Positions 1-64,000 of a stretch of DNA of 64,000 nucleotides are shown here, in pieces (position 1 is the stretch's first letter; each line of letters begins with the position of its first letter). Below the pieces are notes generated by a model. It was not told where the DNA came from. It was given only the letters and a program-made list of their open reading frames with translations, and ran no database searches. Location: contig OY759222.1 of NCBI GenBank assembly GCA_963662175.1, forward strand, positions 12,844,222 to 12,908,221. Reading direction: 5' to 3'. Both the position numbers and the translations under genes were made by a program. Source of the stretch: Aradus depressus. Taxonomy: Eukaryota > Arthropoda > Insecta > Hemiptera > Aradidae.

Positions 1-66
1 CTAGCAATGGCATCAACAATAGATTTTACATTATTTTGTAAAATGGGAGAAGATATAACAAGAGGG
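1..66 (+). CDS. Odorant receptor, third-last coding exon (window starts inside it or at its edge)
   Basis: Reading frame 1 from base 1 is open for 22 codons and ends in GGG followed by a GTAATA donor at 67. The peptide contains FTLFCKMGEDITRG, which fits the insect odorant-receptor pattern of a membrane helix ending in a Cys-x-x-Gly stretch just before the third cytoplasmic-to-C-terminal segment. The exon ends in phase 0 and joins cleanly to the exon at 4066, so that the joined peptide reads ...DITRG-FAELHRAVYE.... The 5' part of the gene lies outside the window. The exon is short and was recognised mainly because the next two exons fit the same family. Confidence 0.72.
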
Positions 67-176
67 GTAATATTATATAAGTTATTATTTATTACTTATT
101 TCATTTATTTACACAAAATTTTCGGAAGGAATATACATAGAAACGGAAAGATATGATATGTTTTGTTTATTTTTGG

Positions 177-520
177 GAGCAGGGCGTCGGTAAACATGAA
201 ATTCCAGCGAAAACAGCATAGAATTTTTGATTGATTACATAACTTCCCCTATACTTCATATAGCTGGAGAAGTAATTGGCTTCATGAAGATTCAGCACAA
301 TTATACTGCTAAAACCGAGAAAACAATTGATTGTGGATCCCACAGAGCCAATTAATCAATTAATTTTTGACTTTCTCTCAGAAATCAATCTACCCATTTG
401 TTTGAAAATCAATAATTGTCCTATTCAGGTACCTCTGAATCCTTGTACATAATTTCATGTCGATACGTTCATTACATTGGCAGTTGTTAGATGTTTTGAG
501 CGGTGCCCCCTCTTGTGAAA
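177..520 (-). repeat. Family F, two partial reversed copies
   Basis: Bases 177-300 match the F 5' end reversed (ACATAACTTCCCCTATACTTC), and 345-520 match the 3' half reversed (CATTACATTGGCAGTTGTTA). Confidence 0.6.
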
Positions 521-784
521 AGAAAAAAAATCCCATTGTACATCTATATATTATATCTCTGGTGTTTGGGCAAAAGTAAGTCAGAATAAGTCTTGTGGTA
601 CAAAGGACAAGTGCATTTAAATATTTTTACCATATCTAACTGAATGTTGGAATATTTTACTTTGTTTATTTCCAATATTTTGTGTAAGGAGACTTGTTGA
701 AATTATTGTACACAATTTGTTTCTTTTTAGTTCTTCTCTCTCAATTAGTTTACACTTTCGCTATTTATTCATCTTTTGTATAAT

Positions 785-822
785 AGTCAAACAGTTTCAG
801 GCATTGCCCATTTTCAATGACT
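785..822 (-). ncRNA. Hammerhead-ribozyme-like motif, U3/A8 core (element A, left arm)
   Basis: Read on the minus strand: stem I AGTCA/TGACT, core TTGAAAA where CTGANGA is usual, one extra T, stem II GGGC/GCCT with an AAT loop, then GAAA. It is the inverted partner of the motif at 1097-1134 and has one G-U pair in stem II. Confidence 0.5.
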
Positions 823-1096
823 TAATTTTATTAACATGTTTCATTTTTAATTTCCTTTATTTTTCAAACTAATATAAGTTTATCTGTGTTTCTCAACATC
901 TTTATTTTGTCCTATTAAGTCTTCTATGTATAAAAAAACTGTTTAACTTTAAAACTGTTTAAAAAAAATGGTGGAACAAGATAACTTATACATAGAAGAC
1001 TTAAGAGGACAAAATAAAGATGTTGAGAAACACAGATAAAGTTATATTAGTTTGGAAAATAAAAGAAATTAAAAATGAAACAAGTTAATAAATTTA

Positions 1097-1134
1097 AGTC
1101 ATTGAAAATGGGCAATGCCCGAAACTGTTTGACT
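1097..1134 (+). ncRNA. Hammerhead-ribozyme-like motif, U3/A8 core (element A, right arm)
   Basis: Stem I AGTCA (1097-1101) pairs with TGACT (1130-1134). The core is TTGAAAA (1102-1108), stem II GGGC/GCCC with loop AAT, GAAA at 1121-1124, and a short stem III ACTGT. The only core departures from CUGANGA are C3 to U and G8 to A, which together keep a base pair. Confidence 0.55.
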
Positions 1135-1144
1135 ATTATACAAA

Positions 1145-1392
1145 ATAAATAAAACAAACTATTTTTTGAAATATTGTCTATTCCACTAAAGATATTTATA
1201 AAAATACAACTACCGGTTTCGGCCTCATACCATCGTCTATGAACAGTTCATAAATAGACCTGACGATGGTGTGAGGCCGAAACCGGTAGTTTTATAAATA
1301 TCTTTAGTGGAATAGACAATATTTCAAAAAATAAGTTTTTTATTTATTTATTACAAATTCCACAATATGTCCGCGTTCCTCAACTTAGAAGT
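1145..1392. mobile_element. Penelope-like element B nested in A, target duplication ATTATACAAA
   Basis: A 248-bp insertion with inverted arms (about 1145-1235 and 1260-1351), a 41-bp extension on the right (1352-1392) and a 10-bp duplication at 1135-1144 / 1393-1402. The arm and the extension end CTCAACTTAGAAGTT recur at 52765-53327, proving this is a family and defining its borders independently. Confidence 0.75.
1256..1292 (+). ncRNA. Hammerhead ribozyme motif, consensus core (element B)
   Basis: Stem I AGAC (1256-1259) pairs with GTTT (1289-1292, one G-U). Core CTGACGA at 1260-1266 fits CUGANGA, followed by an extra T, stem II GGT/GCC, GAAA at 1279-1282, and a palindromic stem III ACCGGT that leaves a UA cleavage dinucleotide. 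The layout fits minimal type I hammerheads of Penelope-like elements, where the palindromic stem III favours action as dimers. The inverted partner (about 1211-1246, minus strand) reads TAGACGA and has lost the core. Confidence 0.7.
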
Positions 1393-1589
1393 TATTATAC
1401 AAATGATGAATAAATAGTGAAAGTGTAAACTAATTGGGAGAAAAGACCTAAAAAGAAAAAAAATTTAGTACTTTGTTTATATTTAATACCGTACTATATA
1501 GAAAGAATATTTCAAGTAGCATACATTTTTTTTTTTTTTTTTTTTTTTTCAAGTAGCATAAATGGGTTTTACCTGATTTTCAAACCTTC

Positions 1590-2290
1590 TGAAATTCCCC
1601 TCTTAAAATTCAGATTTTCTGACTTAAGCCCTTTTGCCCGAGATATACGTATCCAGAACCCCATTAGGGCAACAACTTTTGATATGTTCCCCAAACTGAC
1701 CGCCACAATTACACAAAATTGGCCGAAATAAACAGGGGGATCAGAGGGGTGTCTCAAATCAAAAACTCCAATAACTGCCGCTGTAATAAATGTATCGACA
1801 CGAAATTTAGTATGCAGATTCAGTATTCCCTACGTAAGATAACTATTGATTTTTAGCTAAAATTGACGATTGGTTTTAGAGGAAGAGCGAAAACTTAATT
1901 TCTCGGATGAAAACATTGCCGGTGATTCACCGACGATTTTTTTTTTAGTGTGTATTTATTACTTGAAATGTATGATATATCTATTCAGGTAACCCTTTAA
2001 GGACGATAATTATTTATTTTCAGCCAAATTGGGCAAATGGAAGGGTGATTAGGGGGAGGCTTAACTCAAAAACTCTTAACTACAAAACAGCCGTTGTAAT
2101 GATTGTATTGACACGAAACATTATATGTAAATTCAAGGTTCTACAAGGATGTTACCTATTAATTTTTAGCGGAATCAGGCGAAGGGGTGAGGAGGATGAT
2201 CAGAGAGGGCTTAGCTGAAAAATAACTGACGATTTAATGAATGTATCGACACAACACCGTACTGACCGATTACATAACTTCATCTATACT
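1590..2290 (+). repeat. Family F, two adjacent copies
   Basis: The first runs from the ACGTATCCAGAACCCCATTA landmark to the terminal GCCGGTGATTCACCGACGA at about 1945; the second (about 2000-2290) is less complete. A third reversed fragment lies at about 2750-2890. Confidence 0.65.
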
Positions 2291-3025
2291 TCACAGGGGG
2301 AACTAAGACCCTTGACGCCTGCTTGAAGACAGACATTTAGAACGAGAGTTTCTTTTGATCTTCAACATTCAAAAAAATTACTTCCAACGAAAAAAAAAAA
2401 AAACGGGACCACAAGTCATAAATATTGACCTCTAAGTCAATAGTCTCGTCTATTGAGGCCTAGTGTTTATCACTAAAATCGATCTACTCCATCTCTACGT
2501 TATTATACACAGACATGAACAAACTACTACGTTTTTTTTATTTGTACTTTTCTGTTTCGTTTGTTCTTATTAATACGAAGGAAGGTTTCGTGTTTGCGTG
2601 ACAGACCATTTTTTCGGCTTTATCAGACAGTTACAAAGTAAATTTATTTGTCTAACGTTGAACAAGTTGAACATTATTTTTATTTATTTGTTTTACTTCT
2701 TGTTTCAGTCCTAGATACATAAAAATGTATTTACAAAAAAAAGGTTGTGTGTGAATCACCAATGTATTTCCCCATAGGCTCAGTCGGGCCTCTGAATCCT
2801 CATAATAGATTCTGTGTCGATATCAATACTTATTATGGTTTTTGAGTTGTGCCTTCCCCCCACCCCCTCTGAAAATAGATAGGTGTTTTTATGGGGTTTT
2901 TGATTTACATATAATAGATACCGTACAAATGATTAAATTATTTTGATGAGGCAACTTGATTTCATTGTGGATAGGATGGCTTCTATAGTCGAGTTGTCGT
3001 CTCCTAGCATCTCATGTAAGTGCCT

Positions 3026-3407
3026 CACAGGTTGTCAAACAAAATATAGTCTGACCTCTCACAGATTTTTATTAGTAGTGGTAGCTAGCCGGCTTTCGAG
3101 GTTTCCCTCATCATAGGGCAGTCTGATAAAAAATTAAAAAAATTTTTGAATAAAACTAAATAATTTTATAATAAAAATAAATAAATAAAACAATTTAAAA
3201 TATCATGGATGGGGACAGACGAGTTATTCCTGTTCACCATCTGAGTCACAACTGTAATTTTTTATCAGACTATCTGATGATGAGGGAAACCTCGAAAGCC
3301 GGCTAGCTACCACTACTAATAAAAATCTGTGAGAGGTCAGACTATATTTTATTTGACAGCCTGTGAAATAATCACTTCTCACTACATCAGCCATCTTCAT
3401 ATTATTG
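3026..3407. mobile_element. Penelope-like element C, target duplication ATGTAAGTGCCT
   Basis: Inverted arms 3026-3140 and 3255-3365 pair over about 110 bp with a 115-bp AT-rich loop. A 42-bp extension (3366-3407) lies on the right only. The 12-bp duplication is at 3014-3025 / 3408-3419, and the LINE reading frame continues across it, confirming the borders. Confidence 0.8.
3271..3310 (+). ncRNA. Hammerhead ribozyme motif (element C), stem I weak
   Basis: CTGATGA at 3274-3280, extra T, perfect stem II GAGG-GAAA-CCTC, GAAA at 3294-3297 and palindromic stem III AGCCGGCT followed by A (UA site). Stem I does not pair well in this copy. The minus-strand partner (about 3080-3116) has the same stem II and III but its core reads CTATGATGA, so it is broken. 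Confidence 0.55.
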
Positions 3408-4065
3408 ATGTAAGTGCCTTGTTCGAACCCCCAGTTAGTACTTCCTTATACACTCCTCCAGGATGTGGCATACTGTGAGAGGCCAGGCCCCACACCTGCC
3501 ACAGCCCTGGGGTGCCACCCTGCATCATCAGACACTCCTGCCTATTCCGCCTTTCCGATCTTTTCCACATATCAATATTTGTTTTGATGGACCTAAGTTT
3601 ATTTGCTAGGTTTATGTTAGTCCACAACTCTAAGTTTCCTTTATATTGCGACGCAGCCATTTCTTCAGGTCTGATACTATCGTCATTATCTATTTCTTCT
3701 CCAGACAACGTTGCTGCATCCTTAGCCACTTTATCAGCTGCATCGTTCCCTTCGATTCGCACATGTGAGGGGATCCAGCGAAAAATTACTATTTCTTTTT
3801 TACTTGCACAAAAGGAGTTTTTGTATTTTATGCATTCACATTTGTTCGTTTTGGCTAAAAATCGATATGTGTCTTACTCAGAGATTTATTGAATTCTCAT
3901 ATTTAATTTCGTAATGAAACAATCGTTACTGTGACAACCATTACAATTTTTGATTTGCAAATCCCTTCTCAGATTCTTCACTTCTCAAGAAAATGGCAAG
4001 AAAGTTTGTAAATTTCCCAGGAGGGAAAACACGGCTAGTAATTTAATAAAAAATACTATTTACAG

Positions 4066-4221
4066 TTTGCCGAACTACATAGGGCAGTATATGAAATCAA
4101 CTGGTATGAACTGCCGCCTGAAGATAGACGTTATATAATAATAACACAAGAAGTTACGAAAAAACCGATTCTACTGAAGGGTGGAAAAGTATTTACAGCT
4201 TCTCTTCAAACCTACGTTGAG
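4066..4221 (+). CDS. Odorant receptor (7tm_6), penultimate exon
   Basis: A 52-codon open exon bounded by a TTTACAG acceptor and a GAG|GTAACG donor, both phase 0. The peptide has the family's most conserved C-terminal features: AVYEINWYELPPEDRR (the region before the last helix, with the W-Y-x-L-P signature) and KKPILLKGGKVF followed by S-L-Q-T-Y, matching the typical 'P-x-x-L-x-A-G-K-x-x-x-x-S-L' core of transmembrane segment 7. Insect odorant receptors are inverted seven-helix subunits that assemble with Orco into ligand-gated cation channels in olfactory neurons; that role is family knowledge, not visible here. The exon has higher GC than its surroundings and no stop. Neighbouring introns are 4.0 and 1.4 kb and are full of transposable elements. 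Confidence 0.93.
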
Positions 4222-4439
4222 GTAACGCTAGCGTTTCTTTAGTGGTTTCATTTGTTGAAAAAAATAGTTTATGTTTGTGATATTTAAGGATATTTCGGTA
4301 ATTGTGAGGTATTGCTTGATCTACTATACTAATATAGATTTAATTAATCAATTTATCTATCTTCAGTTTAGTAATAAACGAAAATAATTTTGCCCCATAC
4401 ACTGTGATATGTGTGTGATAACAGAGTAAACGTCAGTTA

Positions 4440-4894
4440 TATCCAAGTATGTTGGCTTCTATACATAATATAGCCTATAGTGTATGAACAGTGGCTGTAT
4501 TATGTCAATGGCTTCTGTACATTAGGGCTTCAATATTGTCTTATAAACACTATAATGTATTATTAATATAGTCTATTACAACAATTGTTCCTATTAAAAT
4601 AGACAACCGAAATCCAAAACATATATGTAGGCTATAGTGTATGAACAATGGCTGTATTATAACAATGGCTTCTGTACATTAGATCAATATTGTCTTACAA
4701 ACACTATAATGTATTATTAAGATAGCCTATTACAACAATTGTTCCTATCAAAATAGACAACCGAAATCCGAAACATATATGTAGGCTATAGTGTATGAAC
4801 AGTGGCTGTATTATAACAATGGCTTCTGTACATTAGATCAATATTGTCTTATAAATACTATAATGTATTATTAAGATAGTCTATTATAACAATG
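4440..4894 (+). repeat. Tandem repeat, about 155-bp unit, 2.7 copies
   Basis: The landmark GTGTATGAACA recurs at about 4480, 4637 and 4791, a period of 157 and 154 bp. Units are over 90% alike and include TGGCTTCTGTACATTAG. The array continues at 5179 after a Penelope-like insertion. Confidence 0.85.
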
Positions 4895-5002
4895 AAAACT
4901 GACATAATTGCAGAGATATTGTGAAATAATTCAAATGGACTTGAAAATAAAATAAAACTGGTTTATTTAATATGTTGTCTAATTTCACTAACTATATATA
5001 CA

Positions 5003-5038
5003 TGGGAGTACTTTCGGTATTTCTACCATCCTCAGCCA
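5003..5038 (-). ncRNA. Hammerhead ribozyme motif, consensus core (element D, left arm)
   Basis: Minus strand: stem I TGG/CCA, CTGAGGA, extra T, stem II GGTA-GAAA-TACC, GAAA, palindromic stem III AGTACT, then C (UC site). Identical to the plus-strand motif in the other arm. Confidence 0.72.
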
Positions 5039-5064
5039 AAAGCCAGTCTTATCTCTTATGCTTT

Positions 5065-5100
5065 TGGCTGAGGATGGTAGAAATACCGAAAGTACTCCCA
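5065..5100 (+). ncRNA. Hammerhead ribozyme motif, consensus core (element D, right arm)
   Basis: Stem I TGG (5065-5067) pairs with CCA (5098-5100); CTGAGGA at 5068-5074; stem II GGTA/TACC; GAAA at 5088-5091; stem III AGTACT; predicted cleavage after C5097. Confidence 0.72.
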
Positions 5101-5253
5101 TGTATATATAGTTAGTGAAATTAGACAACATATTAAATAAACCAGTTTTATTTTATTTTCAAGTCTATTATAACAATGGTTCCTATTAAAATTGATGACC
5201 AAAACATGGATATTGATGAACGGCTTGCAGTCTGAAAACTCGATATTTAGACG

Positions 5254-5555
5254 TGACTCGTGACCGGGCTTTAACTACCAAGGGCATATGGCCTACAACC
5301 ACTGTGCTCTTTCGTCACTCTGATGGACATGAGTCCGACTCCTGGGAGTCCTAAATTGTGCCTACCCAGTTTTATTTGCCTTAGGTAGGGGGCTTTAATG
5401 AGTAGCTAACATTGTACAGGCTCTTAACGTCCCATCCGAAGGAGGGCGTGCTCAATTTTTTTTTACCTCCTAGATGAATGGCCTCGGCAGGGTTTTGAAC
5501 CCAGGATCTTGAGCTTAGTAAGCAAGCACTCTACCTCTGAGCTACTAGCGCCCTC
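5254..5555 (-). mobile_element. SINE-A copy, near full length
   Basis: SINE-A is a tRNA-derived SINE of about 345 bp: a tRNA-like head with A box TAGCTCAGTGGTA and B box GGTTCGAAACC, a conserved centre GTCCTTCGGATGGGACGTTA, and a 3' end GGCATGAGTCATAA plus short repeats. This copy is reversed and diverged, with the head at about 5490-5555. Confidence 0.85.
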
Positions 5556-5655
5556 TTATAACACAAAAAAATGTTTTAAAAACAACTTAAAAAATACATT
5601 ATTAAGTATTTAGTTATCGAAACGTAATGTACTAATTTTTTGTTGGTTATTTCAG

Positions 5656-5712
5656 GTTTTGCGGCAATCTTTCTCACTGTACGTTCTAGTCAGAAGCCTT
5701 ACAAATAACTAA
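5656..5712 (+). CDS. Odorant receptor (7tm_6), last exon and stop
   Basis: After a GGTTATTTCAG acceptor the phase-0 frame reads VLRQSFSLYVLVRSLTNN and then TAA at 5710-5712. The final short exon with a V-L-x-x-S-x-S-x-x-x-L-x-R pattern is the usual C terminus of insect odorant receptors. Length (18 codons), phase and position all fit the exon at 4066. No frameshift or premature stop was found in the three exons, so this copy looks intact at its 3' end. Confidence 0.9.
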   Translation, partial: VLRQSFSLYVLVRSLTNN

Positions 5713-5809
5713 AATGATAAAACCGGCTACCAAGGCACATTCTTCGTAAATTCTTTCAAGACTTTAGAACATTTATTAGAAAAAAATTATAAAACTTTAA
5801 AATTAGATT

Positions 5810-5815
5810 AATAAA
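5810..5815 (+). terminator. Poly(A) signal of the odorant receptor
   Basis: AATAAA lies 98 bp after the odorant-receptor stop codon in an AT-rich 3' UTR. It is the first canonical signal on this strand after the last exon. Confidence 0.5.
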
Positions 5816-5926
5816 ATTTTGTGATCAGGAACTGAAGCATGATTGAATTTCTTAAAGAAAGGAGTTAATTTAAAAAAAATCCTCATCCACATTCACTTTA
5901 ATTGGAAAAAGGAGTGAGCTCTCGAG

Positions 5927-6124
5927 ATGGCGATGAATATTAAGAGCGGCGCGGCCATTGAAACAGTTTGCTCCGGAGGGATGTTTCTATGTATTCTACA
6001 AAGTGTAAGAAAGGACGTCTTGGTGAGTGCAATCATTACAGGGAGTACAGATAGTACTCGTAAAGATTTATTAACTATTGGGAATACTTCTGCAGTTCTA
6101 GAGAGTTCGGAAAAAGTTCGATAG
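5927..6124 (+). CDS. Possible first exon or small ORF, 65 codons
   Basis: An ATG with G at -3 and +4 opens a 65-codon frame starting MAMNIKSGAAIETVC. Local GC is higher than in the flanks and two good donor-like sites (GTGTAAGA near 6001 and GTGAGTGC near 6021) fall inside it, so it may be a first exon rather than a complete ORF. It begins about 210 bp after the odorant-receptor stop. I do not recognise the peptide and see no domain. It could equally be a chance ORF. Confidence 0.2.
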   Translation: MAMNIKSGAAIETVCSGGMFLCILQSVRKDVLVSAIITGSTDSTRKDLLTIGNTSAVLESSEKVR

Positions 6125-7298
6125 GTAGCAGCAGAATAAAATCCTGAATCGTTTATATGACTTTATGCAAGGCAAAACACTTTAGACCTAATCACATTTC
6201 TCTGTATTATTTTATTAAATGAGAATCGATGGCTCATGGTCACATGAAATGATCAAGTGAGTATAAATGATGTGCGACTCATGTCAAAGGGGTATTCATT
6301 TTGCCAAGTTGGGGATTCTGAAATTCGGACTAGACTCCAAGCTAGGAGGTGGGAGACTCAATAACGGTTAGACCGGTTCCCATGAAGGATTTTTTGGCGG
6401 ACGACTTTTGCGACTGTTTCGAGGTCAGAAAAAAATATATGACCAAATAGTTATAAAAAAAAGGGGACTTTTCAGCTTCCAATCAGCCGGTCGATGGAAG
6501 AACAACACATTCTTGGGCCATCAGGTGACCATCTAGCTTATAAGAAGGTGCTTGAATATCCTCTGCTTAAGCTAAATTTGAGACAAACCAATTTTTTTAA
6601 ATTATTCTAAAAATTGTTTACTTAAAATGGAGATTAGAAAGAGATACTGAAAATACATTATTTCTATGGTCACAGGGAATAAGTTGTTAAGTCGAAAAAT
6701 GACCAAAATGAGTTAAGTGTAGTGTGATCACCTCCCAAACCGTCTGCGCACTGTGAAAAAATTGGTAGCTCAGGACTCTAATACTTTCGGAATTATAAAG
6801 ATGTGGGTTTCTTGTTATCTCTTAAAATTGTGTATGTTCGGCTAAATCAACTTAATCTACTTCTTTGAGGAATCATTCAAGAGATAACTGCATTTAACCA
6901 TTTATTCACTACGGCAGATTCCAAGTGAAGAGGGCGTTTTCGGTTAAATCAACTTGCTCAACTTTAGAGAGGCATCATTCACGAATATTTCAAAAAGTAT
7001 GGTTAATAATTAGGTAAGTGATAAGGGATGATTAGGTAACTAAGGGAAAATCCAAGAAAGGATTAACAATATTCATTTTCATTCACTCCTATAGACTTAG
7101 AAGGTATATGATTATTAATGATGCAAACATAATTTCTTTATTCCAAAAACTGGATTTACACGATAAATGCAAAAGTAAAAAAAGTGCTGCTCTGAAAAGT
7201 TACGAATTACCAATTTGCAGGCATTCGTTCATCCAAATTGTAATCCACAAATTGTTTCGAACCTACTTAAGCTAAGTAGGGCTCCATATATTTACTTA
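6125..7298. other. Unassigned AT-rich stretch with a diverged local duplication
   Basis: No convincing gene. A short segment is duplicated about 100 bp apart: ATTCGGCTAAATCAACTT near 6837 and TTCGGTTAAATCAACTT near 6939, each followed about 25 bp later by GGAATCATTCA or GGCATCATTCA. A 36-codon ORF starts at 6494 (MEEQHILGPSG), not recognised. Confidence 0.4.
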
Positions 7299-7520
7299 GA
7301 GGGAGCCGGTAGCTCAGTGGTATGCGTGCTTGCCTTCTGAGCTCAAGGTCATGGGTTCGAAACCCAGCCGAGGCCCTTTGTTTAGTTTATCTGGGAGGTA
7401 AAATAAACTTAGGCACGCCGTCCTTCGGATGGGACGTGGCTCATGTCCACCAGAGTGACGAAAGAGCTCTCTGGTAGTAGGCGATATGACCAGTTAAAGC
7501 CCGGGCAAGAGTCATAATAA
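7299..7520 (+). mobile_element. SINE-A copy with internal deletion
   Basis: Head with A box and B box intact at 7299-7380, then the sequence skips from the GGATGGGACGT centre straight to the GGCTCATGTCCACCAGAGTGACG part. Tail is of the ATAACTAAC type. Confidence 0.85.
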
Positions 7521-7779
7521 CTAACTATAATAACTTATAATATTTACTCATGAACAGTCCAAGTGATTTAAATTAAACATTTTGCATGGAAATATGCTTA
7601 TATAGCGTGCCACTAATTTGTGACTTAAATTTTTAATTATTATTTTTAAGATGAAAAAAAATAAAAGCAAAAAAGTCAAAGAAAGTTAGTAAACAAAATA
7701 TCTATGTAAACGTTTTTCGTGCAAATTCGTACTCTATGTAGGACTGTGACTAGAGAATATCTTACTTCACCAGCTGTGC

Positions 7780-8340
7780 GAAGTATAGGGGAAGTCATGT
7801 ATTTCATGTTTTTCGACCTCTAAATTCCAAATATGTAAAAAAAAAAATTGGTCTGTGTATCTGTGAACACGATAACTCCCGATAGAACGAATGTAAATAC
7901 ACGAGATTTTATATGCGAATCCAGAACCATCTAACCACAATACTATTAAGAAGTATGAATATATCGACACAAAATTTCATGTTTGCCTTCAAAACCCCAT
8001 AAGGACGACACATCAATTTTCAGCGGAATCTGCAGAAGAGAAGGATCCAGGGGGCTCAACTCAAAAAAATCAATAACAGCCGATGTGATAAACGTATCGA
8101 TATGAAATTATATATTTGAAGTCAAACCCCAATGAGGAGATAACCTGTCATGGGAAGGGCCTCAATTCAAAAACCCTAATAACTGCCGATGTAATGAATT
8201 TATCGACATAAAATTTAATATGAGGATTTAGGAGCTCTGTTGAAGTCCACTGGTTTTGGAGGGGGAGCGAAAAGTTAATTGATTAATTCGTTCTGGGGAA
8301 GTACATTGTCGATAATTCACCGACAACTTTTTTTGTTTAT
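7780..8340 (+). repeat. Interspersed repeat family F, long copy
   Basis: Family F is a non-coding repeat found at least 15 times here. Its 5' part has GAAGTATAGGGGAAGT and ACGATAACTCCCGATAGAA; the middle repeats variants of AACTGCCGATGTAATGAATG and ATCGACACGAAATTT; its 3' end is TGGGGAAGTACATTGCCG followed by GGTGATTCACC, a perfect small inverted repeat. This copy spans most of the consensus. Confidence 0.75.
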
Positions 8341-8814
8341 AGTTGTCACTATAAATTCTATTAATTCCAAAAATCTGCTCAGCTGAAACGAAATAGTATT
8401 ATATGACCAGACAACGATATGCATTTTGATATTATAATTTGAGTCTACAGATTCAACGATTTCCTGGTTTGACTGTAATGCGCAGATGTTCCGTCCCCAT
8501 TTCTTATAGAAGGAACCAGTTTTTCATAGGTACCAAAAAAAAAAAAAAAGCAAAACCGACTTTGTTGAGGACTTATTCAGATGCTAACTTTTCAAAATTT
8601 CATCTGTTAGGTATACATTTACATATTTTGAAAGTTTCGTGGGTTGAATGCCCCAAAACCCATATATTTAACAAACTGAAAAGAATGGGTTACCAAAACC
8701 ATGCCTGAACTGACATAATTCAGGTTGCGAAAGTATAGAAGTAGTTATAGAATCGGTCAGAAATTTGGTTGAGTTTTTACAGAAATTTTATGCTTGAATT
8801 TTATCGACTCATAC

Positions 8815-9180
8815 CAAAAATGAAAAAAATAAAATCCTTTGCGTCTTTGAACGATAATTCCTATTAGAATAAATATATTAACCCGAAAAGTTACAAGTGT
8901 ACCCAGAACCCCATAAAGATTTCATTATTGATTTTCAGTCAAATCGGCCGAAGGAAAGAGAGGATTAGGGGGAGGGGGAAAAAGGCTCAATTAAAAAAGC
9001 CCTAAGAACTGCCAAAGTAATGAACGTATCGACATTAAATTTTGTAAAATCTCAAACTTTATTAGGCAAAATATAACAATTTTCAGCCTACTTGGTTGAA
9101 GGGGAGGGGGGATCAGAGGAGGGGTTGGAACTCAAAAACCATAATAACTTAACAATAATTGTATTGACGCATCTACACGA
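8815..9180 (+). repeat. Family F, diverged copy
   Basis: Carries ACCCAGAACCCCATAAAGAT and AACTGCCAAAGTAATGAACG, followed by the characteristic G-rich GGCTCAA segment. Ends before the terminal hairpin. Confidence 0.6.
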
Positions 9181-9350
9181 AATATTGGTCACAGAATGAA
9201 TTGTTTTACTTAAGAAATAATTTAATTTAATTTAGGAAATAAATTCTTTTCTGATTTCTTCTGTTCAAAGAGCAGTAAACTCAAAACCTCCAAAAGGAGA
9301 GGCTTTTTGTACTAAGAGCATGTAAATAAAGCTATTTTATTTTATTTCAT
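9176..9350 (+). mobile_element. LINE-type 3' end with (TTTTA)n tail
   Basis: A segment ending in AATAAAGCTATTTTATTTTA recurs at 16415-16575 with over 85% identity, including CAAAACCTCCAAAAGGAGAG. A shared 3' UTR and a simple-repeat tail are what 5'-truncated LINE copies leave behind. No coding part is attached. Confidence 0.6.
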
Positions 9351-9384
9351 TATAAAATAGATATAAATGCAAATTTTAAATATA

Positions 9385-9650
9385 GGTTAGGTTTTATGAG
9401 TCATGCCCGGGCCTGAGAGGCTCGAGAGAAGAGAGGCTCGACTTCAATACCCTATTAACTCCCGATATAATGAATAATTCGACACATAATTTTGTATGAG
9501 AATTCAGAAGTCATTCAAGTCCAATATTGATTTTTAGTCTAAATAGTCGATTGGTTTGGAAGGAGAGCGAAAACTTAATTGAATAATTCTTGCTGGGGAA
9601 GTACATAGCAGATAATTCACTAAAGACTTTTTATTTTTATTTCAATTTGA
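9385..9650. repeat. SINE-A tail fragment followed by a family F 3' end
   Basis: Bases 9385-9412 are a reversed SINE-A terminus (TAGGTTAGGTTTTATGAGTC). From 9425 a forward F copy runs to GGGGAAGTACATAGCAGATA and the degenerate hairpin at about 9620. Confidence 0.6.
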
Positions 9651-9689
9651 TTTACTCAACAAAATATTCAAGTATTACTTGTCATAAGT

Positions 9690-10022
9690 TAGTTATTATG
9701 ACTCATGCCCGGGCTTTAACTACGAGGTCATATCGCCGACTACCAGAGCGCTCTTTCGTCACTCTGGTGGACATGAGCCCGACTCTACTGTGGGAGTCCT
9801 ATATTTTGCCTACCCTAATTTTTTATTCACCTAGGGCAGGTGTCTTTAACGAGTACCTGACATCGTACAGGCTCGGAACCATTGCTTAACATCCCATCTG
9901 AAGGACGGCGTGCTTAAGTTTATTTTACCTTCCAGATAAAATAAACTAAGGGCCTCGGTCGGGTTTCGAACCCACGATCTTGAGCTCAGTCAAGCACGCA
10001 TACCATTGAGGTACCGGCGCCC
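9690..10022 (-). mobile_element. SINE-A copy, near full length
   Basis: Reversed copy from the ATAACTAAC-type tail through CCGTCCTTCAGATGGGATGT to a head whose B box GGTTTCGAACCC is intact and whose A box is slightly changed. Confidence 0.88.
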
Positions 10023-10456
10023 ATAAATATGAAATGTAAAAAGAAATACATTATTAATAAATGAAAGCTCTAAACTTCAAAGCACTGGTTATAAAGTAGA
10101 AAATATTGGAGTTCTCATTAAGTTGGATCTGTCTATGTTTACACTCTGAGACAGGAAGCAGTCTAATGGGCCAGTAGACCGGACAGGATATTAACAAGTG
10201 GTATTATTTTTTGGTACTAATTTTAAGACAATACTTTCTAGAGAGACGAAGTTGAGTCGGTACTTTGTTGCGTGAGAAAGAAGCATTCAAGTTTGGATAT
10301 GGTTGAAGTTGACTGGTTCTTATATATTAGAATAAAAAAATATTGTAACTGCATTCTATACTTAAGTTAATTTTTATCTTTATTCTTGTGATTATTATTT
10401 ATTATATATAAATGCCATCCACCTGGACGTTTTTAATCATTACCAGATTCAATACA
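10023..10456. other. No recognised feature
   Basis: AT-rich sequence. A segment around 10080-10270 (GAGTTCTCATTAAG, GAGACAGGAAGCAGTCTAATG, CAGGATATTAACA) recurs at 25080-25340, so it is an unclassified repeat. Confidence 0.4.
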
Positions 10457-11286
10457 CGAGGTGTGTTCATAACGGGAATTTTATAATTTCGCGGGTTGTT
10501 GTGTTGGTAAACATGTCTGAAAAGTATCTGTACGTTGATTACCAAACCGGATGTTTAGTCTGGTGTCGGCTGTCAAAGGGGTTACATGTGTTTTGGTTCC
10601 ATCGGCGATTGTTTATATGTTTACAAAATGGATCAGAGAATTAAATATTTCTTTTGGTGAGTCTGCCGTGAGTAAATCTAGGGTTTACTAGTGGTAAAAG
10701 CGTTTCCAAGAAGGCCGAAAAAAGCTCGACAAGTGCGGTCGAATGTGAAGACCATGCTCACTGTGTTTTTCGATTTTAACGGCATAGTGCACCATGAGTT
10801 CTTGCCACAAGGTCAAACGATCAATAAGGAGTACTACCTACAAGTGCAACGCCGTTTGAGTGAAGCAATCCGAAAAAAATGGCAGGATTTGTGGCGAAAC
10901 AATTCATGGCTTATGCACCACGATAATGCATCTGCTCACACTTCATTGTTCGTGAATTTTCGACCAAAAACAACACTGTAATGAGGCCCCAGCCTTCATA
11001 TTCGCCAGACATGGCTCCGTATAATTTTTTTCTCTTCCTAACAATAAAGAGAACCTTAAAGGGCCGTCGTTTCACAAGCACAGATGAGATTAAAAGCGCA
11101 TCGCTGACAGTTAAATGCTATCCCAAAGATCGAGTTCCAGAAGTGTTTCGAGGATTGGAAGAAGCGCTGGTATAAGTGTATAATATCTAATCGGGACTAT
11201 TTTGAAGGGGATAACATTGATGTAGACGAATAAATAAAATTCTTTTCAAAAACCGAAAATTCCTATTATTTTTTGAACACACCTCG
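10457..11286 (+). mobile_element. Decayed mariner element
   Basis: Both ends carry the inverted terminus CGAGGTGTGTTCA. The interior encodes mariner transposase remains: an N-terminal start at 10628 (MDQRIK, then stops), a segment around 10660 ending in KRFQEGRK, and from 10714 a long stretch with MLTVFFDFNGIVHHEFLPQG, LMHHDNASAHTS (second catalytic Asp), then YSPDMAPYNFFLF. In the family the third catalytic residue of the DD34D triad is the Asp in A-P-x-D-F-F; here it is Asn. The part bearing the first catalytic Asp is deleted, and a frameshift lies near 10960-10981. At 830 bp it is well short of an intact mariner (about 1.3 kb). Confidence 0.92.
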
Positions 11287-11310
11287 TATCTAACATGCCT
11301 CCTTCTCCAG

Positions 11311-11613
11311 TTAACTAGTGACTCATAGCCGGGCTTTAACTATTAGGTCTTATCACCTGTTAACAGAGAGCTCTTTTGTCGCTCTAGTGAACTTGAGCCC
11401 GATTCTACTCTGGGAGTCCTAAATTTTTCCTACCTATGTTAATTCACGTAGGGTAGGGGATGGTACATCAAACAGGCTCGGAACCATCGCTTAGCCTCAC
11501 ATCCGAAGGACGGCATGCTCAAGATTTTTTCACCTACCAAATAAAAAAACTAATAGCCGGGTATCGAAAATGTGATCTTGAGCCATGCTACCTCTGAGCT
11601 ACCGACGCCCTCT
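11311..11613 (-). mobile_element. SINE-A copy, diverged
   Basis: Reversed, starting 25 bp after the mariner. Contains CATCCGAAGGACGGCATGCT and a degenerate head ending ACCGACGCCCTC. Confidence 0.82.
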
Positions 11614-11886
11614 CCCATATTGCATTTAAATTGTTTTTCACTAAGGACACCCAATTGATTATTGTTGCATTAATTAATGCAAGTAACAATTAAAATATTA
11701 TATATTAAGTAAATAAACTACTAAATTGTATTATTACAAATGTTAGGCAATAATTAGTTGAGAAGGCGTGATCAACGTAAGGAGACAAGTACCAGCGCAC
11801 TTCAACGCACGTGGGACAGATACTTGACAATTATGTAAAGGTCATCGCTAATCTTTAGGACAGGTCTTATATATATTATACTATAT

Positions 11887-12105
11887 AGTTCATTATTATG
11901 ACTCATATCCGGGCTTTAACTACTTGGTCATATCGCCTACTACCAGAGCGCTCTTTCGTCATTCTCTACTATGAGAGTCCTAAATTTTGCCTATCCTAAA
12001 TTTTTATTCAACTAGGGTAGCGGTCTTTAACGAGTACCTGACATCGAACAGGCTCAGGACCATCGCTTAACGTCCCATCCGAAGGACAGCGTGCTTCGGC
12101 CTTGG
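11887..12105 (-). mobile_element. SINE-A copy lacking the tRNA head
   Basis: Reversed 3' two-thirds of SINE-A, stopping at GGACAGCGTGCTTCGG. It joins directly to a family F 5' end (TTTTCACCGGATTTTCATG) at about 12122. Confidence 0.82.
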
Positions 12106-13330
12106 ACAAAAATTCGAACTTGAGTTTTCACCGGATTTTCATGTTTCTCGATACCCTGATTCCAAAACTAAGAAAATGGAAAGAAGTATGTGTGTGTGTG
12201 GGTACGTGAGTGGTAAATTTTTCCTGCACGATATCTCGCGAATGAAAAATCGACTCCGCGTTGGTGCCAATCGAAGCGTATCAACGTAAATATGATTTGA
12301 AAGAAATTTTATCAAACTCGGTCCAGCCGTTTTTTTTGTTTAAGCAAAAAAAAAAAAAAACAGCAAAAAAGTGGATTTTAGGAATTCAAAAAAAAATATT
12401 TATCAGATCTAATTTGTTCTGGTGGCAATGTAGCATCCTTTAGAGCCAGATTGAAAAATGACGTCTGAAAATTTTGACCGGGAGGGTGGGTTATGAGTGG
12501 GGCTAAGCAAAAACATTGTCCTAACACATTAACGGATAATCGGATTGTAATGAAATTTAAGATGTAGTCTTCTTAAAGCCAAATTGAAAAAAAAGGGTGT
12601 GTGAAGTCTCTACTAAATTCAATTAAATGAATAAATAATAATTATTAATTAAATAAGAATTATTCTATACTGAATAAAATGCCATTTTTGTGATATTATT
12701 AATAATGATATTGATACCATGCTGGGAAGTTTGTGTGGATCTCAAGGGCCGCACTTAGTTAGAAATGCCACCTTTGTAGAGTCATAATACACGGCCCAGT
12801 AATTCCCTCTGATTTAGGGTGCAAAGAGGCGAAACACACACATCCGAGAACCTGCTTGTTTATTATATACTTAATCCTTTTCAATAAAAATTATTAATAA
12901 TAAAACAGAAAAATATCTGAACGATAAGAATTAAAACTAACTGAAATATAATAGTTTATGTATTTTCCACATAACGGGACCTTACCACACTCCTGTCTAT
13001 TTTTTTCTTAGCTTCAGATTAGGCAATTGGAATACGAAATACGAGGTAGGAATGTAGCGTACCAGAGGAGATATAGAACGTTAAGCGTCATGGTTTGATT
13101 CCGTTTTTGTTTTTGGAGAAGAGGGGTCAGTGGCGTAGCCATTCGTGACTGCGCAGTTTTTTTTTTTTTTTGCTGGTTTAATTAAATAATTTCTAATGAT
13201 ACGAAAACTGATTTACAGTCTAAAACAATTTTAACATAAAAATCTTGTTTTGACTGTAGAAATACTCCAATACTATGAAACTGGCAACGTTCAGTTTCGA
13301 TGTAATTCGTTGCAGATCGGTTCTGTCCGG
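12106..13330. other. Mixed repeats, no gene
   Basis: 12110-12250 is family F 5' material with a short GT run; 12220-12330 carries GATATCTCGCGAATGAAAAAT and a phrase ending CGGTCCAGCCGTTTT, of the kind seen near 32540 and 41235; 12490-13250 is AT-rich with no recognised feature. Confidence 0.4.
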
Positions 13331-13575
13331 GTCAGTTGTTTCACTGATCTCAATATTCCCTTTGTCACCGAATTAGCTAAATCCAGTTACAAAGAATTAT
13401 TTTTCTCCTTTAGTACCCATATTAATCCTCTAGTCTGTGCCCTTCCACTGGTTGATTTCTCCCTCTCTTGACATTTTAACACTGTCATTTTTCTCCCATA
13501 GCCTATTTGCTTGTTGTAAATATTCTTTACATAGTTGTAAATATCTCTATATAAATTTTAAAAAATATATAAGTA
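13330..13575 (+). mobile_element. Jockey-like LINE, 3' end
   Basis: Frame +1 from about 13340 reads TDLNIPFVTELAKSSYKELF and NPLVCALPLV, matching the ends of the LINE copies at 62101-62463 and 18178-18369. The 3' UTR repeats GTTGTAAATAT and ends in an A-rich run. Confidence 0.78.
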
Positions 13576-13599
13576 ACTTTAAACAGGTTAATAATAATA

Positions 13600-14283
13600 G
13601 ATATTTGCTAGCGACTGTAGAATTCAAAATTCTGGGGGTATTGAGGGTCAGTCAATGATGAAAACACTATTCAAATGCCAACGTTTCGATATATTTCATA
13701 TCATCATCAGGGCCTAACAAACATGGGGGAATCAAGATTACAAAAATATAATGAGTAATTGATTAAAATTATATATAGGTACATAAATATACATTCACAC
13801 ATACACAAATCCACATAAATACATATATACATAAATATACATCCATATACATATACACATTGATGAAAAACAAGGAAACTTACTATGAATATAGATGGTT
13901 GAGGAGAAGGCATGAAGACTGTGAAGTCTTACGTTCAACTAAGGGTACAGAAGGGTAGAGGGTAACAGATAATAAATCCGGGGAAAACCCCAGTTAACGG
14001 GACTTAAAACTACCTGTTGGCTAACAGATATTTTACTATGTTAAGAAAAAAAAAAAAAAAATCTATAATTATATAAATAGGAACATAAGTTAACTTATTA
14101 ATTAAATGAAGAATTTTAAACAGACAGTTTTTTTAATTTTAAATATAATTGGACACAGAACAATGGATTAAGCAGTTTTGAAGCAAATTGGCATAAATGT
14201 TGCTCAGGTTATTGGTGTCTGTGCGAAAATTGACAGTATTTGAGGTTTTGGCAATATACACCCTCAATACCCCAAGAATTTTG
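13600..14283. mobile_element. Penelope-like element E with one hammerhead motif
   Basis: The ends carry an inverted repeat (CAAAATTCTGGGGGTATTGA at about 13625 and its complement at 14257-14283). A 12-bp TTAATAATAATA may be the target duplication (13588-13599 / 14284-14295), though it is low in complexity. The middle holds a CATA-rich stretch (13785-13860) and no ORF with a known domain. Confidence 0.5.
13678..13714 (-). ncRNA. Hammerhead ribozyme motif, consensus core (element E)
   Basis: Minus strand: stem I GCC/GGC, CTGATGA, extra T, stem II GATAT/ATATC, GAAA, palindromic stem III ACGT, then U (UU site). All core positions match. Confidence 0.68.
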
Positions 14284-14574
14284 TTAATAATAATATTAAA
14301 CAGGTTAATAACTTTAAATTGGTTAGTAAATTCAAGTAGGTTAGTAACGCTAAATATGTTAGGATCTTTAAATATGTTAGTAACTTACAATTTTCCGACA
14401 GCAAAAAGCATAACTTACCTGCAACAGAAAAATAAATAAATTAATAAAGAAAACTACTTGTACAAACATCAAAAACAAGTTAAACTATTTTTAACAAAAA
14501 AGTTTATTACGTATGAGAACATGCTTCTTTCAGTCTACTTTCATTTGAATTTTTACTTCCCCGGCTAAAAGCAG

Positions 14575-14860
14575 TATAAGGGAAGTTCTGTAATTTTATA
14601 TTTAGTTTCATACAAAAAAATGTATGCCTATGTGTGAGTATGAACATACTCTGAACACGACTCTGGATAGAAGGGATGTATCGACACGAAATTTTATATG
14701 AGAGGTCTCAAATCAAAAACTCTAATAGGAGTTGATGTAATAAATATATATACAAAATATACTATGAGGATTCAGAAGCGAAAACTTAATTGATTAATTC
14801 GTTCCGGGGAAGTACATTTTCGGTGATTCACCTATAACTTATTTTTCGACGTGAAAACGT
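14575..14860 (+). repeat. Family F copy with internal deletion
   Basis: 5' landmark CTAAAAGCAGTATAAGGGAA, then a jump to GAAAACTTAATTGATTAATT and the terminal hairpin (GGTGATTCACC) at about 14830. Confidence 0.6.
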
Positions 14861-15257
14861 CCATTCGCTCGTTAAGCACAGTGATACAGTGATAGCCGGT
14901 CAAACTTTCTTGTGTTACAAAATATCGTCAGATTTCAATCGATAATAACTACGAGACTAATAATGAGATAACAACGGTTGAGGTCACAATGGATAGAGCA
15001 TGTCTGTACGTGTTTGTTTTGCATGTGACGTTATCGGGCTAGCGTGGGCGCCGGTGGATGATTGTTGCGAATTAGCGTTGTGTAAAATTAGAAATTAGTG
15101 TAGCGTGATAACGCGTTTAGATAGGACGTTGATTCGGGTGTCATTGTAAAGAGCTTGAGGAGCACTACTAGGACTCAAAGTGAAACAATAAAAATATTCG
15201 CCGAAATATACGTAAAAATCGGTAGGTATTAAATTGAAAATTGTAAAAAAATTAGAG

Positions 15258-15410
15258 ATGTCGTCTTATATGAATCGTAAATATGCGCGGAATTATACAA
15301 AACGCAAATCAGAGGAAAGCTCGCATCAAAAGGAATTTAAAAAACCTAAAAAGTCTAGTGCCGAGCAAATGCAAGAGCTACGGCAGCATCGAAAAGAAAA
15401 TGAAAAATGA
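15258..15410 (+). CDS. Small basic ORF, 50 codons, in a CpG-rich island
   Basis: The ORF starts MSSYMNRKYARNYTKRKSEE, is strongly basic and hydrophilic, and ends SSAEQMQELRQHRKENEK before TGA. The 400 bp around it have more GC and CpG than any flank. A basic start of this kind, with an S-A-E-x-M-x-E-L-R-x-x-R run, resembles N-terminal tails of large transposon proteins such as Helitron-like helicases, but that is only an impression and no helicase or Rep motif follows before the SINE-like sequence at 15480. It may be the 5' end of a truncated element or a chance ORF. Confidence 0.25.
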   Translation: MSSYMNRKYARNYTKRKSEESSHQKEFKKPKKSSAEQMQELRQHRKENEK

Positions 15411-15479
15411 TTTTATCCCGACGTTTTCACGGAAAATCTACGCCGTGGACCTTGACTACACCTTAATGTTTTTTTTTTG

Positions 15480-15642
15480 ACTTCGAGGTCATATTGCCTA
15501 CTATCAGAGGGTTTTTCCCCGCCTAGGAGGACAAAATTCCGACTCACACACTGTGGTCATCCTAAATTTTGTCTATCCAAGTTTTAGACTCGGGTCCATA
15601 GTTTAAGATCCGTTTCAAAGGACGACGTGCTCAAGGTTTATT
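15480..15642 (-). mobile_element. SINE-A fragment, old
   Basis: Reversed and strongly diverged: GACTTCGAGGTCATATTGCC at the start and AAGGACGACGTGCTCAAGG at the end are recognisable; the head is missing. Confidence 0.6.
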
Positions 15643-16414
15643 ACCGAACAGTTATTCTCTAGCAAGCTCCATAATTCCATTCACTAGCCCAGATCCATGA
15701 GATGTCTCATTGAGTAAGACAGAGATGTTAACTAGCTGAGGAAGTGAGGAGGTCGCTCCTTACTTGAACATTGACAGGATGACATAGAGCTGCAGGTGCA
15801 AACTGCATTAGATTCTGTTGAAATATTAATGAATAATGCAGCCAGTTGTACTTGTCTGCACCTCACCTACACACCTTATCACTTCCATCTACTACATCAC
15901 ATCACCCGACCTAATATGTTACCTGTTTTCGCAAGATAATTAGATACATTTCAAGATCCTTAGATGGCTTCCAATACACCAGGAAGAAATAAATTAAGTG
16001 CAAGAAACCATTACTGTCTTTTAGGTGCAGCCCAAAAAAATCGAAAGGGGAAAAAAAGTAGAATAAAATAAGTCGAAAAATCGAATAAAAGAAAAAAAAA
16101 TCAAATAAAAAAAAAAAAATAATAAATAATGATTCAATAACATTTAAAAAATAATAATAATAATTTAATAAAATAAAAAACGAATAAAAAAACAAAAAAT
16201 AATAAGAATTTGACAGAAGAAGAGGAAAAGGAAGACCTGGGACTGCGGTGGAGGGACGAGATAGTGGAGAGAATAGGGGGATGGATGGTGCACAGTGGCC
16301 AGCAACAGAGAAACATGGAACAAATGTGTAACAGTATTATTTAAGAAATAACTTTCATTTTTACTTTTTGCTTTTGTTTTGTTTTATCTTGTTTTATTTT
16401 TATTTTATTTTTAA
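15643..16414. other. No gene recognised
   Basis: Unique-looking sequence to about 16030, then A-rich low-complexity sequence (16035-16210) and a short purine-rich stretch. Confidence 0.4.
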
Positions 16415-16578
16415 TCAAGAAGTAACAGTTTTACTTAAGAAATAGTTTAATTTAATTTAGGAACAATCTTTAAATTCTTTTCTGATTTCTTCTGTTGAAA
16501 GAGCAGTAGACTCAAAACCTCCAAAAGGAGAGGCTTTTGTTCTGAAAGAATGTCAATAAAGCTATTTTATTTTATTTT
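16415..16578 (+). mobile_element. LINE-type 3' end with (TTTTA)n tail, second copy
   Basis: Matches 9176-9350 and ends TATTTTATTTTATTTT exactly where a Jockey-like reading frame begins, so one retro-insertion abuts another. Confidence 0.62.
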
Positions 16579-17350
16579 AACCCAACACAAGCAAGCTCAC
16601 ACTTACAGGAACATTTACACCAGCTAACAGATTGGGCCAGCAAATGGAGACTAAAAATTAATAGAGACAAATCTCTGCAAACCATATTTACTCTCAGACA
16701 CAACACTTGTCCACCAGTATACATTAACAACCAGCCCATTCCTGCATCAGACACTGTCCGATATCTAGGACTTCATTTAGACAGACGTTTAACTCGGACA
16801 ACTCATATCAGACTGAAATGCACAGACCTCAAAAGACGATTTGGACGACTGAAATCAATCATCGGACGACGATCGACATTATCGCTTGAAAACAAACTTC
16901 ACATTTACAACACTATACTAAAACCCATCTGGACTTACGGAATCGAGATATGGGGATCAGCCAAAAAATCAAACATACAACGCCTTCAGTCATTACAATC
17001 CATCATACTACGCCACATTGCCAATGCCCCATTTTACGTTTCCAACCTCACATTACATAATGACCTCAACATCCCATTTATACCTTCTGTTATCAAGACA
17101 CGATATCAAAATTTTCACGACAAACTCCATCATCACGCCAATCCACTTATTCTCCAATTATCCACGAACACTCTCCCCACAAATCCACCAAGACGTCTAA
17201 AGCGGGCATGGCAGAGGGACCTGCTCCAGGACTAGCCTGGACTCCTCTTCGGTCACGTACCTCAGCAGTACAGCGACACACTTGCCACAGCACATCATCA
17301 CGATCACTAGTGACAAATGTTGTCGTTGTGAATATGTAAATAAATAAAAG
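16579..17350 (+). mobile_element. Jockey-like LINE, C-terminal reverse transcriptase, open frame
   Basis: From 16579 to the TAG at 17233-17235 there is an uninterrupted 218-codon frame without a start codon. In order it shows LTDWASKWRLKINRDKS, TIFTLRHNTCPPVY, TVRYLGLHLDRRLT, IYNTILKPIWTYGIEIWGSA, LRHIANAPFYVSN and PPRRLKRAWQRDLL. These are the thumb and C-terminal motifs of Jockey-clade reverse transcriptases (Y-L-G-x-x-L-D; L-K-P-x-W-x-Y-G; N-A-P-x-Y-V). The catalytic palm with Y-x-D-D is missing, so it is a 5'-truncated copy. The 3' UTR ends in GTAAATAAATAAAAG. The intact frame suggests a fairly recent insertion. Confidence 0.93.
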
Positions 17351-17937
17351 TAAAAATTTTATTTTAAAATAATAATTCAATAAAATAACAAAAAAAAAAT
17401 CAAATAAAAAATGTAATAAAAAAATTAAAAAAATGAATAAAAGAATAGTTATTGGGGTTTTTGAGGTCCCTTCTGATCCTCTTTCCATTTCCGGTGACAA
17501 TTAATAGTTGTTGTTTTTATAGAGTTTTAAATTTACATATGAAATTTCGTGTCAATAAAGTCATTACTGCAACAGTTATTAGAGTTTTTTTCTATTTCCC
17601 TTTAGCCGATTTCGCTGAAAATCAATACGTGCATGATGAGTAAGAGTGGGCACAATTTGAAAAAATAGTGAATATGGTTTATTTATTAATTCACAAATAT
17701 ACTTGGAAGTTGGATGTTTTATTTTTAATCGAAATACATGTTTCAATAAAACTTAAGTAGTGAAAATAGTTGTTTTTTTCTATTTATTTGTCCAGTTTTT
17801 TAGTATTTGGTTATATAAAGACAATTTTGTGTTTTCTTCTCACATTTTGAGTTTGTCAAATTTTATTTTGGACTGGCCGGGTCATTAGGAGTGAACATTT
17901 TGAAAAATAGTTATTAAAGAGTAACTCAGTGTTTTTT

Positions 17938-18061
17938 TTATTTGTATTTACAAACAGATTTTTGTATTTACAAACAGATATTTGTATTTACAAACAGATT
18001 TTTGTATTTACAAACAGATTTTTGTATTTACAAACATATATTTGTATTTACAACTGTATAA
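17938..18061 (-). repeat. Minisatellite, 20-21-bp unit, about 6 copies, derived from a LINE tail
   Basis: Unit TTTGTATTTACAAACAGAT repeated with few changes. The homologous LINE copy at 61963-62555 has only one or two such units at its 3' end, so the array grew from the LINE terminus. Confidence 0.8.
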
Positions 18062-18745
18062 AGAATGAGTGAGTCGCACTCATTTAAGGCTAATTACTAT
18101 CACTGATCTGAGAACGTCTTTAGGCAATTGATGCTTAAGGCATCGTTCCGGAAGTGTGGCAGAAGGGAGGGCACGGACTAGAGGATTAATGTGGTACTAA
18201 AGAAGGAAAATAATTTTTTGTACCTGGATTTAGCTAATTTGGTGACAAAGGGAATATGTTTTTTTTTTTTTTTTTTGGAAATGTAATAAGGAGCACTGAT
18301 TATTGTACGAAGGATTTTGGATTGAGAACTAGAACCCCATAGTTCAAGTCCATTAGTCCACAAATACATACTAGAATATTGCGTTATATATTAATCTTTT
18401 TGTTCTCAGAGAGTTTTAGTAAAAGTTTTTATCGTGGGTTCATTTCTGTTTTTTTCAGACACACTATAATATAAAGTGTGTTTTGTGAAGTAGACAATAT
18501 TTAAAAAAAAAAACATACGTTTTTCTTTATTTTTTGAATGAATATAGTTCAAGTCCATATAAGTCCACATAGGCTTGAGTATTGCGTTATATATTATTCC
18601 TTTTTTCGTTCTCAGAGTTAATTTTGATCTTTTGTCCAATAATATGAGTAATAGTTTGTACCTATCGTCTGTTCATTTCTTGTCTTTTGAGTCTGGTGTG
18701 AGGATTCCACGTCATTCATTTGTCAAGTATGAGTCCTAGATAGAA
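18062..18745 (-). mobile_element. Jockey-like LINE, two overlapping decayed copies
   Basis: On the minus strand 18178-18369 encodes IPFVTKLAKSRYKKLFSFFS, as in the copy at 62101-62463. The segment around 18338-18415 is repeated at 18543-18617 (ATAGTTCAAGTCCAT...), so two 5'-truncated copies of the same region lie in tandem, separated by about 90 bp of T/A-rich sequence. Frames are broken in both. Confidence 0.75.
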
Positions 18746-20150
18746 AACTTCGTTTTTTGAAGTAATAGGATAACTTAATGTAGTGTGGACTTGTTAAGTC
18801 ACAAATAGACTTGGATACAGCAGATAGCCAATAACTCTGACGAATGGAAGTCACGGAATTACAAACTTCGTCCTCAGAGACAAAAAATAATGAATATTTT
18901 TTTATTACTTTAGCAATTAATCTATAATTATAATGGACAAGAAGATACTATGATGATTAATTTGGAGCTGTATTAATTATAGTCATTGCGTGAGGGTAGC
19001 GTGAAGAATATAATTAAGTGCCGAACAAAGAGACAAAGAGAAATCGAGTTATCTAAATAGTAGTCAGCTTAGCAAAAATAAAATACGCCATTGCAATTAC
19101 CGAAAACCGGGCCGATTTAGGATTAAAGACATTCGGTGGCCCAAGAGATGCGTGTCTCTAATGAGAGGGTTGCATTTTGGAAAGTGCAACAACACAATAC
19201 TCCTACCAAAATTACGACTGACATGGCCCTCGGGGTCATATTTTTTGAAAAAAAAAAAATATACTTGGTTTTTTTGGGTCGTTCAAAGAGCGTAAAGAGT
19301 CTCACTGAACGACCGGTTCATAATGCGTGCTCTCCACAAAGGATACAGAAAAAAAAGCTATAAAAATATTTAAAAAAAAAAAAAAAATAAGAGAAAATCG
19401 CATAGCCGAAAACCCTCAGACGAAAAGTAATTGCAGTCTGGGTGGAGAGGAACTGCAGTCGTTTATTTTGGCATTGTATAGAGCGGCAGTAAAGAGTGCA
19501 TGTGCAAGGGCCTTGAACCCAAAAGTCTCTTGAAAGAAAAAAAGTCGTCTGGGGCGATGACCTTTACCAACCCCAAAACTTGTACAAGGGGGGACACTTA
19601 AGTCCTCTTGTAATATATTTTAGGACCAAAGCTGGGCTATAAAAATCCGCCATAGGTGGGCTCTAGGCTCTTACAGACTTCAAAACCACTATTTTACAAA
19701 GCCTAATCCCATTGCATTTGATCAATTTTAATGTAATTTTGGGATTTTGGAGACTAATAGGCAACATTCCTCCATTATTTCTACATCGTCCCTCCACCCA
19801 CATCCTCCTTTACGTTCTGACGAATCTACGTTATGTTTAAATTTTCTCTCATTACTTATATACTAATTTATTTTATTTCTCTTAGTATATTATTTTATGT
19901 ATTTGTATTATATTTTTAAAACTTTTAATTATTTTTAGGAAAATTTGTATTATTATTAGTACAATTTTTTTTTTTTATTCTTCTTATTATTATTTTATGT
20001 AAATTATTTATTGATTTATATTATTTTTATTTATTCATTTATATTTGTTTAACTTATTTATTTTCTATTTGTTATTGTTATTTGTTGTTTTATTTATATT
20101 TGTTATTGTTACATTGTTTTCTTTATCTTCTCTATATTTCGAACATTGGG
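18746..20150. other. No gene recognised
   Basis: Sequence at 19080-19560 has slightly higher GC and overlapping ORFs on both strands (19136-19363 plus, 19123-19305 minus) but no known domain. 19850-20150 is AT-rich and low in complexity. Confidence 0.35.
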
Positions 20151-20189
20151 ACCTGATGAAGGGACGTAAGAACATCCCGAAATATTGTT
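20150..20189 (+). ncRNA. Hammerhead ribozyme motif, consensus core (element F2, solitary)
   Basis: Stem I GAC/GTT (one G-U), CTGATGA at 20153-20159, one extra A, stem II GGGA/TCCC, GAAA at 20179-20182, palindromic stem III ATAT, then U. The surrounding element could not be bounded. Confidence 0.62.
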
Positions 20190-20569
20190 ATGATAAATAC
20201 ACTTCCGGAAGAGTTATATATATATTTATCTATTTTATTTATTACTATTATTATTTTTTCACTCATATATTTCCAAGTATTTATTTATTAATTTCATTTT
20301 ATTTTTTTAATAGTATTGTTATTACTAATCATATGTGTTGTCTCTTAAATAGTTATAACTGTTTCTGTATCTAATTTCTAAGCTATTCTGAGTATCCTAT
20401 CGCTATGTTTTGGTTAAACGGAAATAACTATTATTATTATTATACCATTCTTGTCTCTTTTATTTCAGCCCAGGTTCGCATTATGATCATGGAGAGCTCA
20501 TTATTTCCTTTACATTGTGTAGATGAAGTTACGTAAAGAGTTAGAAATTCGATGTTGAATTTTCAACAG

Positions 20570-20900
20570 AATTTCATGTTTTACGACCTGGTTCCAAAAA
20601 TGTAAGAAATATTTCCTGTCTATAAGTCTCTTTGCGTGTCTAGGAACACGATAACTCATAACAGAATGAATATATCAACACAAAATGTTGTTGTGTGTTG
20701 CGAGAACCACATAAGGATGATTAAACACAAAAACCCGAGAATATGTCGACACAAAATTTAGTATGAGGATTCAGAAGTGTCTATATAAGTTTACTCGTAT
20801 TATTGATATTTGTTTAGTTTCAGAGAGAGCGAAAACTTATTTGATTAATTTATGTTGAGAAAGTACTACTTTGTCGGTGTTTACGGACATTTTTATATAG
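20570..20900 (+). repeat. Family F copy with internal deletion
   Basis: Runs from ACAGAATTTCATGTTTTACG to AGCGAAAACTTATTTGATTA and a degenerate end near 20890. Confidence 0.6.
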
Positions 20901-21101
20901 CTTATCATTTATGAATTTTAATTTATATTTTTGAAAAATGACAACTCTCCATAAAATGAAGGTATTAAGGTTAATCCTATATTTCTTCTTTAAAATTGGA
21001 ATTTTTTCAGTTCCGGGTCTTTTACGCATGAAGTGTCCTTTTGAAGCTTCACAGGCCAATGATCGAGAGTCGTGAGTTTTTGTTTTCCCTCTGAACCTAT
21101 A

Positions 21102-21150
21102 TTAACCCTCCTAAGACAGAGGGGTGCGAGCGCACCCCCCGGCTCGTTTT
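21102..21150 (+). mobile_element. piggyBac-like terminus
   Basis: TTAACCCTCCTAAGACAGAG followed by the GGGGTGCGAGCGCACCCC inverted repeat. The TTAA target and TTAACCCT start are piggyBac superfamily hallmarks. No partner end was found. Confidence 0.5.
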
Positions 21151-21430
21151 TCATCTGTTATTTCAACACATTTATAGATATGCAATTGGCCTCTTATGAC
21201 TTTTATTCTGAATGCATTTGAAATCAGTGGATTGAATGATAATTTAAAAAAATAAATCAGGTTGAAGTTATTTGAAAAAAAAAAAGTGACCAAAATTTGA
21301 TTTCATTTTTCCGAATACTCATCCGCCATATTACATCCGCACCATATAACGCCACTGCATACTCATCTTCAATCTAATTTGATCATTTTTTCTTATATCT
21401 ATCCGCCATATTGCAGCCAGCATCTATCTT

Positions 21431-21832
21431 TAACCCTCTGTTACTACCGTGGGGTCTGTTTGGACCCCACCCATTTTAGACGAGTTTTCGCAGCACTGGA
21501 ACCCAAAATAAACCACAATTTCATTACAACACATTTTTATTGCCACAACATACATTTTAAGCTTTTCAAAAATAATTTCAGCTTCTCCTAAAGCCCCAGG
21601 TAAATGGATGATCCAGTGCTTAGTTGGTACTCGGGAACTCCTGTTAGGCAGCAGAGGAGTATCTTCAAAAATTGTTTCTTCATCTTTACCCAGAATGAAA
21701 TTTTGGTCGCCGTCATCAAGATCTAATTCAGGTTGAGGTACATAATCTTCAGGCAAAATTTCAAACTCGTCGCCTCCTTTGTCGTCATCACCTTCATTGC
21801 ATTCTTCAATCGGTTAATTGGAAAGGGGTTAA
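21431..21832 (-). mobile_element. Internally deleted piggyBac-like element with N-terminal transposase remnant
   Basis: The left end is TTAACCCTCTGTTACTACCG followed by the palindromic GTGGGGTCTGTTTGGACCCCAC. The minus strand encodes an acidic segment (PQPELDLDDGDQNF) and then RSSRVPTKHWIIHLPGA. An acidic N terminus before the body is typical of piggyBac transposases. The catalytic DDD domain is missing; the frame runs straight into the terminus. At the right GGGGTTAA (21825-21832) may be the other end. Confidence 0.65.
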
Positions 21833-22009
21833 AGTCGACTTGCAAGATTTGTTGCAGACAGACAAGAAAGCAAGCTAAATAAAAGCTTGCAAAATTGATT
21901 TCAAGAATTCATTTTAAGACAGATTCCTGAATGTATCTCGCAAACTTGACGACCTTTGAAAAAATGTGTATCATATGAATTGTGCTTTTTAATATTCTCT
22001 ACAACTTTT

Positions 22010-22320
22010 ATTCGAAGAGATTTTCGATTAAGTCATAAATACAAGCGGTATCATGTCAACTGTACTTAGGCCACGAAGTAAAGTGATATAAAATTTCGAT
22101 TGATTTCGACCAAAATCTAATCAGATCTAAGTTAACACATTTGACATGTTTATCTCAAATTTCAAGTTCATTGCTACAATTTTTTTTGAGTTAGAGCACT
22201 CAAAAAGTTTCAATCAGACAGACATTCGCGAAAACATCAGGGGACCTTGAATCGTAAAATGCAATTTTTGTAATATTACAATACTTCATTTTACTCAAGG
22301 TATAAAAAATTAAAAATATT
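22010..22320 (+). repeat. Interspersed repeat family G
   Basis: Non-coding repeat with the landmarks GACCAAAATCTAATCAGATC, GAGTTAGAGCACTCAAAAAG and ATTACAATACTTCATTTTAC. Other copies: 29300-29560, 36890-37140 and 55240-55625 (plus), 50395-50640 (minus). Confidence 0.65.
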
Positions 22321-22699
22321 TTTCGTCTTATCGAAGTTCTTGAATTTCAAATTTTTGAGCCATAAAGACATGATGTGGATGAAAAACCGGATTTAAAAGA
22401 AGATTCTGTTTGTCCTGTATTGAATGTTCTACTGACATTTAATAACTTGTTCACTTCAATATTATAATGAGGTATTAATATGAAATTGTCTCCTTTTTTC
22501 TACTTTCTTATATTTATAGTATATATATTTTTTTGTTGATGGAGGCTATTTCATTTCGTTTTTTTTTTTTTTTTTCAGTGAAGGAAGTTTTTAATGAGTT
22601 AGGTTTGACTAATTTGTAAATGAAAATGGAAGGGTGTTTGAAATTTTTAGATGGATTTAATGATGGCCGCCGAAATGTTTTCGAGGGAGGGAGTGCAGT

Positions 22700-23220
22700 T
22701 GCATCCATGTCCGGCGAATGACCTCAACCAACATCTGTCCCGACAGTTGGACTGCTTTTAAACCTGACAGAGAAAGGAGTTCTGGTTTTGGTCACTTTTT
22801 TTAAAACAGTCAGCCTCCTTTGGGATTCGTCCGAACCAAAGAAAAAAAAAAAAAAAAGGCAAAAAGAAGGTACAAAGAGTCACCAAGGATACATCCTTGG
22901 TTTCTACCTTAAACAATAGAAACCAGTATTAGACTTAAATGCATATATGACTATAAATTATATTTTTTTATGTATTCAAGGACTAAACTGTGACAACAAA
23001 TGCATTCTTATAATGTAATAAGAACCATTTAGTTTTATTACTTTTTGTTGCGTTTCCTACGTAAAAAGTACATTTTTGAGGTGGGTGCAATTGAAAAAAT
23101 AATAAAAAAAATGTCGAGGCCACATAAAATATTATTAGCTTTAACAAATAATTGTCTTTTAAATTATAATGAGATTATCAGAAATCAAAAACTAAAGTAA
23201 AGAATTTTTTTTGCGTTATT
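22700..23220. other. No gene recognised; A-run at 22840
   Basis: A 15-base A run at about 22842 follows a moderately GC-rich stretch and may be the tail of an unidentified retro-insertion. The rest is AT-rich. Confidence 0.35.
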
Positions 23221-23224
23221 TACT

Positions 23225-23520
23225 TCCCCAGGCGCTATGGTCCTAGGACTTGATTCTTCTCAGCCTGGAGTCTCTATCTTCTGTTCTCCCGGGTGTCACT
23301 TCAGTATGCTCCTTGGTACTGTGGTTCCATCCTCAGTAGCAGTCGCCCTGGCTTCACGAAGGCCCCCAGGTCTGGCCTCTTGTACATTGGACCATATCGT
23401 ACATCGAGTATGAAGACCTCTATACTTTCCTCTTCCATGTATTGAGCAAGACCTTGTCCATGCTCGTCAGGACTCAGGTTTCACTTGCATATGTGACGAC
23501 CGGTATCAGGACTATCCTAT
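23225..23520 (-). mobile_element. RTE-like LINE relic, C-terminal reverse transcriptase
   Basis: The minus strand reads RIYRIVLIPVVTYASET, then a stop where W is usual, then VLTSMDKVLLNTWKRK and more stops. The order 'L-I-P-V-x-T-Y-x-S-E-T-W-x-L-T ... L-x-x-W-E-R-K' is the C-terminal signature of RTE-type endonuclease-reverse-transcriptase LINEs. It is GC-richer than its surroundings and clearly dead. Confidence 0.7.
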
Positions 23521-24429
23521 ATATCCGGATTCGTAATCAGCGGTCGATAAATAAATGTACATATATAGAATAATTTGTAAAGAAGAAGAATATTGAACAT
23601 TTATTTAACTAAATAGAAACTAAATAATTTATAATACACTTATGAACATATAACAACATAATATTAATTATAGTTCATTATATTTATAATTATTTTAGAA
23701 TTGAGCAATTGAAAAATATGGTCGAATTTCTAAAATGTTCGAGACTTATAAAGTCCTAGAAATAAATGATGCCAAAATTCGGAAAAGATCAACATTTTTG
23801 TTCCATTTTAATGATCAGGGCCAAAAAAAAAAGGAGTGAAACAGGAAAACTGAATAACCTAAATACAAAAACAAACAAAAAACAAACAATAAAAAACAGT
23901 ATAAAAAAACACTCATCGCCATAGTTGTTTGCAACCGTTAGTTCGACCTCTAAATAATTAAAGGTCATTTGAAAAAGGACCAAACCTTTTTTTTAAATTT
24001 ATTTATCAAAGACCTTGATATTTTCGAGATACAGAAGGTTGCTCTATTTATTTAAAATATATACTTTTTTTTTTTATTTTAGGAGGGTTATTGTATAACT
24101 AGCAGGTTACTCGACTTCGTCCGATTAGTAATTAAGGAGATAACTAACAATATGTTTTATGAGAAATTTTATATGACCATATGGCCTAGGTTTAAATCGG
24201 GCTTATAAGGATACTACATGTGTTTTTTTATGAGAATCCGATCTGATCTGTTAAAGAGCTAGCACTCAATTTATGTGTTGGTCGTAGGGTCTGTAGACCG
24301 TGTTAGTTCTATGAGGTTTTTATTGTTTAATTATATTGAATTAATCACCATTACGTTTACAATATTAAGATTAACATTATCAGAATTACATATTAATCAG
24401 CTGAATAATACTGACATATATAGAGGAAC

Positions 24430-24737
24430 CTTCTGAGCTCAAGGTTGTGGGTTCGTAGCCCGACCGAGGCCCCCCCTATTTTATCTGGGAGGTAAAATAA
24501 ACTTAAGCACGCCGTCCTTCGGATGGGACGTTAAGCGATGCTTCCAAGCCTATACGATGTCAAGTACTCGTTAAAGACCCCTGCCCTAGGTGAATAAAAA
24601 TTTAGGGTAGGCAAAATTTAGGACTCCCACAGTAGAGTCGGGCTCATGTCCACCTGAGTGACGATAGAGCGCTCTGGTAGTAGGCGATATGACCTCGTAG
24701 TTAAAGCCCGGGCATGAGTCATAAAACCTAACTTAAC
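24430..24737 (+). mobile_element. SINE-A, 5'-truncated, target duplication TATAGAGGAACCTT
   Basis: The copy begins inside the tRNA-like head (CTGAGCTCAAGG) and ends ATAAAACCTAACTTAACC. The 14-bp direct repeat is at 24419-24432 and 24739-24752, so this is a genuine 5'-truncated insertion by target-primed reverse transcription. Confidence 0.92.
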
Positions 24738-24752
24738 CTATAGAGGAACCTT

Positions 24753-25360
24753 TGCACAGGGTTATAAGAATAATAAAATAAAATAAACAATACATTAATT
24801 TTGTTAAATCATACAAAGCTTTAAGTGAGAACAAAGTACAAAATATGTCAATGAATGTAATATGAATTTAAATAGGGAAATAAACGAAAGTAATAATATT
24901 GATTAAGAGAGAAAAAAAAAATAAAAAAATAATATTAAGAGTAATATTAAAAATTTTAAAAAATGTATAAATGAAATGAGTAAATACAAATTAATAATAC
25001 AACGAGGAGTGAATATGGAGTGGGAATGAAGGTGATGAATATAGATATATAATGTAAGTAGAATTACATTATTTATTAACAATGAATGCTCCAAGTTTCA
25101 AAGCGCTGATAAATTAATAGAAAATGTTTTAGATATTCTTATTATGGGCCAGGAGTAATGTATGAAAGTTGGATCGGTCTATACTGACACTGAGGCAGGA
25201 AGTGGCTTCTAATGGGGGAGTATATCGGACAGGATATTAACAGGTCGTTTTTATTGCAGATTGTACAAAGTTCTTGGGGATTAAGAGTGTATACATTATT
25301 TTTGTTACTGATTTTAAGATAGTACTTGCCAGATAGACGGAGTTGCGTGAAACTCTAGTA
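24753..25360. other. No gene recognised
   Basis: AT-rich; 25080-25340 matches the unclassified repeat at 10080-10270. Confidence 0.35.
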
Positions 25361-25480
25361 ACTTCCGATGTAATTGATGTATCTACACGAAATTTAAGTT
25401 AATTGATGCGAAAAGTTAATTGATGAATTCGTTGAGGGGAAGTAGATGCAGGTGATTCACTGACGAATTTTTCAAATACA
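25361..25480 (+). repeat. Family F, 3' end only
   Basis: GTTAATTGATGAATTCGTTG then GGGGAAGTAGATGCAGGTGA and TTCACTGACGA. Confidence 0.6.
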
Positions 25481-26100
25481 TCTTGAAGAGGAGGAGAATC
25501 CATGCATATGAGCTGTGGTTCAAGTAATAGTGGTGTAATAGGAGAGTAATAGAGGTGTAATAGGAGAGTAATAGAGGTGTAATGGTCATGTAACAGAGTA
25601 GTAATTGTGTTCTTAGTTCCAGACGGACCGAGGACCAAACCAGTTACCAAAAGTGTGCAGGTCTTTGTGAGAACACTTATCTTAGTTGCTACCTGTTATT
25701 CGAATAATACTGATACGTGACTACTTCTAGACAGTTTCTTAGGTTGAAAACTCTTAAATGGAGCCCGTATAACGAGTACATGACTGTCTGCAGTGGCGTG
25801 CAGAGGTTAGAGCATTTAGGGATTACAAAGTTAGTTGAATTTGAGGGATATGCCCCCTCTATGCACCCCAACGGTGCTATATAATTGTATATAATATAAT
25901 ATAGTTAGTTAATTAGTTATTACTCAAACTCGGGCAGTGGGGATATATTACCGGAGCTGGAACAGGAAATGATGTCATCCAGGGGAAGTACGTGCCGTGC
26001 CGCAGGAGGAAGAGTGGAAACTTAGATGGGGAAGTATGACGCTGCGCATGGGGAATGGGGAGTGGAGGTGCGCAGTGGTTAAGGCTAGGTTTCTATGGTA
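25481..26100. other. Short tandem repeats, no gene
   Basis: 25530-25590 has three copies of TAATAGAGGTGTAATAGGAG (19-20-bp period). The rest shows no recognised feature. Confidence 0.45.
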
Positions 26101-26766
26101 CTCAGGACCATCACATAACGTCCCACTCAAAGGACGACGTGCTCAAGGTTTTTTTCATTAAAGAGGTAACGTATTCCTGAGCACGCCGTCCTTCGGAGGG
26201 GACGTTAAAATGCAGTTCCGAGCCTATTGATATAATACAGAGTACTGCTTGAAACAGTTTACCGGTTAGCTCAGAGATAGAGTGCTACTGAGCTCAAGAT
26301 AAAGTGGATTTGAAACCCGACCGAAGCCCTTAGGTATTTTATCTAGGAGGTCAGAAAACCTTGAGCACGCCGTCCTTCGGAGGTGACTTAATGTGCAGTT
26401 CCGAGCCTATGAATATAATACAATATAATACAGAATAGGTACTGCTTGAAACAGTTTACCGGGTAGCGTGTTACTGAGCTCAAGATCGTGAGTTTGAAAC
26501 CCGACCGAAGCCCTTAGGTATTTTATCTAGGTCAGAAAACCTTGAGCACGCCGTCCTTTGGATGGGATATTAAGCGAACTGAGACTGTACAATGCCATGT
26601 ACTTGTTAAAGATCCCTATTCTAGGTGAATAAACCTAAGTAGGCAAAATTTAGTACTCCCACAGTAGTCGGGCTCATGTCTACAAGAGTGACGAAAGAGC
26701 GCTCTGGTAGTAGGCGATATGACCTCATAGTTAAAGCAAAGGCATGAGTCAAAATAACTAACATTA
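26100..26766 (+). mobile_element. SINE-A amplified in tandem, three units of about 183 bp
   Basis: The central landmark GCACGCCGTCC occurs at 26181, 26365 and 26546. The first two units carry an unusual insert, GATATAATACAGAGTACTGC and AAACAGTTTACCGG, between centre and next head; the third continues into a complete 3' half ending AAAATAACTAAC. A reversed fragment (26105-26150) precedes them. Confidence 0.85.
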
Positions 26767-27850
26767 TCGGTTCTTATCATTGATATTTATGGGTACAATC
26801 CCAAAAAGATGTACACTCTTTTTATAACACATATCGACATTTTACCGTAGTTATGTTTCTTAAAATAACATAAAAAGTTCATAAAATTTAACCATAATAT
26901 TTCCATAAAGTTAGAATATTATAACAAGCAAATAAATATTGATCCTTAAATTCAACAGAAATTCTTTAATTAAAAACAAAAAATAAAATAAAACTGAAAA
27001 TTTATTTCTCTCTTGGGTAGTGTCGTGTGGGTTAGCAGACATAACAAAATTGGATTCTGGAGTTGGGAGAATTCTGCCAAGGTAATTGGTTATTTAAGAT
27101 TCTATCTTAACCAGACAGACACCACTAGCTAGACTGGTGAATATATGTATTTGAATTTCAGCCAAAAAATGTGTCCACAATTTATGTATGTCTATTTCAA
27201 CATTTATTTTTATTTATATTTTCTCTGAAAATAATGGTCGGCAATTTAGAAGTCTACAATCAGATCTTATCCATAAATGTGCATACTAGGGATATTTCTT
27301 GTGGGCTACAAGTTGAGGTTTTTTTTTTGTTCGGTTGTTCTCCGTTAATTTTCTGAATTCCGTCAATCTGGAAACATGTTAAATACATGTGAAGGGACTT
27401 AAGTGTCTTAAAGGGCTTAAGCCCTGATTATTTGAATTTCTTTAATAACGACTGTTAATAATCTGGTGGTCTAAAGTGACATAGAGAGGTTAAGCATCAT
27501 CTTATTAATAAGATGTTGATTAGCGACTGTAGATTCTGTAGATTCTAAGATACAGTAGATACTGTAGATACAGTAGATCAGATACAGTAGATACTGTAGT
27601 TTCTAAGTGTAGATTCTCCATGTCTTCTCCCCAACCCTGCTTATTCATAGTAAGTAATTTTAATGTTTACTCTTTATTACGTTCCACCTATTTGTCTATT
27701 TCCATTATTAATGTTTATGTTTAGTAATGTAATCATATTTAATTTTAATGTTTATTAATTATTCATAGTAAGTCAGTTTCAATTTTTAACTTGTTATAGT
27801 GTATTTTTAACGTTGAGTAATGTTTATCAAAAAAAATAATTTTTTAATAA
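26767..27850. other. AT-rich sequence, no gene
   Basis: 27525-27605 contains repeated GATACAGTAGATACTGTAG motifs, a short palindrome-rich microsatellite. Confidence 0.4.
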
Positions 27851-28284
27851 AAACCTAGGATTACCCGGGTAAACCTAGTAGTACCCGCTGCCGCTTGGTT
27901 AAAGTCCGAAATATAATTGAAATAGTTCACGTTTCGGGCTTTACCCGGGAAAAGTATATGTTAAAGCTAGAACCTGTACTACATCAAATATAGGAACGAC
28001 GGGAGGGGCAGATATATCGTCCCGCCGGCGGAACGCCGGCAAGTACGCCCCCAAATTTTGTAATATTTCGATTTATGTTTGTTCTAAGAATTTATGTACC
28101 CAGATGAATGATTATCGCTGTTAGACAGCTTACAACAATGGAATCGAGCTAATTAATAAGTACCTAATCTTTATAGTGGGACATACGTCCACTAATGGCC
28201 TTGTCATTATTAGTATACCTACCCAACTTTAACCAAGCGGCAGCGGGTACTACGCAGTTTACCCGGATAATCCTAGGTTTAACC
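27851..28284. mobile_element. MITE with about 55-bp terminal inverted repeats
   Basis: The left end AAACCTAGGATTACCCGGGT continues to CCCGCTGCCGCTTGGTTAAAG at 27905; the right end (28228-28284) is its near-perfect complement. The interior is unusually GC-rich in part (CCCGCCGGCGGAACGCCGGC at about 28021) and non-coding. No clear target duplication was found, so the superfamily is open. Confidence 0.82.
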
Positions 28285-28940
28285 GTTAATCTAACTTTAC
28301 CCGTAACATATACATATTATAATTTTGTATATATGTAGACCATTATTTTGTTATCATGAATATACTTTTCTTATACTTTATTTTTTTTATTTTATTTTTA
28401 TATAGGTATATATAAACTTTTTTTTTTTCATTTGTATCATCTTTACTTATAATCATATTACCGATTGTAAATATTCAAATAAAGAATTTAATAAATTTAA
28501 TAATATCCAATGTTTTAAAGGGGTGTAAAGGTCTTTAATCACGATTGTTAACAACCATATGGCCTTAAGTGTCTTAAAGGGATCATGTCATGTTTTTATT
28601 AACCATTGTTAATTATCAGGCAGCCTAAAAGAAGTTATGTGTCTTAAAAAGGCTAAATATTTTTAATTGCCTTTTTTGCCTTAAAGGGCTTTTGAGACAC
28701 TTAAGCCTCTTGGTAGACTTTAGTGCCTTACAGATGCTTAAGAGTCCTGAATAAATTTTAGTTAATAACCAGGTGATCTAATAATATATAAAAAACAAAT
28801 TTACAAAAAAAAATAACATATATAAATATAAAATATATATATAACCTAATCCCCCCAAAAAATAACATATACTTATATATATATTTGTTATTATTATTTT
28901 TTGGAAATTTCGTTTCTCTCTCTATATTTTGCTCTTTGTG

Positions 28941-28982
28941 ATCTTGAGAAAGGGGTCCGTGATTGCACCAAAATATCGTTCT
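28941..28982 (+). ncRNA. Degenerate hammerhead-like motif with U3/A8 core
   Basis: TTGAGAA at 28944-28950, an extra A, an imperfect stem II (GGGG...CACC), AAAA where GAAA is usual, stem III ATAT, then C. Stem I is partly paired. Probably inactive. Confidence 0.35.
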
Positions 28983-29299
28983 GAAAGAAGATTTATCTAT
29001 ATAAATATAACATTATTATAATTAAAAATATAAATAGTACATACTGTATTAAGAATTAAATTGTTAAAAAGATTGTAAAATAATAATAATAATAAATTGT
29101 AAAATAATATAAATTTTTTATATTTTTGTATTTTCTAATATTTATTTTAAAAAAAAATTATTATTATTCATCTCATATGTGTTTGTATTCTAAGATTTAA
29201 TATGAATTGATGTATATAATTTATAATATATATATTTTTTGATATACAAAATTGTATGATATATCCAATTACATTGTTATGGTTTAAGAAAATAAATAA

Positions 29300-29560
29300 T
29301 ATTATTATTATTATTTCGGTCAAAATCTAAGCCAATCAAAGTTAGCAAATGTGACTTCTTTTCAAAATTCAATGCTACAATAGTTTCTAAGTTAGAGCAC
29401 AACATCGATAGAATTGTATTCAAAGGACCCTTGAAATGTAAAATTCCGTTATAAAATTCAATCATAAATTTTTGCACGATTACAATACTTACCATAAGTA
29501 CAAGAAAGTTCCAGAATTCTTTATGAAAAATATGTGGTCCCATTTAAAATAAGAAAGTTG
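29300..29560 (+). repeat. Family G copy
   Basis: GGTCAAAATCTAAGCCAATC and AAGTTAGAGCACAACATCGA match 22090-22200. Confidence 0.6.
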
Positions 29561-29707
29561 AATTTGAAAGCTATAATACCATGTGGAAGAAAACCCAATA
29601 GAATGCAAAATTTTAATTCTTTGTAAAAAAAAAATAAGGTGGGTTATTTGGATTTTTGTTATAGTTATTGTTTTCTTGGTCTAAATGTGTACATGTTTGT
29701 GGAAAAA

Positions 29708-30085
29708 AAAACTGTTGGTGAATCACCGGCATATGTACTTCCCCAACGCGAATAAATATAATAATTAGACGACAACTAATAATTTTTAGCCGAATCGAGC
29801 AGAAGGGGTGAGGCTCAACCCAAAAACTCTTATAACTGCCGATGTACCTAATTAATGTATCGAAACGAAATTTTATATGTGTATCCAGAACCCTATGTAG
29901 ACGACATATAATAATTTTCAGCCAAATCGGGCAAAGAGAGAGAGGGTATTAGGGGAGAGGCTCAACCCAAAAACTCTAATAACTGCCGATGTTATAAATG
30001 TATCGATGTTTTTTTCATCAAATCAGTGAATTCACTGTAGAGGGAGAGCGATAACTAATTGCATAATGGCCGATGATTCATCATT
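29708..30085 (+). repeat. Family F copy with inverted termini at both ends
   Basis: The 5' end GGTGAATCACCGGCATATGT followed by ACTTCCCC is the complement of the family's usual 3' end; the 3' end (GCATAATGGCCGATGATTCA) is a decayed version. This copy shows that family F has terminal inverted repeats of about 40 bp, so it is probably a DNA-transposon-derived element. Confidence 0.65.
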
Positions 30086-30614
30086 AGAATTGTGCAGTCA
30101 GTTTTAGTGCCTCTCTCAGTTATACTTAAGCACATTGATACGTGCTGTGCATAATACTTTCTCATAGCAACAAACTGCAGTTTGGCTTGCAACTCCTCTC
30201 TCCCCCTTTACTGCACCAAATAACCGCATTCATTAAAATCCTGAACAGTCAACTCCTGTCTAAAAATTCAATAGAACTCACCCCCTCCCCCCAAACAAAA
30301 CTCATCCCTTTTTAATTATGTTTTCTGTGTATGTTTTGTTTCAAACTCCCAGGCTTTCATTTTCACAAAATTAAATTTTTCCATTAACGTTAATAATTCT
30401 TTGAAAAGAGAGAAATTTCACTTTAAAATTATCATAATAAAATAAATACATCCCCCCCAACCCTCCAACAACCCCTCATCTGCCACAGAGGCATATATAT
30501 ATTTGAATAAACTTCAAATTGGAATTTTACAATTAAACAATTCGTGGAATTTTTTTGGTTTATGTTAAAAATTTAGGAGGGTTTTCAGAAGTTTTAATTA
30601 AAATCATCTCTATG

Positions 30615-30835
30615 GTCACGTGTCAGTAGCTCAAAGGTAGCTGACCTCAAAATTGGCGATGTCAGGTACTTGTTAAAGACCCCTCCCTAGGTGAATAAAT
30701 CTGGGTAGGAAAAATTTCGGATTTACAAAGTAGAGACGGGCTCATGCTACCATTGAGAGAGAGATCGCTCTGGTAGTAGGCGATATGACCTCGTAGTTAA
30801 AACCTCGGCATGAGTCATAATAACTAACTAACCTG
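30615..30835 (+). mobile_element. SINE-A copy, head largely lost
   Basis: GGCGATGTCAGGTACTTGTT to GGCATGAGTCATAATAACTA, with a short degenerate head fragment at 30622. Confidence 0.85.
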
Positions 30836-30924
30836 TTAGGAACACTTTGTCATATGGTTTCTAAAATAAATAAAAACAAACAGTTTGTTTGAATTTTATA
30901 TTGTCTAATTCAACAAATATAATA

Positions 30925-31225
30925 GGTTAGGTTAGGTTTTATGACTCATGCCCGGGCTTTAATTACAAGGTCATATAGCCTACTACCAGAACGCTCTTTC
31001 ATCACTCTGGTGGACATGAGCTCGGCTCTACTGTGGGAGTCTTTAACGAGTACCTGACATCGCACAGGCTCGGAACCATCGCTTAACGTTCCATCCGAAG
31101 GACGGCGTGCTTAAGTTCATTTTACCTCCCAGATAAAATAAACTAAGAGCCTCGGTCGGGTTTCGAACCCACGATCTTGAGCTCAGAAGACAAGCACGCA
31201 TACCACTGAGCTACCGGCGCCCTCT
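30925..31225 (-). mobile_element. SINE-A, near full length, target duplication ACAAATATAATA
   Basis: Reversed copy starting with the telomere-like GGTTAGGTTAGG tail and ending with an intact head. The 12-bp duplication is at 30913-30924 and 31226-31237. About 50 bp are deleted after GTGGGAGTC. Confidence 0.94.
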
Positions 31226-31684
31226 ACAAATATAATATAATATATTATATATTATAGTGAAGAGGTTTTTCAGATGTTAATTAACAAAAATTATCAGTCA
31301 GATAAATTTTTTCAAAAAAGATACATTATTTACCTTAGATTGTGTAAATTTCAATAAGTTGTTTTAAAAAATAAATTAATTTTTTTTAGCTAATTTAAAA
31401 ATTTTATTAAAAATAGCAATTAGCAAATTTTTACAAGTCTGGCGGGGGTAACATGTTTTTACATGTTTTCCAAGCATTTTCACCTTTCAAATTTGAGGTG
31501 TTCGATGGGGTACCTTTTTGTGTACATAGAACAAGCTAGATAGTACATTATAGAACTAGCTCGATTTAGTGGAGTATTTCGTACCTATCATGGTGAACAG
31601 TGACGGATTTACAGTTTTGGCGAACCTGAGGGCTTTTCGATTAAAATAAAAAATGTTAAATTAATTTGTTTTACTGAAACATTG

Positions 31685-31769
31685 GTGGGGAGGGCTTTTT
31701 TTTGAAGGACTTGGGTGCAGGGACTTGGCCTTATAAACATTTTAGCTCAAACTCCAAGTTATATATTAC

Positions 31770-31770
<1 letters not shown>
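31685..31770 (+). repeat. Fragment of repeat family H, broken by (AT)n
   Basis: GGCCTTATAAACATTTTAGC and AAACTCCAAGTT match 32397-32420 and, reversed, 41925-41965. Confidence 0.55.
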
Positions 31771-31816
<46 letters not shown>

Positions 31817-31824
31817 GAATGAAA

Positions 31825-31893
<69 letters not shown>
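31771..31893. repeat. Two (AT)n arrays in an inverted frame
   Basis: About 20 and 32 AT dinucleotides separated by AGAATGAAATACT. The separator and the downstream AGTATTTCAT are inverted copies, so the second array sits at the centre of a potential hairpin. Confidence 0.9.
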
Positions 31894-31896
<3 letters not shown>

Positions 31897-32369
31897 TTTC
31901 ATATAAAATCTACCTTTGCGTTATCTCTAAAACATTTATTAGAATAGATTTTTGTTTAGGTCATAAATGTATTCAATTTTCGACCGAGTTCGGTCAGAAT
32001 AGAATTTCTTCCAATTGATTGATAATTAATATGTAAAGTTCATTGGAATAGTATAATTAATTAGGACATTAGCGTCTGAAGTCACCTGGACAAGAGCATC
32101 CAAATTGGTTAACCTTTTCACTGGGGTACTTTCACGAAAGCCAATGTTTTGGCAACAGATTGACGGACCGGTCTAGTGGAAAGCTACAATCTGAGCAACT
32201 ATTTGACAAAAAAAAGAAAAAGAAATTCTTTCACTTTTGTTCCAATAACTTTCTTCCTGTCATCACAAAAACTTTTTTTGTAGAATTAAACAATATAAAA
32301 AACATAAAATTAAAATTTTTTAAAAACCCCGACAAAATATGATCATTTTTTTTTTACTGAAACTTTTTT

Positions 32370-32648
32370 TTTTTGGTGGGGGGGAGGGGGGGGCTTGACC
32401 TTATAAACATTTGAGCTCAAACTCAGTCTCTAGCTCTGGCTCTGATGAAACCTGATTATCTTGGAGACGGCATACCCGATTTCCACCAAACATGGCTAAG
32501 AACCATCCCGCAAATACCAGCTTTTGAAACGTAAAAACCGCTTTGAAATCGGTTCAGCCGTCTTGGAGCTACGATGCCACAGACAGATACACACACAGAC
32601 AAAGGCTTCAAACTTATAACACCCTTCCTTTTGCTTCGGAGGTTAAAA
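32370..32648 (+). repeat. Repeat family H copy
   Basis: Contains GATTTCCACCAAACATGGCT, TCGGTTCAGCCGTCTTGGAG and CTTCAAACTTATAACACCC. The same block appears reversed at 41165-41965, where it is split by a hAT MITE. Confidence 0.7.
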
Positions 32649-32914
32649 ATTGTGGGTTCGAAACCCGGCCGAGGCCCTTAGTTTATTTTATCTGGGAGGT
32701 AAAATAAACTTAAGCATGCCGTCCTTCGGATGGGATGTTAAGTGATGGTCCGGAGTCTGTATGATGTCAGGTACTCGTTAAAGACCCCTGCCCTAGGTGA
32801 ATAAAGAATTAAGGGTAGGCAAATTTAGGACCAGAGTGACGAATGAGCGCTCTGGTAGTCGGCGATATGACCTCGTAGTTAAAACTCGGGCATGAGTCAT
32901 AGTAACTAACTCAT
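32649..32914 (+). mobile_element. SINE-A, 5'-truncated
   Basis: Begins at the B box (GTGGGTTCGAAACCCGGCC) and ends GGCATGAGTCATAGTAACTA. A small deletion removes the GACTCCCACAGTAGAG part. Confidence 0.9.
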
Positions 32915-33654
32915 ACTCACTATCTGTTTACTGATAATTTGAGCTGTGATTTGTATGCAATAAAAACAGCGAAATATGCACATATACATGCAAATATATT
33001 TGGCAAAATATGCAATTAAAAACTAATAATATGCGAAAGGCTGCAAGGAAAAAAGTACCTACAGAATAAAATAAACTACAGAAGTAAGAGAAATTTATTA
33101 ATTAAAAAATATTTAAGGAAAAAAAAATAAAGTGAAAAATATAGTGATACAAAAAATTATTTTAACAGAAAAAAACCTAATCGTCTAAAAAACTTAAAAT
33201 TACACACAATTACTTTTTTTAATTTTCAAACAAAAAGGATTGCCTGTCTTGCCGAAAAATTGATTTGTATCGGTTGAATGAGCGCTTCACATCAATTGAA
33301 GTAACTGGCGCATAATTGAAAACCCTAATATCCATTGGGCTCAATTCAACCCCTGACTCTTCGCTCACCACCTCCACTTCTTTTCACCCAAACGTTTAAA
33401 AACTGAACTGATCGACTTAGAGAAGAATAATAAATAAAGAGAGAAATGGGCATAAAAACAGTTCCGAGAATATATTATTAAAGTAAACAAACCGAATAAA
33501 AAGTTGGCAATATGAACACAATGAATTCAGGAGAATCTATTGAAGTTCCTGGAATGCACTCTTCTCAATAAAAGGACCGTACACGTGGCCAAATTTAGTG
33601 GGGAAAATTTGGAAAAAAGTGGGATTAATATTTATTAATCGTCAGTTTACAAAA
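32915..33654. other. No gene recognised
   Basis: AT-rich sequence without a recognised repeat or coding signal. Confidence 0.35.
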
Positions 33655-34075
33655 AAAAAGAAGTACTTGTATAGCAGAATAGTACATGTGTGTTTAAGTG
33701 GCGTGTTTCTGTTTATAAGAGGGTAAAGGATATTAAGTCGTGAATATGCTTGATGTTGTTTTCTGTTAATGTGTAATTTCCATGTGAGTCGTGTATCCAA
33801 AAGTACTCCAAAATAGCGCACACCCTGGTCCTTAGGATTCCAGAAAATTGGGAGGTCATCAATTTGCAGCTGGCTTTTTTCTTCTATGGAGAATCTGCGG
33901 AGAGCGAAGATTTTACCTTCGGTCTTCCCTACATTAAGTTTGAGTCTCCATTTTGAAAACCAGTGAGAAACTTCAGTCAGGGCTTCCTGGAGCAGTTCAA
34001 TGGCGACGGAGAGGACACTATGCTGACAGGCGATCATTGTATCATCGGCATAGGTGGCTTATAGGTCGCAGTGGG
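33655..34075 (-). mobile_element. Jockey-like LINE fragment with YADD active-site motif
   Basis: On the minus strand the frame reads ATYADDTMIACQHS, the Y-x-D-D catalytic motif of the reverse transcriptase, then WFSKWRLKLNVGKTEGKIFA, VRYFGVLLDTRLTW and YPLINRNTPLKHTC. The sequence stops abruptly at about 33655, so the 3' part is missing; upstream of the motif a deletion or frame change follows within 50 bp. It is closest to the copy at 61240-61804 (shared PLINRNTPL), a different subfamily from the copy at 16579. Confidence 0.88.
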
Positions 34076-34225
34076 AGCTTCAAGCACACCTTGCATGAAC
34101 AAATTGAAAAGCGATTGAAAATGAGTTCTGGTTAATGCTGAAAATCAGTGGGAAGAATTGAAAGTATACCAGTATTGCACTCTATTGTCCCAGATGCATT
34201 AAATAATGATGATTTATTTGATGAG

Positions 34226-34435
34226 TTTTTTTTTTTTGGCCTTATGTTCGATGCATATTAGCCATGATCAATGTGTTGTGTTATCTAATTATTTACGACA
34301 TCCAAGGCCCCGGAAGGGAGTTCTTTCTATCTACGAAATAAAACTCACTCCCGGATGGGGTTCGAACCCACGAACCATGGTGAGAAAATGCGACCAAAGC
34401 CCTACGCTCTAGCCCGCACGGCCGCCATGACTCCC
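34226..34435 (-). mobile_element. SINE-B copy
   Basis: SINE-B is a second tRNA-derived SINE of about 200 bp. Its head (minus strand) has GGCCGTGCGGGCTAGAGC and the B box GGGTTCGAACCCC; the body has CTCCCTTCCGGGGCC and AGCCATGATCAATGTG-like sequence before an A-rich tail. Other copies: 38511-38702 and 62939-63135. Confidence 0.82.
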
Positions 34436-34740
34436 AAATCATGAGTTTACATTAGTCAAAAGAAAGAAAAATTAAAAAATCGGTAGATGACAATGACTAC
34501 AGAAGATAGGTGGATTCAAATCTTTGAAATATCTAAAAAAACAGACAGAAATAAATAACATGATAAAGTTAGTTAAGTTAGTAATGTGTATGCCTGGTTC
34601 CTCAGCTATTGTTGAATGCTATTTTCATCAATGAAAAACATGAGAACCCCCGAAAGAAGTCTCAAAACTCCAGTAGTCAGAGAATTGCTAAATTTAAAAG
34701 TTAATTCTGATTTCAATTTTAGAACTTTTTATGATAGAAT
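34436..34740 (+). pseudogene. hAT transposase dimerisation-domain relic, copy 1
   Basis: Homologous to 38703-38967 over about 265 bp. In the region 34590-34660 the coding sense is VMCMPGSSAIVE, then a 1-base deletion relative to the other copy, then FSSMKNMRTPERSLKTP. The pattern P-x-S-S-A-x-V-E-R-x-F-S is the core of the C-terminal dimerisation domain of hAT transposases. Frames are broken and nothing else of the transposase is present. Confidence 0.7.
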
Positions 34741-34875
34741 GTCAGAATAAAAATGTTCCTGTAAAAATCACATCATCTGAAAAATGTGAATGGCATGATA
34801 AATAACAAAAAGTACAAAACAAACATTAGCGCATTAGTAATATATAATATTATTAAGATGGAATAATATGTGATT

Positions 34876-34879
<4 letters not shown>

Positions 34880-34924
<45 letters not shown>
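34880..34924. repeat. (AT)n array
   Basis: About 22 AT dinucleotides directly before a LINE 3' fragment. Confidence 0.95.
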
Positions 34925-34925
<1 letters not shown>

Positions 34926-34926
<1 letters not shown>

Positions 34927-35285
34927 CAGTGCGGCATCTAATAGAGGACTGCGATGCGCTGACAAACCTACAAGAAGCTGCAGATATACCTGCGAACCTA
35001 TTTGAGATTTTCCAAGAGAACTCTCCGCACTTCAGAAATCTTCTACGATTCTTCAGAGACTTAAAAATGTCTACGGAATTCTGAAATGTGTTGACCCAAG
35101 TATGTTGCTCGCTCCACCTTGGTGGTAGGTAGCGGTTTGCGATGATAGTGAGACGAGATGAGCTGGGCTGGCCTCTCTCTGATTGGAGGCTCTGGGCCTG
35201 CCCACCTCACTCAATGTCTCCTGAGTTAGAAACGCTAATGGCCACAGTAGCCGATGCGTTAGAAAAAAAATAAATAAAAAAAAAA
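34926..35285 (+). mobile_element. LINE 3' end (RNase H-bearing type)
   Basis: From 34926 the frame reads TVRHLIEDCDALTNLQEAAD, a typical H-x-L-x-x-C C-terminal motif of LINE ORF2, continuing to a TGA at 35084. A GC-rich 3' UTR of about 180 bp follows and ends in an A-rich tail. The left side is replaced by the (AT)n array. Confidence 0.75.
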
Positions 35286-35456
35286 ATATACATATATATA
35301 TATATATTTTCCTTTCCGAAATTTTATATTTTTTTTTTTAGAAATAGTTTCTTACTGTGAAGTGTCCGGGGTTAAGTTGACATGCCTGTAAGTAAACTTC
35401 ATTTTAATTTTCTTAGGTTTTTCATAGTAACATCTTTCTTAGGTTTGTACATTTTT

Positions 35457-35900
35457 TCAATAGTGTTCATTTACATTCATTGGGCTAAAATGAGAGTTTT
35501 CTGATAGTTGTCCTCTCAACAAAAAAAACAAAAAAAAAAACTGCATATAAAGTGCATTGACCTGCGAGCCAGGCCAGACAGTGGACTTTGTAGCTTTGTC
35601 GAAAGGATACTTAAGTAGGTAGTGCACAAGTCTCTGAGGACCATCTCCTAAAAACCAAAAAAAAAGTCTACGAGAGTCTGCCGGTCCAGACGCATAAAAA
35701 ACTTCCAAGCCAAAACCTTGCTGCGGCGGTGCATCGAACCGGTCCTGACGCATAAAACAAACCACCCCCCCCCCCCCCCCCCCCTTCCAAGCCATTCCAT
35801 CCACTGACACCAACACAAAGAACTGGAAATAAGAAGAAAAACAAGAAAGAAGAACGTCACATGAGGACATTCTAACCTCCAAACTTTCATCTAAAATATC
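35457..35900. other. Unassigned sequence with a 20-base poly(C) tract
   Basis: 35765-35784 is a run of C. The phrase GACGCATAAAA occurs on both sides (35688 and 35747), as does CTTCCAAGCC (35701 and 35784), so a small tandem duplication of about 60-80 bp surrounds it. The long minus-strand ORFs here run through the C tract and do not look real. Confidence 0.5.
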
Positions 35901-36139
35901 TACCTACCAACAGAAGAGGATGACAGACTGAAAAGAGCCGCTCAAGAAAGAATAATAGTTATCTTTCTGCCCGATTTGGGAGTAGATCCGACGGTAACAT
36001 AGTGTAGCTAGGGGAGGGGAGGCGGTCAACCGGCGGTGATAATAAAACAATAGTTTACATTTCACAATCATATTTTTAGTTTAAGTTTAATTAAACTTAA
36101 TAATTAACAATCAGGTACCAAACACAAAATATTAGTTGA

Positions 36140-36240
36140 CTTGAAAAATAAAATAAAACTTGTTTATTTAAGATATTGTCTAATTTCACTAACTATATAC
36201 ATATATGTACATGAGAGTACTTCGGTATTTTTTTCGGTAA
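36140..36240 (-). mobile_element. Penelope-like terminal unit, truncated relative of element D
   Basis: CTTGAAAAATAAAATAAAAC to CATGAGAGTACTTCGGTATT matches 4933-5023. It breaks off inside stem II of the ribozyme motif. Confidence 0.75.
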
Positions 36241-36519
36241 TATTCCATTCCTGAATACTCTCCTAAGATCGACCACTTTCAACATAATACTCCTAAGAGC
36301 ATGCATTTGTCAATTCCATTAATTTTCTCTATTAAATTTATATGGACAATTTTATAATTTGATAATTTCAATTTGAAATTACATATTTCAATTTAAAATT
36401 ACTTTCAGCCTTTATTATTGATTTATATTGTTTTGGGTGCACTTTGTGTAACATAACTCGTCGTGTTTGTAGAGGGAGCTCGGGATCTGATTAGTGCTTA
36501 ATAAGTAAGGTTACGGCGG

Positions 36520-36870
36520 GCCGGGGGTGACTTTTTGCTGCCGCCAGGAGCCGACAAACCGGCTGAACACTGAGTAGCCGGTCTCCGTCACCAGCTGCCG
36601 CATTTCCAGACCCAGGTATGATCCGATCCCGCGAATCAACTCCACCCTGGCCTAGTCATACAGCGGGCAACCGAGGACTACATGTTCTGCAGTCTTGATG
36701 CTCCTATATGAAACAGCTTGTGTTGTTCGTTGTACCTGATATCTGGGACATCCAGTGGTCAGTACGTCGAGTCGAGGCGTACCCGGACATCCGGAAATTA
36801 TGAATAAGTCATTCGGCCATTCGAACTTCGTGACCAACTTTGTTGGCATTTTTCCACTTTCAGCCATAAA
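36520..36870 (-). mobile_element. LINE ORF2 C-terminal fragment
   Basis: Minus strand: VSYRSIKTAEHVVLGCPLYD, a stop (TAG at 36652), then ARVELIRGIGSYLG, VFSRFVGSWRQQK. T-A-E-H-V-x-x-x-C-P is the usual end motif of R1/LOA/I-type ORF2. GC is high compared with the flanks. A single nonsense change breaks an otherwise open frame. Confidence 0.8.
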
Positions 36871-36889
36871 TTATTTCAACCAAAAATCG

Positions 36890-37140
36890 ACCGATTTTTG
36901 AAAAAAACTATCGATATAGAATGTTTTTTCTACAACTTTTATTTATAAAGATTTTTGATTTGGTCTGGTCATAAAATTAAGTCTTGTAAAATGTACTTAG
37001 GCCCTGAAGTAAAGTGTCCTTAATTTTTGTTTTCGTCAGTTCATTGCAACAGGTTCAGAGGACATTAAATCGTGAAAATCCATTGAAAACTCGATCTCAG
37101 ATTTTTTGCACAATACAATACTTTTTTTTTTATACAAAAT
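36890..37140 (+). repeat. Family G copy
   Basis: GACATTAAATCGTGAAAATC and GCACAATACAATACTT match the family landmarks; diverged. Confidence 0.55.
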
Positions 37141-38137
37141 GTATAATAAAGTAAATAAAATAAAAAAAAAGTATAAATTTATTCACCAAATTTTTTAAAA
37201 ATTGTTTATTAATTGCCTTGGTCTGAGGGCTGAGCCGTCCGTTATTTCTGACGTTTCTTTAGTCTATACTTAAGATAATTATCAACTAGATAGTCTAAGC
37301 AGATGAGACAGTATGCAAATGGCCTCCTCCCACTCCGCCTAGAACAACAAACCTAGACCACTAGCCACAAGTTAGTTCTGGCAGAACCATAGTTATACAC
37401 GCATCTTACAACTTTTTAGATTCTTCTAATGTTAATTCGTATCGTAAATAGAACTTTTATAAATCTTACAACTATTTTATAATTATTAATATAACTTCAT
37501 TTTATTTTTTAGTATTTTATTTCCTTACATATTTTAACAACCATATTAATCAAGTTTATTGTGTGAAAAGTGTTCGAATAGTAACTAATTTTGTTATCTT
37601 ATCTGGAATAACAACTAAATCAGGTAATTTATGAATAAGGTAAGGCAATTACAGAACTTTTTTATACCAATTACTTTTCTACAGATCACTATTCTTTTTC
37701 TACTCTCAAATTCATTTCATACTGGTATTACTGGGAATGTATAATATAAATTGTATAATATACACCTTCTTATACCGAGTAATGCTAATTTTAATAGATT
37801 TTGAGAAGGACGGAGGAGGGGGGGAGAGATCGAGAGAAAGTGGTTGGTATAACAAAATCCTGTTTTGGCCGCATGACATATATTTTATTTTATAAAAATA
37901 TTAATTATTATTATAATAAAAATATATTACATTATTCTTTGGTATGCATTACAATTTAAACATTACATTGAAAAATTTCCTATGGAAATTTATTGTACAA
38001 TTCTCAGGGGAGCTATAAACATTTCTTATTGGTATCATCTCAAATCGTAACGCGATTCAATAAAAAAATTATTTGTGGTAAAAACTAATTTAGATAGAAC
38101 TTAGTGTTTTCTCGTAATACTAGGTACTTTTTATTTA
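37141..38137. other. No gene recognised
   Basis: A moderately GC-rich patch at 37200-37400 (GAGGGCTGAGCCGTCCGTTA) may be part of an unidentified repeat; the rest is AT-rich. Confidence 0.35.
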
Positions 38138-38150
38138 TTTATTAATATTT

Positions 38151-38496
38151 GAGGGCGCCGGTAGCTCAGTGGTATGCGTGCTTGACTTCTGAGCTCAAGG
38201 TCGTGGGTTCGTAGCCCGACCGAGGCCCTTAGTTTATTTTATCTGGGAGGTAAAATAAACTTAAGCACGCCGTCCTTCGGATGGGACGTTAAGCGATGGT
38301 CCCGAGCCTGTACGATGTCAGGTACTCGTTAAAGACCCCTAACCTAGATGAATAAAAATTTAGGGTAGGCAAAATTTAGGACTCCCACAGTAGAGTCGGG
38401 CTCATGTCCACCAGAGTGACGAAAGAGCGCTCTGGTAGTAGGCGATATGACCTCGTAGTTAAAGCCCGGGCATGAGTCATAAAACCTAACCTAACC
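38151..38496 (+). mobile_element. SINE-A, full length reference copy, target duplication TTTATTAATATTT
   Basis: Complete 346-bp copy from GAGGGCGCCGGTAGCTCAG to the telomere-like tail AAAACCTAACCTAACC. The 13-bp duplication is at 38138-38150 and 38497-38509 and lies in the T-rich (reversed A-tail) end of the neighbouring SINE-B, so this SINE-A jumped into a SINE-B tail. Confidence 0.96.
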
Positions 38497-38510
38497 TTTA
38501 TTAATATTTT

Positions 38511-38702
38511 TTTTGGCTTTATATACGGTGCATATTAGCCATGTCAATGTGTTATATCTAGTTATTTACGACATCCATGGCCCCGGGAGGGAGTTCTATC
38601 TATGAAATAAAACTCACTCCCGGACGGGATTCGAACCCGCAAACCATGGCGGGACCATGCGACCAAAGCCCTATGCTCTAGCCCGCACGGCCACCCCGGC
38701 TC
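38511..38702 (-). mobile_element. SINE-B copy
   Basis: Best preserved SINE-B head: on the minus strand GGCCGTGCGGGCTAGAGCAT then GCGGGTTCGAATCCCGTCC. The B box is perfect. The tRNA-like head is about 85 bp. Confidence 0.85.
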
Positions 38703-38967
38703 CCAAATCATGAGTTTACATTAGTCAAAAGAAAGAAAAATTAAAAAATCGGTGGATGACAATGACTACAAAAGAAAAGTGGATTCAAATCTTTGAAATA
38801 TCTAAAAAAACAGACAGAAATAAATAACATAATAAAGTTAGTTGAGTTAGTAATGTGGATGCCAGGTTCCTTAGCTGTTATTGAACGGTCATTTTCATCA
38901 ATGAAAAACATGAGAACGCCCGAAAGAAGTCTCAAAAAGTAGTCAGAGAATTGCTAAATATAAAAGT
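38703..38967 (+). pseudogene. hAT transposase dimerisation-domain relic, copy 2
   Basis: From 38850 the frame reads VMWMPGSLAVIERSFSSMKN and then MRTPERSLKK before TAG. V-I-E-R-S-F-S is the hAT C-terminal dimerisation motif. With the adjoining SINE-B it is duplicated at 34226-34740, which suggests a segmental copy or a repeat unit that contains both. Confidence 0.75.
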
Positions 38968-39171
38968 TAAAGAGGGCGCCGGTAGCTCAGTGGTATGTGT
39001 GCTTGCCTTCTGAGCTCAAGGTCGTGGGTTCGAAACCCGGCCGAGTCCCTTAGTTTATTTTATCTGGGAGGTAAAATAAACTTAAGCACGCCGTCCTTCG
39101 GATGGGACGTTAAGCGATGGTCCCGAGCCTGTACGATGTCAGGTACTCGTTGAAGACCCCTGCCCTATGCA
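38968..39171 (+). mobile_element. SINE-A 5' half fused to a SINE-B fragment (39171-39212)
   Basis: The head and centre are intact up to GAAGACCCCTGCCCTAT, where the sequence switches to GCAAAGCCCTATCCTCTCGC, part of a SINE-B head. The join falls on a shared CCCTAT. Confidence 0.85.
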
Positions 39172-39221
39172 AAGCCCTATCCTCTCGCCCGCACGGTCAC
39201 CATGGCTCCCTAAATACTACT

Positions 39222-40580
39222 TCCCCAGCACGAATTAATCAATTGTTTTTATTTATTATTATTTTTTTTTTTTTTTAATTTACATCTTTTTTTTATACAT
39301 GAGGTAGTATATTACAGATGCAGGTTGCAATAAAGAATAGTTTAAAAAATAAAGGAAATAAATATAATCATGTGAAGAGATGAATAAATAAATAAATAAA
39401 AAGTTCTCTAATAGCGCTGAAGTAAGAAAAGAGTACAGAGAAAAATATTGTTGAAAGAAAGAGAAAACTAAATAAATAGAAGAAAAACAAGAGAAAATAA
39501 TCTAGTTAAGGGTGACAAAGATCCTGTTAGTAAATTGAACATTAGATTAAATGAAAATGGTTTGCTTAAAAACGGAAAAGAAAAATGGCAGCGTAAAAAT
39601 ATGTACAAAATGAAGAAATAAACAATAAGACTTATATAAAAGCAACTTATAAAGTAATAAAATAACAATAATAAATAAATGAAAAGTCCATTCTGGTGGA
39701 AGTTAAAAGAGTATTACATTTTTAAACTAAAAGTTGTCTACTGACTGCAATGAAATAAAGCGAACAGAACTCAATAGAAGTAACAAGGAAATAAAATATG
39801 CATTTAAGATCTGCAGAAATTTTTTTAGTTTCAAAGATTTAAAAGTAAATATATAAATACTATTGTGCTTTTGTAAATTATTAATGGTTAATAAGCCCTC
39901 CATTTGTGCTAAATCTGTCTTATTAGCATTGATATATTCACTCAATTATTTTTTGCATTAATCAATTGTTTTTACTCTTCGTCTGAAGTAATTTGACCTT
40001 TTGTGCTAAAACTCAATATTTGATTTACATAATGGCTTCTGAATCCTCATAGTAAATTGTGAGACGATATTTTCATTAGATCGTCAGTATATAAGGGTAT
40101 TTGAGACGACCCCCTTTCCAAGGACCGATTTTGTGGAAAATTATTATGTGCCTTATGGAGTTTTAAATTTAAATATATAATGTCATGTCGATATATTTAT
40201 TATACCGGCAGTTATTGAAAATTTTGAGTTGAGCCTTGCCTTTGATCCCTTCCTCCCCATCGACTCATTTCGATGAAAATTAATAGCTGTCGTCCTGAGA
40301 GTTTTGAATTTACATATGAAATTTCGTTCAATACATCAAGTAAAACATTAGTTATTATAATTTTTGTGTTAATCCTCCCCCCTAAACCCCCCTTTTTCTT
40401 TGACCGATTTAGCTTAAAATTAATAGTTATCGTTATTGGAGAGTAATGATACTACATGTACAATTTCGTGCCGATACAATGATTCTATCGGAAGATATCG
40501 TAATCACAGACACATATAGAATAGAAAAACTGAATTTTTTTTTTCATTTTTGGAATCAGGAGGTCAAGAAATATCAAATT
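39222..40580 (-). repeat. Family F copy split by a 705-bp retro-insertion
   Basis: Starts ACTTCCCCAGCACGAATTAA, is interrupted at 39252, resumes at 39957 and continues through GCTTCTGAATCCTCATAGTA to about 40580. Confidence 0.75.
39252..39956 (-). mobile_element. Retro-inserted sequence of unknown origin, 18-bp target duplication, A-rich 3' end
   Basis: ATTAATCAATTGTTTTTA occurs at 39234-39251 and 39957-39974. On the minus strand the insert ends in an A-rich tail (39252-39280), the mark of target-primed reverse transcription. A 72-codon frame (minus 39727-39945) starts MSEYINANKTDLAQMEGLLT, not recognised. It could be a 5'-truncated LINE 3' UTR or a retrocopy of a host transcript. Confidence 0.8.
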
Positions 40581-40591
40581 TCGTTGAAAAC

Positions 40592-40645
40592 GTTCTTGAG
40601 CTCAGAAGGCAAGCGCGTATACCACTGAGCTACCGGCGCCCTCTT
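40592..40645 (-). mobile_element. SINE-A head fragment
   Basis: TTGAGCTCAGAAGGCAAGCG to TACCGGCGCCCTC: only the outer part of the tRNA-like head. Confidence 0.75.
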
Positions 40646-41164
40646 GAAGTCGGTTAATAACTGGTGAGTGTGTTTGTATATATATATACTATGTACTCAC
40701 TGTTGGAAATTAGTTAATATTAAAATAATATTTTTTTCTAAATTATGTTAAATATATTATAATTAACATGTGTTCGGAAAATATCTTGAAAAAATAAAGT
40801 CAGTTGTCTGGACTTTTTGCTAGGTATGTTATTACACTCACATCAACCTTTCTATATAAAAGAAATAAGTTTGTGACGGGTCACATGGCCTTTAATAATC
40901 AAATCACTGTCATCTCTGGAATTTCATCGTGTACTTAAGTGGCGTAGAGAAGTTCCGATGGGCTAGCTAATTAGAAAATCACCTTGTTATACTCTAAGTA
41001 ACACCGTTTATAGGTATTTAATATGTAATATTATGCCGCCAAAAATTAAAAAAAAAAAATTGGAAACTGTACACCTTGAGCGCTCTTAACGTTGAAAATT
41101 TTAACTATTATGATTAAAAAAAATTACAGGAGAATAAATAAATAAAAGGAACTACTTTTTAATC
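40646..41164. other. No gene recognised
   Basis: AT-rich sequence without recognised features. Confidence 0.3.
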
Positions 41165-41965
41165 TCCGACACAAAAAAGCACGTGTTATAAGTTTGAAGC
41201 CTTTGTTTGTGTGTGTGTGTGTAAGTGTGGCATCGTAGCTCCAAGACGGCTGAACCGATTTCAAAGCTGTTTTTTTGTTTCAAAAGCTGGTATTTGCGAA
41301 ATGGTTCTTAGTAGGGATGGGTATCGATTAACCGATTAATCGAAGTAATCGATGATTTGGTAAAATAATCGGTGGTTTTTTAATCGATGTCATCTAGGTT
41401 TGATTAATCGGATAATCGATGATTATTTAACGATTACTAAATTTTTAATTAAATTACAACTCATCCGAAAAACAGGAGAAAAAAAAGAAAAATGAATTAA
41501 TTATTATTCATCCGAAGTGCAACTCGTCTAAAAAAGTGGGAGGAGACTATCGTATCGACTATCGATACAACACAGTGCCTCTGTGGTGAACTGGTGATAA
41601 GTAAAAAGTAACCTTCTAATAGTTCTACTTCTAATTCTAATTTCTAATAATTTGTGTTTTGTCATTTGTGAGTTGTGATTGACTGATTGTATTAACTTTT
41701 GTTTGTGCGTTCGTTTAATCGATTAATCGACTATTTAACCAACGATTAATACTTGTATCGATTAACTAGTAGAAAATAATAATCGATGTCATTAATGGAT
41801 GTTTTGTTGGTCGAAACCCATCCCTAGTTCTTAGCCATGTTTGGTGGAAATCGGGTTTGCCATTTCCAAGATCTTCAGGTTTTATCAGATCCTGTGTAGG
41901 GATCTCGGCCTCTGTTACTAGAGACTTGGAGTTTGAGCTCAAATGTTTATAAGGCCAAGCCCTCC
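41165..41965 (-). repeat. Repeat family H copy split by a hAT MITE
   Basis: The reverse of 32370-32648: GTTATAAGTTTGAAGCCTTT, CTCCAAGACGGCTGAACCGA, then, beyond the MITE, AGCCATGTTTGGTGGAAATC and GAGCTCAAATGTTTATAAGG. A short GT run lies at 41209. Confidence 0.75.
41312..41826. mobile_element. hAT MITE, 515 bp, 8-bp target duplication GTTCTTAG
   Basis: Ends TAGGGATGGGTATCGATTAA and CGAAACCCATCCCTA; the terminal 10 bp are perfect inverted repeats. GTTCTTAG flanks it at 41304-41311 and 41827-41834. An 8-bp duplication with TAGGG-type ends identifies the hAT superfamily. Both subterminal regions are packed with ATCGATTA/TAATCGAT motifs, likely transposase-binding repeats. No ORF for a transposase. 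Confidence 0.95.
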
Positions 41966-42941
41966 CCACCAAGATTTCAGTAAAAAAAATTAATGAACAA
42001 AAAAAATGTAAATTGACTTTTATTCAAAATACCGAAGACTAGCCTTTTTTTTAATTATTTAAATAAATAAAATCAGGATTTTCGTAGATATGTCGTCATC
42101 GTCCCGCGCTCAAATTTTATTGTGTCGGGTTTTTTTTTAATTTTTAATTTAACTTTTTGAAATATATTTATGTGTTATTAGGGTTTTTGTGTTAAGGCCC
42201 CTCTAATCCACCCTTCCTTTTGGTCAATTTGGCTGAAAATCAATTGGTGGCTTAATCAAGTTCTGGATGAGCATAACACAATACGATTTAGTAACACGGA
42301 CAGCGACTATCATCAACGTGTGTATGTCGTTTATCACTAGTGAATGTCCAAATAGAATGAAATACAAATAATTTTTCAGACTTTCAATGATCGTTCAGAC
42401 TTAGTGACATTCATCGGTCATTGTTGACAGCCATCCATTTCGGTCTTTCACAGCAACATATATAATTTCAAAATATGAAAATTATTTATTATTATAGAAC
42501 TCTGACTGTTTAGCATTAGATAATACAGCCATAGAACCCTCTGAATGTGAAGATACACAAGTCACTTCTCACCTTGGAAGTCACCGTGACTTTGCAATAG
42601 TTTTTCCTTATTTGGAGACTGGTTTCGCGTAGCAAATTTAAATCTATTATTATCCCTGATGGAATGTTGGTCTACAAATATCAATTCGTCTGAATATTGT
42701 CTGTTATGCCCTTTCATTTTTCAACGACACTAGATCTATTCATTTTGTCAAAATGTCAATCTGGTTTTGGAGATTCATTATTATAATTAACGCCCAGTGC
42801 TATTCATCAGATTTTCTAAGTATATATTGGCTGAAACACTGCCGAGGTCCTTAGGTATTCTTTCGACAGATACTAGTTAGGACTCCTACGAGTTATTTAC
42901 ACTTTTCATTATTTGTATATTTTATTATTCTATCATAGATG
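41966..42941. other. No gene recognised
   Basis: Mostly AT-rich, probably the body of the element whose ribozyme motif lies at 42943, but no border could be set. Confidence 0.35.
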
Positions 42942-42942
42942 A

Positions 42943-42984
42943 ACCACTGATGATGACGCTGTTGCGTCGAAAACCGTTTCTGGT
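42943..42984 (+). ncRNA. Hammerhead ribozyme motif, consensus core, longest stems
   Basis: Stem I ACCA (42943-42946) pairs with TGGT (42981-42984); CTGATGA at 42947-42953, extra T, stem II GACGC-TGTT-GCGTC, GAAA at 42969-42972, stem III AA/TT with loop CCGT, then C (UC site). Confidence 0.72.
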
Positions 42985-43266
42985 CTAAAATAAAACAGTG
43001 GGAAGATAACGTCTTTTATTTCTAGGATAAATCTCGTCCCACATATGAAAAAAGTATCCGTTCATGTTTTTGGAAAAGCAACAGTTTGGAAGGAAATAAA
43101 GGATGAAGATGAGGGGGCTCTCAAAGGGGGGGGGGGGCGCTTTAAGTATCACTTTTATTCTACATTTCTTCTGTTTTTCGTTTTTTTCCAAAAAATTTGA
43201 TTGAGCATTTTCGTAGAGAATTTAATGTTCCTTAGTTTTTATAAGAACTATTTTTTTAAAATAGTC

Positions 43267-43310
43267 TGTTAGTTATTGTGACTCAGGCCCGGGCATTAAC
43301 TATGAAGTCC
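43267..43310 (-). mobile_element. SINE-A 3' fragment
   Basis: TAGTTATTGTGACTCAGGCC and CGGGCATTAACTATGAAGTC only. Confidence 0.7.
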
Positions 43311-43484
43311 TTTTTTTTTTATATAATCTACATAACGAGATATTTACGAAAAATCTGTAAAAACAAATGGTTGACTTTAGAGTACATCGTAATATCAAAA
43401 GAGCGGCAAAGTTGTTTTTACAAATAACTTGAGCGAAGAAGAAATTCGAGGTTCTGTCGTGTAAATGAAAAAATACAAAATTTA

Positions 43485-43523
43485 GCCAACGTTTCGAAAA
43501 CTATTTATTTCCTTCTTCTGGGC
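43485..43523 (-). ncRNA. Hammerhead-like motif with U4 changed
   Basis: Minus strand: stem I GCC/GGC, CAGAAGA where CTGANGA is expected, extra A, stem II GGAAA/TTTTC, GAAA, stem III ACGT. One core base differs, so activity is doubtful; layout is otherwise that of element E. Confidence 0.45.
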
Positions 43524-43599
43524 CTTATAATGACTTGAGTGGATTTGTGTGGTGAAGGTGTTGTGAGTAAGCTTTGGTGTTGTGTATGTAACTGTATGG

Positions 43600-43875
43600 G
43601 GAGAGCCTTAACACAAAAACTCCTAATAATTGTCTATGTAACTAATAAATCGATTTAAACATTTTATATGTAAATTCAAAATCCCAGAATGGGCCGAAGG
43701 GAAGGGTAGGATCAGAGGGAGCCCAACTCAAAAAATATGTAGGGCCGACATAATTAGTCAAATATGTATTTTCAGCCCAAACGATTGATTGTAGAGATGG
43801 AGCATGAACTTAAATGATTAAATCGTTCTGGGGAAGTCCATTGCTGGCGATTCACCGATGAATTTTTCCAAACTA
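43600..43875 (+). repeat. Family F copy
   Basis: AATTGTCTATGTAACTAATA to GGGGAAGTCCATTGCTGGCG and TTCACCGATGA. Confidence 0.65.
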
Positions 43876-44207
43876 AAAATGAATAAATAAAAAATTGTCA
43901 CCAGACAAGTCCACATGTACCGAAACGCGCCCTGCCGACTGCATTCCCCTTGCCCCACTTCAAGAATGCAACGCTAAACCTGTTTTGGCTCCTTTGGGAC
44001 TAAAAGGTGAGTTAAAGGTGTGCTCATATTTCAAATTAAGAAAAGGAATAAATCTCATTGGGGGTCCTCGCTTTGATGGGCAAGTGATTAGCGTTACTGG
44101 GTGTCCTGGCACGTGTTCCCAGTCTCTCTTTCAAGATTTGCCACTAAATTTATTATTTCATGCCCGCCTCCTTCCCATATATCTTTATGAAACAAAATTC
44201 AGATACA

Positions 44208-44710
44208 GTAGAATCTCCCTTATCCGGAGTTGCCGGGACCGACGTGACGCCGGATAACGGAAATCATCAATTAATGAAACAAAATATATCAATTAAAGCA
44301 TAAAAAAAGTGTGTTTAGGTGAGGTAAGGAATAAAACAGGTATGTATTTCACAGGTAGGATCCCCATTCATGCTTTGATTCAATGAAATGGCTTTTTGTT
44401 TTAAAATGACATCACTTCTAGGGCAGTCTAGGTTGGGTTGCTGCACGAACCACATCCACACTGCCTCGTCAAGTTCCTCTAATTGTGGTTTCTTTAAAAT
44501 TGATCTGGCATTGAGTTGTTGTTTTTCCAAAGGTACACTAAAACCAAATTTCCTCAATTTTTTTTTTTACTTTTCCTCCAATGTACTCTCACCAACCCCT
44601 AATTCCTTGGCTATTTTAGCAGCTGTTTCTCCATTTTCCATCCTTTCAATTGCTGTCAATTTTTGTTGGATGGAAAAAACAATTTTCTTTCTTTTTGAAG
44701 TGGAAGCCAT
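44208..44710 (-). mobile_element. pogo/Tigger-like element remnant, N-terminal transposase part
   Basis: On the minus strand an ATG at 44708-44710 opens MASTSKRKKIVFSIQQKL, then TAIERMENGETAAKIAKELG and VGESTLEEK, a psq/CENP-B-type helix-turn-helix, then a TAA in an A run near 44563, and in the same frame LRKFGFSVPLEKQQ and LDEAVWMWFVQQ. This is the DNA-binding N terminus of pogo/Tigger/Jerky-like transposases. The DDE domain is missing. The left end CAGTAGAATCTCCCTTATCC followed by GCCGGATAACGG is a pogo-type terminal repeat. The other end was not found. Confidence 0.8.
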
Positions 44711-45002
44711 TGTTTTATCACTTTATAACTTGATGATAAAAAAAAAAAGACCGTTCACTATCCTGCACCGACCGTACAAAACATCCGTAAAGAACGTAAA
44801 CAAAAACGTCGTACGTGAGTAAAATAAAATTTTAAACATTCAATTTCACTAACGAAAAAAACGATTCAACGATTCTTTTCACTATGAGAATACGTAATAC
44901 AAGTTACCATAGTGATAAAGGTTCTGTTTAGGGTTAGATAATTAAAATTAAAAATTGAAATACACAATTTCTTTGTCAAACTTCACTATATATTCTCAAA
45001 TA

Positions 45003-45040
45003 CTCAACTAGTTTCGCCGTGTTAAGGCATTATCAAGATT
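45003..45040 (-). ncRNA. Hammerhead-like motif, U3/A8 core (element J, left arm)
   Basis: Minus strand: stem I TC/GA, TTGATAA, extra T, stem II GCC/GGC, GAAA, palindromic stem III ACTAGT, then U. Confidence 0.52.
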
Positions 45041-45203
45041 CACTTACAAACTGACAGAATTGGTTGACAGGGTAGAAGGTACAGTTATGGAGGGGTTTTT
45101 TTTTTAGGTAACAAAAACAAGGGATTCCCCGTCATTACCAAAAAAAAAAACCTCCATAACTGTACCTTCTACCCTGTCAACCAATTCTGTCAGTTTGTAA
45201 GTG

Positions 45204-45242
45204 ACTCTTGATAATGTCTTAACATGGCGAAACTAGTTGAGT
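45204..45242 (+). ncRNA. Hammerhead-like motif, U3/A8 core (element J, right arm)
   Basis: Stem I ACTC (45204-45207) pairs with GAGT (45239-45242); TTGATAA at 45208-45214; stem II GTC/GGC; GAAA at 45229-45232; stem III ACTAGT; then U. Every part is well formed except the paired C3-to-U and G8-to-A change. Confidence 0.58.
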
Positions 45243-45454
45243 ATTTGAGAATATATAGTGAAGTTTGACAAAGAAATTGTGTATTTTAATTATCTATTCC
45301 TAGAATGGAGCTTCACAAAGTAAATCTGGAAACCATAAATTATCTGTTTAGGGTCTTCAATGTTAAAGGCCGTAAAACGAAACCCTTAAATTTCCTTACT
45401 TGCATAAGAATTTGTAAATTTTCTGTTTTGCATAAATAAACTAAAAACAGGCAA

Positions 45455-46010
45455 TGCACGTCCCCAGCAACGTATTATTCAATTAAGGTTTCGTTCTTTC
45501 TCCAAAAGCAATTGTCTTCTGAATCCTCAAACTAAATTTTGTATCGATACATTCATTACATCGGCGGTCATTACGGTTTTTCAGTCGAGCTCCCCGCTCG
45601 TGTGAAGTTAGTGCACCTTTTCAAATAGCATAAAAATACACGTGGGACCCCAACTTCCCCACTGTTAATAAATCCAGGCAGTGGGTTTCTAGATGCAACT
45701 TTTATCTGGGAAGCTGTGGGTAACCAGTGGTCAGGTTGGGGTCTCACGTGTCTTTTTATGCTTTTTAAATTCTTTTTTTTTCTCAGTATTTCACCGGAAC
45801 TCTTTTCAAAACCTATAGAGAACTTTAGAACTATCTGAATGCTTCTCAGAACTCTAAAGAAAAATACGTTTTTCCGAAAAAGGGGTACGAGCTCCCCTCC
45901 TCTGGTCCCCTCTTCCCTCCAAAATTAACATCGTATTTCTGATCGATTACATAACTTCCCCTTTACATCATATAACTGGGGAAAATCACGAAATTTTATA
46001 TGTTTAGAAA
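45455..46010 (-). repeat. Family F fragments
   Basis: 45463-45600 matches the 3' half reversed (CAATGCACGTCCCCAGCAAC, CATTACATCGGCGGTCATTA); 45940-45985 matches the 5' end reversed (ATTACATAACTTCCCCTTTA). Confidence 0.6.
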
Positions 46011-46249
46011 ATGATGCATTTAAAAAAAATTTCAACTGAGATAGAAAATTCAGTTCTTAGAATTTTTTGGATTTTGGGTCAATATTATTTAGTATAATTT
46101 TTAAATATTTTATAACAAAGTTATATTAAAATAAAATTAAAATAAAACCCACGCCGTAATATATCGTTACTGCCATAAATCGATGAATAATGTTCGAATA
46201 TTAAGTTATAAAATAGAACTTATCCCGGGGTATTCTAGATCAACAATGA

Positions 46250-46482
46250 GGGCGCCGGTAGCTCAGTGGTATGCGTGCTTGTCTTCTGAGCTCAAGGTCG
46301 TGGGTTCGAAACCCGACTTAGTCCCTTAGTATATTTTCTCTGGGAGGTAAAATAAACTTAAGCACGCCGTCCTTCGGATGGGAGGTTAAGCGATGGTTCC
46401 GAGCCTGTACGATGCAGAGCCCCACAGCAGAGTCGGGCTCATGTCCACCAGAGTGACGAAAGAGCGCTAAAACCTAACCTAA
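46250..46482 (+). mobile_element. SINE-A with internal deletion, target duplication TCTAGATCAACAATGA
   Basis: Full head, centre to GTACGATG, then a jump to CAGAGCCCCACAGCAGAGTC and another near the 3' end, finishing AAAACCTAACCTAA. The perfect 16-bp duplication is at 46234-46249 and 46483-46498, so the deleted form itself was inserted, and recently. Confidence 0.94.
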
Positions 46483-46498
46483 TCTAGATCAACAATGA

Positions 46499-47040
46499 AT
46501 AGATACAACACATGAAATAACCTACTGATTCAGTTTGTAACAATATTTTTCTCAAAATGTGATTACATGAAATAGGAAAATTTTCATAATAATTTACATA
46601 ACAGAATGAAGTGAGTGATAGTGTAATAAGTTTTATTGTTTTTTTCATTTTTTTATATTCTTTGCCATAGACATATTAGATAAACGTAACATAAAAGGAT
46701 TAAAAAAGGAATAAAAAATAGACCTGAAAATGAGGTTTAGTTGGGTAATTCAAAATGGATTAGAGTAAATCTACCTAGAGGATTGGGTTATCTATGTACG
46801 TGGCAGGACGGAGGTCACTGATAACCGAGTAACAACTGATAATAGAACTATGTTATGTATGAACAAACCAGTGGCGTAGGCATCTCATTTCGGAGGAGGG
46901 CAGGGATCACAAGGAATTGTAAATAAATTTTTTTTTTTTTTATAATAAAGAGAATGAAAATATCAATTATCCGGACAAATATTTTTTTATTTACTTCATA
47001 TTGAATTTATCCATAAGTCGGATAAGGGAATTGTTTACAT
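46499..47040. other. No gene recognised
   Basis: AT-rich; nothing recognised. Confidence 0.3.
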
Positions 47041-47049
47041 CCCCATCTA

Positions 47050-47540
47050 TACGAAATATAAGACAAGTTATGTAATCCGTCAAAAATTCGATATAGAGTT
47101 TTCAACGAAATTTCATGTTTTCCGACCTCTAGATTAAAACCCTCAGACAAAAACACGTATTCAGCCAAATCTACCAAAGGACAGGGGTGATTAGGGGGGA
47201 GGCTTAACATAAAAACTGTTATAATAAGACGATAGAATGAATGTATCGATAAGAAATTTTATATGTGTGACCAAAACTCCATAAAGACGACAGTAATTAA
47301 TTTTCAACAGAATTGGCAGAAGGGAAGCGGAGCCCAGTAACTGCCGATGTAATGTTCGATACGAAATTTCATATTAAAATTAAAAAACCAATGAGGACAT
47401 AACCTGTCAAATTGCAACGATATCGGCTAAAGGGAAGATGGCTTCACGAGGAAGCTCAATTCAAAAAACCCTAATATCCGCCGATGTAATGTTTGTTTCG
47501 ATGAATAGATGAAATAATGAATTTATCTACACAAAATTTA
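47050..47540 (+). repeat. Family F copy, 5' two-thirds
   Basis: AAGTTATGTAATCCGTCAAA through AACTGCCGATGTAATGTTCG to about 47540, where a SINE-A fragment takes over. Confidence 0.65.
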
Positions 47541-47541
47541 A

Positions 47542-47773
47542 TCGACATTTTATCTAGGAGGTGAAAAATGGATGAGTTAAACGTTGGTCCCGAGCCTGTG
47601 CGATGTCAGGTGTTCATTAAAGACCCCTACCCTAGGTCAATAATCATAGATATAATAGGCAAAATTTAGGACTCCCTGGAGCCGGGCTCTTGTCCACCAG
47701 AGCGACGAAAAGAGCACTCTGGTAGTAGGCGAAATGACCTCGTAATTATAGCCTTGGAATGAGACACAATTAA
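47542..47773 (+). mobile_element. SINE-A fragment without head
   Basis: TTTATCTAGGAGGTGAAAAA through GTCCACCAGAGCGACGAAA to TTGGAATGAGACACAATTAA. Confidence 0.8.
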
Positions 47774-48261
47774 CTATAATTTGGGAATAGGACAGAAAGG
47801 GAGAGGGTATATCGCCAATATCACCTGTTCATTGATATCAAAATTGACAGCAAATAACATTATCAAAAATAAATAAAAGATTAACAATAAAAAAAAAAAA
47901 TGAATGGCAAGGTTATGCCATAATTGTGACCTTATTTCTATAATTGTTAAAACTAACTGATAAAATACATATTTCGCTGATTCTCAAAAAAAAACTCGAA
48001 ATTTATGTCTTTGATGATTCTTGTCAAACGGAATCGTAAGTTATCATTAAGTTAATTTTTTTTTACGAAACTACATCACTAGGCGTACCTAATTATTAAA
48101 CAAAATTATCTCTTTTATCATAAATAAAAAAATATATGTTTAAGTAGATACCCTAAAAATCATTCTCTCATTGTGTCCCAACCGACAAATTCGAATAGAT
48201 TCAAGCATCTAATTCGAAAAGTTTCTTATAAACTATCTGCTATCTTATTATTTATTCATAT

Positions 48262-48790
48262 ACTAGCAGTAATACCCGGCGTTGCCCGGGGAACTTTGAC
48301 TTTTCTCCCAATATCTCCTATAAGGCTATTCAGTTCCTCGACAGTACATTCATGATGTTATAATTTTCAATTATTCATAGGCTTATAGTCCTTCAACTGT
48401 AGTAACGCTAGCTTTGGAGCTAAAACTAATTTATTCAAAAAGATTTCTCATTAATCGTTGCAATGGTTTTCGAATTACAAAGATTGCGTGAGTGGATGCT
48501 GGGATGGACCAGGGGTTGATTAAAAAATAGACGTTAACCTTCCGGTAGATAAAACTTATCTATTCAAAAAGATTCCTCATTAATCATTGCAGTGGTTTTT
48601 GAGTTACAAAGATTGCGTGGGTGGATGCTGGGATGGACCAGATATTGAGGTACTAATACGCCTATAACCTTCCACAGACGATGACGAACAAATTAAAAAA
48701 ACAATTAATCAAATCTATCAAGCCGTTCGTGAGTTATAGCGGTACAACGCACAACCATTTTCAGCTTTATATATATGATAATAGTACTGG
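48262..48790 (+). repeat. Interspersed repeat with ACCCGGCGTTGCCCGGG motif and internal duplication
   Basis: Begins ACTAGCAGTAATACCCGGCG, a phrase common at the 3' ends of arthropod retroelements. A 110-bp part (TTATTCAAAAAGATTTCTCA ... GTGGATGCTGGGATGGACCA) is repeated at 48430 and 48560. Confidence 0.55.
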
Positions 48791-49310
48791 ATGTACATAA
48801 ATGTGTATATAGTTAAAAAACGGCAAACGGAAAAATCACAGTATATATTTTTAAACGTTTTCTTAAAAAACGAGTCATTCGCTCACAGTTGTGTAACAGG
48901 AGAATTGGAGCATAATTTTGAATTATATTGAATGCAGCCTTATTGTTTTCAGAAGTTGGCAATATTGATTTTTAAAAAATATGGCAGACCGGAGTGTGAG
49001 TGATGAGATTTTTTGTTAAAGCTATTTTCAAATTTACATTTTTGGCATTTCCTCACACTGTGTTGTAAAAAGGTAAGCGCTTATTTATATATTTTTTATG
49101 ATATATTTGTTTGTGTTTCTAGCAGTAATAATGTATCGTAAAATCGCCTGAAAATGTTTACTCTTATGTTTTATACTTTTGCGCAATAATGTTTTATTTC
49201 GTCATTCCCTCACCTACAAATTGTATATTTATTTGAGAATCAGCTAATTAATATAGTTACATGAAATGGCAATGATATAAGTGGGATGGGGAACACACCA
49301 GAACCAGAGT

Positions 49311-49455
49311 AGGGCATTACTCGAGTAAATATAAGTTATACTAATGAGTGAAACTATTACTCATTAATTATCACTCATAATTGAGAGAATTACTCATATT
49401 TCTAACACTCGTTACTCATCTGAAAATGAGTATTACTCGCATTGCGAGAGTTTTC
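49311..49455. repeat. Palindrome-dense stretch resembling a hAT subterminal region
   Basis: TAGGGCATTACTCGAGTAAA followed by about ten ACTCAT/ATGAGT motifs in both orientations. Compare the TAGGGATGGG end and ATCGATTA motifs of the hAT MITE at 41312. No opposite end or duplication was found. Confidence 0.45.
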
Positions 49456-49844
49456 AGAGGAAACTTTTATCGGGGAGTTCTTCAGCAAACATCCAGTGGT
49501 AGTTAATGCAAACACAGTTTGACCTATCAAAAAATAAGTTTAAAAAAAAATGTTCTTTATTAAATTTCTAACTAGCAAAATGCCTATTATTTGAGCCATA
49601 GGAAATTTTTCTAAATAATGTTTAAACTATAACGCATAGCAACAATTTTTAATACTGGTAAAGGACAACCCCACAAGTACCAAACTTTGAAGAGGGCTTA
49701 AGGGAATTGCTGTTTTATAATAAAAGTTTTTTTTAACAGTTTTTTTTTTGTTGATAATTTTAACATTTGGTTCTAAAAAATCAAATTAAAAAAAAACTTT
49801 GAAGTTTTTCATGTGAAATTTTTGTTATTACATCTCCAGCTATA

Positions 49845-50280
49845 AATGGATAGGGGAAATTATGTAACACGTCAAAAATTCGATGTTGTGTTTTGACTGA
49901 AATTTGATGTTTTGCTATCCCTATTTCCAAAAAATAAAAATAAATGATTCGTGTCTGTGGAGATAACTCCTGAAATAATAAATATATGGATACAAAATTA
50001 TATATGTAAATTAGAAGCGATACCTATCAATTTTCAGTCAAATCGGCCCAAGGGAGATGGGACATCAGGGAAGGGGGGGCTCAATTAAAAAACTCTAATA
50101 AATAACGATGTAATTAATGTATCAACACGAAATTATGACGATTCAGAGATCCCCGAATAAGACATCAATTGATTTTCAATGAAATCGGTAAATTGGTTTC
50201 AGAGGGAGAGCAGAAACTTCATTGATTAATTCTCGCTGGGGAAGTACATTGCCGGTGATTTACCGTTGATTTTTTTTTTT
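49845..50280 (+). repeat. Family F, well preserved copy
   Basis: From ATGGATAGGGGAAATTATGT to GGGGAAGTACATTGCCGGTG at 50237-50256, with only small gaps in the middle. Confidence 0.7.
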
Positions 50281-50394
50281 CTTTTGAAAAAGAGTCTAGA
50301 AAGTATCGATTCATAGTCAACTTAATTGATATCGGCATATCCTATTATTTATTATTTAATTGTACGTTTTAGTGTAAATAAATAGTTATTGTTA

Positions 50395-50640
50395 AAAAAC
50401 TCGAAATTGAATTTTTAATGGAATTACATATTTTGAGGTCCCCTAAACCCAATTTGATCATTTTCGCGACGATTTTGGTTTCTGTACGTGTGTATTTTGA
50501 ATGGACTTTGTGAACATTCAAAAACAATTGTACCTGATTATATTTTGATTGCAACAAAACTGTGACCACTTTACTTCGGGGCTGAAGTACATTTGACTAG
50601 ATACCGCTTATATTAATGACCTAATCAAAAAAAGACTCTT
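50395..50640 (-). repeat. Family G copy
   Basis: Reversed landmarks AACTCGAAATTGAATTTTTA and CCACTTTACTTCGGGGCTGA. Confidence 0.55.
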
Positions 50641-50704
50641 TTTGTATTAAATAAATATTTTCGAAGACAGTTTGAGACATGATTTTCGATTAATTCACTC
50701 AAAA

Positions 50705-51350
50705 ACTGTTAGTCCTGTCGAAAAGCTGATCCTCACAAACACTTCTTCATAAAATTTCCAACTAACAAAATTCACTAAGATTAGAGGTAGGGCGAATACA
50801 AACAAAGTTACAGTGCTCCAAAAAAAATTAACAATAAATTGTTGTGTAAAATAGTTAAAAATAATATTTAACGCATGACAACGAATTTTTAAACATGTTT
50901 TTATTATTTAGAAAATGTTTTTGTTAAAAATTATAAAAAATAAAATATATGTGATATAGCTCTAACAAGACTTTTTATATACGTACCAAGCACATTTTCT
51001 GGTTATATTTTGGACGAAATTTCAAGCTAAAACGGTTAGTCCTATCGAAAAGTTGATCCACACAAACAATGTTCTTCATAAAATTTCCAACAAACAAAAT
51101 TCACTCAGATTAGAGATAGGGCGAATACAAACAAAGTTAAAGCGCTCAAAGAACAATAAATTGTTGTGAGAAATAGTTTGAAGTAGTATTTAAATTGTAA
51201 TATACGACAACGAATATTTAAACAAGTTTTTATTATTACATTTTTTTTTTAAGATAAAAAATAAAATATATGTGATATGGCTAGAACAAGATTTTTTAAT
51301 ATACCAACCACATTTTTTGGTTATATTTTGGACGATATCAGATAAAAATT
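50705..51350 (+). repeat. Tandem duplication, about 327-bp unit, diverged
   Basis: GTTAGTCCTGTCGAAAAGCT at 50708 and GTTAGTCCTATCGAAAAGTT at 51035 start two copies that share CATAAAATTTCCAAC and GAATACAAACAAAGTTA. Identity is roughly 85%. Non-coding. Confidence 0.75.
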
Positions 51351-52586
51351 AAGACCACATTACTTCAGGGTCTATTATATATATAAATATATTTAAACAA
51401 CTATTTCTTGAAATGAATGAATTATAGTGTAAACTAGAAAAAAATATATACGTACCAAACATCATAATTTGAAATATGTGCAGACTTAAAGGATCCAAAA
51501 CATTAATAGACACTCTATCGAAGTGAAGATCATATTATCAATTTTTGAAGTAGTGATAATGTACGTAGAAAAACGGACTAGAGACTATTCAAACAAGGAA
51601 ATCGAAACACTTAAAATTTCGCGTTTATCTCGAGCAAGGCTCAGAAGCCAAAAGTTACAGTGATCCCTATCAAATTTGTACTAATAACTTAAATTTTTTT
51701 ATTTTATTTTTTCAAACATTTAAATGTTTTTATCTTATCTTGTTGTCAATTGTCTCATTTTTTAAAGTTTTATTAGCATCTATGTGTAATAAAATACTTC
51801 AAATCATAAAAAAAAAAAAAAAAAATGAAAAATAACAAGAAAACTAAGTAGTTCTTACAATGTGATGGAGAAATTATTAAATTTTGTTGAAAATTTCTTG
51901 AGAAAACTGTTTGAAGAATTTTACAATCCATTTCATACAGGATGGAAGACAATCATTTGTATCTGGCAGCCATTTTTCATTTTGTTGGTTCATCAGTGGA
52001 GCAATTATAGTCACATGAATTTGATTTGTATATGTAAAGACCCATTAAAAAAAAAAAAAAAACTGAGAACCTTTTCACTATAAAAATCGACGGGAGGGTA
52101 AAGATTTTATTCATTCGGATAAATCTTAACCTTTTCACATAAAGCCTAGATTCACAATTATTTGAACCTTTACTGAAAAGACTAAAATACAAGGAATTAT
52201 TCCTTGAAAAATGTTTATCCTCCCGTCGGTTTTTTTAATAGTAAAGGTCCGATAATTTTGAATCTAAGTTTTTTTTAAAGAGACTAGGATTTATCTGAAA
52301 GCATAAAATGTTGACCCTCCAGGTTCTTTGAATGATGTATCACATATTTCAGATAGTTTGGAGTCTAGACTTTTTACGAAAAGGCTAGGATTTATCCGAA
52401 AAGATAAAATGTTGACCCTACCGTCAGACTTAGCAATGAAGCAGTACAGGTCCAATTTTGTGAAATGAGTCTTCAAATATATACGACCTAAACATTTTAT
52501 TCTTTCCGATAAGTAGGGTGAAAAGTCATGTTCTGGATTAAGGTTAACAAGGGCTGATCCTGTCCCAGAAATTGACGGGTTTAAAG
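51351..52586. other. No gene recognised; local inverted repeat at 52090-52235
   Basis: GACGGGAGGGTAAA (52090) and its complement TTTATCCTCCCGTC (52212) enclose about 110 bp; ATTTATCYGAAA-type phrases recur at 52289 and 52392, so the block 52080-52450 contains diverged internal copies. Confidence 0.4.
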
Positions 52587-52764
52587 GGCCAAGGGTCGAT
52601 GTCCGATGGACCCCAGGTGGTGCCAACCTCAACCTCATTCCAGTCTCTACTATATGTATAGCATGTAATTTTGTGATTCTGTATAAGGGAAAAATATCAA
52701 AACCCTTTAAGGGCCAGAAGTCATTACGCTATGTGTAGCGAGGGGGTCTGTGTTAAGCTTAATT

Positions 52765-53327
52765 AATAAATAAAACAAACTTGTTTTTGAAATATTGTCT
52801 ATTCCACTAAAGATATATATACATATATAACTACCGGTTTCGGCTTTATACCATCGTCAGGTCTAGTTATGAACTAAGTCAGTTTGCAGAGAGCGACCCC
52901 AAATACATCTCAGGTCAAAGGGTGCTATTAAAACTTGGGAGTCCCCCGGCTGTACCGTTAGCTAACTCATGAAATATTTCTTAACAAAACCTAGTTCTAA
53001 ATTTACATAAAAGAATGTCACTAGACTAATACGTGGAAAAATAACAAATAAATAAGTACAAATACAAATAAATAATAAAAAAATAAAAAATAGAAATAAA
53101 ATTAATAATAATGTTAAGATTTAGATAACTTGAAACATATATGAGGAACCAAATATTAATAACAGATAATACAAACATATATGTGGAAACAGAACTGGTT
53201 TAGGGTGTTAACAAAGGGGAATAGTTGAAATAAATTTGGTCATTCATGCAAATGTTCCTGCATCAAATATCTCCACTATTGCTCAAAAAGCAGGTTACTT
53301 AATAGCGCGTTTCTCAACTTAGAAGTT
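52765..53327 (-). mobile_element. Penelope-like element of family B, target duplication GTTAAGCTTAATT
   Basis: A 563-bp single-unit insertion with 13-bp duplications at 52752-52764 and 53328-53340. On the minus strand it starts AACTTCTAAGTTGAGAAACG, has an ORF-less body, then the ribozyme motif and a tail ending TTTGTTTTATTTATT. It shows the complete unit from which element B (1145-1392) derives. Confidence 0.85.
52829..52863 (-). ncRNA. Hammerhead ribozyme motif, consensus core (family B)
   Basis: Minus strand: stem I GAC/GTT, CTGACGA, extra T, stem II GGT/GCC with an ATAAA loop, GAAA, palindromic stem III ACCGGT, then A. Changes from the copy at 1256 lie in the stem II loop, as expected if the fold is kept. 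Confidence 0.7.
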
Positions 53328-53428
53328 GTTAAGCTTAATTGATTATTGTTCATATGATCAAGAACAAATACATGCACAAATCACTTATTGTTTTTAATAT
53401 ATATAATTTTTTATGTTTTTTGTTCCAG

Positions 53429-53712
53429 TTGTGTCGCCGCCATCAGACGTTTTTAAGGCGGCTCCAATTCGGTTTCTGTACCCCATGTTCGGGAACTCCA
53501 GGAACTCCCTCTAGGGGAAGATTTCCCTGAGAGATTCGGGACATGGGGGAAAGAGACTACAGTCCTACATGCCAAAGGAGAAGAATGGAGTTGCGCCTCC
53601 CGGAAAAATATAATAATGTAATTGACGACGATTTATATTGGGACTCGCCCAACTACGGATTCTTCTTGACTTATGAGAAGTCAATAGGAAGGCATGAAAA
53701 AATAATATTCAT
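53429..53712 (+). CDS. Possible gene, penultimate exon; coding from ATG 53543
   Basis: A TTTTTTGTTCCAG acceptor ends at 53428. The frame that fits the next exon has a TGA at 53528, so coding probably starts at ATG 53543 (G at -3 and +4). It reads MGERDYSPTCQRRR, then LPEKYNNVIDDDLYWDSPNY and a FFLTYEKS segment. It ends at a CAT|GTATGA donor in phase 2. GC is well above the AT-rich flanks. An exon upstream would be 5' UTR; alternatively the TGA marks a decayed longer gene. I do not recognise the family. Confidence 0.42.
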
Positions 53713-53792
53713 GTATGATTTATATTTTTATATCCATTAGCACATAAATCTAATTTAATTTTTTGTATTTATTCTTCTTTTTTCTGTTATAG

Positions 53793-53859
53793 AGAAAACC
53801 CCGACTTCAAACATCGTCGGGGATACCACGACGCCCCTCATGCAGATGAAAAAGATTAA
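53793..53859 (+). CDS. Possible gene, last exon and stop
   Basis: A pyrimidine-rich TTCTTTTTTCTGTTATAG acceptor precedes it. Joined in phase to the previous exon, the frame reads IENPDFKHRRGYHDAPHADE and ends KD, TAA at 53857-53859. The total product would be 78 residues, acidic and histidine-rich at its C terminus. The clean phase match across a short 80-bp intron is the main evidence that this is, or was, a gene. Confidence 0.45.
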
Positions 53860-53873
53860 TTATGGGGATAAAA

Positions 53874-53879
53874 AATAAA
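53874..53879 (+). terminator. Poly(A) signal of the possible gene
   Basis: AATAAA 15 bp after the stop codon, followed by TTTGTTTTC, a GT/T-rich downstream element. Confidence 0.4.
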
Positions 53880-54340
53880 GTTTGTTTTCAATTATGATTT
53901 TTTTTTATTGGCTACCCAATTTCTATAGTAATACAGAATTAAAATCATATGCTATAAATATTGACTGGATTGAGGTTGTGCCCTCCTAGGGTCCATCGGA
54001 CATCGACTCTAGGCCTAGCTAGTTTCAATTTTGTAAATGTCATCATCCCTTATATAGGTAGATGTAGTGAAGTGTGGTTATGTTTAGTTATGATATTGGC
54101 ACTGCGATAAGAAAGGGACAGATAGTCGTAGGGCCACTTCACAGCCTGTCTGATGCAATATCACTAAATAGATAATGTGGAACAAAAATAAAAAAAATAA
54201 AAATTTGACAAGTGAATTAAAAAAAAAAAAAACATTTAAAAATTGCTGACATCATATAGTTTTATTAGGAACAGCTGCACTTATCAAAACGTGACATAGT
54301 TAAGAGGTGTGCAAAGGATTCCAAGTCTAGCCTTGGTTAA

Positions 54341-54752
54341 ATTCCTGTTTGATGCGGACGTTACTAGTGACACAGAACTACGACACTCTTCAGTGAGCAG
54401 TCACCGTCAGTGAGCAGTCATCACCAGTGAGCAGTCATCATCATAATTTGGTTTTCTTATTGGAACTTAAAATTAAATTCCTGTTTGATGCGGACACTAC
54501 TACTGGCACAGAACTACGACACTCTTCAATGAGCAGTCATCATCAGTGCGCAATCACCATCAGTGAGCAGTCATCATCATAATTTGGTTTTCTTATTGGA
54601 ACTTAAAATTAAATTCCTGTTTGATGCGGACGTTACTAGTGACACAGAACTACGACACTCTTCAGTGAGCAGTCATCATCCGTGAGCAGTCGTCACCATG
54701 AGCAGTCATCATCATAATTTGGTTTTCTTACTGGAACTTAAAATTAAATTCC
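54341..54752 (+). repeat. Tandem repeat, 136-bp unit, three copies with nested 16-bp subrepeats
   Basis: ATTCCTGTTTGATGCGGAC starts units at 54341, 54477 and 54613. Each contains two to four copies of AGTGAGCAGTCATCA-type subunits whose number varies slightly between units. Confidence 0.92.
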
Positions 54753-54852
54753 TCATAATCATGAACCAAAATTATACCAATGATATGTTGAGAAAGGTAG
54801 ATCCAGTGTGCCAACATAGCCTACCTCTCGGTCCTCACTCTTCCGAAATCTA

Positions 54853-55077
54853 GAGGGCGCCAGTAGCCCAGTGGCGTGCTTGCATATTGAGCTCAAGATT
54901 ACTGGTCCCGAGCCTATACGATGTCAGGTACTCGTTAAAAACCCCTACCCAAGGTGAACAAAAATTTAGGGTATGCAAACTTTAGGACTTCCATAGTAGT
55001 CGGCCTCATGTTCACCAGAGCGACAAAAGAGCGGTCTGGTAGTAGACGATATGACCTCGAAGTTAAAGCCTGGAGAA
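54853..55077 (+). mobile_element. SINE-A with deletion of the B box and centre
   Basis: Head GAGGGCGCCAGTAGCCCAGT, a jump to TGGTCCCGAGCCTATACGAT, then the 3' half to AAGTTAAAGCCTGG. Confidence 0.87.
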
Positions 55078-55239
55078 GATACAGTAGTTCCAAAGCAAGA
55101 TTTTGAAGAGAACTGGGGGGACTGTGGTGCCATGCCGCATCAATACTGTAGTAAGCGAAATGAAGAAGAGTGCAATGAAATCTGAGTGGAGTTTAGCGAT
55201 TTAATAACGAATATTTTTGTTACTTAGCTATAGGATGGG

Positions 55240-55625
55240 ACGTCAAGAACCATTTTTTTCGATAGGACTAAGTTTTCGTGCCAATCAATCAAACAAATGT
55301 CTAAAAATATCACCTCAAAGACAAAATTTGAAGACGGTCTTTGTACTGAATCTCTTAAAACCACGCAGTAATACAAAAAAAGTCAGTTAGCAAATATGAC
55401 ATCTTCATTATTTCAAGTTCATTGCCACAATCGTTTCCGTGTGAGAGCGCTCACAAACTTCAAATCATCAAATCACTTATAATATCACTTATTATATCAC
55501 TTATTATAATCATCACACAGACATCGCGAACATGATTAAAAGGTGTTGAAAAACCTTTTAAAGTAAAATCCATTAAAAACTCGATTTCGGATTTTTGGAC
55601 GATTACAATACTTCCTTATACTAAA
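55240..55625 (+). repeat. Family G copy, longest
   Basis: TAGCAAATATGACATCTTCA, GTGAGAGCGCTCACAAACTT and GACGATTACAATACTTCCTT match the family. A short repeat of TATAATATCACTTAT-type sequence lies inside (about 55477-55507). Confidence 0.65.
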
Positions 55626-55996
55626 TATATAAGAAAAAATAAATTAATTACGCAAGGCAATTCATTTGCCATTGCTAAATGTAATATAATTTGTCGCATC
55701 CAACACTCCTGTTACTATTATTGCAATAAATAGTTGCGATTTTCATCAATACCAGTCTTGATGCACATTTAAGAAATGCATTTATTTGTTGGTTTTTCCC
55801 GGAACTTGAGTCAGAGTATTTTCCCTTTCTACTACTAAGAACTGTGTCATCTTTTAACATATACTATCACATATAATATCATCTTTCTATCGAAGTTTGC
55901 ATATATAATTGTGTTAGAACCCCCAACCTATTATAAATAGTTAGGTACTTTATTTTTTTAATAGATACATAAATAATTACATTTCTTATGTATCTG

Positions 55997-56328
55997 AGGG
56001 CGCCGGTAGCTCAGTGGTATGCTTGCTTGCCTTTGTGGGTTAGAAACCCGGCCGAGGCCCTTAGTTTATTTTATCTGGGAGGTAAAATAAACTTAAGCAC
56101 GCCGTTCTTCAGATGGGATGTTAAGCGATGGTTTCGAACCTGTACGATGTCAGGTACTCGTTAAAGGCCCCTATCCTAGATGAATAAAAATTTAGGGTAG
56201 GCAAAATTTAGGACTGCGACAATAGAGCTGGGCTCATGTCCACCAGAGTGACGAAAGAGCGCTCTGGTAGTAGGCGATATGACCTTAGTAGTTAAAGTCA
56301 TGAGTCATAATTACTAACTATATTTTTT
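55997..56328 (+). mobile_element. SINE-A, near full length
   Basis: A 12-bp gap before the B box (GTGGGTTAGAAACCC); otherwise complete to TCATGAGTCATAATTACTAA. Confidence 0.92.
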
Positions 56329-56561
56329 ATTAAATTTATTATATAGAATTAATTTCAATAGGAAATGTCAAAATATATATCTACTATTCGAAAGGTTAAA
56401 TAAAAGAATTTAAAAAGAAGTCATTATCTCAAGGTCTACTACTGTTTAAAATATATAATAATATACAAAAAGGTAAAACAAAAAATAAGTAAAGTTTTTC
56501 GCATAATTTCGGAAAGAATCTAAACTAGTTTCCCAACCCAGTATACATAATATGTGTATGG

Positions 56562-56912
56562 TTAGGTTTTAGATTAGATTTTATGACTTATGCCCGGGCT
56601 TTAACTACGAGGTCATATCGCCTACTACCAGAGCGCTCTTTCGTCACTCTGGTGGACATGAGCCCGACTCTACTGTGGGAGTCCTAAATTTTGCCTACCC
56701 TAAATTTTTATACATCTAGGGCAGGGGTCTTCAACGAGTACCTGACATTGTACAGGCTCGGGACCATCGCTTAACGTCCCATCCGAAGGACGGCGTGCTC
56801 AAGTTTATTTTACCTCCCAGATAAATTAAACTAAGGGCCTCGGTCGGGTTTCGAACCCACAATCTTGAGCTCAGAAGACAATCACGCATACCACTGAGCT
56901 ACCGGCGCCCTC
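56562..56912 (-). mobile_element. SINE-A, full length, target duplication ATAATATGTGTATGG
   Basis: Reversed copy with a GGTTAGGTTTTAG tail and intact head. Direct repeats at 56547-56561 and 56913-56927 differ at one of 15 positions. Confidence 0.94.
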
Positions 56913-56994
56913 ATAATATGTATATGGAATCCATAAGAAGTGTGCAATGATATGTAAACAAAACATTTCGTATATTTAGTTTCCCAGTTGTTCG

Positions 56995-57905
56995 AAGTAT
57001 AGAGTTAATTAATCGGTCAAATTTTGATTTTCAGTTTTCACCGGAATTTCATGTTTTCGGAACCCTTGATACCAAAAATTAAAAAAAAATCTCCTGTGTG
57101 TCTGTGGAAACGATAACTCAGTATGTATGTATTATATGGATATTCATAAGAATCCAGATGGTGTGAGCTATGGAGGATTAAGATCAACGGTGGTAAATGT
57201 GTTTAAGTTACCTTCACTCTTCGAAGGCAAAACTGTCCATCTGTATACAAGGTACTTTGGGTTTTACTTATACAGCAGACTAACGTGGAATCCCCACACA
57301 AGACTCAAACGACAAGAACTCAACAGACGATTTGGTCTTTTAGGCCACTACTCGGATCAAAGTCAAAACTATCTTACAATTTACAAAACAATCATACGAC
57401 CAATATGAACATACGGACTAGAACTATAGGGCTCAGCCAAGAGTTCCAACATCAACAGAATACAAAAATTTCAGTCAATGCTCCCTTTTATGTCCTACAC
57501 AAATACTTCAACATTCCTTAAGTCCAGGACCTAATCCAACTCCACTTCAAGAAATTCCATTCTAAGTTGAATACCCATCCCAATCCTGTCGCTCAGTCCC
57601 ATCCCGATAACCCTCCACGCCGCCTTAAACGACTCTGACCTCGCGATCTTTTTTGATTAACGAAACTGTCTAAGGGAGTGTCAGCACTGGTTGGCTTCTC
57701 CCATCAATTGTACATTTATATTCCTCATGTTCACTTCTACCCATTGTATATTTTGTACAGATTGTAGAATAAAAAATAATTTAAAAAAAAATAAAATGCT
57801 AAGGAGGACATATATTAATTTTCAGCGAAATCGGCCGAAGGAAAGAGCAGGATCAGAGGAGTGGGATTCAACTGCCTCTGTAGTATGAGGATTCAGTCTC
57901 TGTGT
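56995..57905 (+). repeat. Family F copy split by a LINE
   Basis: 56995-57162 is the F 5' end; 57800-57905 resumes with GGAGGACATATATTAATTTT and AGCGAAATCGGCCGAAGG. Confidence 0.7.
57163..57799 (+). mobile_element. Jockey-like LINE, decayed, inside family F
   Basis: Fragments in shifting frames: VTFTLRRQNCPSVY, YSRLTWNPHTRLKRQELNRR, IYKTIIRPI then stops, TYGLEL, GSAKSSNI, and PRRLKRL near 57620. Same subfamily as 16579-17350 but with several frameshifts and stops. The 3' end is A-rich at 57770-57798. Confidence 0.82.
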
Positions 57906-57917
57906 AAGTAATTTATT

Positions 57918-58100
57918 TAATGAAACGTTTAGAATAGTTCAAAGTACTGTTTAAATGGGTTTTAATGAAACGTTTAGAATAGTTCAAAGTACTGTTTAAA
58001 CGGGTTTTAATGAAACGTTTAGAATAGTTCAAAGTACTGTTTAAACGGGTTTTAATGAAACGTTTAGAATAGTTCAAAGTACTGTTTAAACGGGTTTTAA
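57918..58100 (+). repeat. Tandem repeat, 45-bp unit, four copies
   Basis: TGAAACGTTTAGAATAGTTC recurs at 57921, 57966, 58011 and 58056 with almost no changes; very recent expansion. Confidence 0.97.
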
Positions 58101-58136
58101 ACTATTTAAATTTAAAAATATTAAAAAAAATAAAAA

Positions 58137-58430
58137 GAGGGCGCCGGTAGCTCAGTAGTATGCGTGCTTGCATCCTGAATCAAGTTCGCGGGTTAGTTTA
58201 TTTTATCTAGGAGTTAAAATAAAATTAAGCACGCCGTCCTTCAGATGGGACGTTAAGTGATGGTTTCTAGCCAGTATGATATCAGGTACTCGTTAAAGAC
58301 CTCTACGACTCCCATAGTAGAGTCGGACTCTCTCTGTCCACCAGAGTGATGAAAGAGCGCTCTGGTAGTAGGCGATATGACCTTCGTAGTTAAAGCCCGG
58401 GCATGAATCATAAAACCTAAACCTAACCTC
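58137..58430 (+). mobile_element. SINE-A copy, telomere-like tail
   Basis: Head partly deleted around the B box; ends AAAACCTAAACCTAACC. Confidence 0.9.
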
Positions 58431-59118
58431 TCCCTCCCACATAAACATATAAAACTGTTAACGCCCTTCATATACCCAGTAATACCAGTATGAAATGTTT
58501 TTGAGATGGGGAGGGAAACTACAAAATTGGTTGGTATAAGAATGACCTATAATGGCCTCATCATATATATATTGTTTATTTTTTTCATATTAAAATATAT
58601 ATTTACTATCTATGATTAGTTTTTATATTTATTCAGTATTTATTGATTAAATAGAGAACAAAGATGATAGCGACCTATATAATTTCCAATGTTTATTTAC
58701 ACCTTCAATGTTTACTGTTTACATAGATCTTAAAATGAATATTTTCGAACGTGCTATTCTCCTATCTTGAAACGTAATTCAATTTGATAGTTTATCTTTT
58801 TGTTATTTATTTACTTTTTATATATATATTTTTTTTTTGCATACAATTTATTTGTTGAGTCCTGTTAATCAGTGGAATTTATCAGTCGCAATGAGGAATT
58901 GGGGCAGAAGAAACAGAATATGAGGAAACATTGAAAGAAGAAGGAAGAGGAGAATAAGAAGAGATTAACTGTATTGTCTGTCCGCGATTCGAAGGCGCAC
59001 ACATGCATCCCCCACTCTGTTAGCTAGGTATTTATTAAGATGACTTGAGTGAAAAAGTTTACTTGTTCATTTCAATTAATTCATTATTATTTTGTGAAAA
59101 CATATGATGTCCATATAC
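58431..59118. other. No gene recognised
   Basis: AT-rich sequence; a purine-rich patch (58880-58970) has no coding sense. Confidence 0.3.
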
Positions 59119-59388
59119 TAGTTAGTTATTGTGGCTCCATGCCCGGGCTATTACCAGGGCGCTTTTTCGTCTGACTTTACTATAAGAGTCTGACATTTTG
59201 TTTGCCTAGATTTATTCATCTAAGATAGAGGTCTTTAAAGAGTAAAGGTACCACAGGGAATATCACTTAACGTCGCATCCGAAGGAGGGCATGCTCAAGT
59301 TTCTGTCACGTCCCATACAAAAAAAAACCTAAAGGCCTCGACTTTCAAACCTATGATCTCAGTAAGAAAGCCCGCAAACCGGTGCCCA
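59119..59388 (-). mobile_element. SINE-A copy, strongly diverged
   Basis: TAGTTAGTTATTGTGGCTCC to GCAAACCGGTGCCC; several deletions. Confidence 0.78.
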
Positions 59389-59549
59389 AAAAAGTTTGTA
59401 AATGTTACCTAAATCTTGTGCCGATACACTCATTTCATCGGCAGTTATTGGGGTGTATGAGTGGAGCCCTCTTTACCTGGTCCCCCTTCATTTCCACCGA
59501 TTTCATGGAATATTATTATGGTTTTTTAATTTAAATATAAAATTTCATG

Positions 59550-59883
59550 AAGGTAGCTCAGTGGTATGCATGCTTGCTTACTGAGCACAAGATCGCGGGT
59601 TCGAAACCCGGCCGAGACCCTTAGTTTATTTTATCTGGGAGGTAAAATAAACTTAAGCACGCCGTCCTTCCGATGGGACGTTGAGCAATGGTCCTGAGCC
59701 TGTACGATGTCAGGTACTCGTTAAAGACCCTTACCCAAAATGAATAAAAATGTAGGATAGGCAAAATTTAGGATTCCCGTAGTAGAGTCGGGTTCATGTC
59801 CACCAGAGTGACGAAAGAACACTCTGGTAGTAGGTGATATGACCTTGTAGTTAAAGCCCGGGCATGAGTCATAATAACTAACT
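59550..59883 (+). mobile_element. SINE-A, near full length, target duplication AAAATTTCATG
   Basis: 11-bp duplication at 59539-59549 and 59884-59894. The outermost few bases of the head are missing; both promoter boxes are intact. ATAACTAAC-type tail. Confidence 0.94.
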
Positions 59884-59910
59884 AAAATTTCATGTTGATA
59901 CATTACATCG

Positions 59911-60306
59911 GATTACATATGAGGAGTTTGGAGCCAGAGCGGACCAACTGGTTGAAACTGAACAGGTAGAAAATGGCAATTGAAAATTGAGTACATTTTG
60001 TTTATCTCCATAAATGGGCCCCAAATATTTATTTTTATTTGAAATTTTAGAATAGTATTGGATGAGTGATCCCTTTTTGTGTTCTATAAAGTTTTTGAAG
60101 GCCGTATGATCCATTGTGACTTTGAAAATATATGCACAAAATATTTTTGGACTAAACTTAAAGTGCTGCTATCTATCACTGAAGTGAAGAAACTAAGTGA
60201 TCCACACTGGTTTTGAAAAAGGGAACCTATGCCAACATCAGGATGGTAATTTTCCGAAAAATTGTGGGTTGGTCCGCTCTGGCTCCAAACTCCTCATATA
60301 TAAGTT
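59911..60306. mobile_element. TIR element, 31-bp near-terminal inverted repeats, 11-bp duplication ACATTACATCG
   Basis: ATATGAGGAGTTTGGAGCCA...GACCAAC at 59917-59948 is perfectly inverted at 60267-60300. ACATTACATCG occurs at 59900-59910 and 60307-60317 inside family F. The minus strand has a 74-codon frame (59890-60114, MDHTAFKNFIEHKKGS) running into the repeat. An 11-bp duplication would suit a Mutator-like element but no transposase is visible. Confidence 0.78.
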
Positions 60307-60480
60307 ACATTACATCGTGAGTTACGTGATTTTGTCGCTCGAGAGGGTTCTGGATACACATATGAAATTTTAAGTGGACATATTCGTTCTACCGGGAGTT
60401 ATCGTGTTCACAAACACACAGACAGACATTTTTTTTTTTTTTTTCGAATCAGAAGTTTGAATAACATGAAGCATAATGGC

Positions 60481-61139
60481 TCAGATAGCTTCTTCATGGT
60501 GAAAATGTTCTTCGAGATGGATGGTAGAATAAATTAAGTAAAAACTGCCGTTGCAACCTAGTCGACTTTAGATCTAGAACAAGACAGATACCTGAAAAGA
60601 GCCTTTCTGCCCTAATTAGAAGTACAACAAGAAGCAAACAAGACAAAGAACAACCTGAAGAATTCTTGCGTTCTTCCTATCTTTGTTATTTCTTTTAAAA
60701 TACTGTTAACCTCAATTAACCAAATTATTGGCACATTTAAAGGCCTCAATTTTTCTATATTATAATAGTTGAAAGAACCTTGTAACACAAAAAAAGATGT
60801 ATAAATAAATAAAAACCTGAATAATATACTATGAAAGACTGCCAATAATTCTCAAGCACAAGAAGTAAAAAAAAACAAAAAGTTTCGCAAACATTTTAAT
60901 ACTAATTAATTATTCTTCTAACTAACAGATTACGTAAGTTCTAGTCGACGAATTCCTTTTACGAAGAAAAAAAAGAAAAAAAGACATCATTAAAATAAAT
61001 TAAAATCTAATTAACGAAAAGTAGACAATAAGAAAAATCACTTGAAAGTAAGAGAAAATAAATAAATATTCCAGATATCTTAACATAGAAAAAACTGTTT
61101 GCTTCATGAATTATTTATTTATACGAAAGCTAGTTTAAA
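60481..61139. other. No gene recognised
   Basis: AT-rich; nothing recognised. Confidence 0.3.
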
Positions 61140-61960
61140 ATTTTCGAACATGAAATTTTATCTGAAAAATCCATAACGAAGACACATATTAATTCTCAGC
61201 CAAATCGACCGAAGAGAAGGGTTCAACTCAGTCCTAATACATGGCACACCCACATCACAACAAAACTAACACAAGCATACCAAAGACTCTCACAACTTTA
61301 TCCACTCATTAACCGCAACACTCCACTCCGCCCAAATTGCATCAAAATCTTGTACATATCACTACTGACATATGCTTGCCCGATATGGTTCAGTGCAAGC
61401 AAAACAGTAAAACGAATATTACAATCATTTCAAAACAAAACCCTCCGCATAGGTCTCAACGCACCGTGGTTCGTGAGAGGGAGTATAATTCATAAAGAGC
61501 TGGACATAGCTCCCATGGACACCGTCCTGCGATCTCTGACTGAGACGTTCCTCCAGAACCTGCCCCTCAGCCCTGGAGCTGTCCACTTCAATACTGGACA
61601 GCCCACCGCGACCCAGACTCTCACAGGACATTTTAGCTTAGATTTTAGTTTTATTTATCATTATTATTATTTTTTAAATTTTTTTATCTATTCTTATTAT
61701 TATTATTTATTATTATTATTTATTATTTTATTTATTTTATTTATTTTATTTTGTAATTTTTGTGAAAGGCACTAGAATGCCGGCCCAAATAAATTACTTT
61801 CTTTCTCAGTCCTAATAACACGAAATTGAGTATGACGTTTCTCTGTGTAAGTCAACTAGTAATTGTCAGCTAAAAAGGTCGATTGGTTTTAGAGAGAGAG
61901 CGAAAAAGTAAGTTATTATTTCGAGCAGGGGAAGTTCATAGCCGGTGATTTTTTTATTTA
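61140..61960 (+). repeat. Family F copy split by a LINE
   Basis: 61140-61239 holds the CAAATCGACCGAAGAGAAGG part and 61818-61960 the 3' part to GGGGAAGTTCATAGCCGGTG. Confidence 0.72.
61240..61804 (+). mobile_element. Jockey-like LINE, 5'-truncated, target duplication CTCAGTCCTAATA
   Basis: 13-bp duplication at 61227-61239 and 61805-61817. The frame reads WHTHITTKLTQAYQRLSQLY, PLINRNTPLRPNCIKILY, LTYACPIWFSASKTVKRILQ, LRIGLNAPWFVRGS and LDIAPMDTVLRSLTETF, the C-terminal part of a Jockey-type reverse transcriptase, without stops. A 3' UTR of T/A-rich repeats ends GGCACTAGAATGCCGGCCC and AAATAAATTACTTTCTTT. Same subfamily as 33655-34075. Confidence 0.95.
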
Positions 61961-61962
61961 CA

Positions 61963-62555
61963 AATAGATATTTACAACTGTATACAAATAAATACAACAA
62001 GTAAATGTGCTAATAGTGAGATAATGGCAATGTCAAAATGTCAAGAGAGGGGAAATCGCGTGGTGACACTCCCTAGTGACTGATTTCCTCTCATTTGTAA
62101 CTAATCACTGTCACTGTCACTGCTGCTGCTAAGGAGGTCTCTAGGCCAATGACGCTTAAGCCGTCGTTGGGGAAGTATGGCAGAATAGAGGGCACGGACT
62201 AGAGGATTATTGTGGGAACTAAGAAGGGAAAATAATTTTTTATACTTGGATTTAGCGACTTCGGGGACAAAAGGTACGTTAAGGTCAGTGTGAAGAGTTT
62301 TGTTGGAGACGTAATAAGGAGCATTGACTATTTTACAAAGGATTTTGAATTGAAGGGATTGGATGCGCTGTAGATTGGAAGCCTTGGCAGAACCCCAGAG
62401 TTCAAGTCCGTAATTCCATATTGTTTTGAGTACTGCATTGTATATAAGTCGTTGTGTTCTCAAAGTTAATTTTGAATCTTTTGTCTAGTAGTCTTAGTAA
62501 CAGTTTATAACGTATGTTCATTTTTTGTCTTTTCAGTCTCGTGTGAGGGGCTGGT
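61963..62555 (-). mobile_element. Jockey-like LINE, inserted in the terminal hairpin of family F
   Basis: The minus strand encodes HTRLKRQKMNIRYKLLLR, a frameshift near 62465, then LRTQRLIYNAVLKTIWNYGL, ILCKIVNAPYYVSNKTLHTD, FVPEVAKSKYKKLFSLLSSH and RRLKRHWPRDLLSSSSDSDS before the stop at 62101. The 3' UTR ends in GTTGTAAATATCTATTTGTA-type units, the source of the minisatellite at 17938. The flanks read CCGGTGATTT and CTGGTGATTT, a probable 10-bp duplication. Confidence 0.9.
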
Positions 62556-62584
62556 GATTTACTAACTTTTCAAAATTCTTAGCT

Positions 62585-62930
62585 GCCCTGCAATATGGCG
62601 AATTAAGAAATTTTTTTTTAGACTTCGTCCTCGTTGAATCACTTCCCCAAATCGATATATTTTTAATCAAATAAGCTTCCGCTCTCTCATTAAATCATCC
62701 TCCGGCTAATTTGTCTGAAAAGCTTCTCATCGTGTAAAATTTCGTGATGGTACATCCATTGGCATTTACTAAGGTTTTTTGAATTAATCCTCCCTTCTTC
62801 CCATTTGGCTGACTTGGTTTATAACCTATAGGTCCTTCTGAGCTTCTGGACCCGTGTATAATATTTCAACTCGATGTATTCATTCTATAAGAGGTTATCG
62901 TGTTTAAAGACATACCTGTTTTACAGACAT
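62585..62930 (-). repeat. Family F copy
   Basis: TTGAATCACTTCCCCAAATC to GAGGTTATCGTGTTTAAAGA, reversed. Confidence 0.65.
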
Positions 62931-62938
62931 ACCGGTCG

Positions 62939-63092
62939 TGCTTTGGTCGCATTGTCCCACCATGGTTTGCGGGTTCGAATCCCGTCCGGGAAAGAGTTTT
63001 ATTTCGTAGATAAAACTCCCTCCCGGGGCCATGGATGTCATAAATAACTATATAAAATCAGGGACAAATGGCTAATATGCATCGTACATGAG

Positions 63093-63135
<43 letters not shown>
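62939..63135 (+). mobile_element. SINE-B copy with 43-base A tail
   Basis: GTGCTTTGGTCGCATTGTCC, the B box GGGTTCGAATCCCG, GGCTAATATGCATCGTACAT and a pure A run from 63096 to about 63135. The long homogeneous tail suggests a recent insertion. The outer part of the head is missing. Confidence 0.9.
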
Positions 63136-63137
<2 letters not shown>

Positions 63138-63347
63138 GATCATATTCGTTGTAGTGAATTTAACTAAAATATCAATATTACGAACTATAAAATGATCTTT
63201 CGGTACAGAACGTTTAGGTTAAGGTGCTTCGATAGCTTAAATTTGTCACAATAAATAAAAACTATGGTTAAATAAAATAATATAGCAGTGTAAATACAAA
63301 AAAATATAATTATTTTAGCTATCACAAACCTATAATTTCATGTACCT

Positions 63348-63355
63348 ATAAAATA
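63348..63355 (+). promoter_or_regulatory. Possible TATA box upstream of the candidate exon at 63437
   Basis: CTATAAAATAA lies about 30 bp before TTAGTTCC (63381), which resembles an insect initiator. Common by chance in AT-rich DNA. Confidence 0.2.
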
Positions 63356-63436
63356 AATTAATGAACAATAAATTTGAAAGTTTAGTTCCTTAAACTACTT
63401 TTCTTATTGTATCACTAAAAACAAATTTTAATCAAA

Positions 63437-63493
63437 ATGAGTGCACGACACCAAATTGTTGAAAGTGAAGCAGATGTTTACACATCAATTCTC
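63437..63493 (+). CDS. Possible first coding exon
   Basis: ATG at 63437 with A at -3 opens MSARHQIVESEADVYTSIL and stops at CTC|GTGAGT, a perfect insect donor, in phase 0. The 19-codon peptide is not recognised. If real, the gene runs out of the window to the right; no acceptor with a compelling second exon was seen before 64000. The fit of start codon, donor and the upstream TATA-like box is suggestive only. Confidence 0.3.
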
Positions 63494-64000
63494 GTGAGTA
63501 CCGCGTCACTCACACATGTTATTTTTTTTAAAATCATTTTTATTTTGGGTTGTCGAGTTTGGAGAAGATGAAACTGGTAAAAAATCAATATTGAATTTGG
63601 AACCGATTACATTAATCAATACAACGCTATGCCATTGATGTACGGTCTTATTCAGTTTTCCGTGTAATATTATGTTATCGTTATTATTTTTTCACTTATT
63701 TATTTTATTTTTATTTTATTTTTTTTTTTGGACAAAACTTCCTGAATTTAAAATGGTAATGGTCACTGTTGGTTGCTCATTAAATGTCTAAACACACTTC
63801 TGTCGACCTTGACTGATCAAGGACCTCCGCAGAACGAAACAAAGATAGTTGTAGAAATTTGAATTTGGTGGGCTCACAACTCGCGTATGCTGAAGTTAAT
63901 TATAGTTATTATACATAAAATTTGTCATTCAATGTTGTATTTGCAACTTGTATCTGAAGCAAGTTATATTAGTTCATAAATATAAACGGTATCTTGTAAA
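63494..64000. other. No further feature recognised
   Basis: AT-rich with a T-rich low-complexity run (63685-63730); may be intron of the candidate gene at 63437. Confidence 0.3.

Follow-up and report, generated by a model that had tools for sequence, protein, structure and literature searches.

The 64,000-nucleotide window analysed here, from Aradus depressus (assembly GCA_963662175.1, contig OY759222.1, positions 12,844,222 to 12,908,221), contains five foldback insertions, A, B, C, D, and J, each with two inverted arms and a one-sided tail of 33-47 nt (Table 1). The arms, tails, motifs, and flanking duplications of 11-17 bp confirm the five structures, including the one-sided extension, of the original prediction. 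The arms are identical in D (102/102) and agree at 105/111 positions in C, 156/166 in J, and 152/159 (inner) and 64/70 (outer) in A, while those of B match in 90 of 109 alignment columns, 16 of the columns being gaps. Spacers of 1 nt (B), 16 nt (D), 23 nt (J), and 118 bp (C) separate them. The description of the five as unrelated in sequence needs qualification, since the B arm resembles the D arm (z 4.2) and the five window tails, taken together, resemble each other beyond shuffles (p 0.0025).

Table 1. Foldback elements, flanking repeats, and hammerhead-like motifs in the window
Feature	Position	Strand	Second copy or mirror image	Remarks
Element A	670..1468			left tail ~670-715; arms ~716-933 and 986-1144 plus 1404-1462; interrupted by B
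Element B	1145..1392			nested in A; arms 1145-1244, 1246-1347; right-side tail ~1352-1392
Element C	3026..3407			arms 3026-3136, 3255-3365; 118 bp spacer; right-side tail ~3366-3407
Element D	4895..5161			left tail 4895-4941; arms 4942-5043, 5060-5161; joint region 5044-5059
Element J	44935..45342			arms 44946-45111, 45135-45298; right-side tail ~45297-45342
Element P	13600..14282			left arm with hammerhead-like motif (13710, minus) and short tail
Element Q (B family)	52765..53326			left arm with hammerhead-like motif (52860, minus), without tail
A target duplication	658..669		1469-1480	TACTTTGTTTAT
B target duplication	1134..1144		1393-1403	TATTATACAAA
C target duplication	3014..3025		3408-3419	ATGTAAGTGCCT
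D exact 17-bp flanking repeat	4878..4894		5162-5178	outermost bases may be the element's own
J target duplication	44923..44934		45343-45354	TCTGTTTAGGGT
P flanking 13-bp repeats	13587-13599		14283-14295	ambiguous, flank repetitive
Q 14-bp target duplication	52751-52764		53327-53340	
A motif	788..817	-	from 1102, plus strand	left arm; core TTGAAAA, U3-A8 replacing C3-G8
B motif	1260..1288	+		stem III self-complementary (ACCGGT)
C motif	3274..3305	+		stem III self-complementary (AGCCGGCT)
D motif	5068..5097	+	from 5035, minus strand	right arm
J motif	45208..45238	+	from 45036, minus strand	U3-A8 type

The exact direct repeats adjoining the elements measure 11 bp in B, 12 bp in A, C, and J, and 17 bp in D; repeats of at least 11 bp arise in 7 of 20,000 random placements. 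The empty site of D is visible in sister tandem units (4543-4612 and 4699-4766), and that of B is the left arm of A. The claimed target duplications also hold in the host genome, where 18 of 20 D copies have duplications of 12-15 bp. Two further elements in the window, P and Q, follow the same plan. The right arm of P is 96% like the left over 24 nt, with weak likeness beyond, and the right side of Q is common to B only in the final 26 nt of the B tail. Within the window, break points can be addressed only by comparing Q with B. Partner ends for three single motifs or arms in the window (42947, about 43510, and 36138) were searched for and not found.

Hammerhead-like motifs occur in all of these elements, and the cleavage position is crossed by both arms in A-D and J. 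A pattern composed after the motifs had been seen matches the window 11 times, against a mean of 0.15 over 40 Markov shuffles. Stem I, which was left out of that pattern, pairs at 28 of 32 positions in eight families versus 18.4 with strands swapped (p 0.0001, one shift permitted), and stem III is self-complementary in six of the eight window families. Sequence and covariation together argue for a hammerhead motif within the pseudo-LTR. An Rfam search of the window gave no match at gathering scores, and RNAalifold predicted no pairs for the motifs as aligned by MAFFT, the alignment being poor. The prediction that the motif lies near the inner end of the arm is borne out in B, C, and D, where the distance from the core is small, but not in A (about 115 nt) or J (75 nt); nor does every unit retain it, as the core is changed or missing in the left arms of B and C.

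Relatives were sought in the host assembly (698 Mb), and the coding ones that were read belong to D and J. Both families share their ends with coding elements that have a reverse transcriptase domain and a GIY-YIG domain, which upholds the predicted Penelope origin. The D tandem unit L224 (period 2949) has RVT_1 (1.8e-16) and GIY-YIG (4.1e-5, over the Pfam cut-off) frames, and its leader, arm, and tail are identical to D (164/164) at both ends; a coding D pair, L218, matches D at 164/164 and 123/123. In J, for which a tandem period of about 2912 was measured, the tandem unit L217 has an 814-aa frame matching RVT_1 (2e-14) and GIY-YIG (0.0018, under the cut-off), and the start of this frame is encoded by the window J tail, whose translation is the beginning of the J Penelope ORF (IPRMELHKVNLETIN). 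L180 has inverted J arms with one tail, a 12-bp duplication identified by reading, and a 468-aa frame matching RVT_1 (2.2e-14) and GIY-YIG (0.0049, under the cut-off). GIY-YIG is also found in a frame of L176 (3e-5, over the cut-off), and the frames of L180 and L224 contain YVDD. Among the window frames of at least 90 aa, 10 of 31 were profiled, giving two weak RVT_1 matches, one Transposase_1 match, and no GIY-YIG match. Reverse transcriptase, GIY-YIG, tandem or inverted pseudo-LTRs, an optional short tail at one end, and the hammerhead motif are all features of Penelope-like elements (PLEs), and inverted pairs are seen in A, B, C, D, and J. Judged by sequence, the assignment of the foldbacks to endonuclease-containing PLEs is correct; the kind of element is known, and the account of its inverted form is new.

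The genome search proposed with the original prediction finds all five families repeated in many copies, and the 40 matches scored per query include D copies of 97-100% identity, with B mostly at 88-93% and C mostly at 80-88%, over full length. These copies bear on its central proposal, which makes the inverted pair a stable non-autonomous element, transcribed and inserted whole by PLE proteins acting in trans; identical junctions were expected of it, and variable break points were named as its refutation. Many copies in the D, B, and C searches do have complete outer ends, and in 18 of 20 D copies the tail end is constant within about 5 nt and the no-tail end within about 10 nt. The inner joint of D, however, takes 14 forms among 21 distinct copies (20 fetched and the window copy) despite near-identical arms, and no arm or tail variant is common to two of 20 aligned copies, the comparison covering arms and tails apart from roughly the initial 8 nt on the tailed end. 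A further reading gives 19 distinct strings, one differing by an arm base, in 26 readable of 27 fetched copies. Certain D copies have a joint form in common, one form recurring in five copies and another in three; such recurrence would also arise from a few copied units. The arms of D are moreover the leader of the tandem coding unit.

In C, the loop is present in the 20 fetched copies, as expected of a stable unit, but it is leader sequence within the longer arm, and the tail sits on either side of it (15 copies with the no-tail arm long, four with the tailed arm long, and one without tail). The long-arm end of C is almost constant and the short-arm ends are variable; a reading of C as a fixed unit was dropped, as joints vary among its copies. 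In J, both arms break inside template positions 1315-1756 in 14 of 15 pairs, and the other pair enters the ORF. Coupling of the two J arm lengths was also considered and dropped (r 0.44, p 0.07, n=14, not significant). With outer ends common, inner joints not, and break points variable, the joint data largely refute the stable unit in C, D, and J, and it is now an unlikely explanation.

The leader end behaves differently from the joints. The constancy of the long-arm 5' end (1-7 in C, 1-2 in D) is partly built in, as the references start at the window joint, and the proper test is comparison against the coding unit. There, the upstream match past the D leader end is 0-2 bases in 31 of 38 cases, 7-8 in two, and all 15 tested in five. 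The common stop of the 31 probably represents the 5' end of the RNA, which would place the leader start of D at AGTCTTATC. The C leader end, readable in 18 of 20 copies, is not strict, because two of the 20 (L146 and L150) have some 15 common bases past the usual end.

Single tails prevail genome-wide. Among 60 distinct pairs (20 from C, 20 from D, 15 from J, and 5 from A; omitted are duplicate loci, those lacking an adjacent pair that can be read, and C and D as they occur in the window), 51 are clearly one-tailed, seven ambiguous, one two-tailed (L200), and one tailless (L151), the copies being mostly best matches to a one-tailed query, with a bias against tailless copies, and the class without tail also holding arms whose alignment ends early (so for A). 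When D pairs were picked irrespective of tails, from the first 20 isolated D matches on contig C1 and five pairs fetched earlier, 13 of 15 were clearly one-tailed and two ambiguous. Pairing is not obligatory, as single-arm insertions occur: for 10 of the 20 isolated matches, the ~230 bp retrieved on the side in question contain no partner, and one locus, L229, consists of a solitary leader with a 12-bp duplication. The genome contains 2,850 exact D leader matches, and neighbours within 6 kb among the first 100 are head-to-head in 17 cases, tail-to-tail in none, and direct in 10. Among 92 coding J matches, the corresponding figures are 12, 0, and 5. Coding copies also form head-to-head pairs of foldback design, with interiors spanning kilobases.

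The explanation preferred here, and held with considerable confidence on the sequence data, is that each foldback would arise de novo, the leader of a Penelope RNA being copied by two-strand target-primed reverse transcription. In the PLE RNA, near the front of the ORF, a minimal hammerhead motif would precede two start sites separated by about 33-47 nt. The two strands of the target would be cut by the PLE protein at positions staggered by about 11-17 bp; from its 3' end, one strand would prime synthesis at the nearer site, and the other strand would do so at the farther site. Both cDNAs would extend across the leader with its hammerhead motif to the RNA 5' end, presumably the transcription start, and the two cDNA ends would then be joined in the middle of the insertion, the joint being new in every insertion. 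The product would be a head-to-head inverted pair with one tailed arm and target duplications at both flanks. The single tail would follow because the strands start at different sites. In the coding relatives, the tail is the Penelope ORF start, or the leader immediately upstream plus the first bases of the ORF; the ORF begins before the farther site, by 11 nt in D and by about 40 nt in J, and after the nearer one. A run-off copy of the leader would therefore hold at most the first few codons, and loss of coding sequence would need no special form of the element. Ends shared with coding PLEs (D and J), single tails, duplications, and a leader end fixed in D and nearly so in C all support this account in the sequences, as do the variable joints and the coding pairs built likewise.

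In LINE-1 twin priming, two primers are provided by each target, and the two cDNAs correspond to different stretches of the RNA. The foldbacks likewise suggest two primers from one target and have inverted arms and target duplications, but here both cDNAs would cover one leader, from two fixed sites. Small hammerhead variants in Penelope-like retrotransposons reportedly cleave as dimers (Lunse et al. 2017), and the minimal motif found here, with a stem III that is self-complementary in most of the window families, appears to be of that kind. Outside the host, a hammerhead pattern matched 11 stretches in viral_contigs and at least 119 in genome_contigs; among the matches listed (130 records), one or other stem is present in four and both stems in none. 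The closest biochemical parallel is PAc, the Poseidon element of Anolis carolinensis, in which both target strands are cut and extended and reverse transcription begins at two neighbouring internal sites, which delimit the tail, the principal start lying 111-118 nt within the ORF (PMC11167929). The foldbacks have the same minimal motif (CUGAGGAUG type) and start sites in agreement with the PAc biochemistry as described in those passages. From the cleavage position to the farther site, the distance is 82-89 nt in PAc and 102-119 nt in the five window elements; the farther site here is less deep in the ORF. The passages concerned draw no link from both-strand extension to inverted genomic copies (PMC11167929).

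PLEs of Adineta vaga (Pen2a and others) have inverted pLTRs, mostly head-to-head, one of which bears a 31-bp tail; their target duplications measure 8-10 bp, and the pLTR extends into the first codons of the ORF (PMC3846280). The likeness extends to the inverted pLTRs, the optional one-sided tail, the duplications, and the reach into the ORF start; the A. vaga cases described there enclose an ORF or captured sequence, whereas leader-only pairs without an ORF are common here. Their palindromic junctions were ascribed to self-priming, with an antisense RNA template proposed (PMC3846280), so that one cDNA, or such a template, would fold back and be copied into a hairpin. The short spacers of B, D, and J would suit this. 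A copy-back should include the tail, however, and one arm nearly always begins at the nearer site. Extra bases at the joints and unequal arm ends also disagree with it, as do the C spacer and the kilobase interiors of coding pairs. The joints point instead to two separately primed cDNAs, and self-priming is improbable.

The tips of long palindromes are unstable, and the units might have been fixed once and their hairpin tips changed after insertion by repair, the variable joints being secondary. This is very improbable, as it leaves unaccounted for the switching of the C tail between sides, the constant D leader end, the J break points spread over hundreds of nucleotides, and the coding pairs. 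Animal retrozymes, small circular hammerhead RNAs inserted by PLEs, are likewise AT-rich, non-coding, motif-bearing insertions with target duplications, but they can be dismissed almost entirely, being described with tandem repeats and canonical type I motifs (PMC7229834), whereas no tandem monomers with such a motif were found here, the arms are inverted, the motifs minimal, and those of D and J lie in the leaders of coding PLEs.

Beyond the two-strand priming preferred for the foldbacks, it is conceivable, though doubtful at present, that dual-site priming on both strands is the normal route of PLE insertion, the sites being a built-in pair in which each is used once, by one of the target strands, either on a single RNA or on a couple of RNAs joined perhaps through stem III. 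If so, the real role of the hammerhead motif would be to pair templates through its self-complementary stem III. This would account for the head-to-head, one-tailed arrangement of close neighbours, across the range between leader foldbacks of 270 bp and coding pairs of kilobase length, as well as for the retention of the motif even though insertion in vitro needs no cleavage.

PLEs are counted as a third class of eukaryotic retroelements, yet little is known of their insertion, and their inverted repeats have been tentatively ascribed to self-priming. The foldbacks would record the insertion mode of this poorly understood class. Thousands of leader copies in one genome form a natural archive of single insertion events, which shows two start sites, a different one for each arm, together with a fixed leader end and copy-specific joints. 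For annotation, they caution that foldback families with conserved ends are not necessarily elements in their own right. With this archive, an in vitro result on one lizard element becomes a testable rule for the PLE class.

All five window foldbacks (A, B, C, D and J), which combine inverted arms, a tail on one side, a target duplication and a hammerhead-like motif, were recovered where the original prediction had placed them. Arm alignment, exact target repeats and a random-placement control make a chance origin untenable. Two empty sites lie within the window itself: the D site is seen in sister tandem units, and the B site in the left arm of element A. The window also holds further elements and lone arms of the same kind, which are collected in the table. 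The B-family element listed there has one long arm; on its opposite side, what it has in common with the B tail is limited to the final 26 nt.

Further features of the window related to the foldbacks
Feature	Window position	Strand	Remark
Tandem units of ~156 bp	4440-4890		D target; serve as empty sites
Additional element, same plan	13600-14282		unequal arms
Lone hammerhead-like motif/arm	30850-30925	-	no partner found; picked by eye
Lone D-like motif/arm (85%)	36138-36230	-	no partner found
Lone hammerhead-like motif/arm, same kind	42947	+	no partner found
Lone hammerhead-like motif/arm	~43510-43525	-	no partner found; picked by eye
Additional element, same plan	52765-53326		unequal arms; B family

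In a whole-genome search, all five families proved to be repeated in the host assembly. First-look candidates, as distinct from confirmed copies, numbered 3,095 for C, 1,156 for B, 1,108 for J, 972 for D, and 223 for A; each family search scored 40 of them. A 33-base string at the start of the D leader, the 5' part of the Penelope-like element (PLE) RNA, has 2,850 exact matches in the genome, and its reversed control has none. A small array also occurs. At G000:C1:11428200-11429150, positions 279-744 of the fetched stretch (L223) hold a D-type arm, seven 70-bp tandem units, and then unrelated sequence. In each unit, 46 nt from the start of the D leader, hammerhead core included, are joined to 24 bases of other sequence, and the 12-mer gaagcacatctg is present near both ends of the array. 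It has the appearance of a hammerhead satellite in its early stages, or of template jumping that took place repeatedly. A second small array is perhaps present at G000:C9:26056013-26056654, where the search listing has A-family arm pieces at ~170-bp intervals.

Coding relatives were sought for D and J, and the predicted relatives with reverse transcriptase (RT) and GIY-YIG domains and common ends exist for both. The J relative L180 has J ends, its arms are inverted and a single one is tailed, and its frame matches RT and, weakly, GIY-YIG. Identity to the L180 ends is 95.6-100% in seven short J pairs and 90-100% in longer J pairs. A genome search with the J protein, in which 91 candidates were scored, gave 92 matches, some with stops; they include frames of ~814 aa and copies arrayed in tandem at a period of ~2912. 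In a J tandem unit (L217), the J tail encodes the first part of an 814-aa frame. For D, a tandem unit with a period of 2949 (L224) matches the leader, arm, and tail of the window D reference at 164/164 at both ends. Its coding part is divided among frames of 124, 569, and 190 aa, the second matching RT and the third GIY-YIG; the three overlap on the sense strand (195-2666), and an intron or frameshifts may account for the division. Moreover, the D coding pair L218 has both ends identical to the D reference.

The inverted pair had been proposed to be a stable copied unit, and this part of the prediction is not supported by the joint, the inner junction between the two arms. If an inverted unit were replicating, its joints would be expected to vary about as little as its arms. 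Among 20 aligned D copies, including that of the window, the arms and tails have no variant common to two copies, and the joint takes 14 forms in 21 copies, one recurring in five and another in three. With seven leader-chosen copies added, 26 of 27 fetched D copies were readable and gave 19 distinct joint strings, one of them by way of an arm base. In 20 D pairs the end of the tailed arm lies at 8-16, and in L231, L235, L236, and L242 of the leader-chosen sample this arm reaches 1. In C (20 pairs), the long arm extends to the reference end, and the end of the short arm falls at 86-146, in most cases no more than ~30 nt upstream of the hammerhead core. The long arm is the one without tail in 15 pairs and the tailed one in 4, the remaining pair having no tail. 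Of 15 J pairs, 14 break at reference positions 1315-1756; the fifteenth, L180, breaks in the ORF.

The leader ends, which lie at the joint, were compared for D with the coding unit, which avoids the limit built into a reference taken from the window joint. Upstream of AGTCTTATC, 31 of 38 leaders match this unit for 0-2 bases, 2 for 7-8, and 5 for all 15 bases tested; the last five are read as copies of a longer RNA. We infer that this two-peaked distribution marks the RNA 5' end irrespective of the reference used. For C, the leader start is expected near AGTTGTGAC. Of 19 readable C rows, made up of 18 copies and the window copy, 12 add CT after ACAACT and then diverge. Two copies (L146 and L150) have ~15 further bases in common past this point, so the C leader end is less strict than that of D. 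In D, B, C, and J the leader starts with AGT (in J, as judged from two or three of seven short pairs). AGT resembles the arthropod initiator, which hints that transcription may start at the leader end.

The hammerhead-like motif was found at 11 sites in the window versus 0.15 in shuffles, by a scan pattern drawn up after motifs had been seen; stem I lies outside the pattern and thus forms an independent test. It pairs at 28 of 32 positions, compared with 18.4 after swapping strands between families. Six of 8 families have a self-complementary stem III. An Rfam scan of the window gave no match at threshold. The motifs of A and J have U3-A8 and those of the other families C3-G8, a paired change at two positions. 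In the study on Poseidon of Anolis carolinensis (PAc), a double mutant at these positions is reported to recover some activity (PMC11167929). The arms of C (window 3255-3290 versus 3117-3136) have 4 of 6 mismatches within 5 bases at the core, and those of B (1246-1265 versus 1230-1244) have a 9-nt gap there, as if one cDNA had crossed a blocked or damaged core.

The tail, which is the ORF start or the leader just before it together with the first ORF bases, is almost always single. Among 60 distinct pairs, most of them retrieved by a one-tailed query, a single tail is clear in 51, and another 7 combine one tail with an ambiguous end. One pair, a D copy at G000:C5:46162453-46163421, has tails on both arms, and one has none. 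In a sample chosen by leader start, 13 of 15 pairs are one-tailed and 2 ambiguous, with no two-tailed or tailless pair; under random use this has a chance of 3e-5, if ambiguous pairs count as one-tailed. Among 20 isolated hits in the leader-chosen sample, 10 are compact pairs and 10 have no partner in the fetched stretch. Five of these partnerless hits continue backward into 3' sequence of the coding unit, with a rearrangement in one of them. The other five start no more than 7 nt from the leader start, and one of these (L229) is a lone leader that has a duplication of 12 bp.

In the PAc study, both target strands are reported to be cut and extended, and reverse transcription to start at two neighboring internal sites that delimit the tail, with unprocessed RNA as the dominant substrate (PMC11167929). 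For inverted PLE copies in Adineta vaga, self-priming has been put forward (PMC3846280), an account that does not predict a single tail. The simplest account of the PAc results and the foldback anatomy is one cDNA per strand and one per site. Each target strand would prime one cDNA, one from each of the two sites, both would extend toward the RNA 5' end, and the cDNA ends would then be joined. Such priming would yield the target duplication, head-to-head order, single tail, like outer ends, and varied joints. In a partial literature survey that included PMC11167929, PMC3846280, PMC7229834, PMC7761336, and PMC8969392, no proposal of dual-site two-strand priming for inverted PLE copies was found; no priority is claimed. 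Neighbors within 6 kb of J coding matches are head-to-head in 12 cases, tail-to-tail in 0, and direct in 5. For the first 100 of the 2,850 D leader matches, the corresponding counts are 17, 0, and 10, with head-to-head spacings from 34 to 5,066 bp; seven of the direct neighbors are 70 bp apart in one array and the rest 118, 2949, and 3782 bp apart. From this order and range of spacing in D, ORF-less foldbacks and coding pairs form the extremes of a single range.
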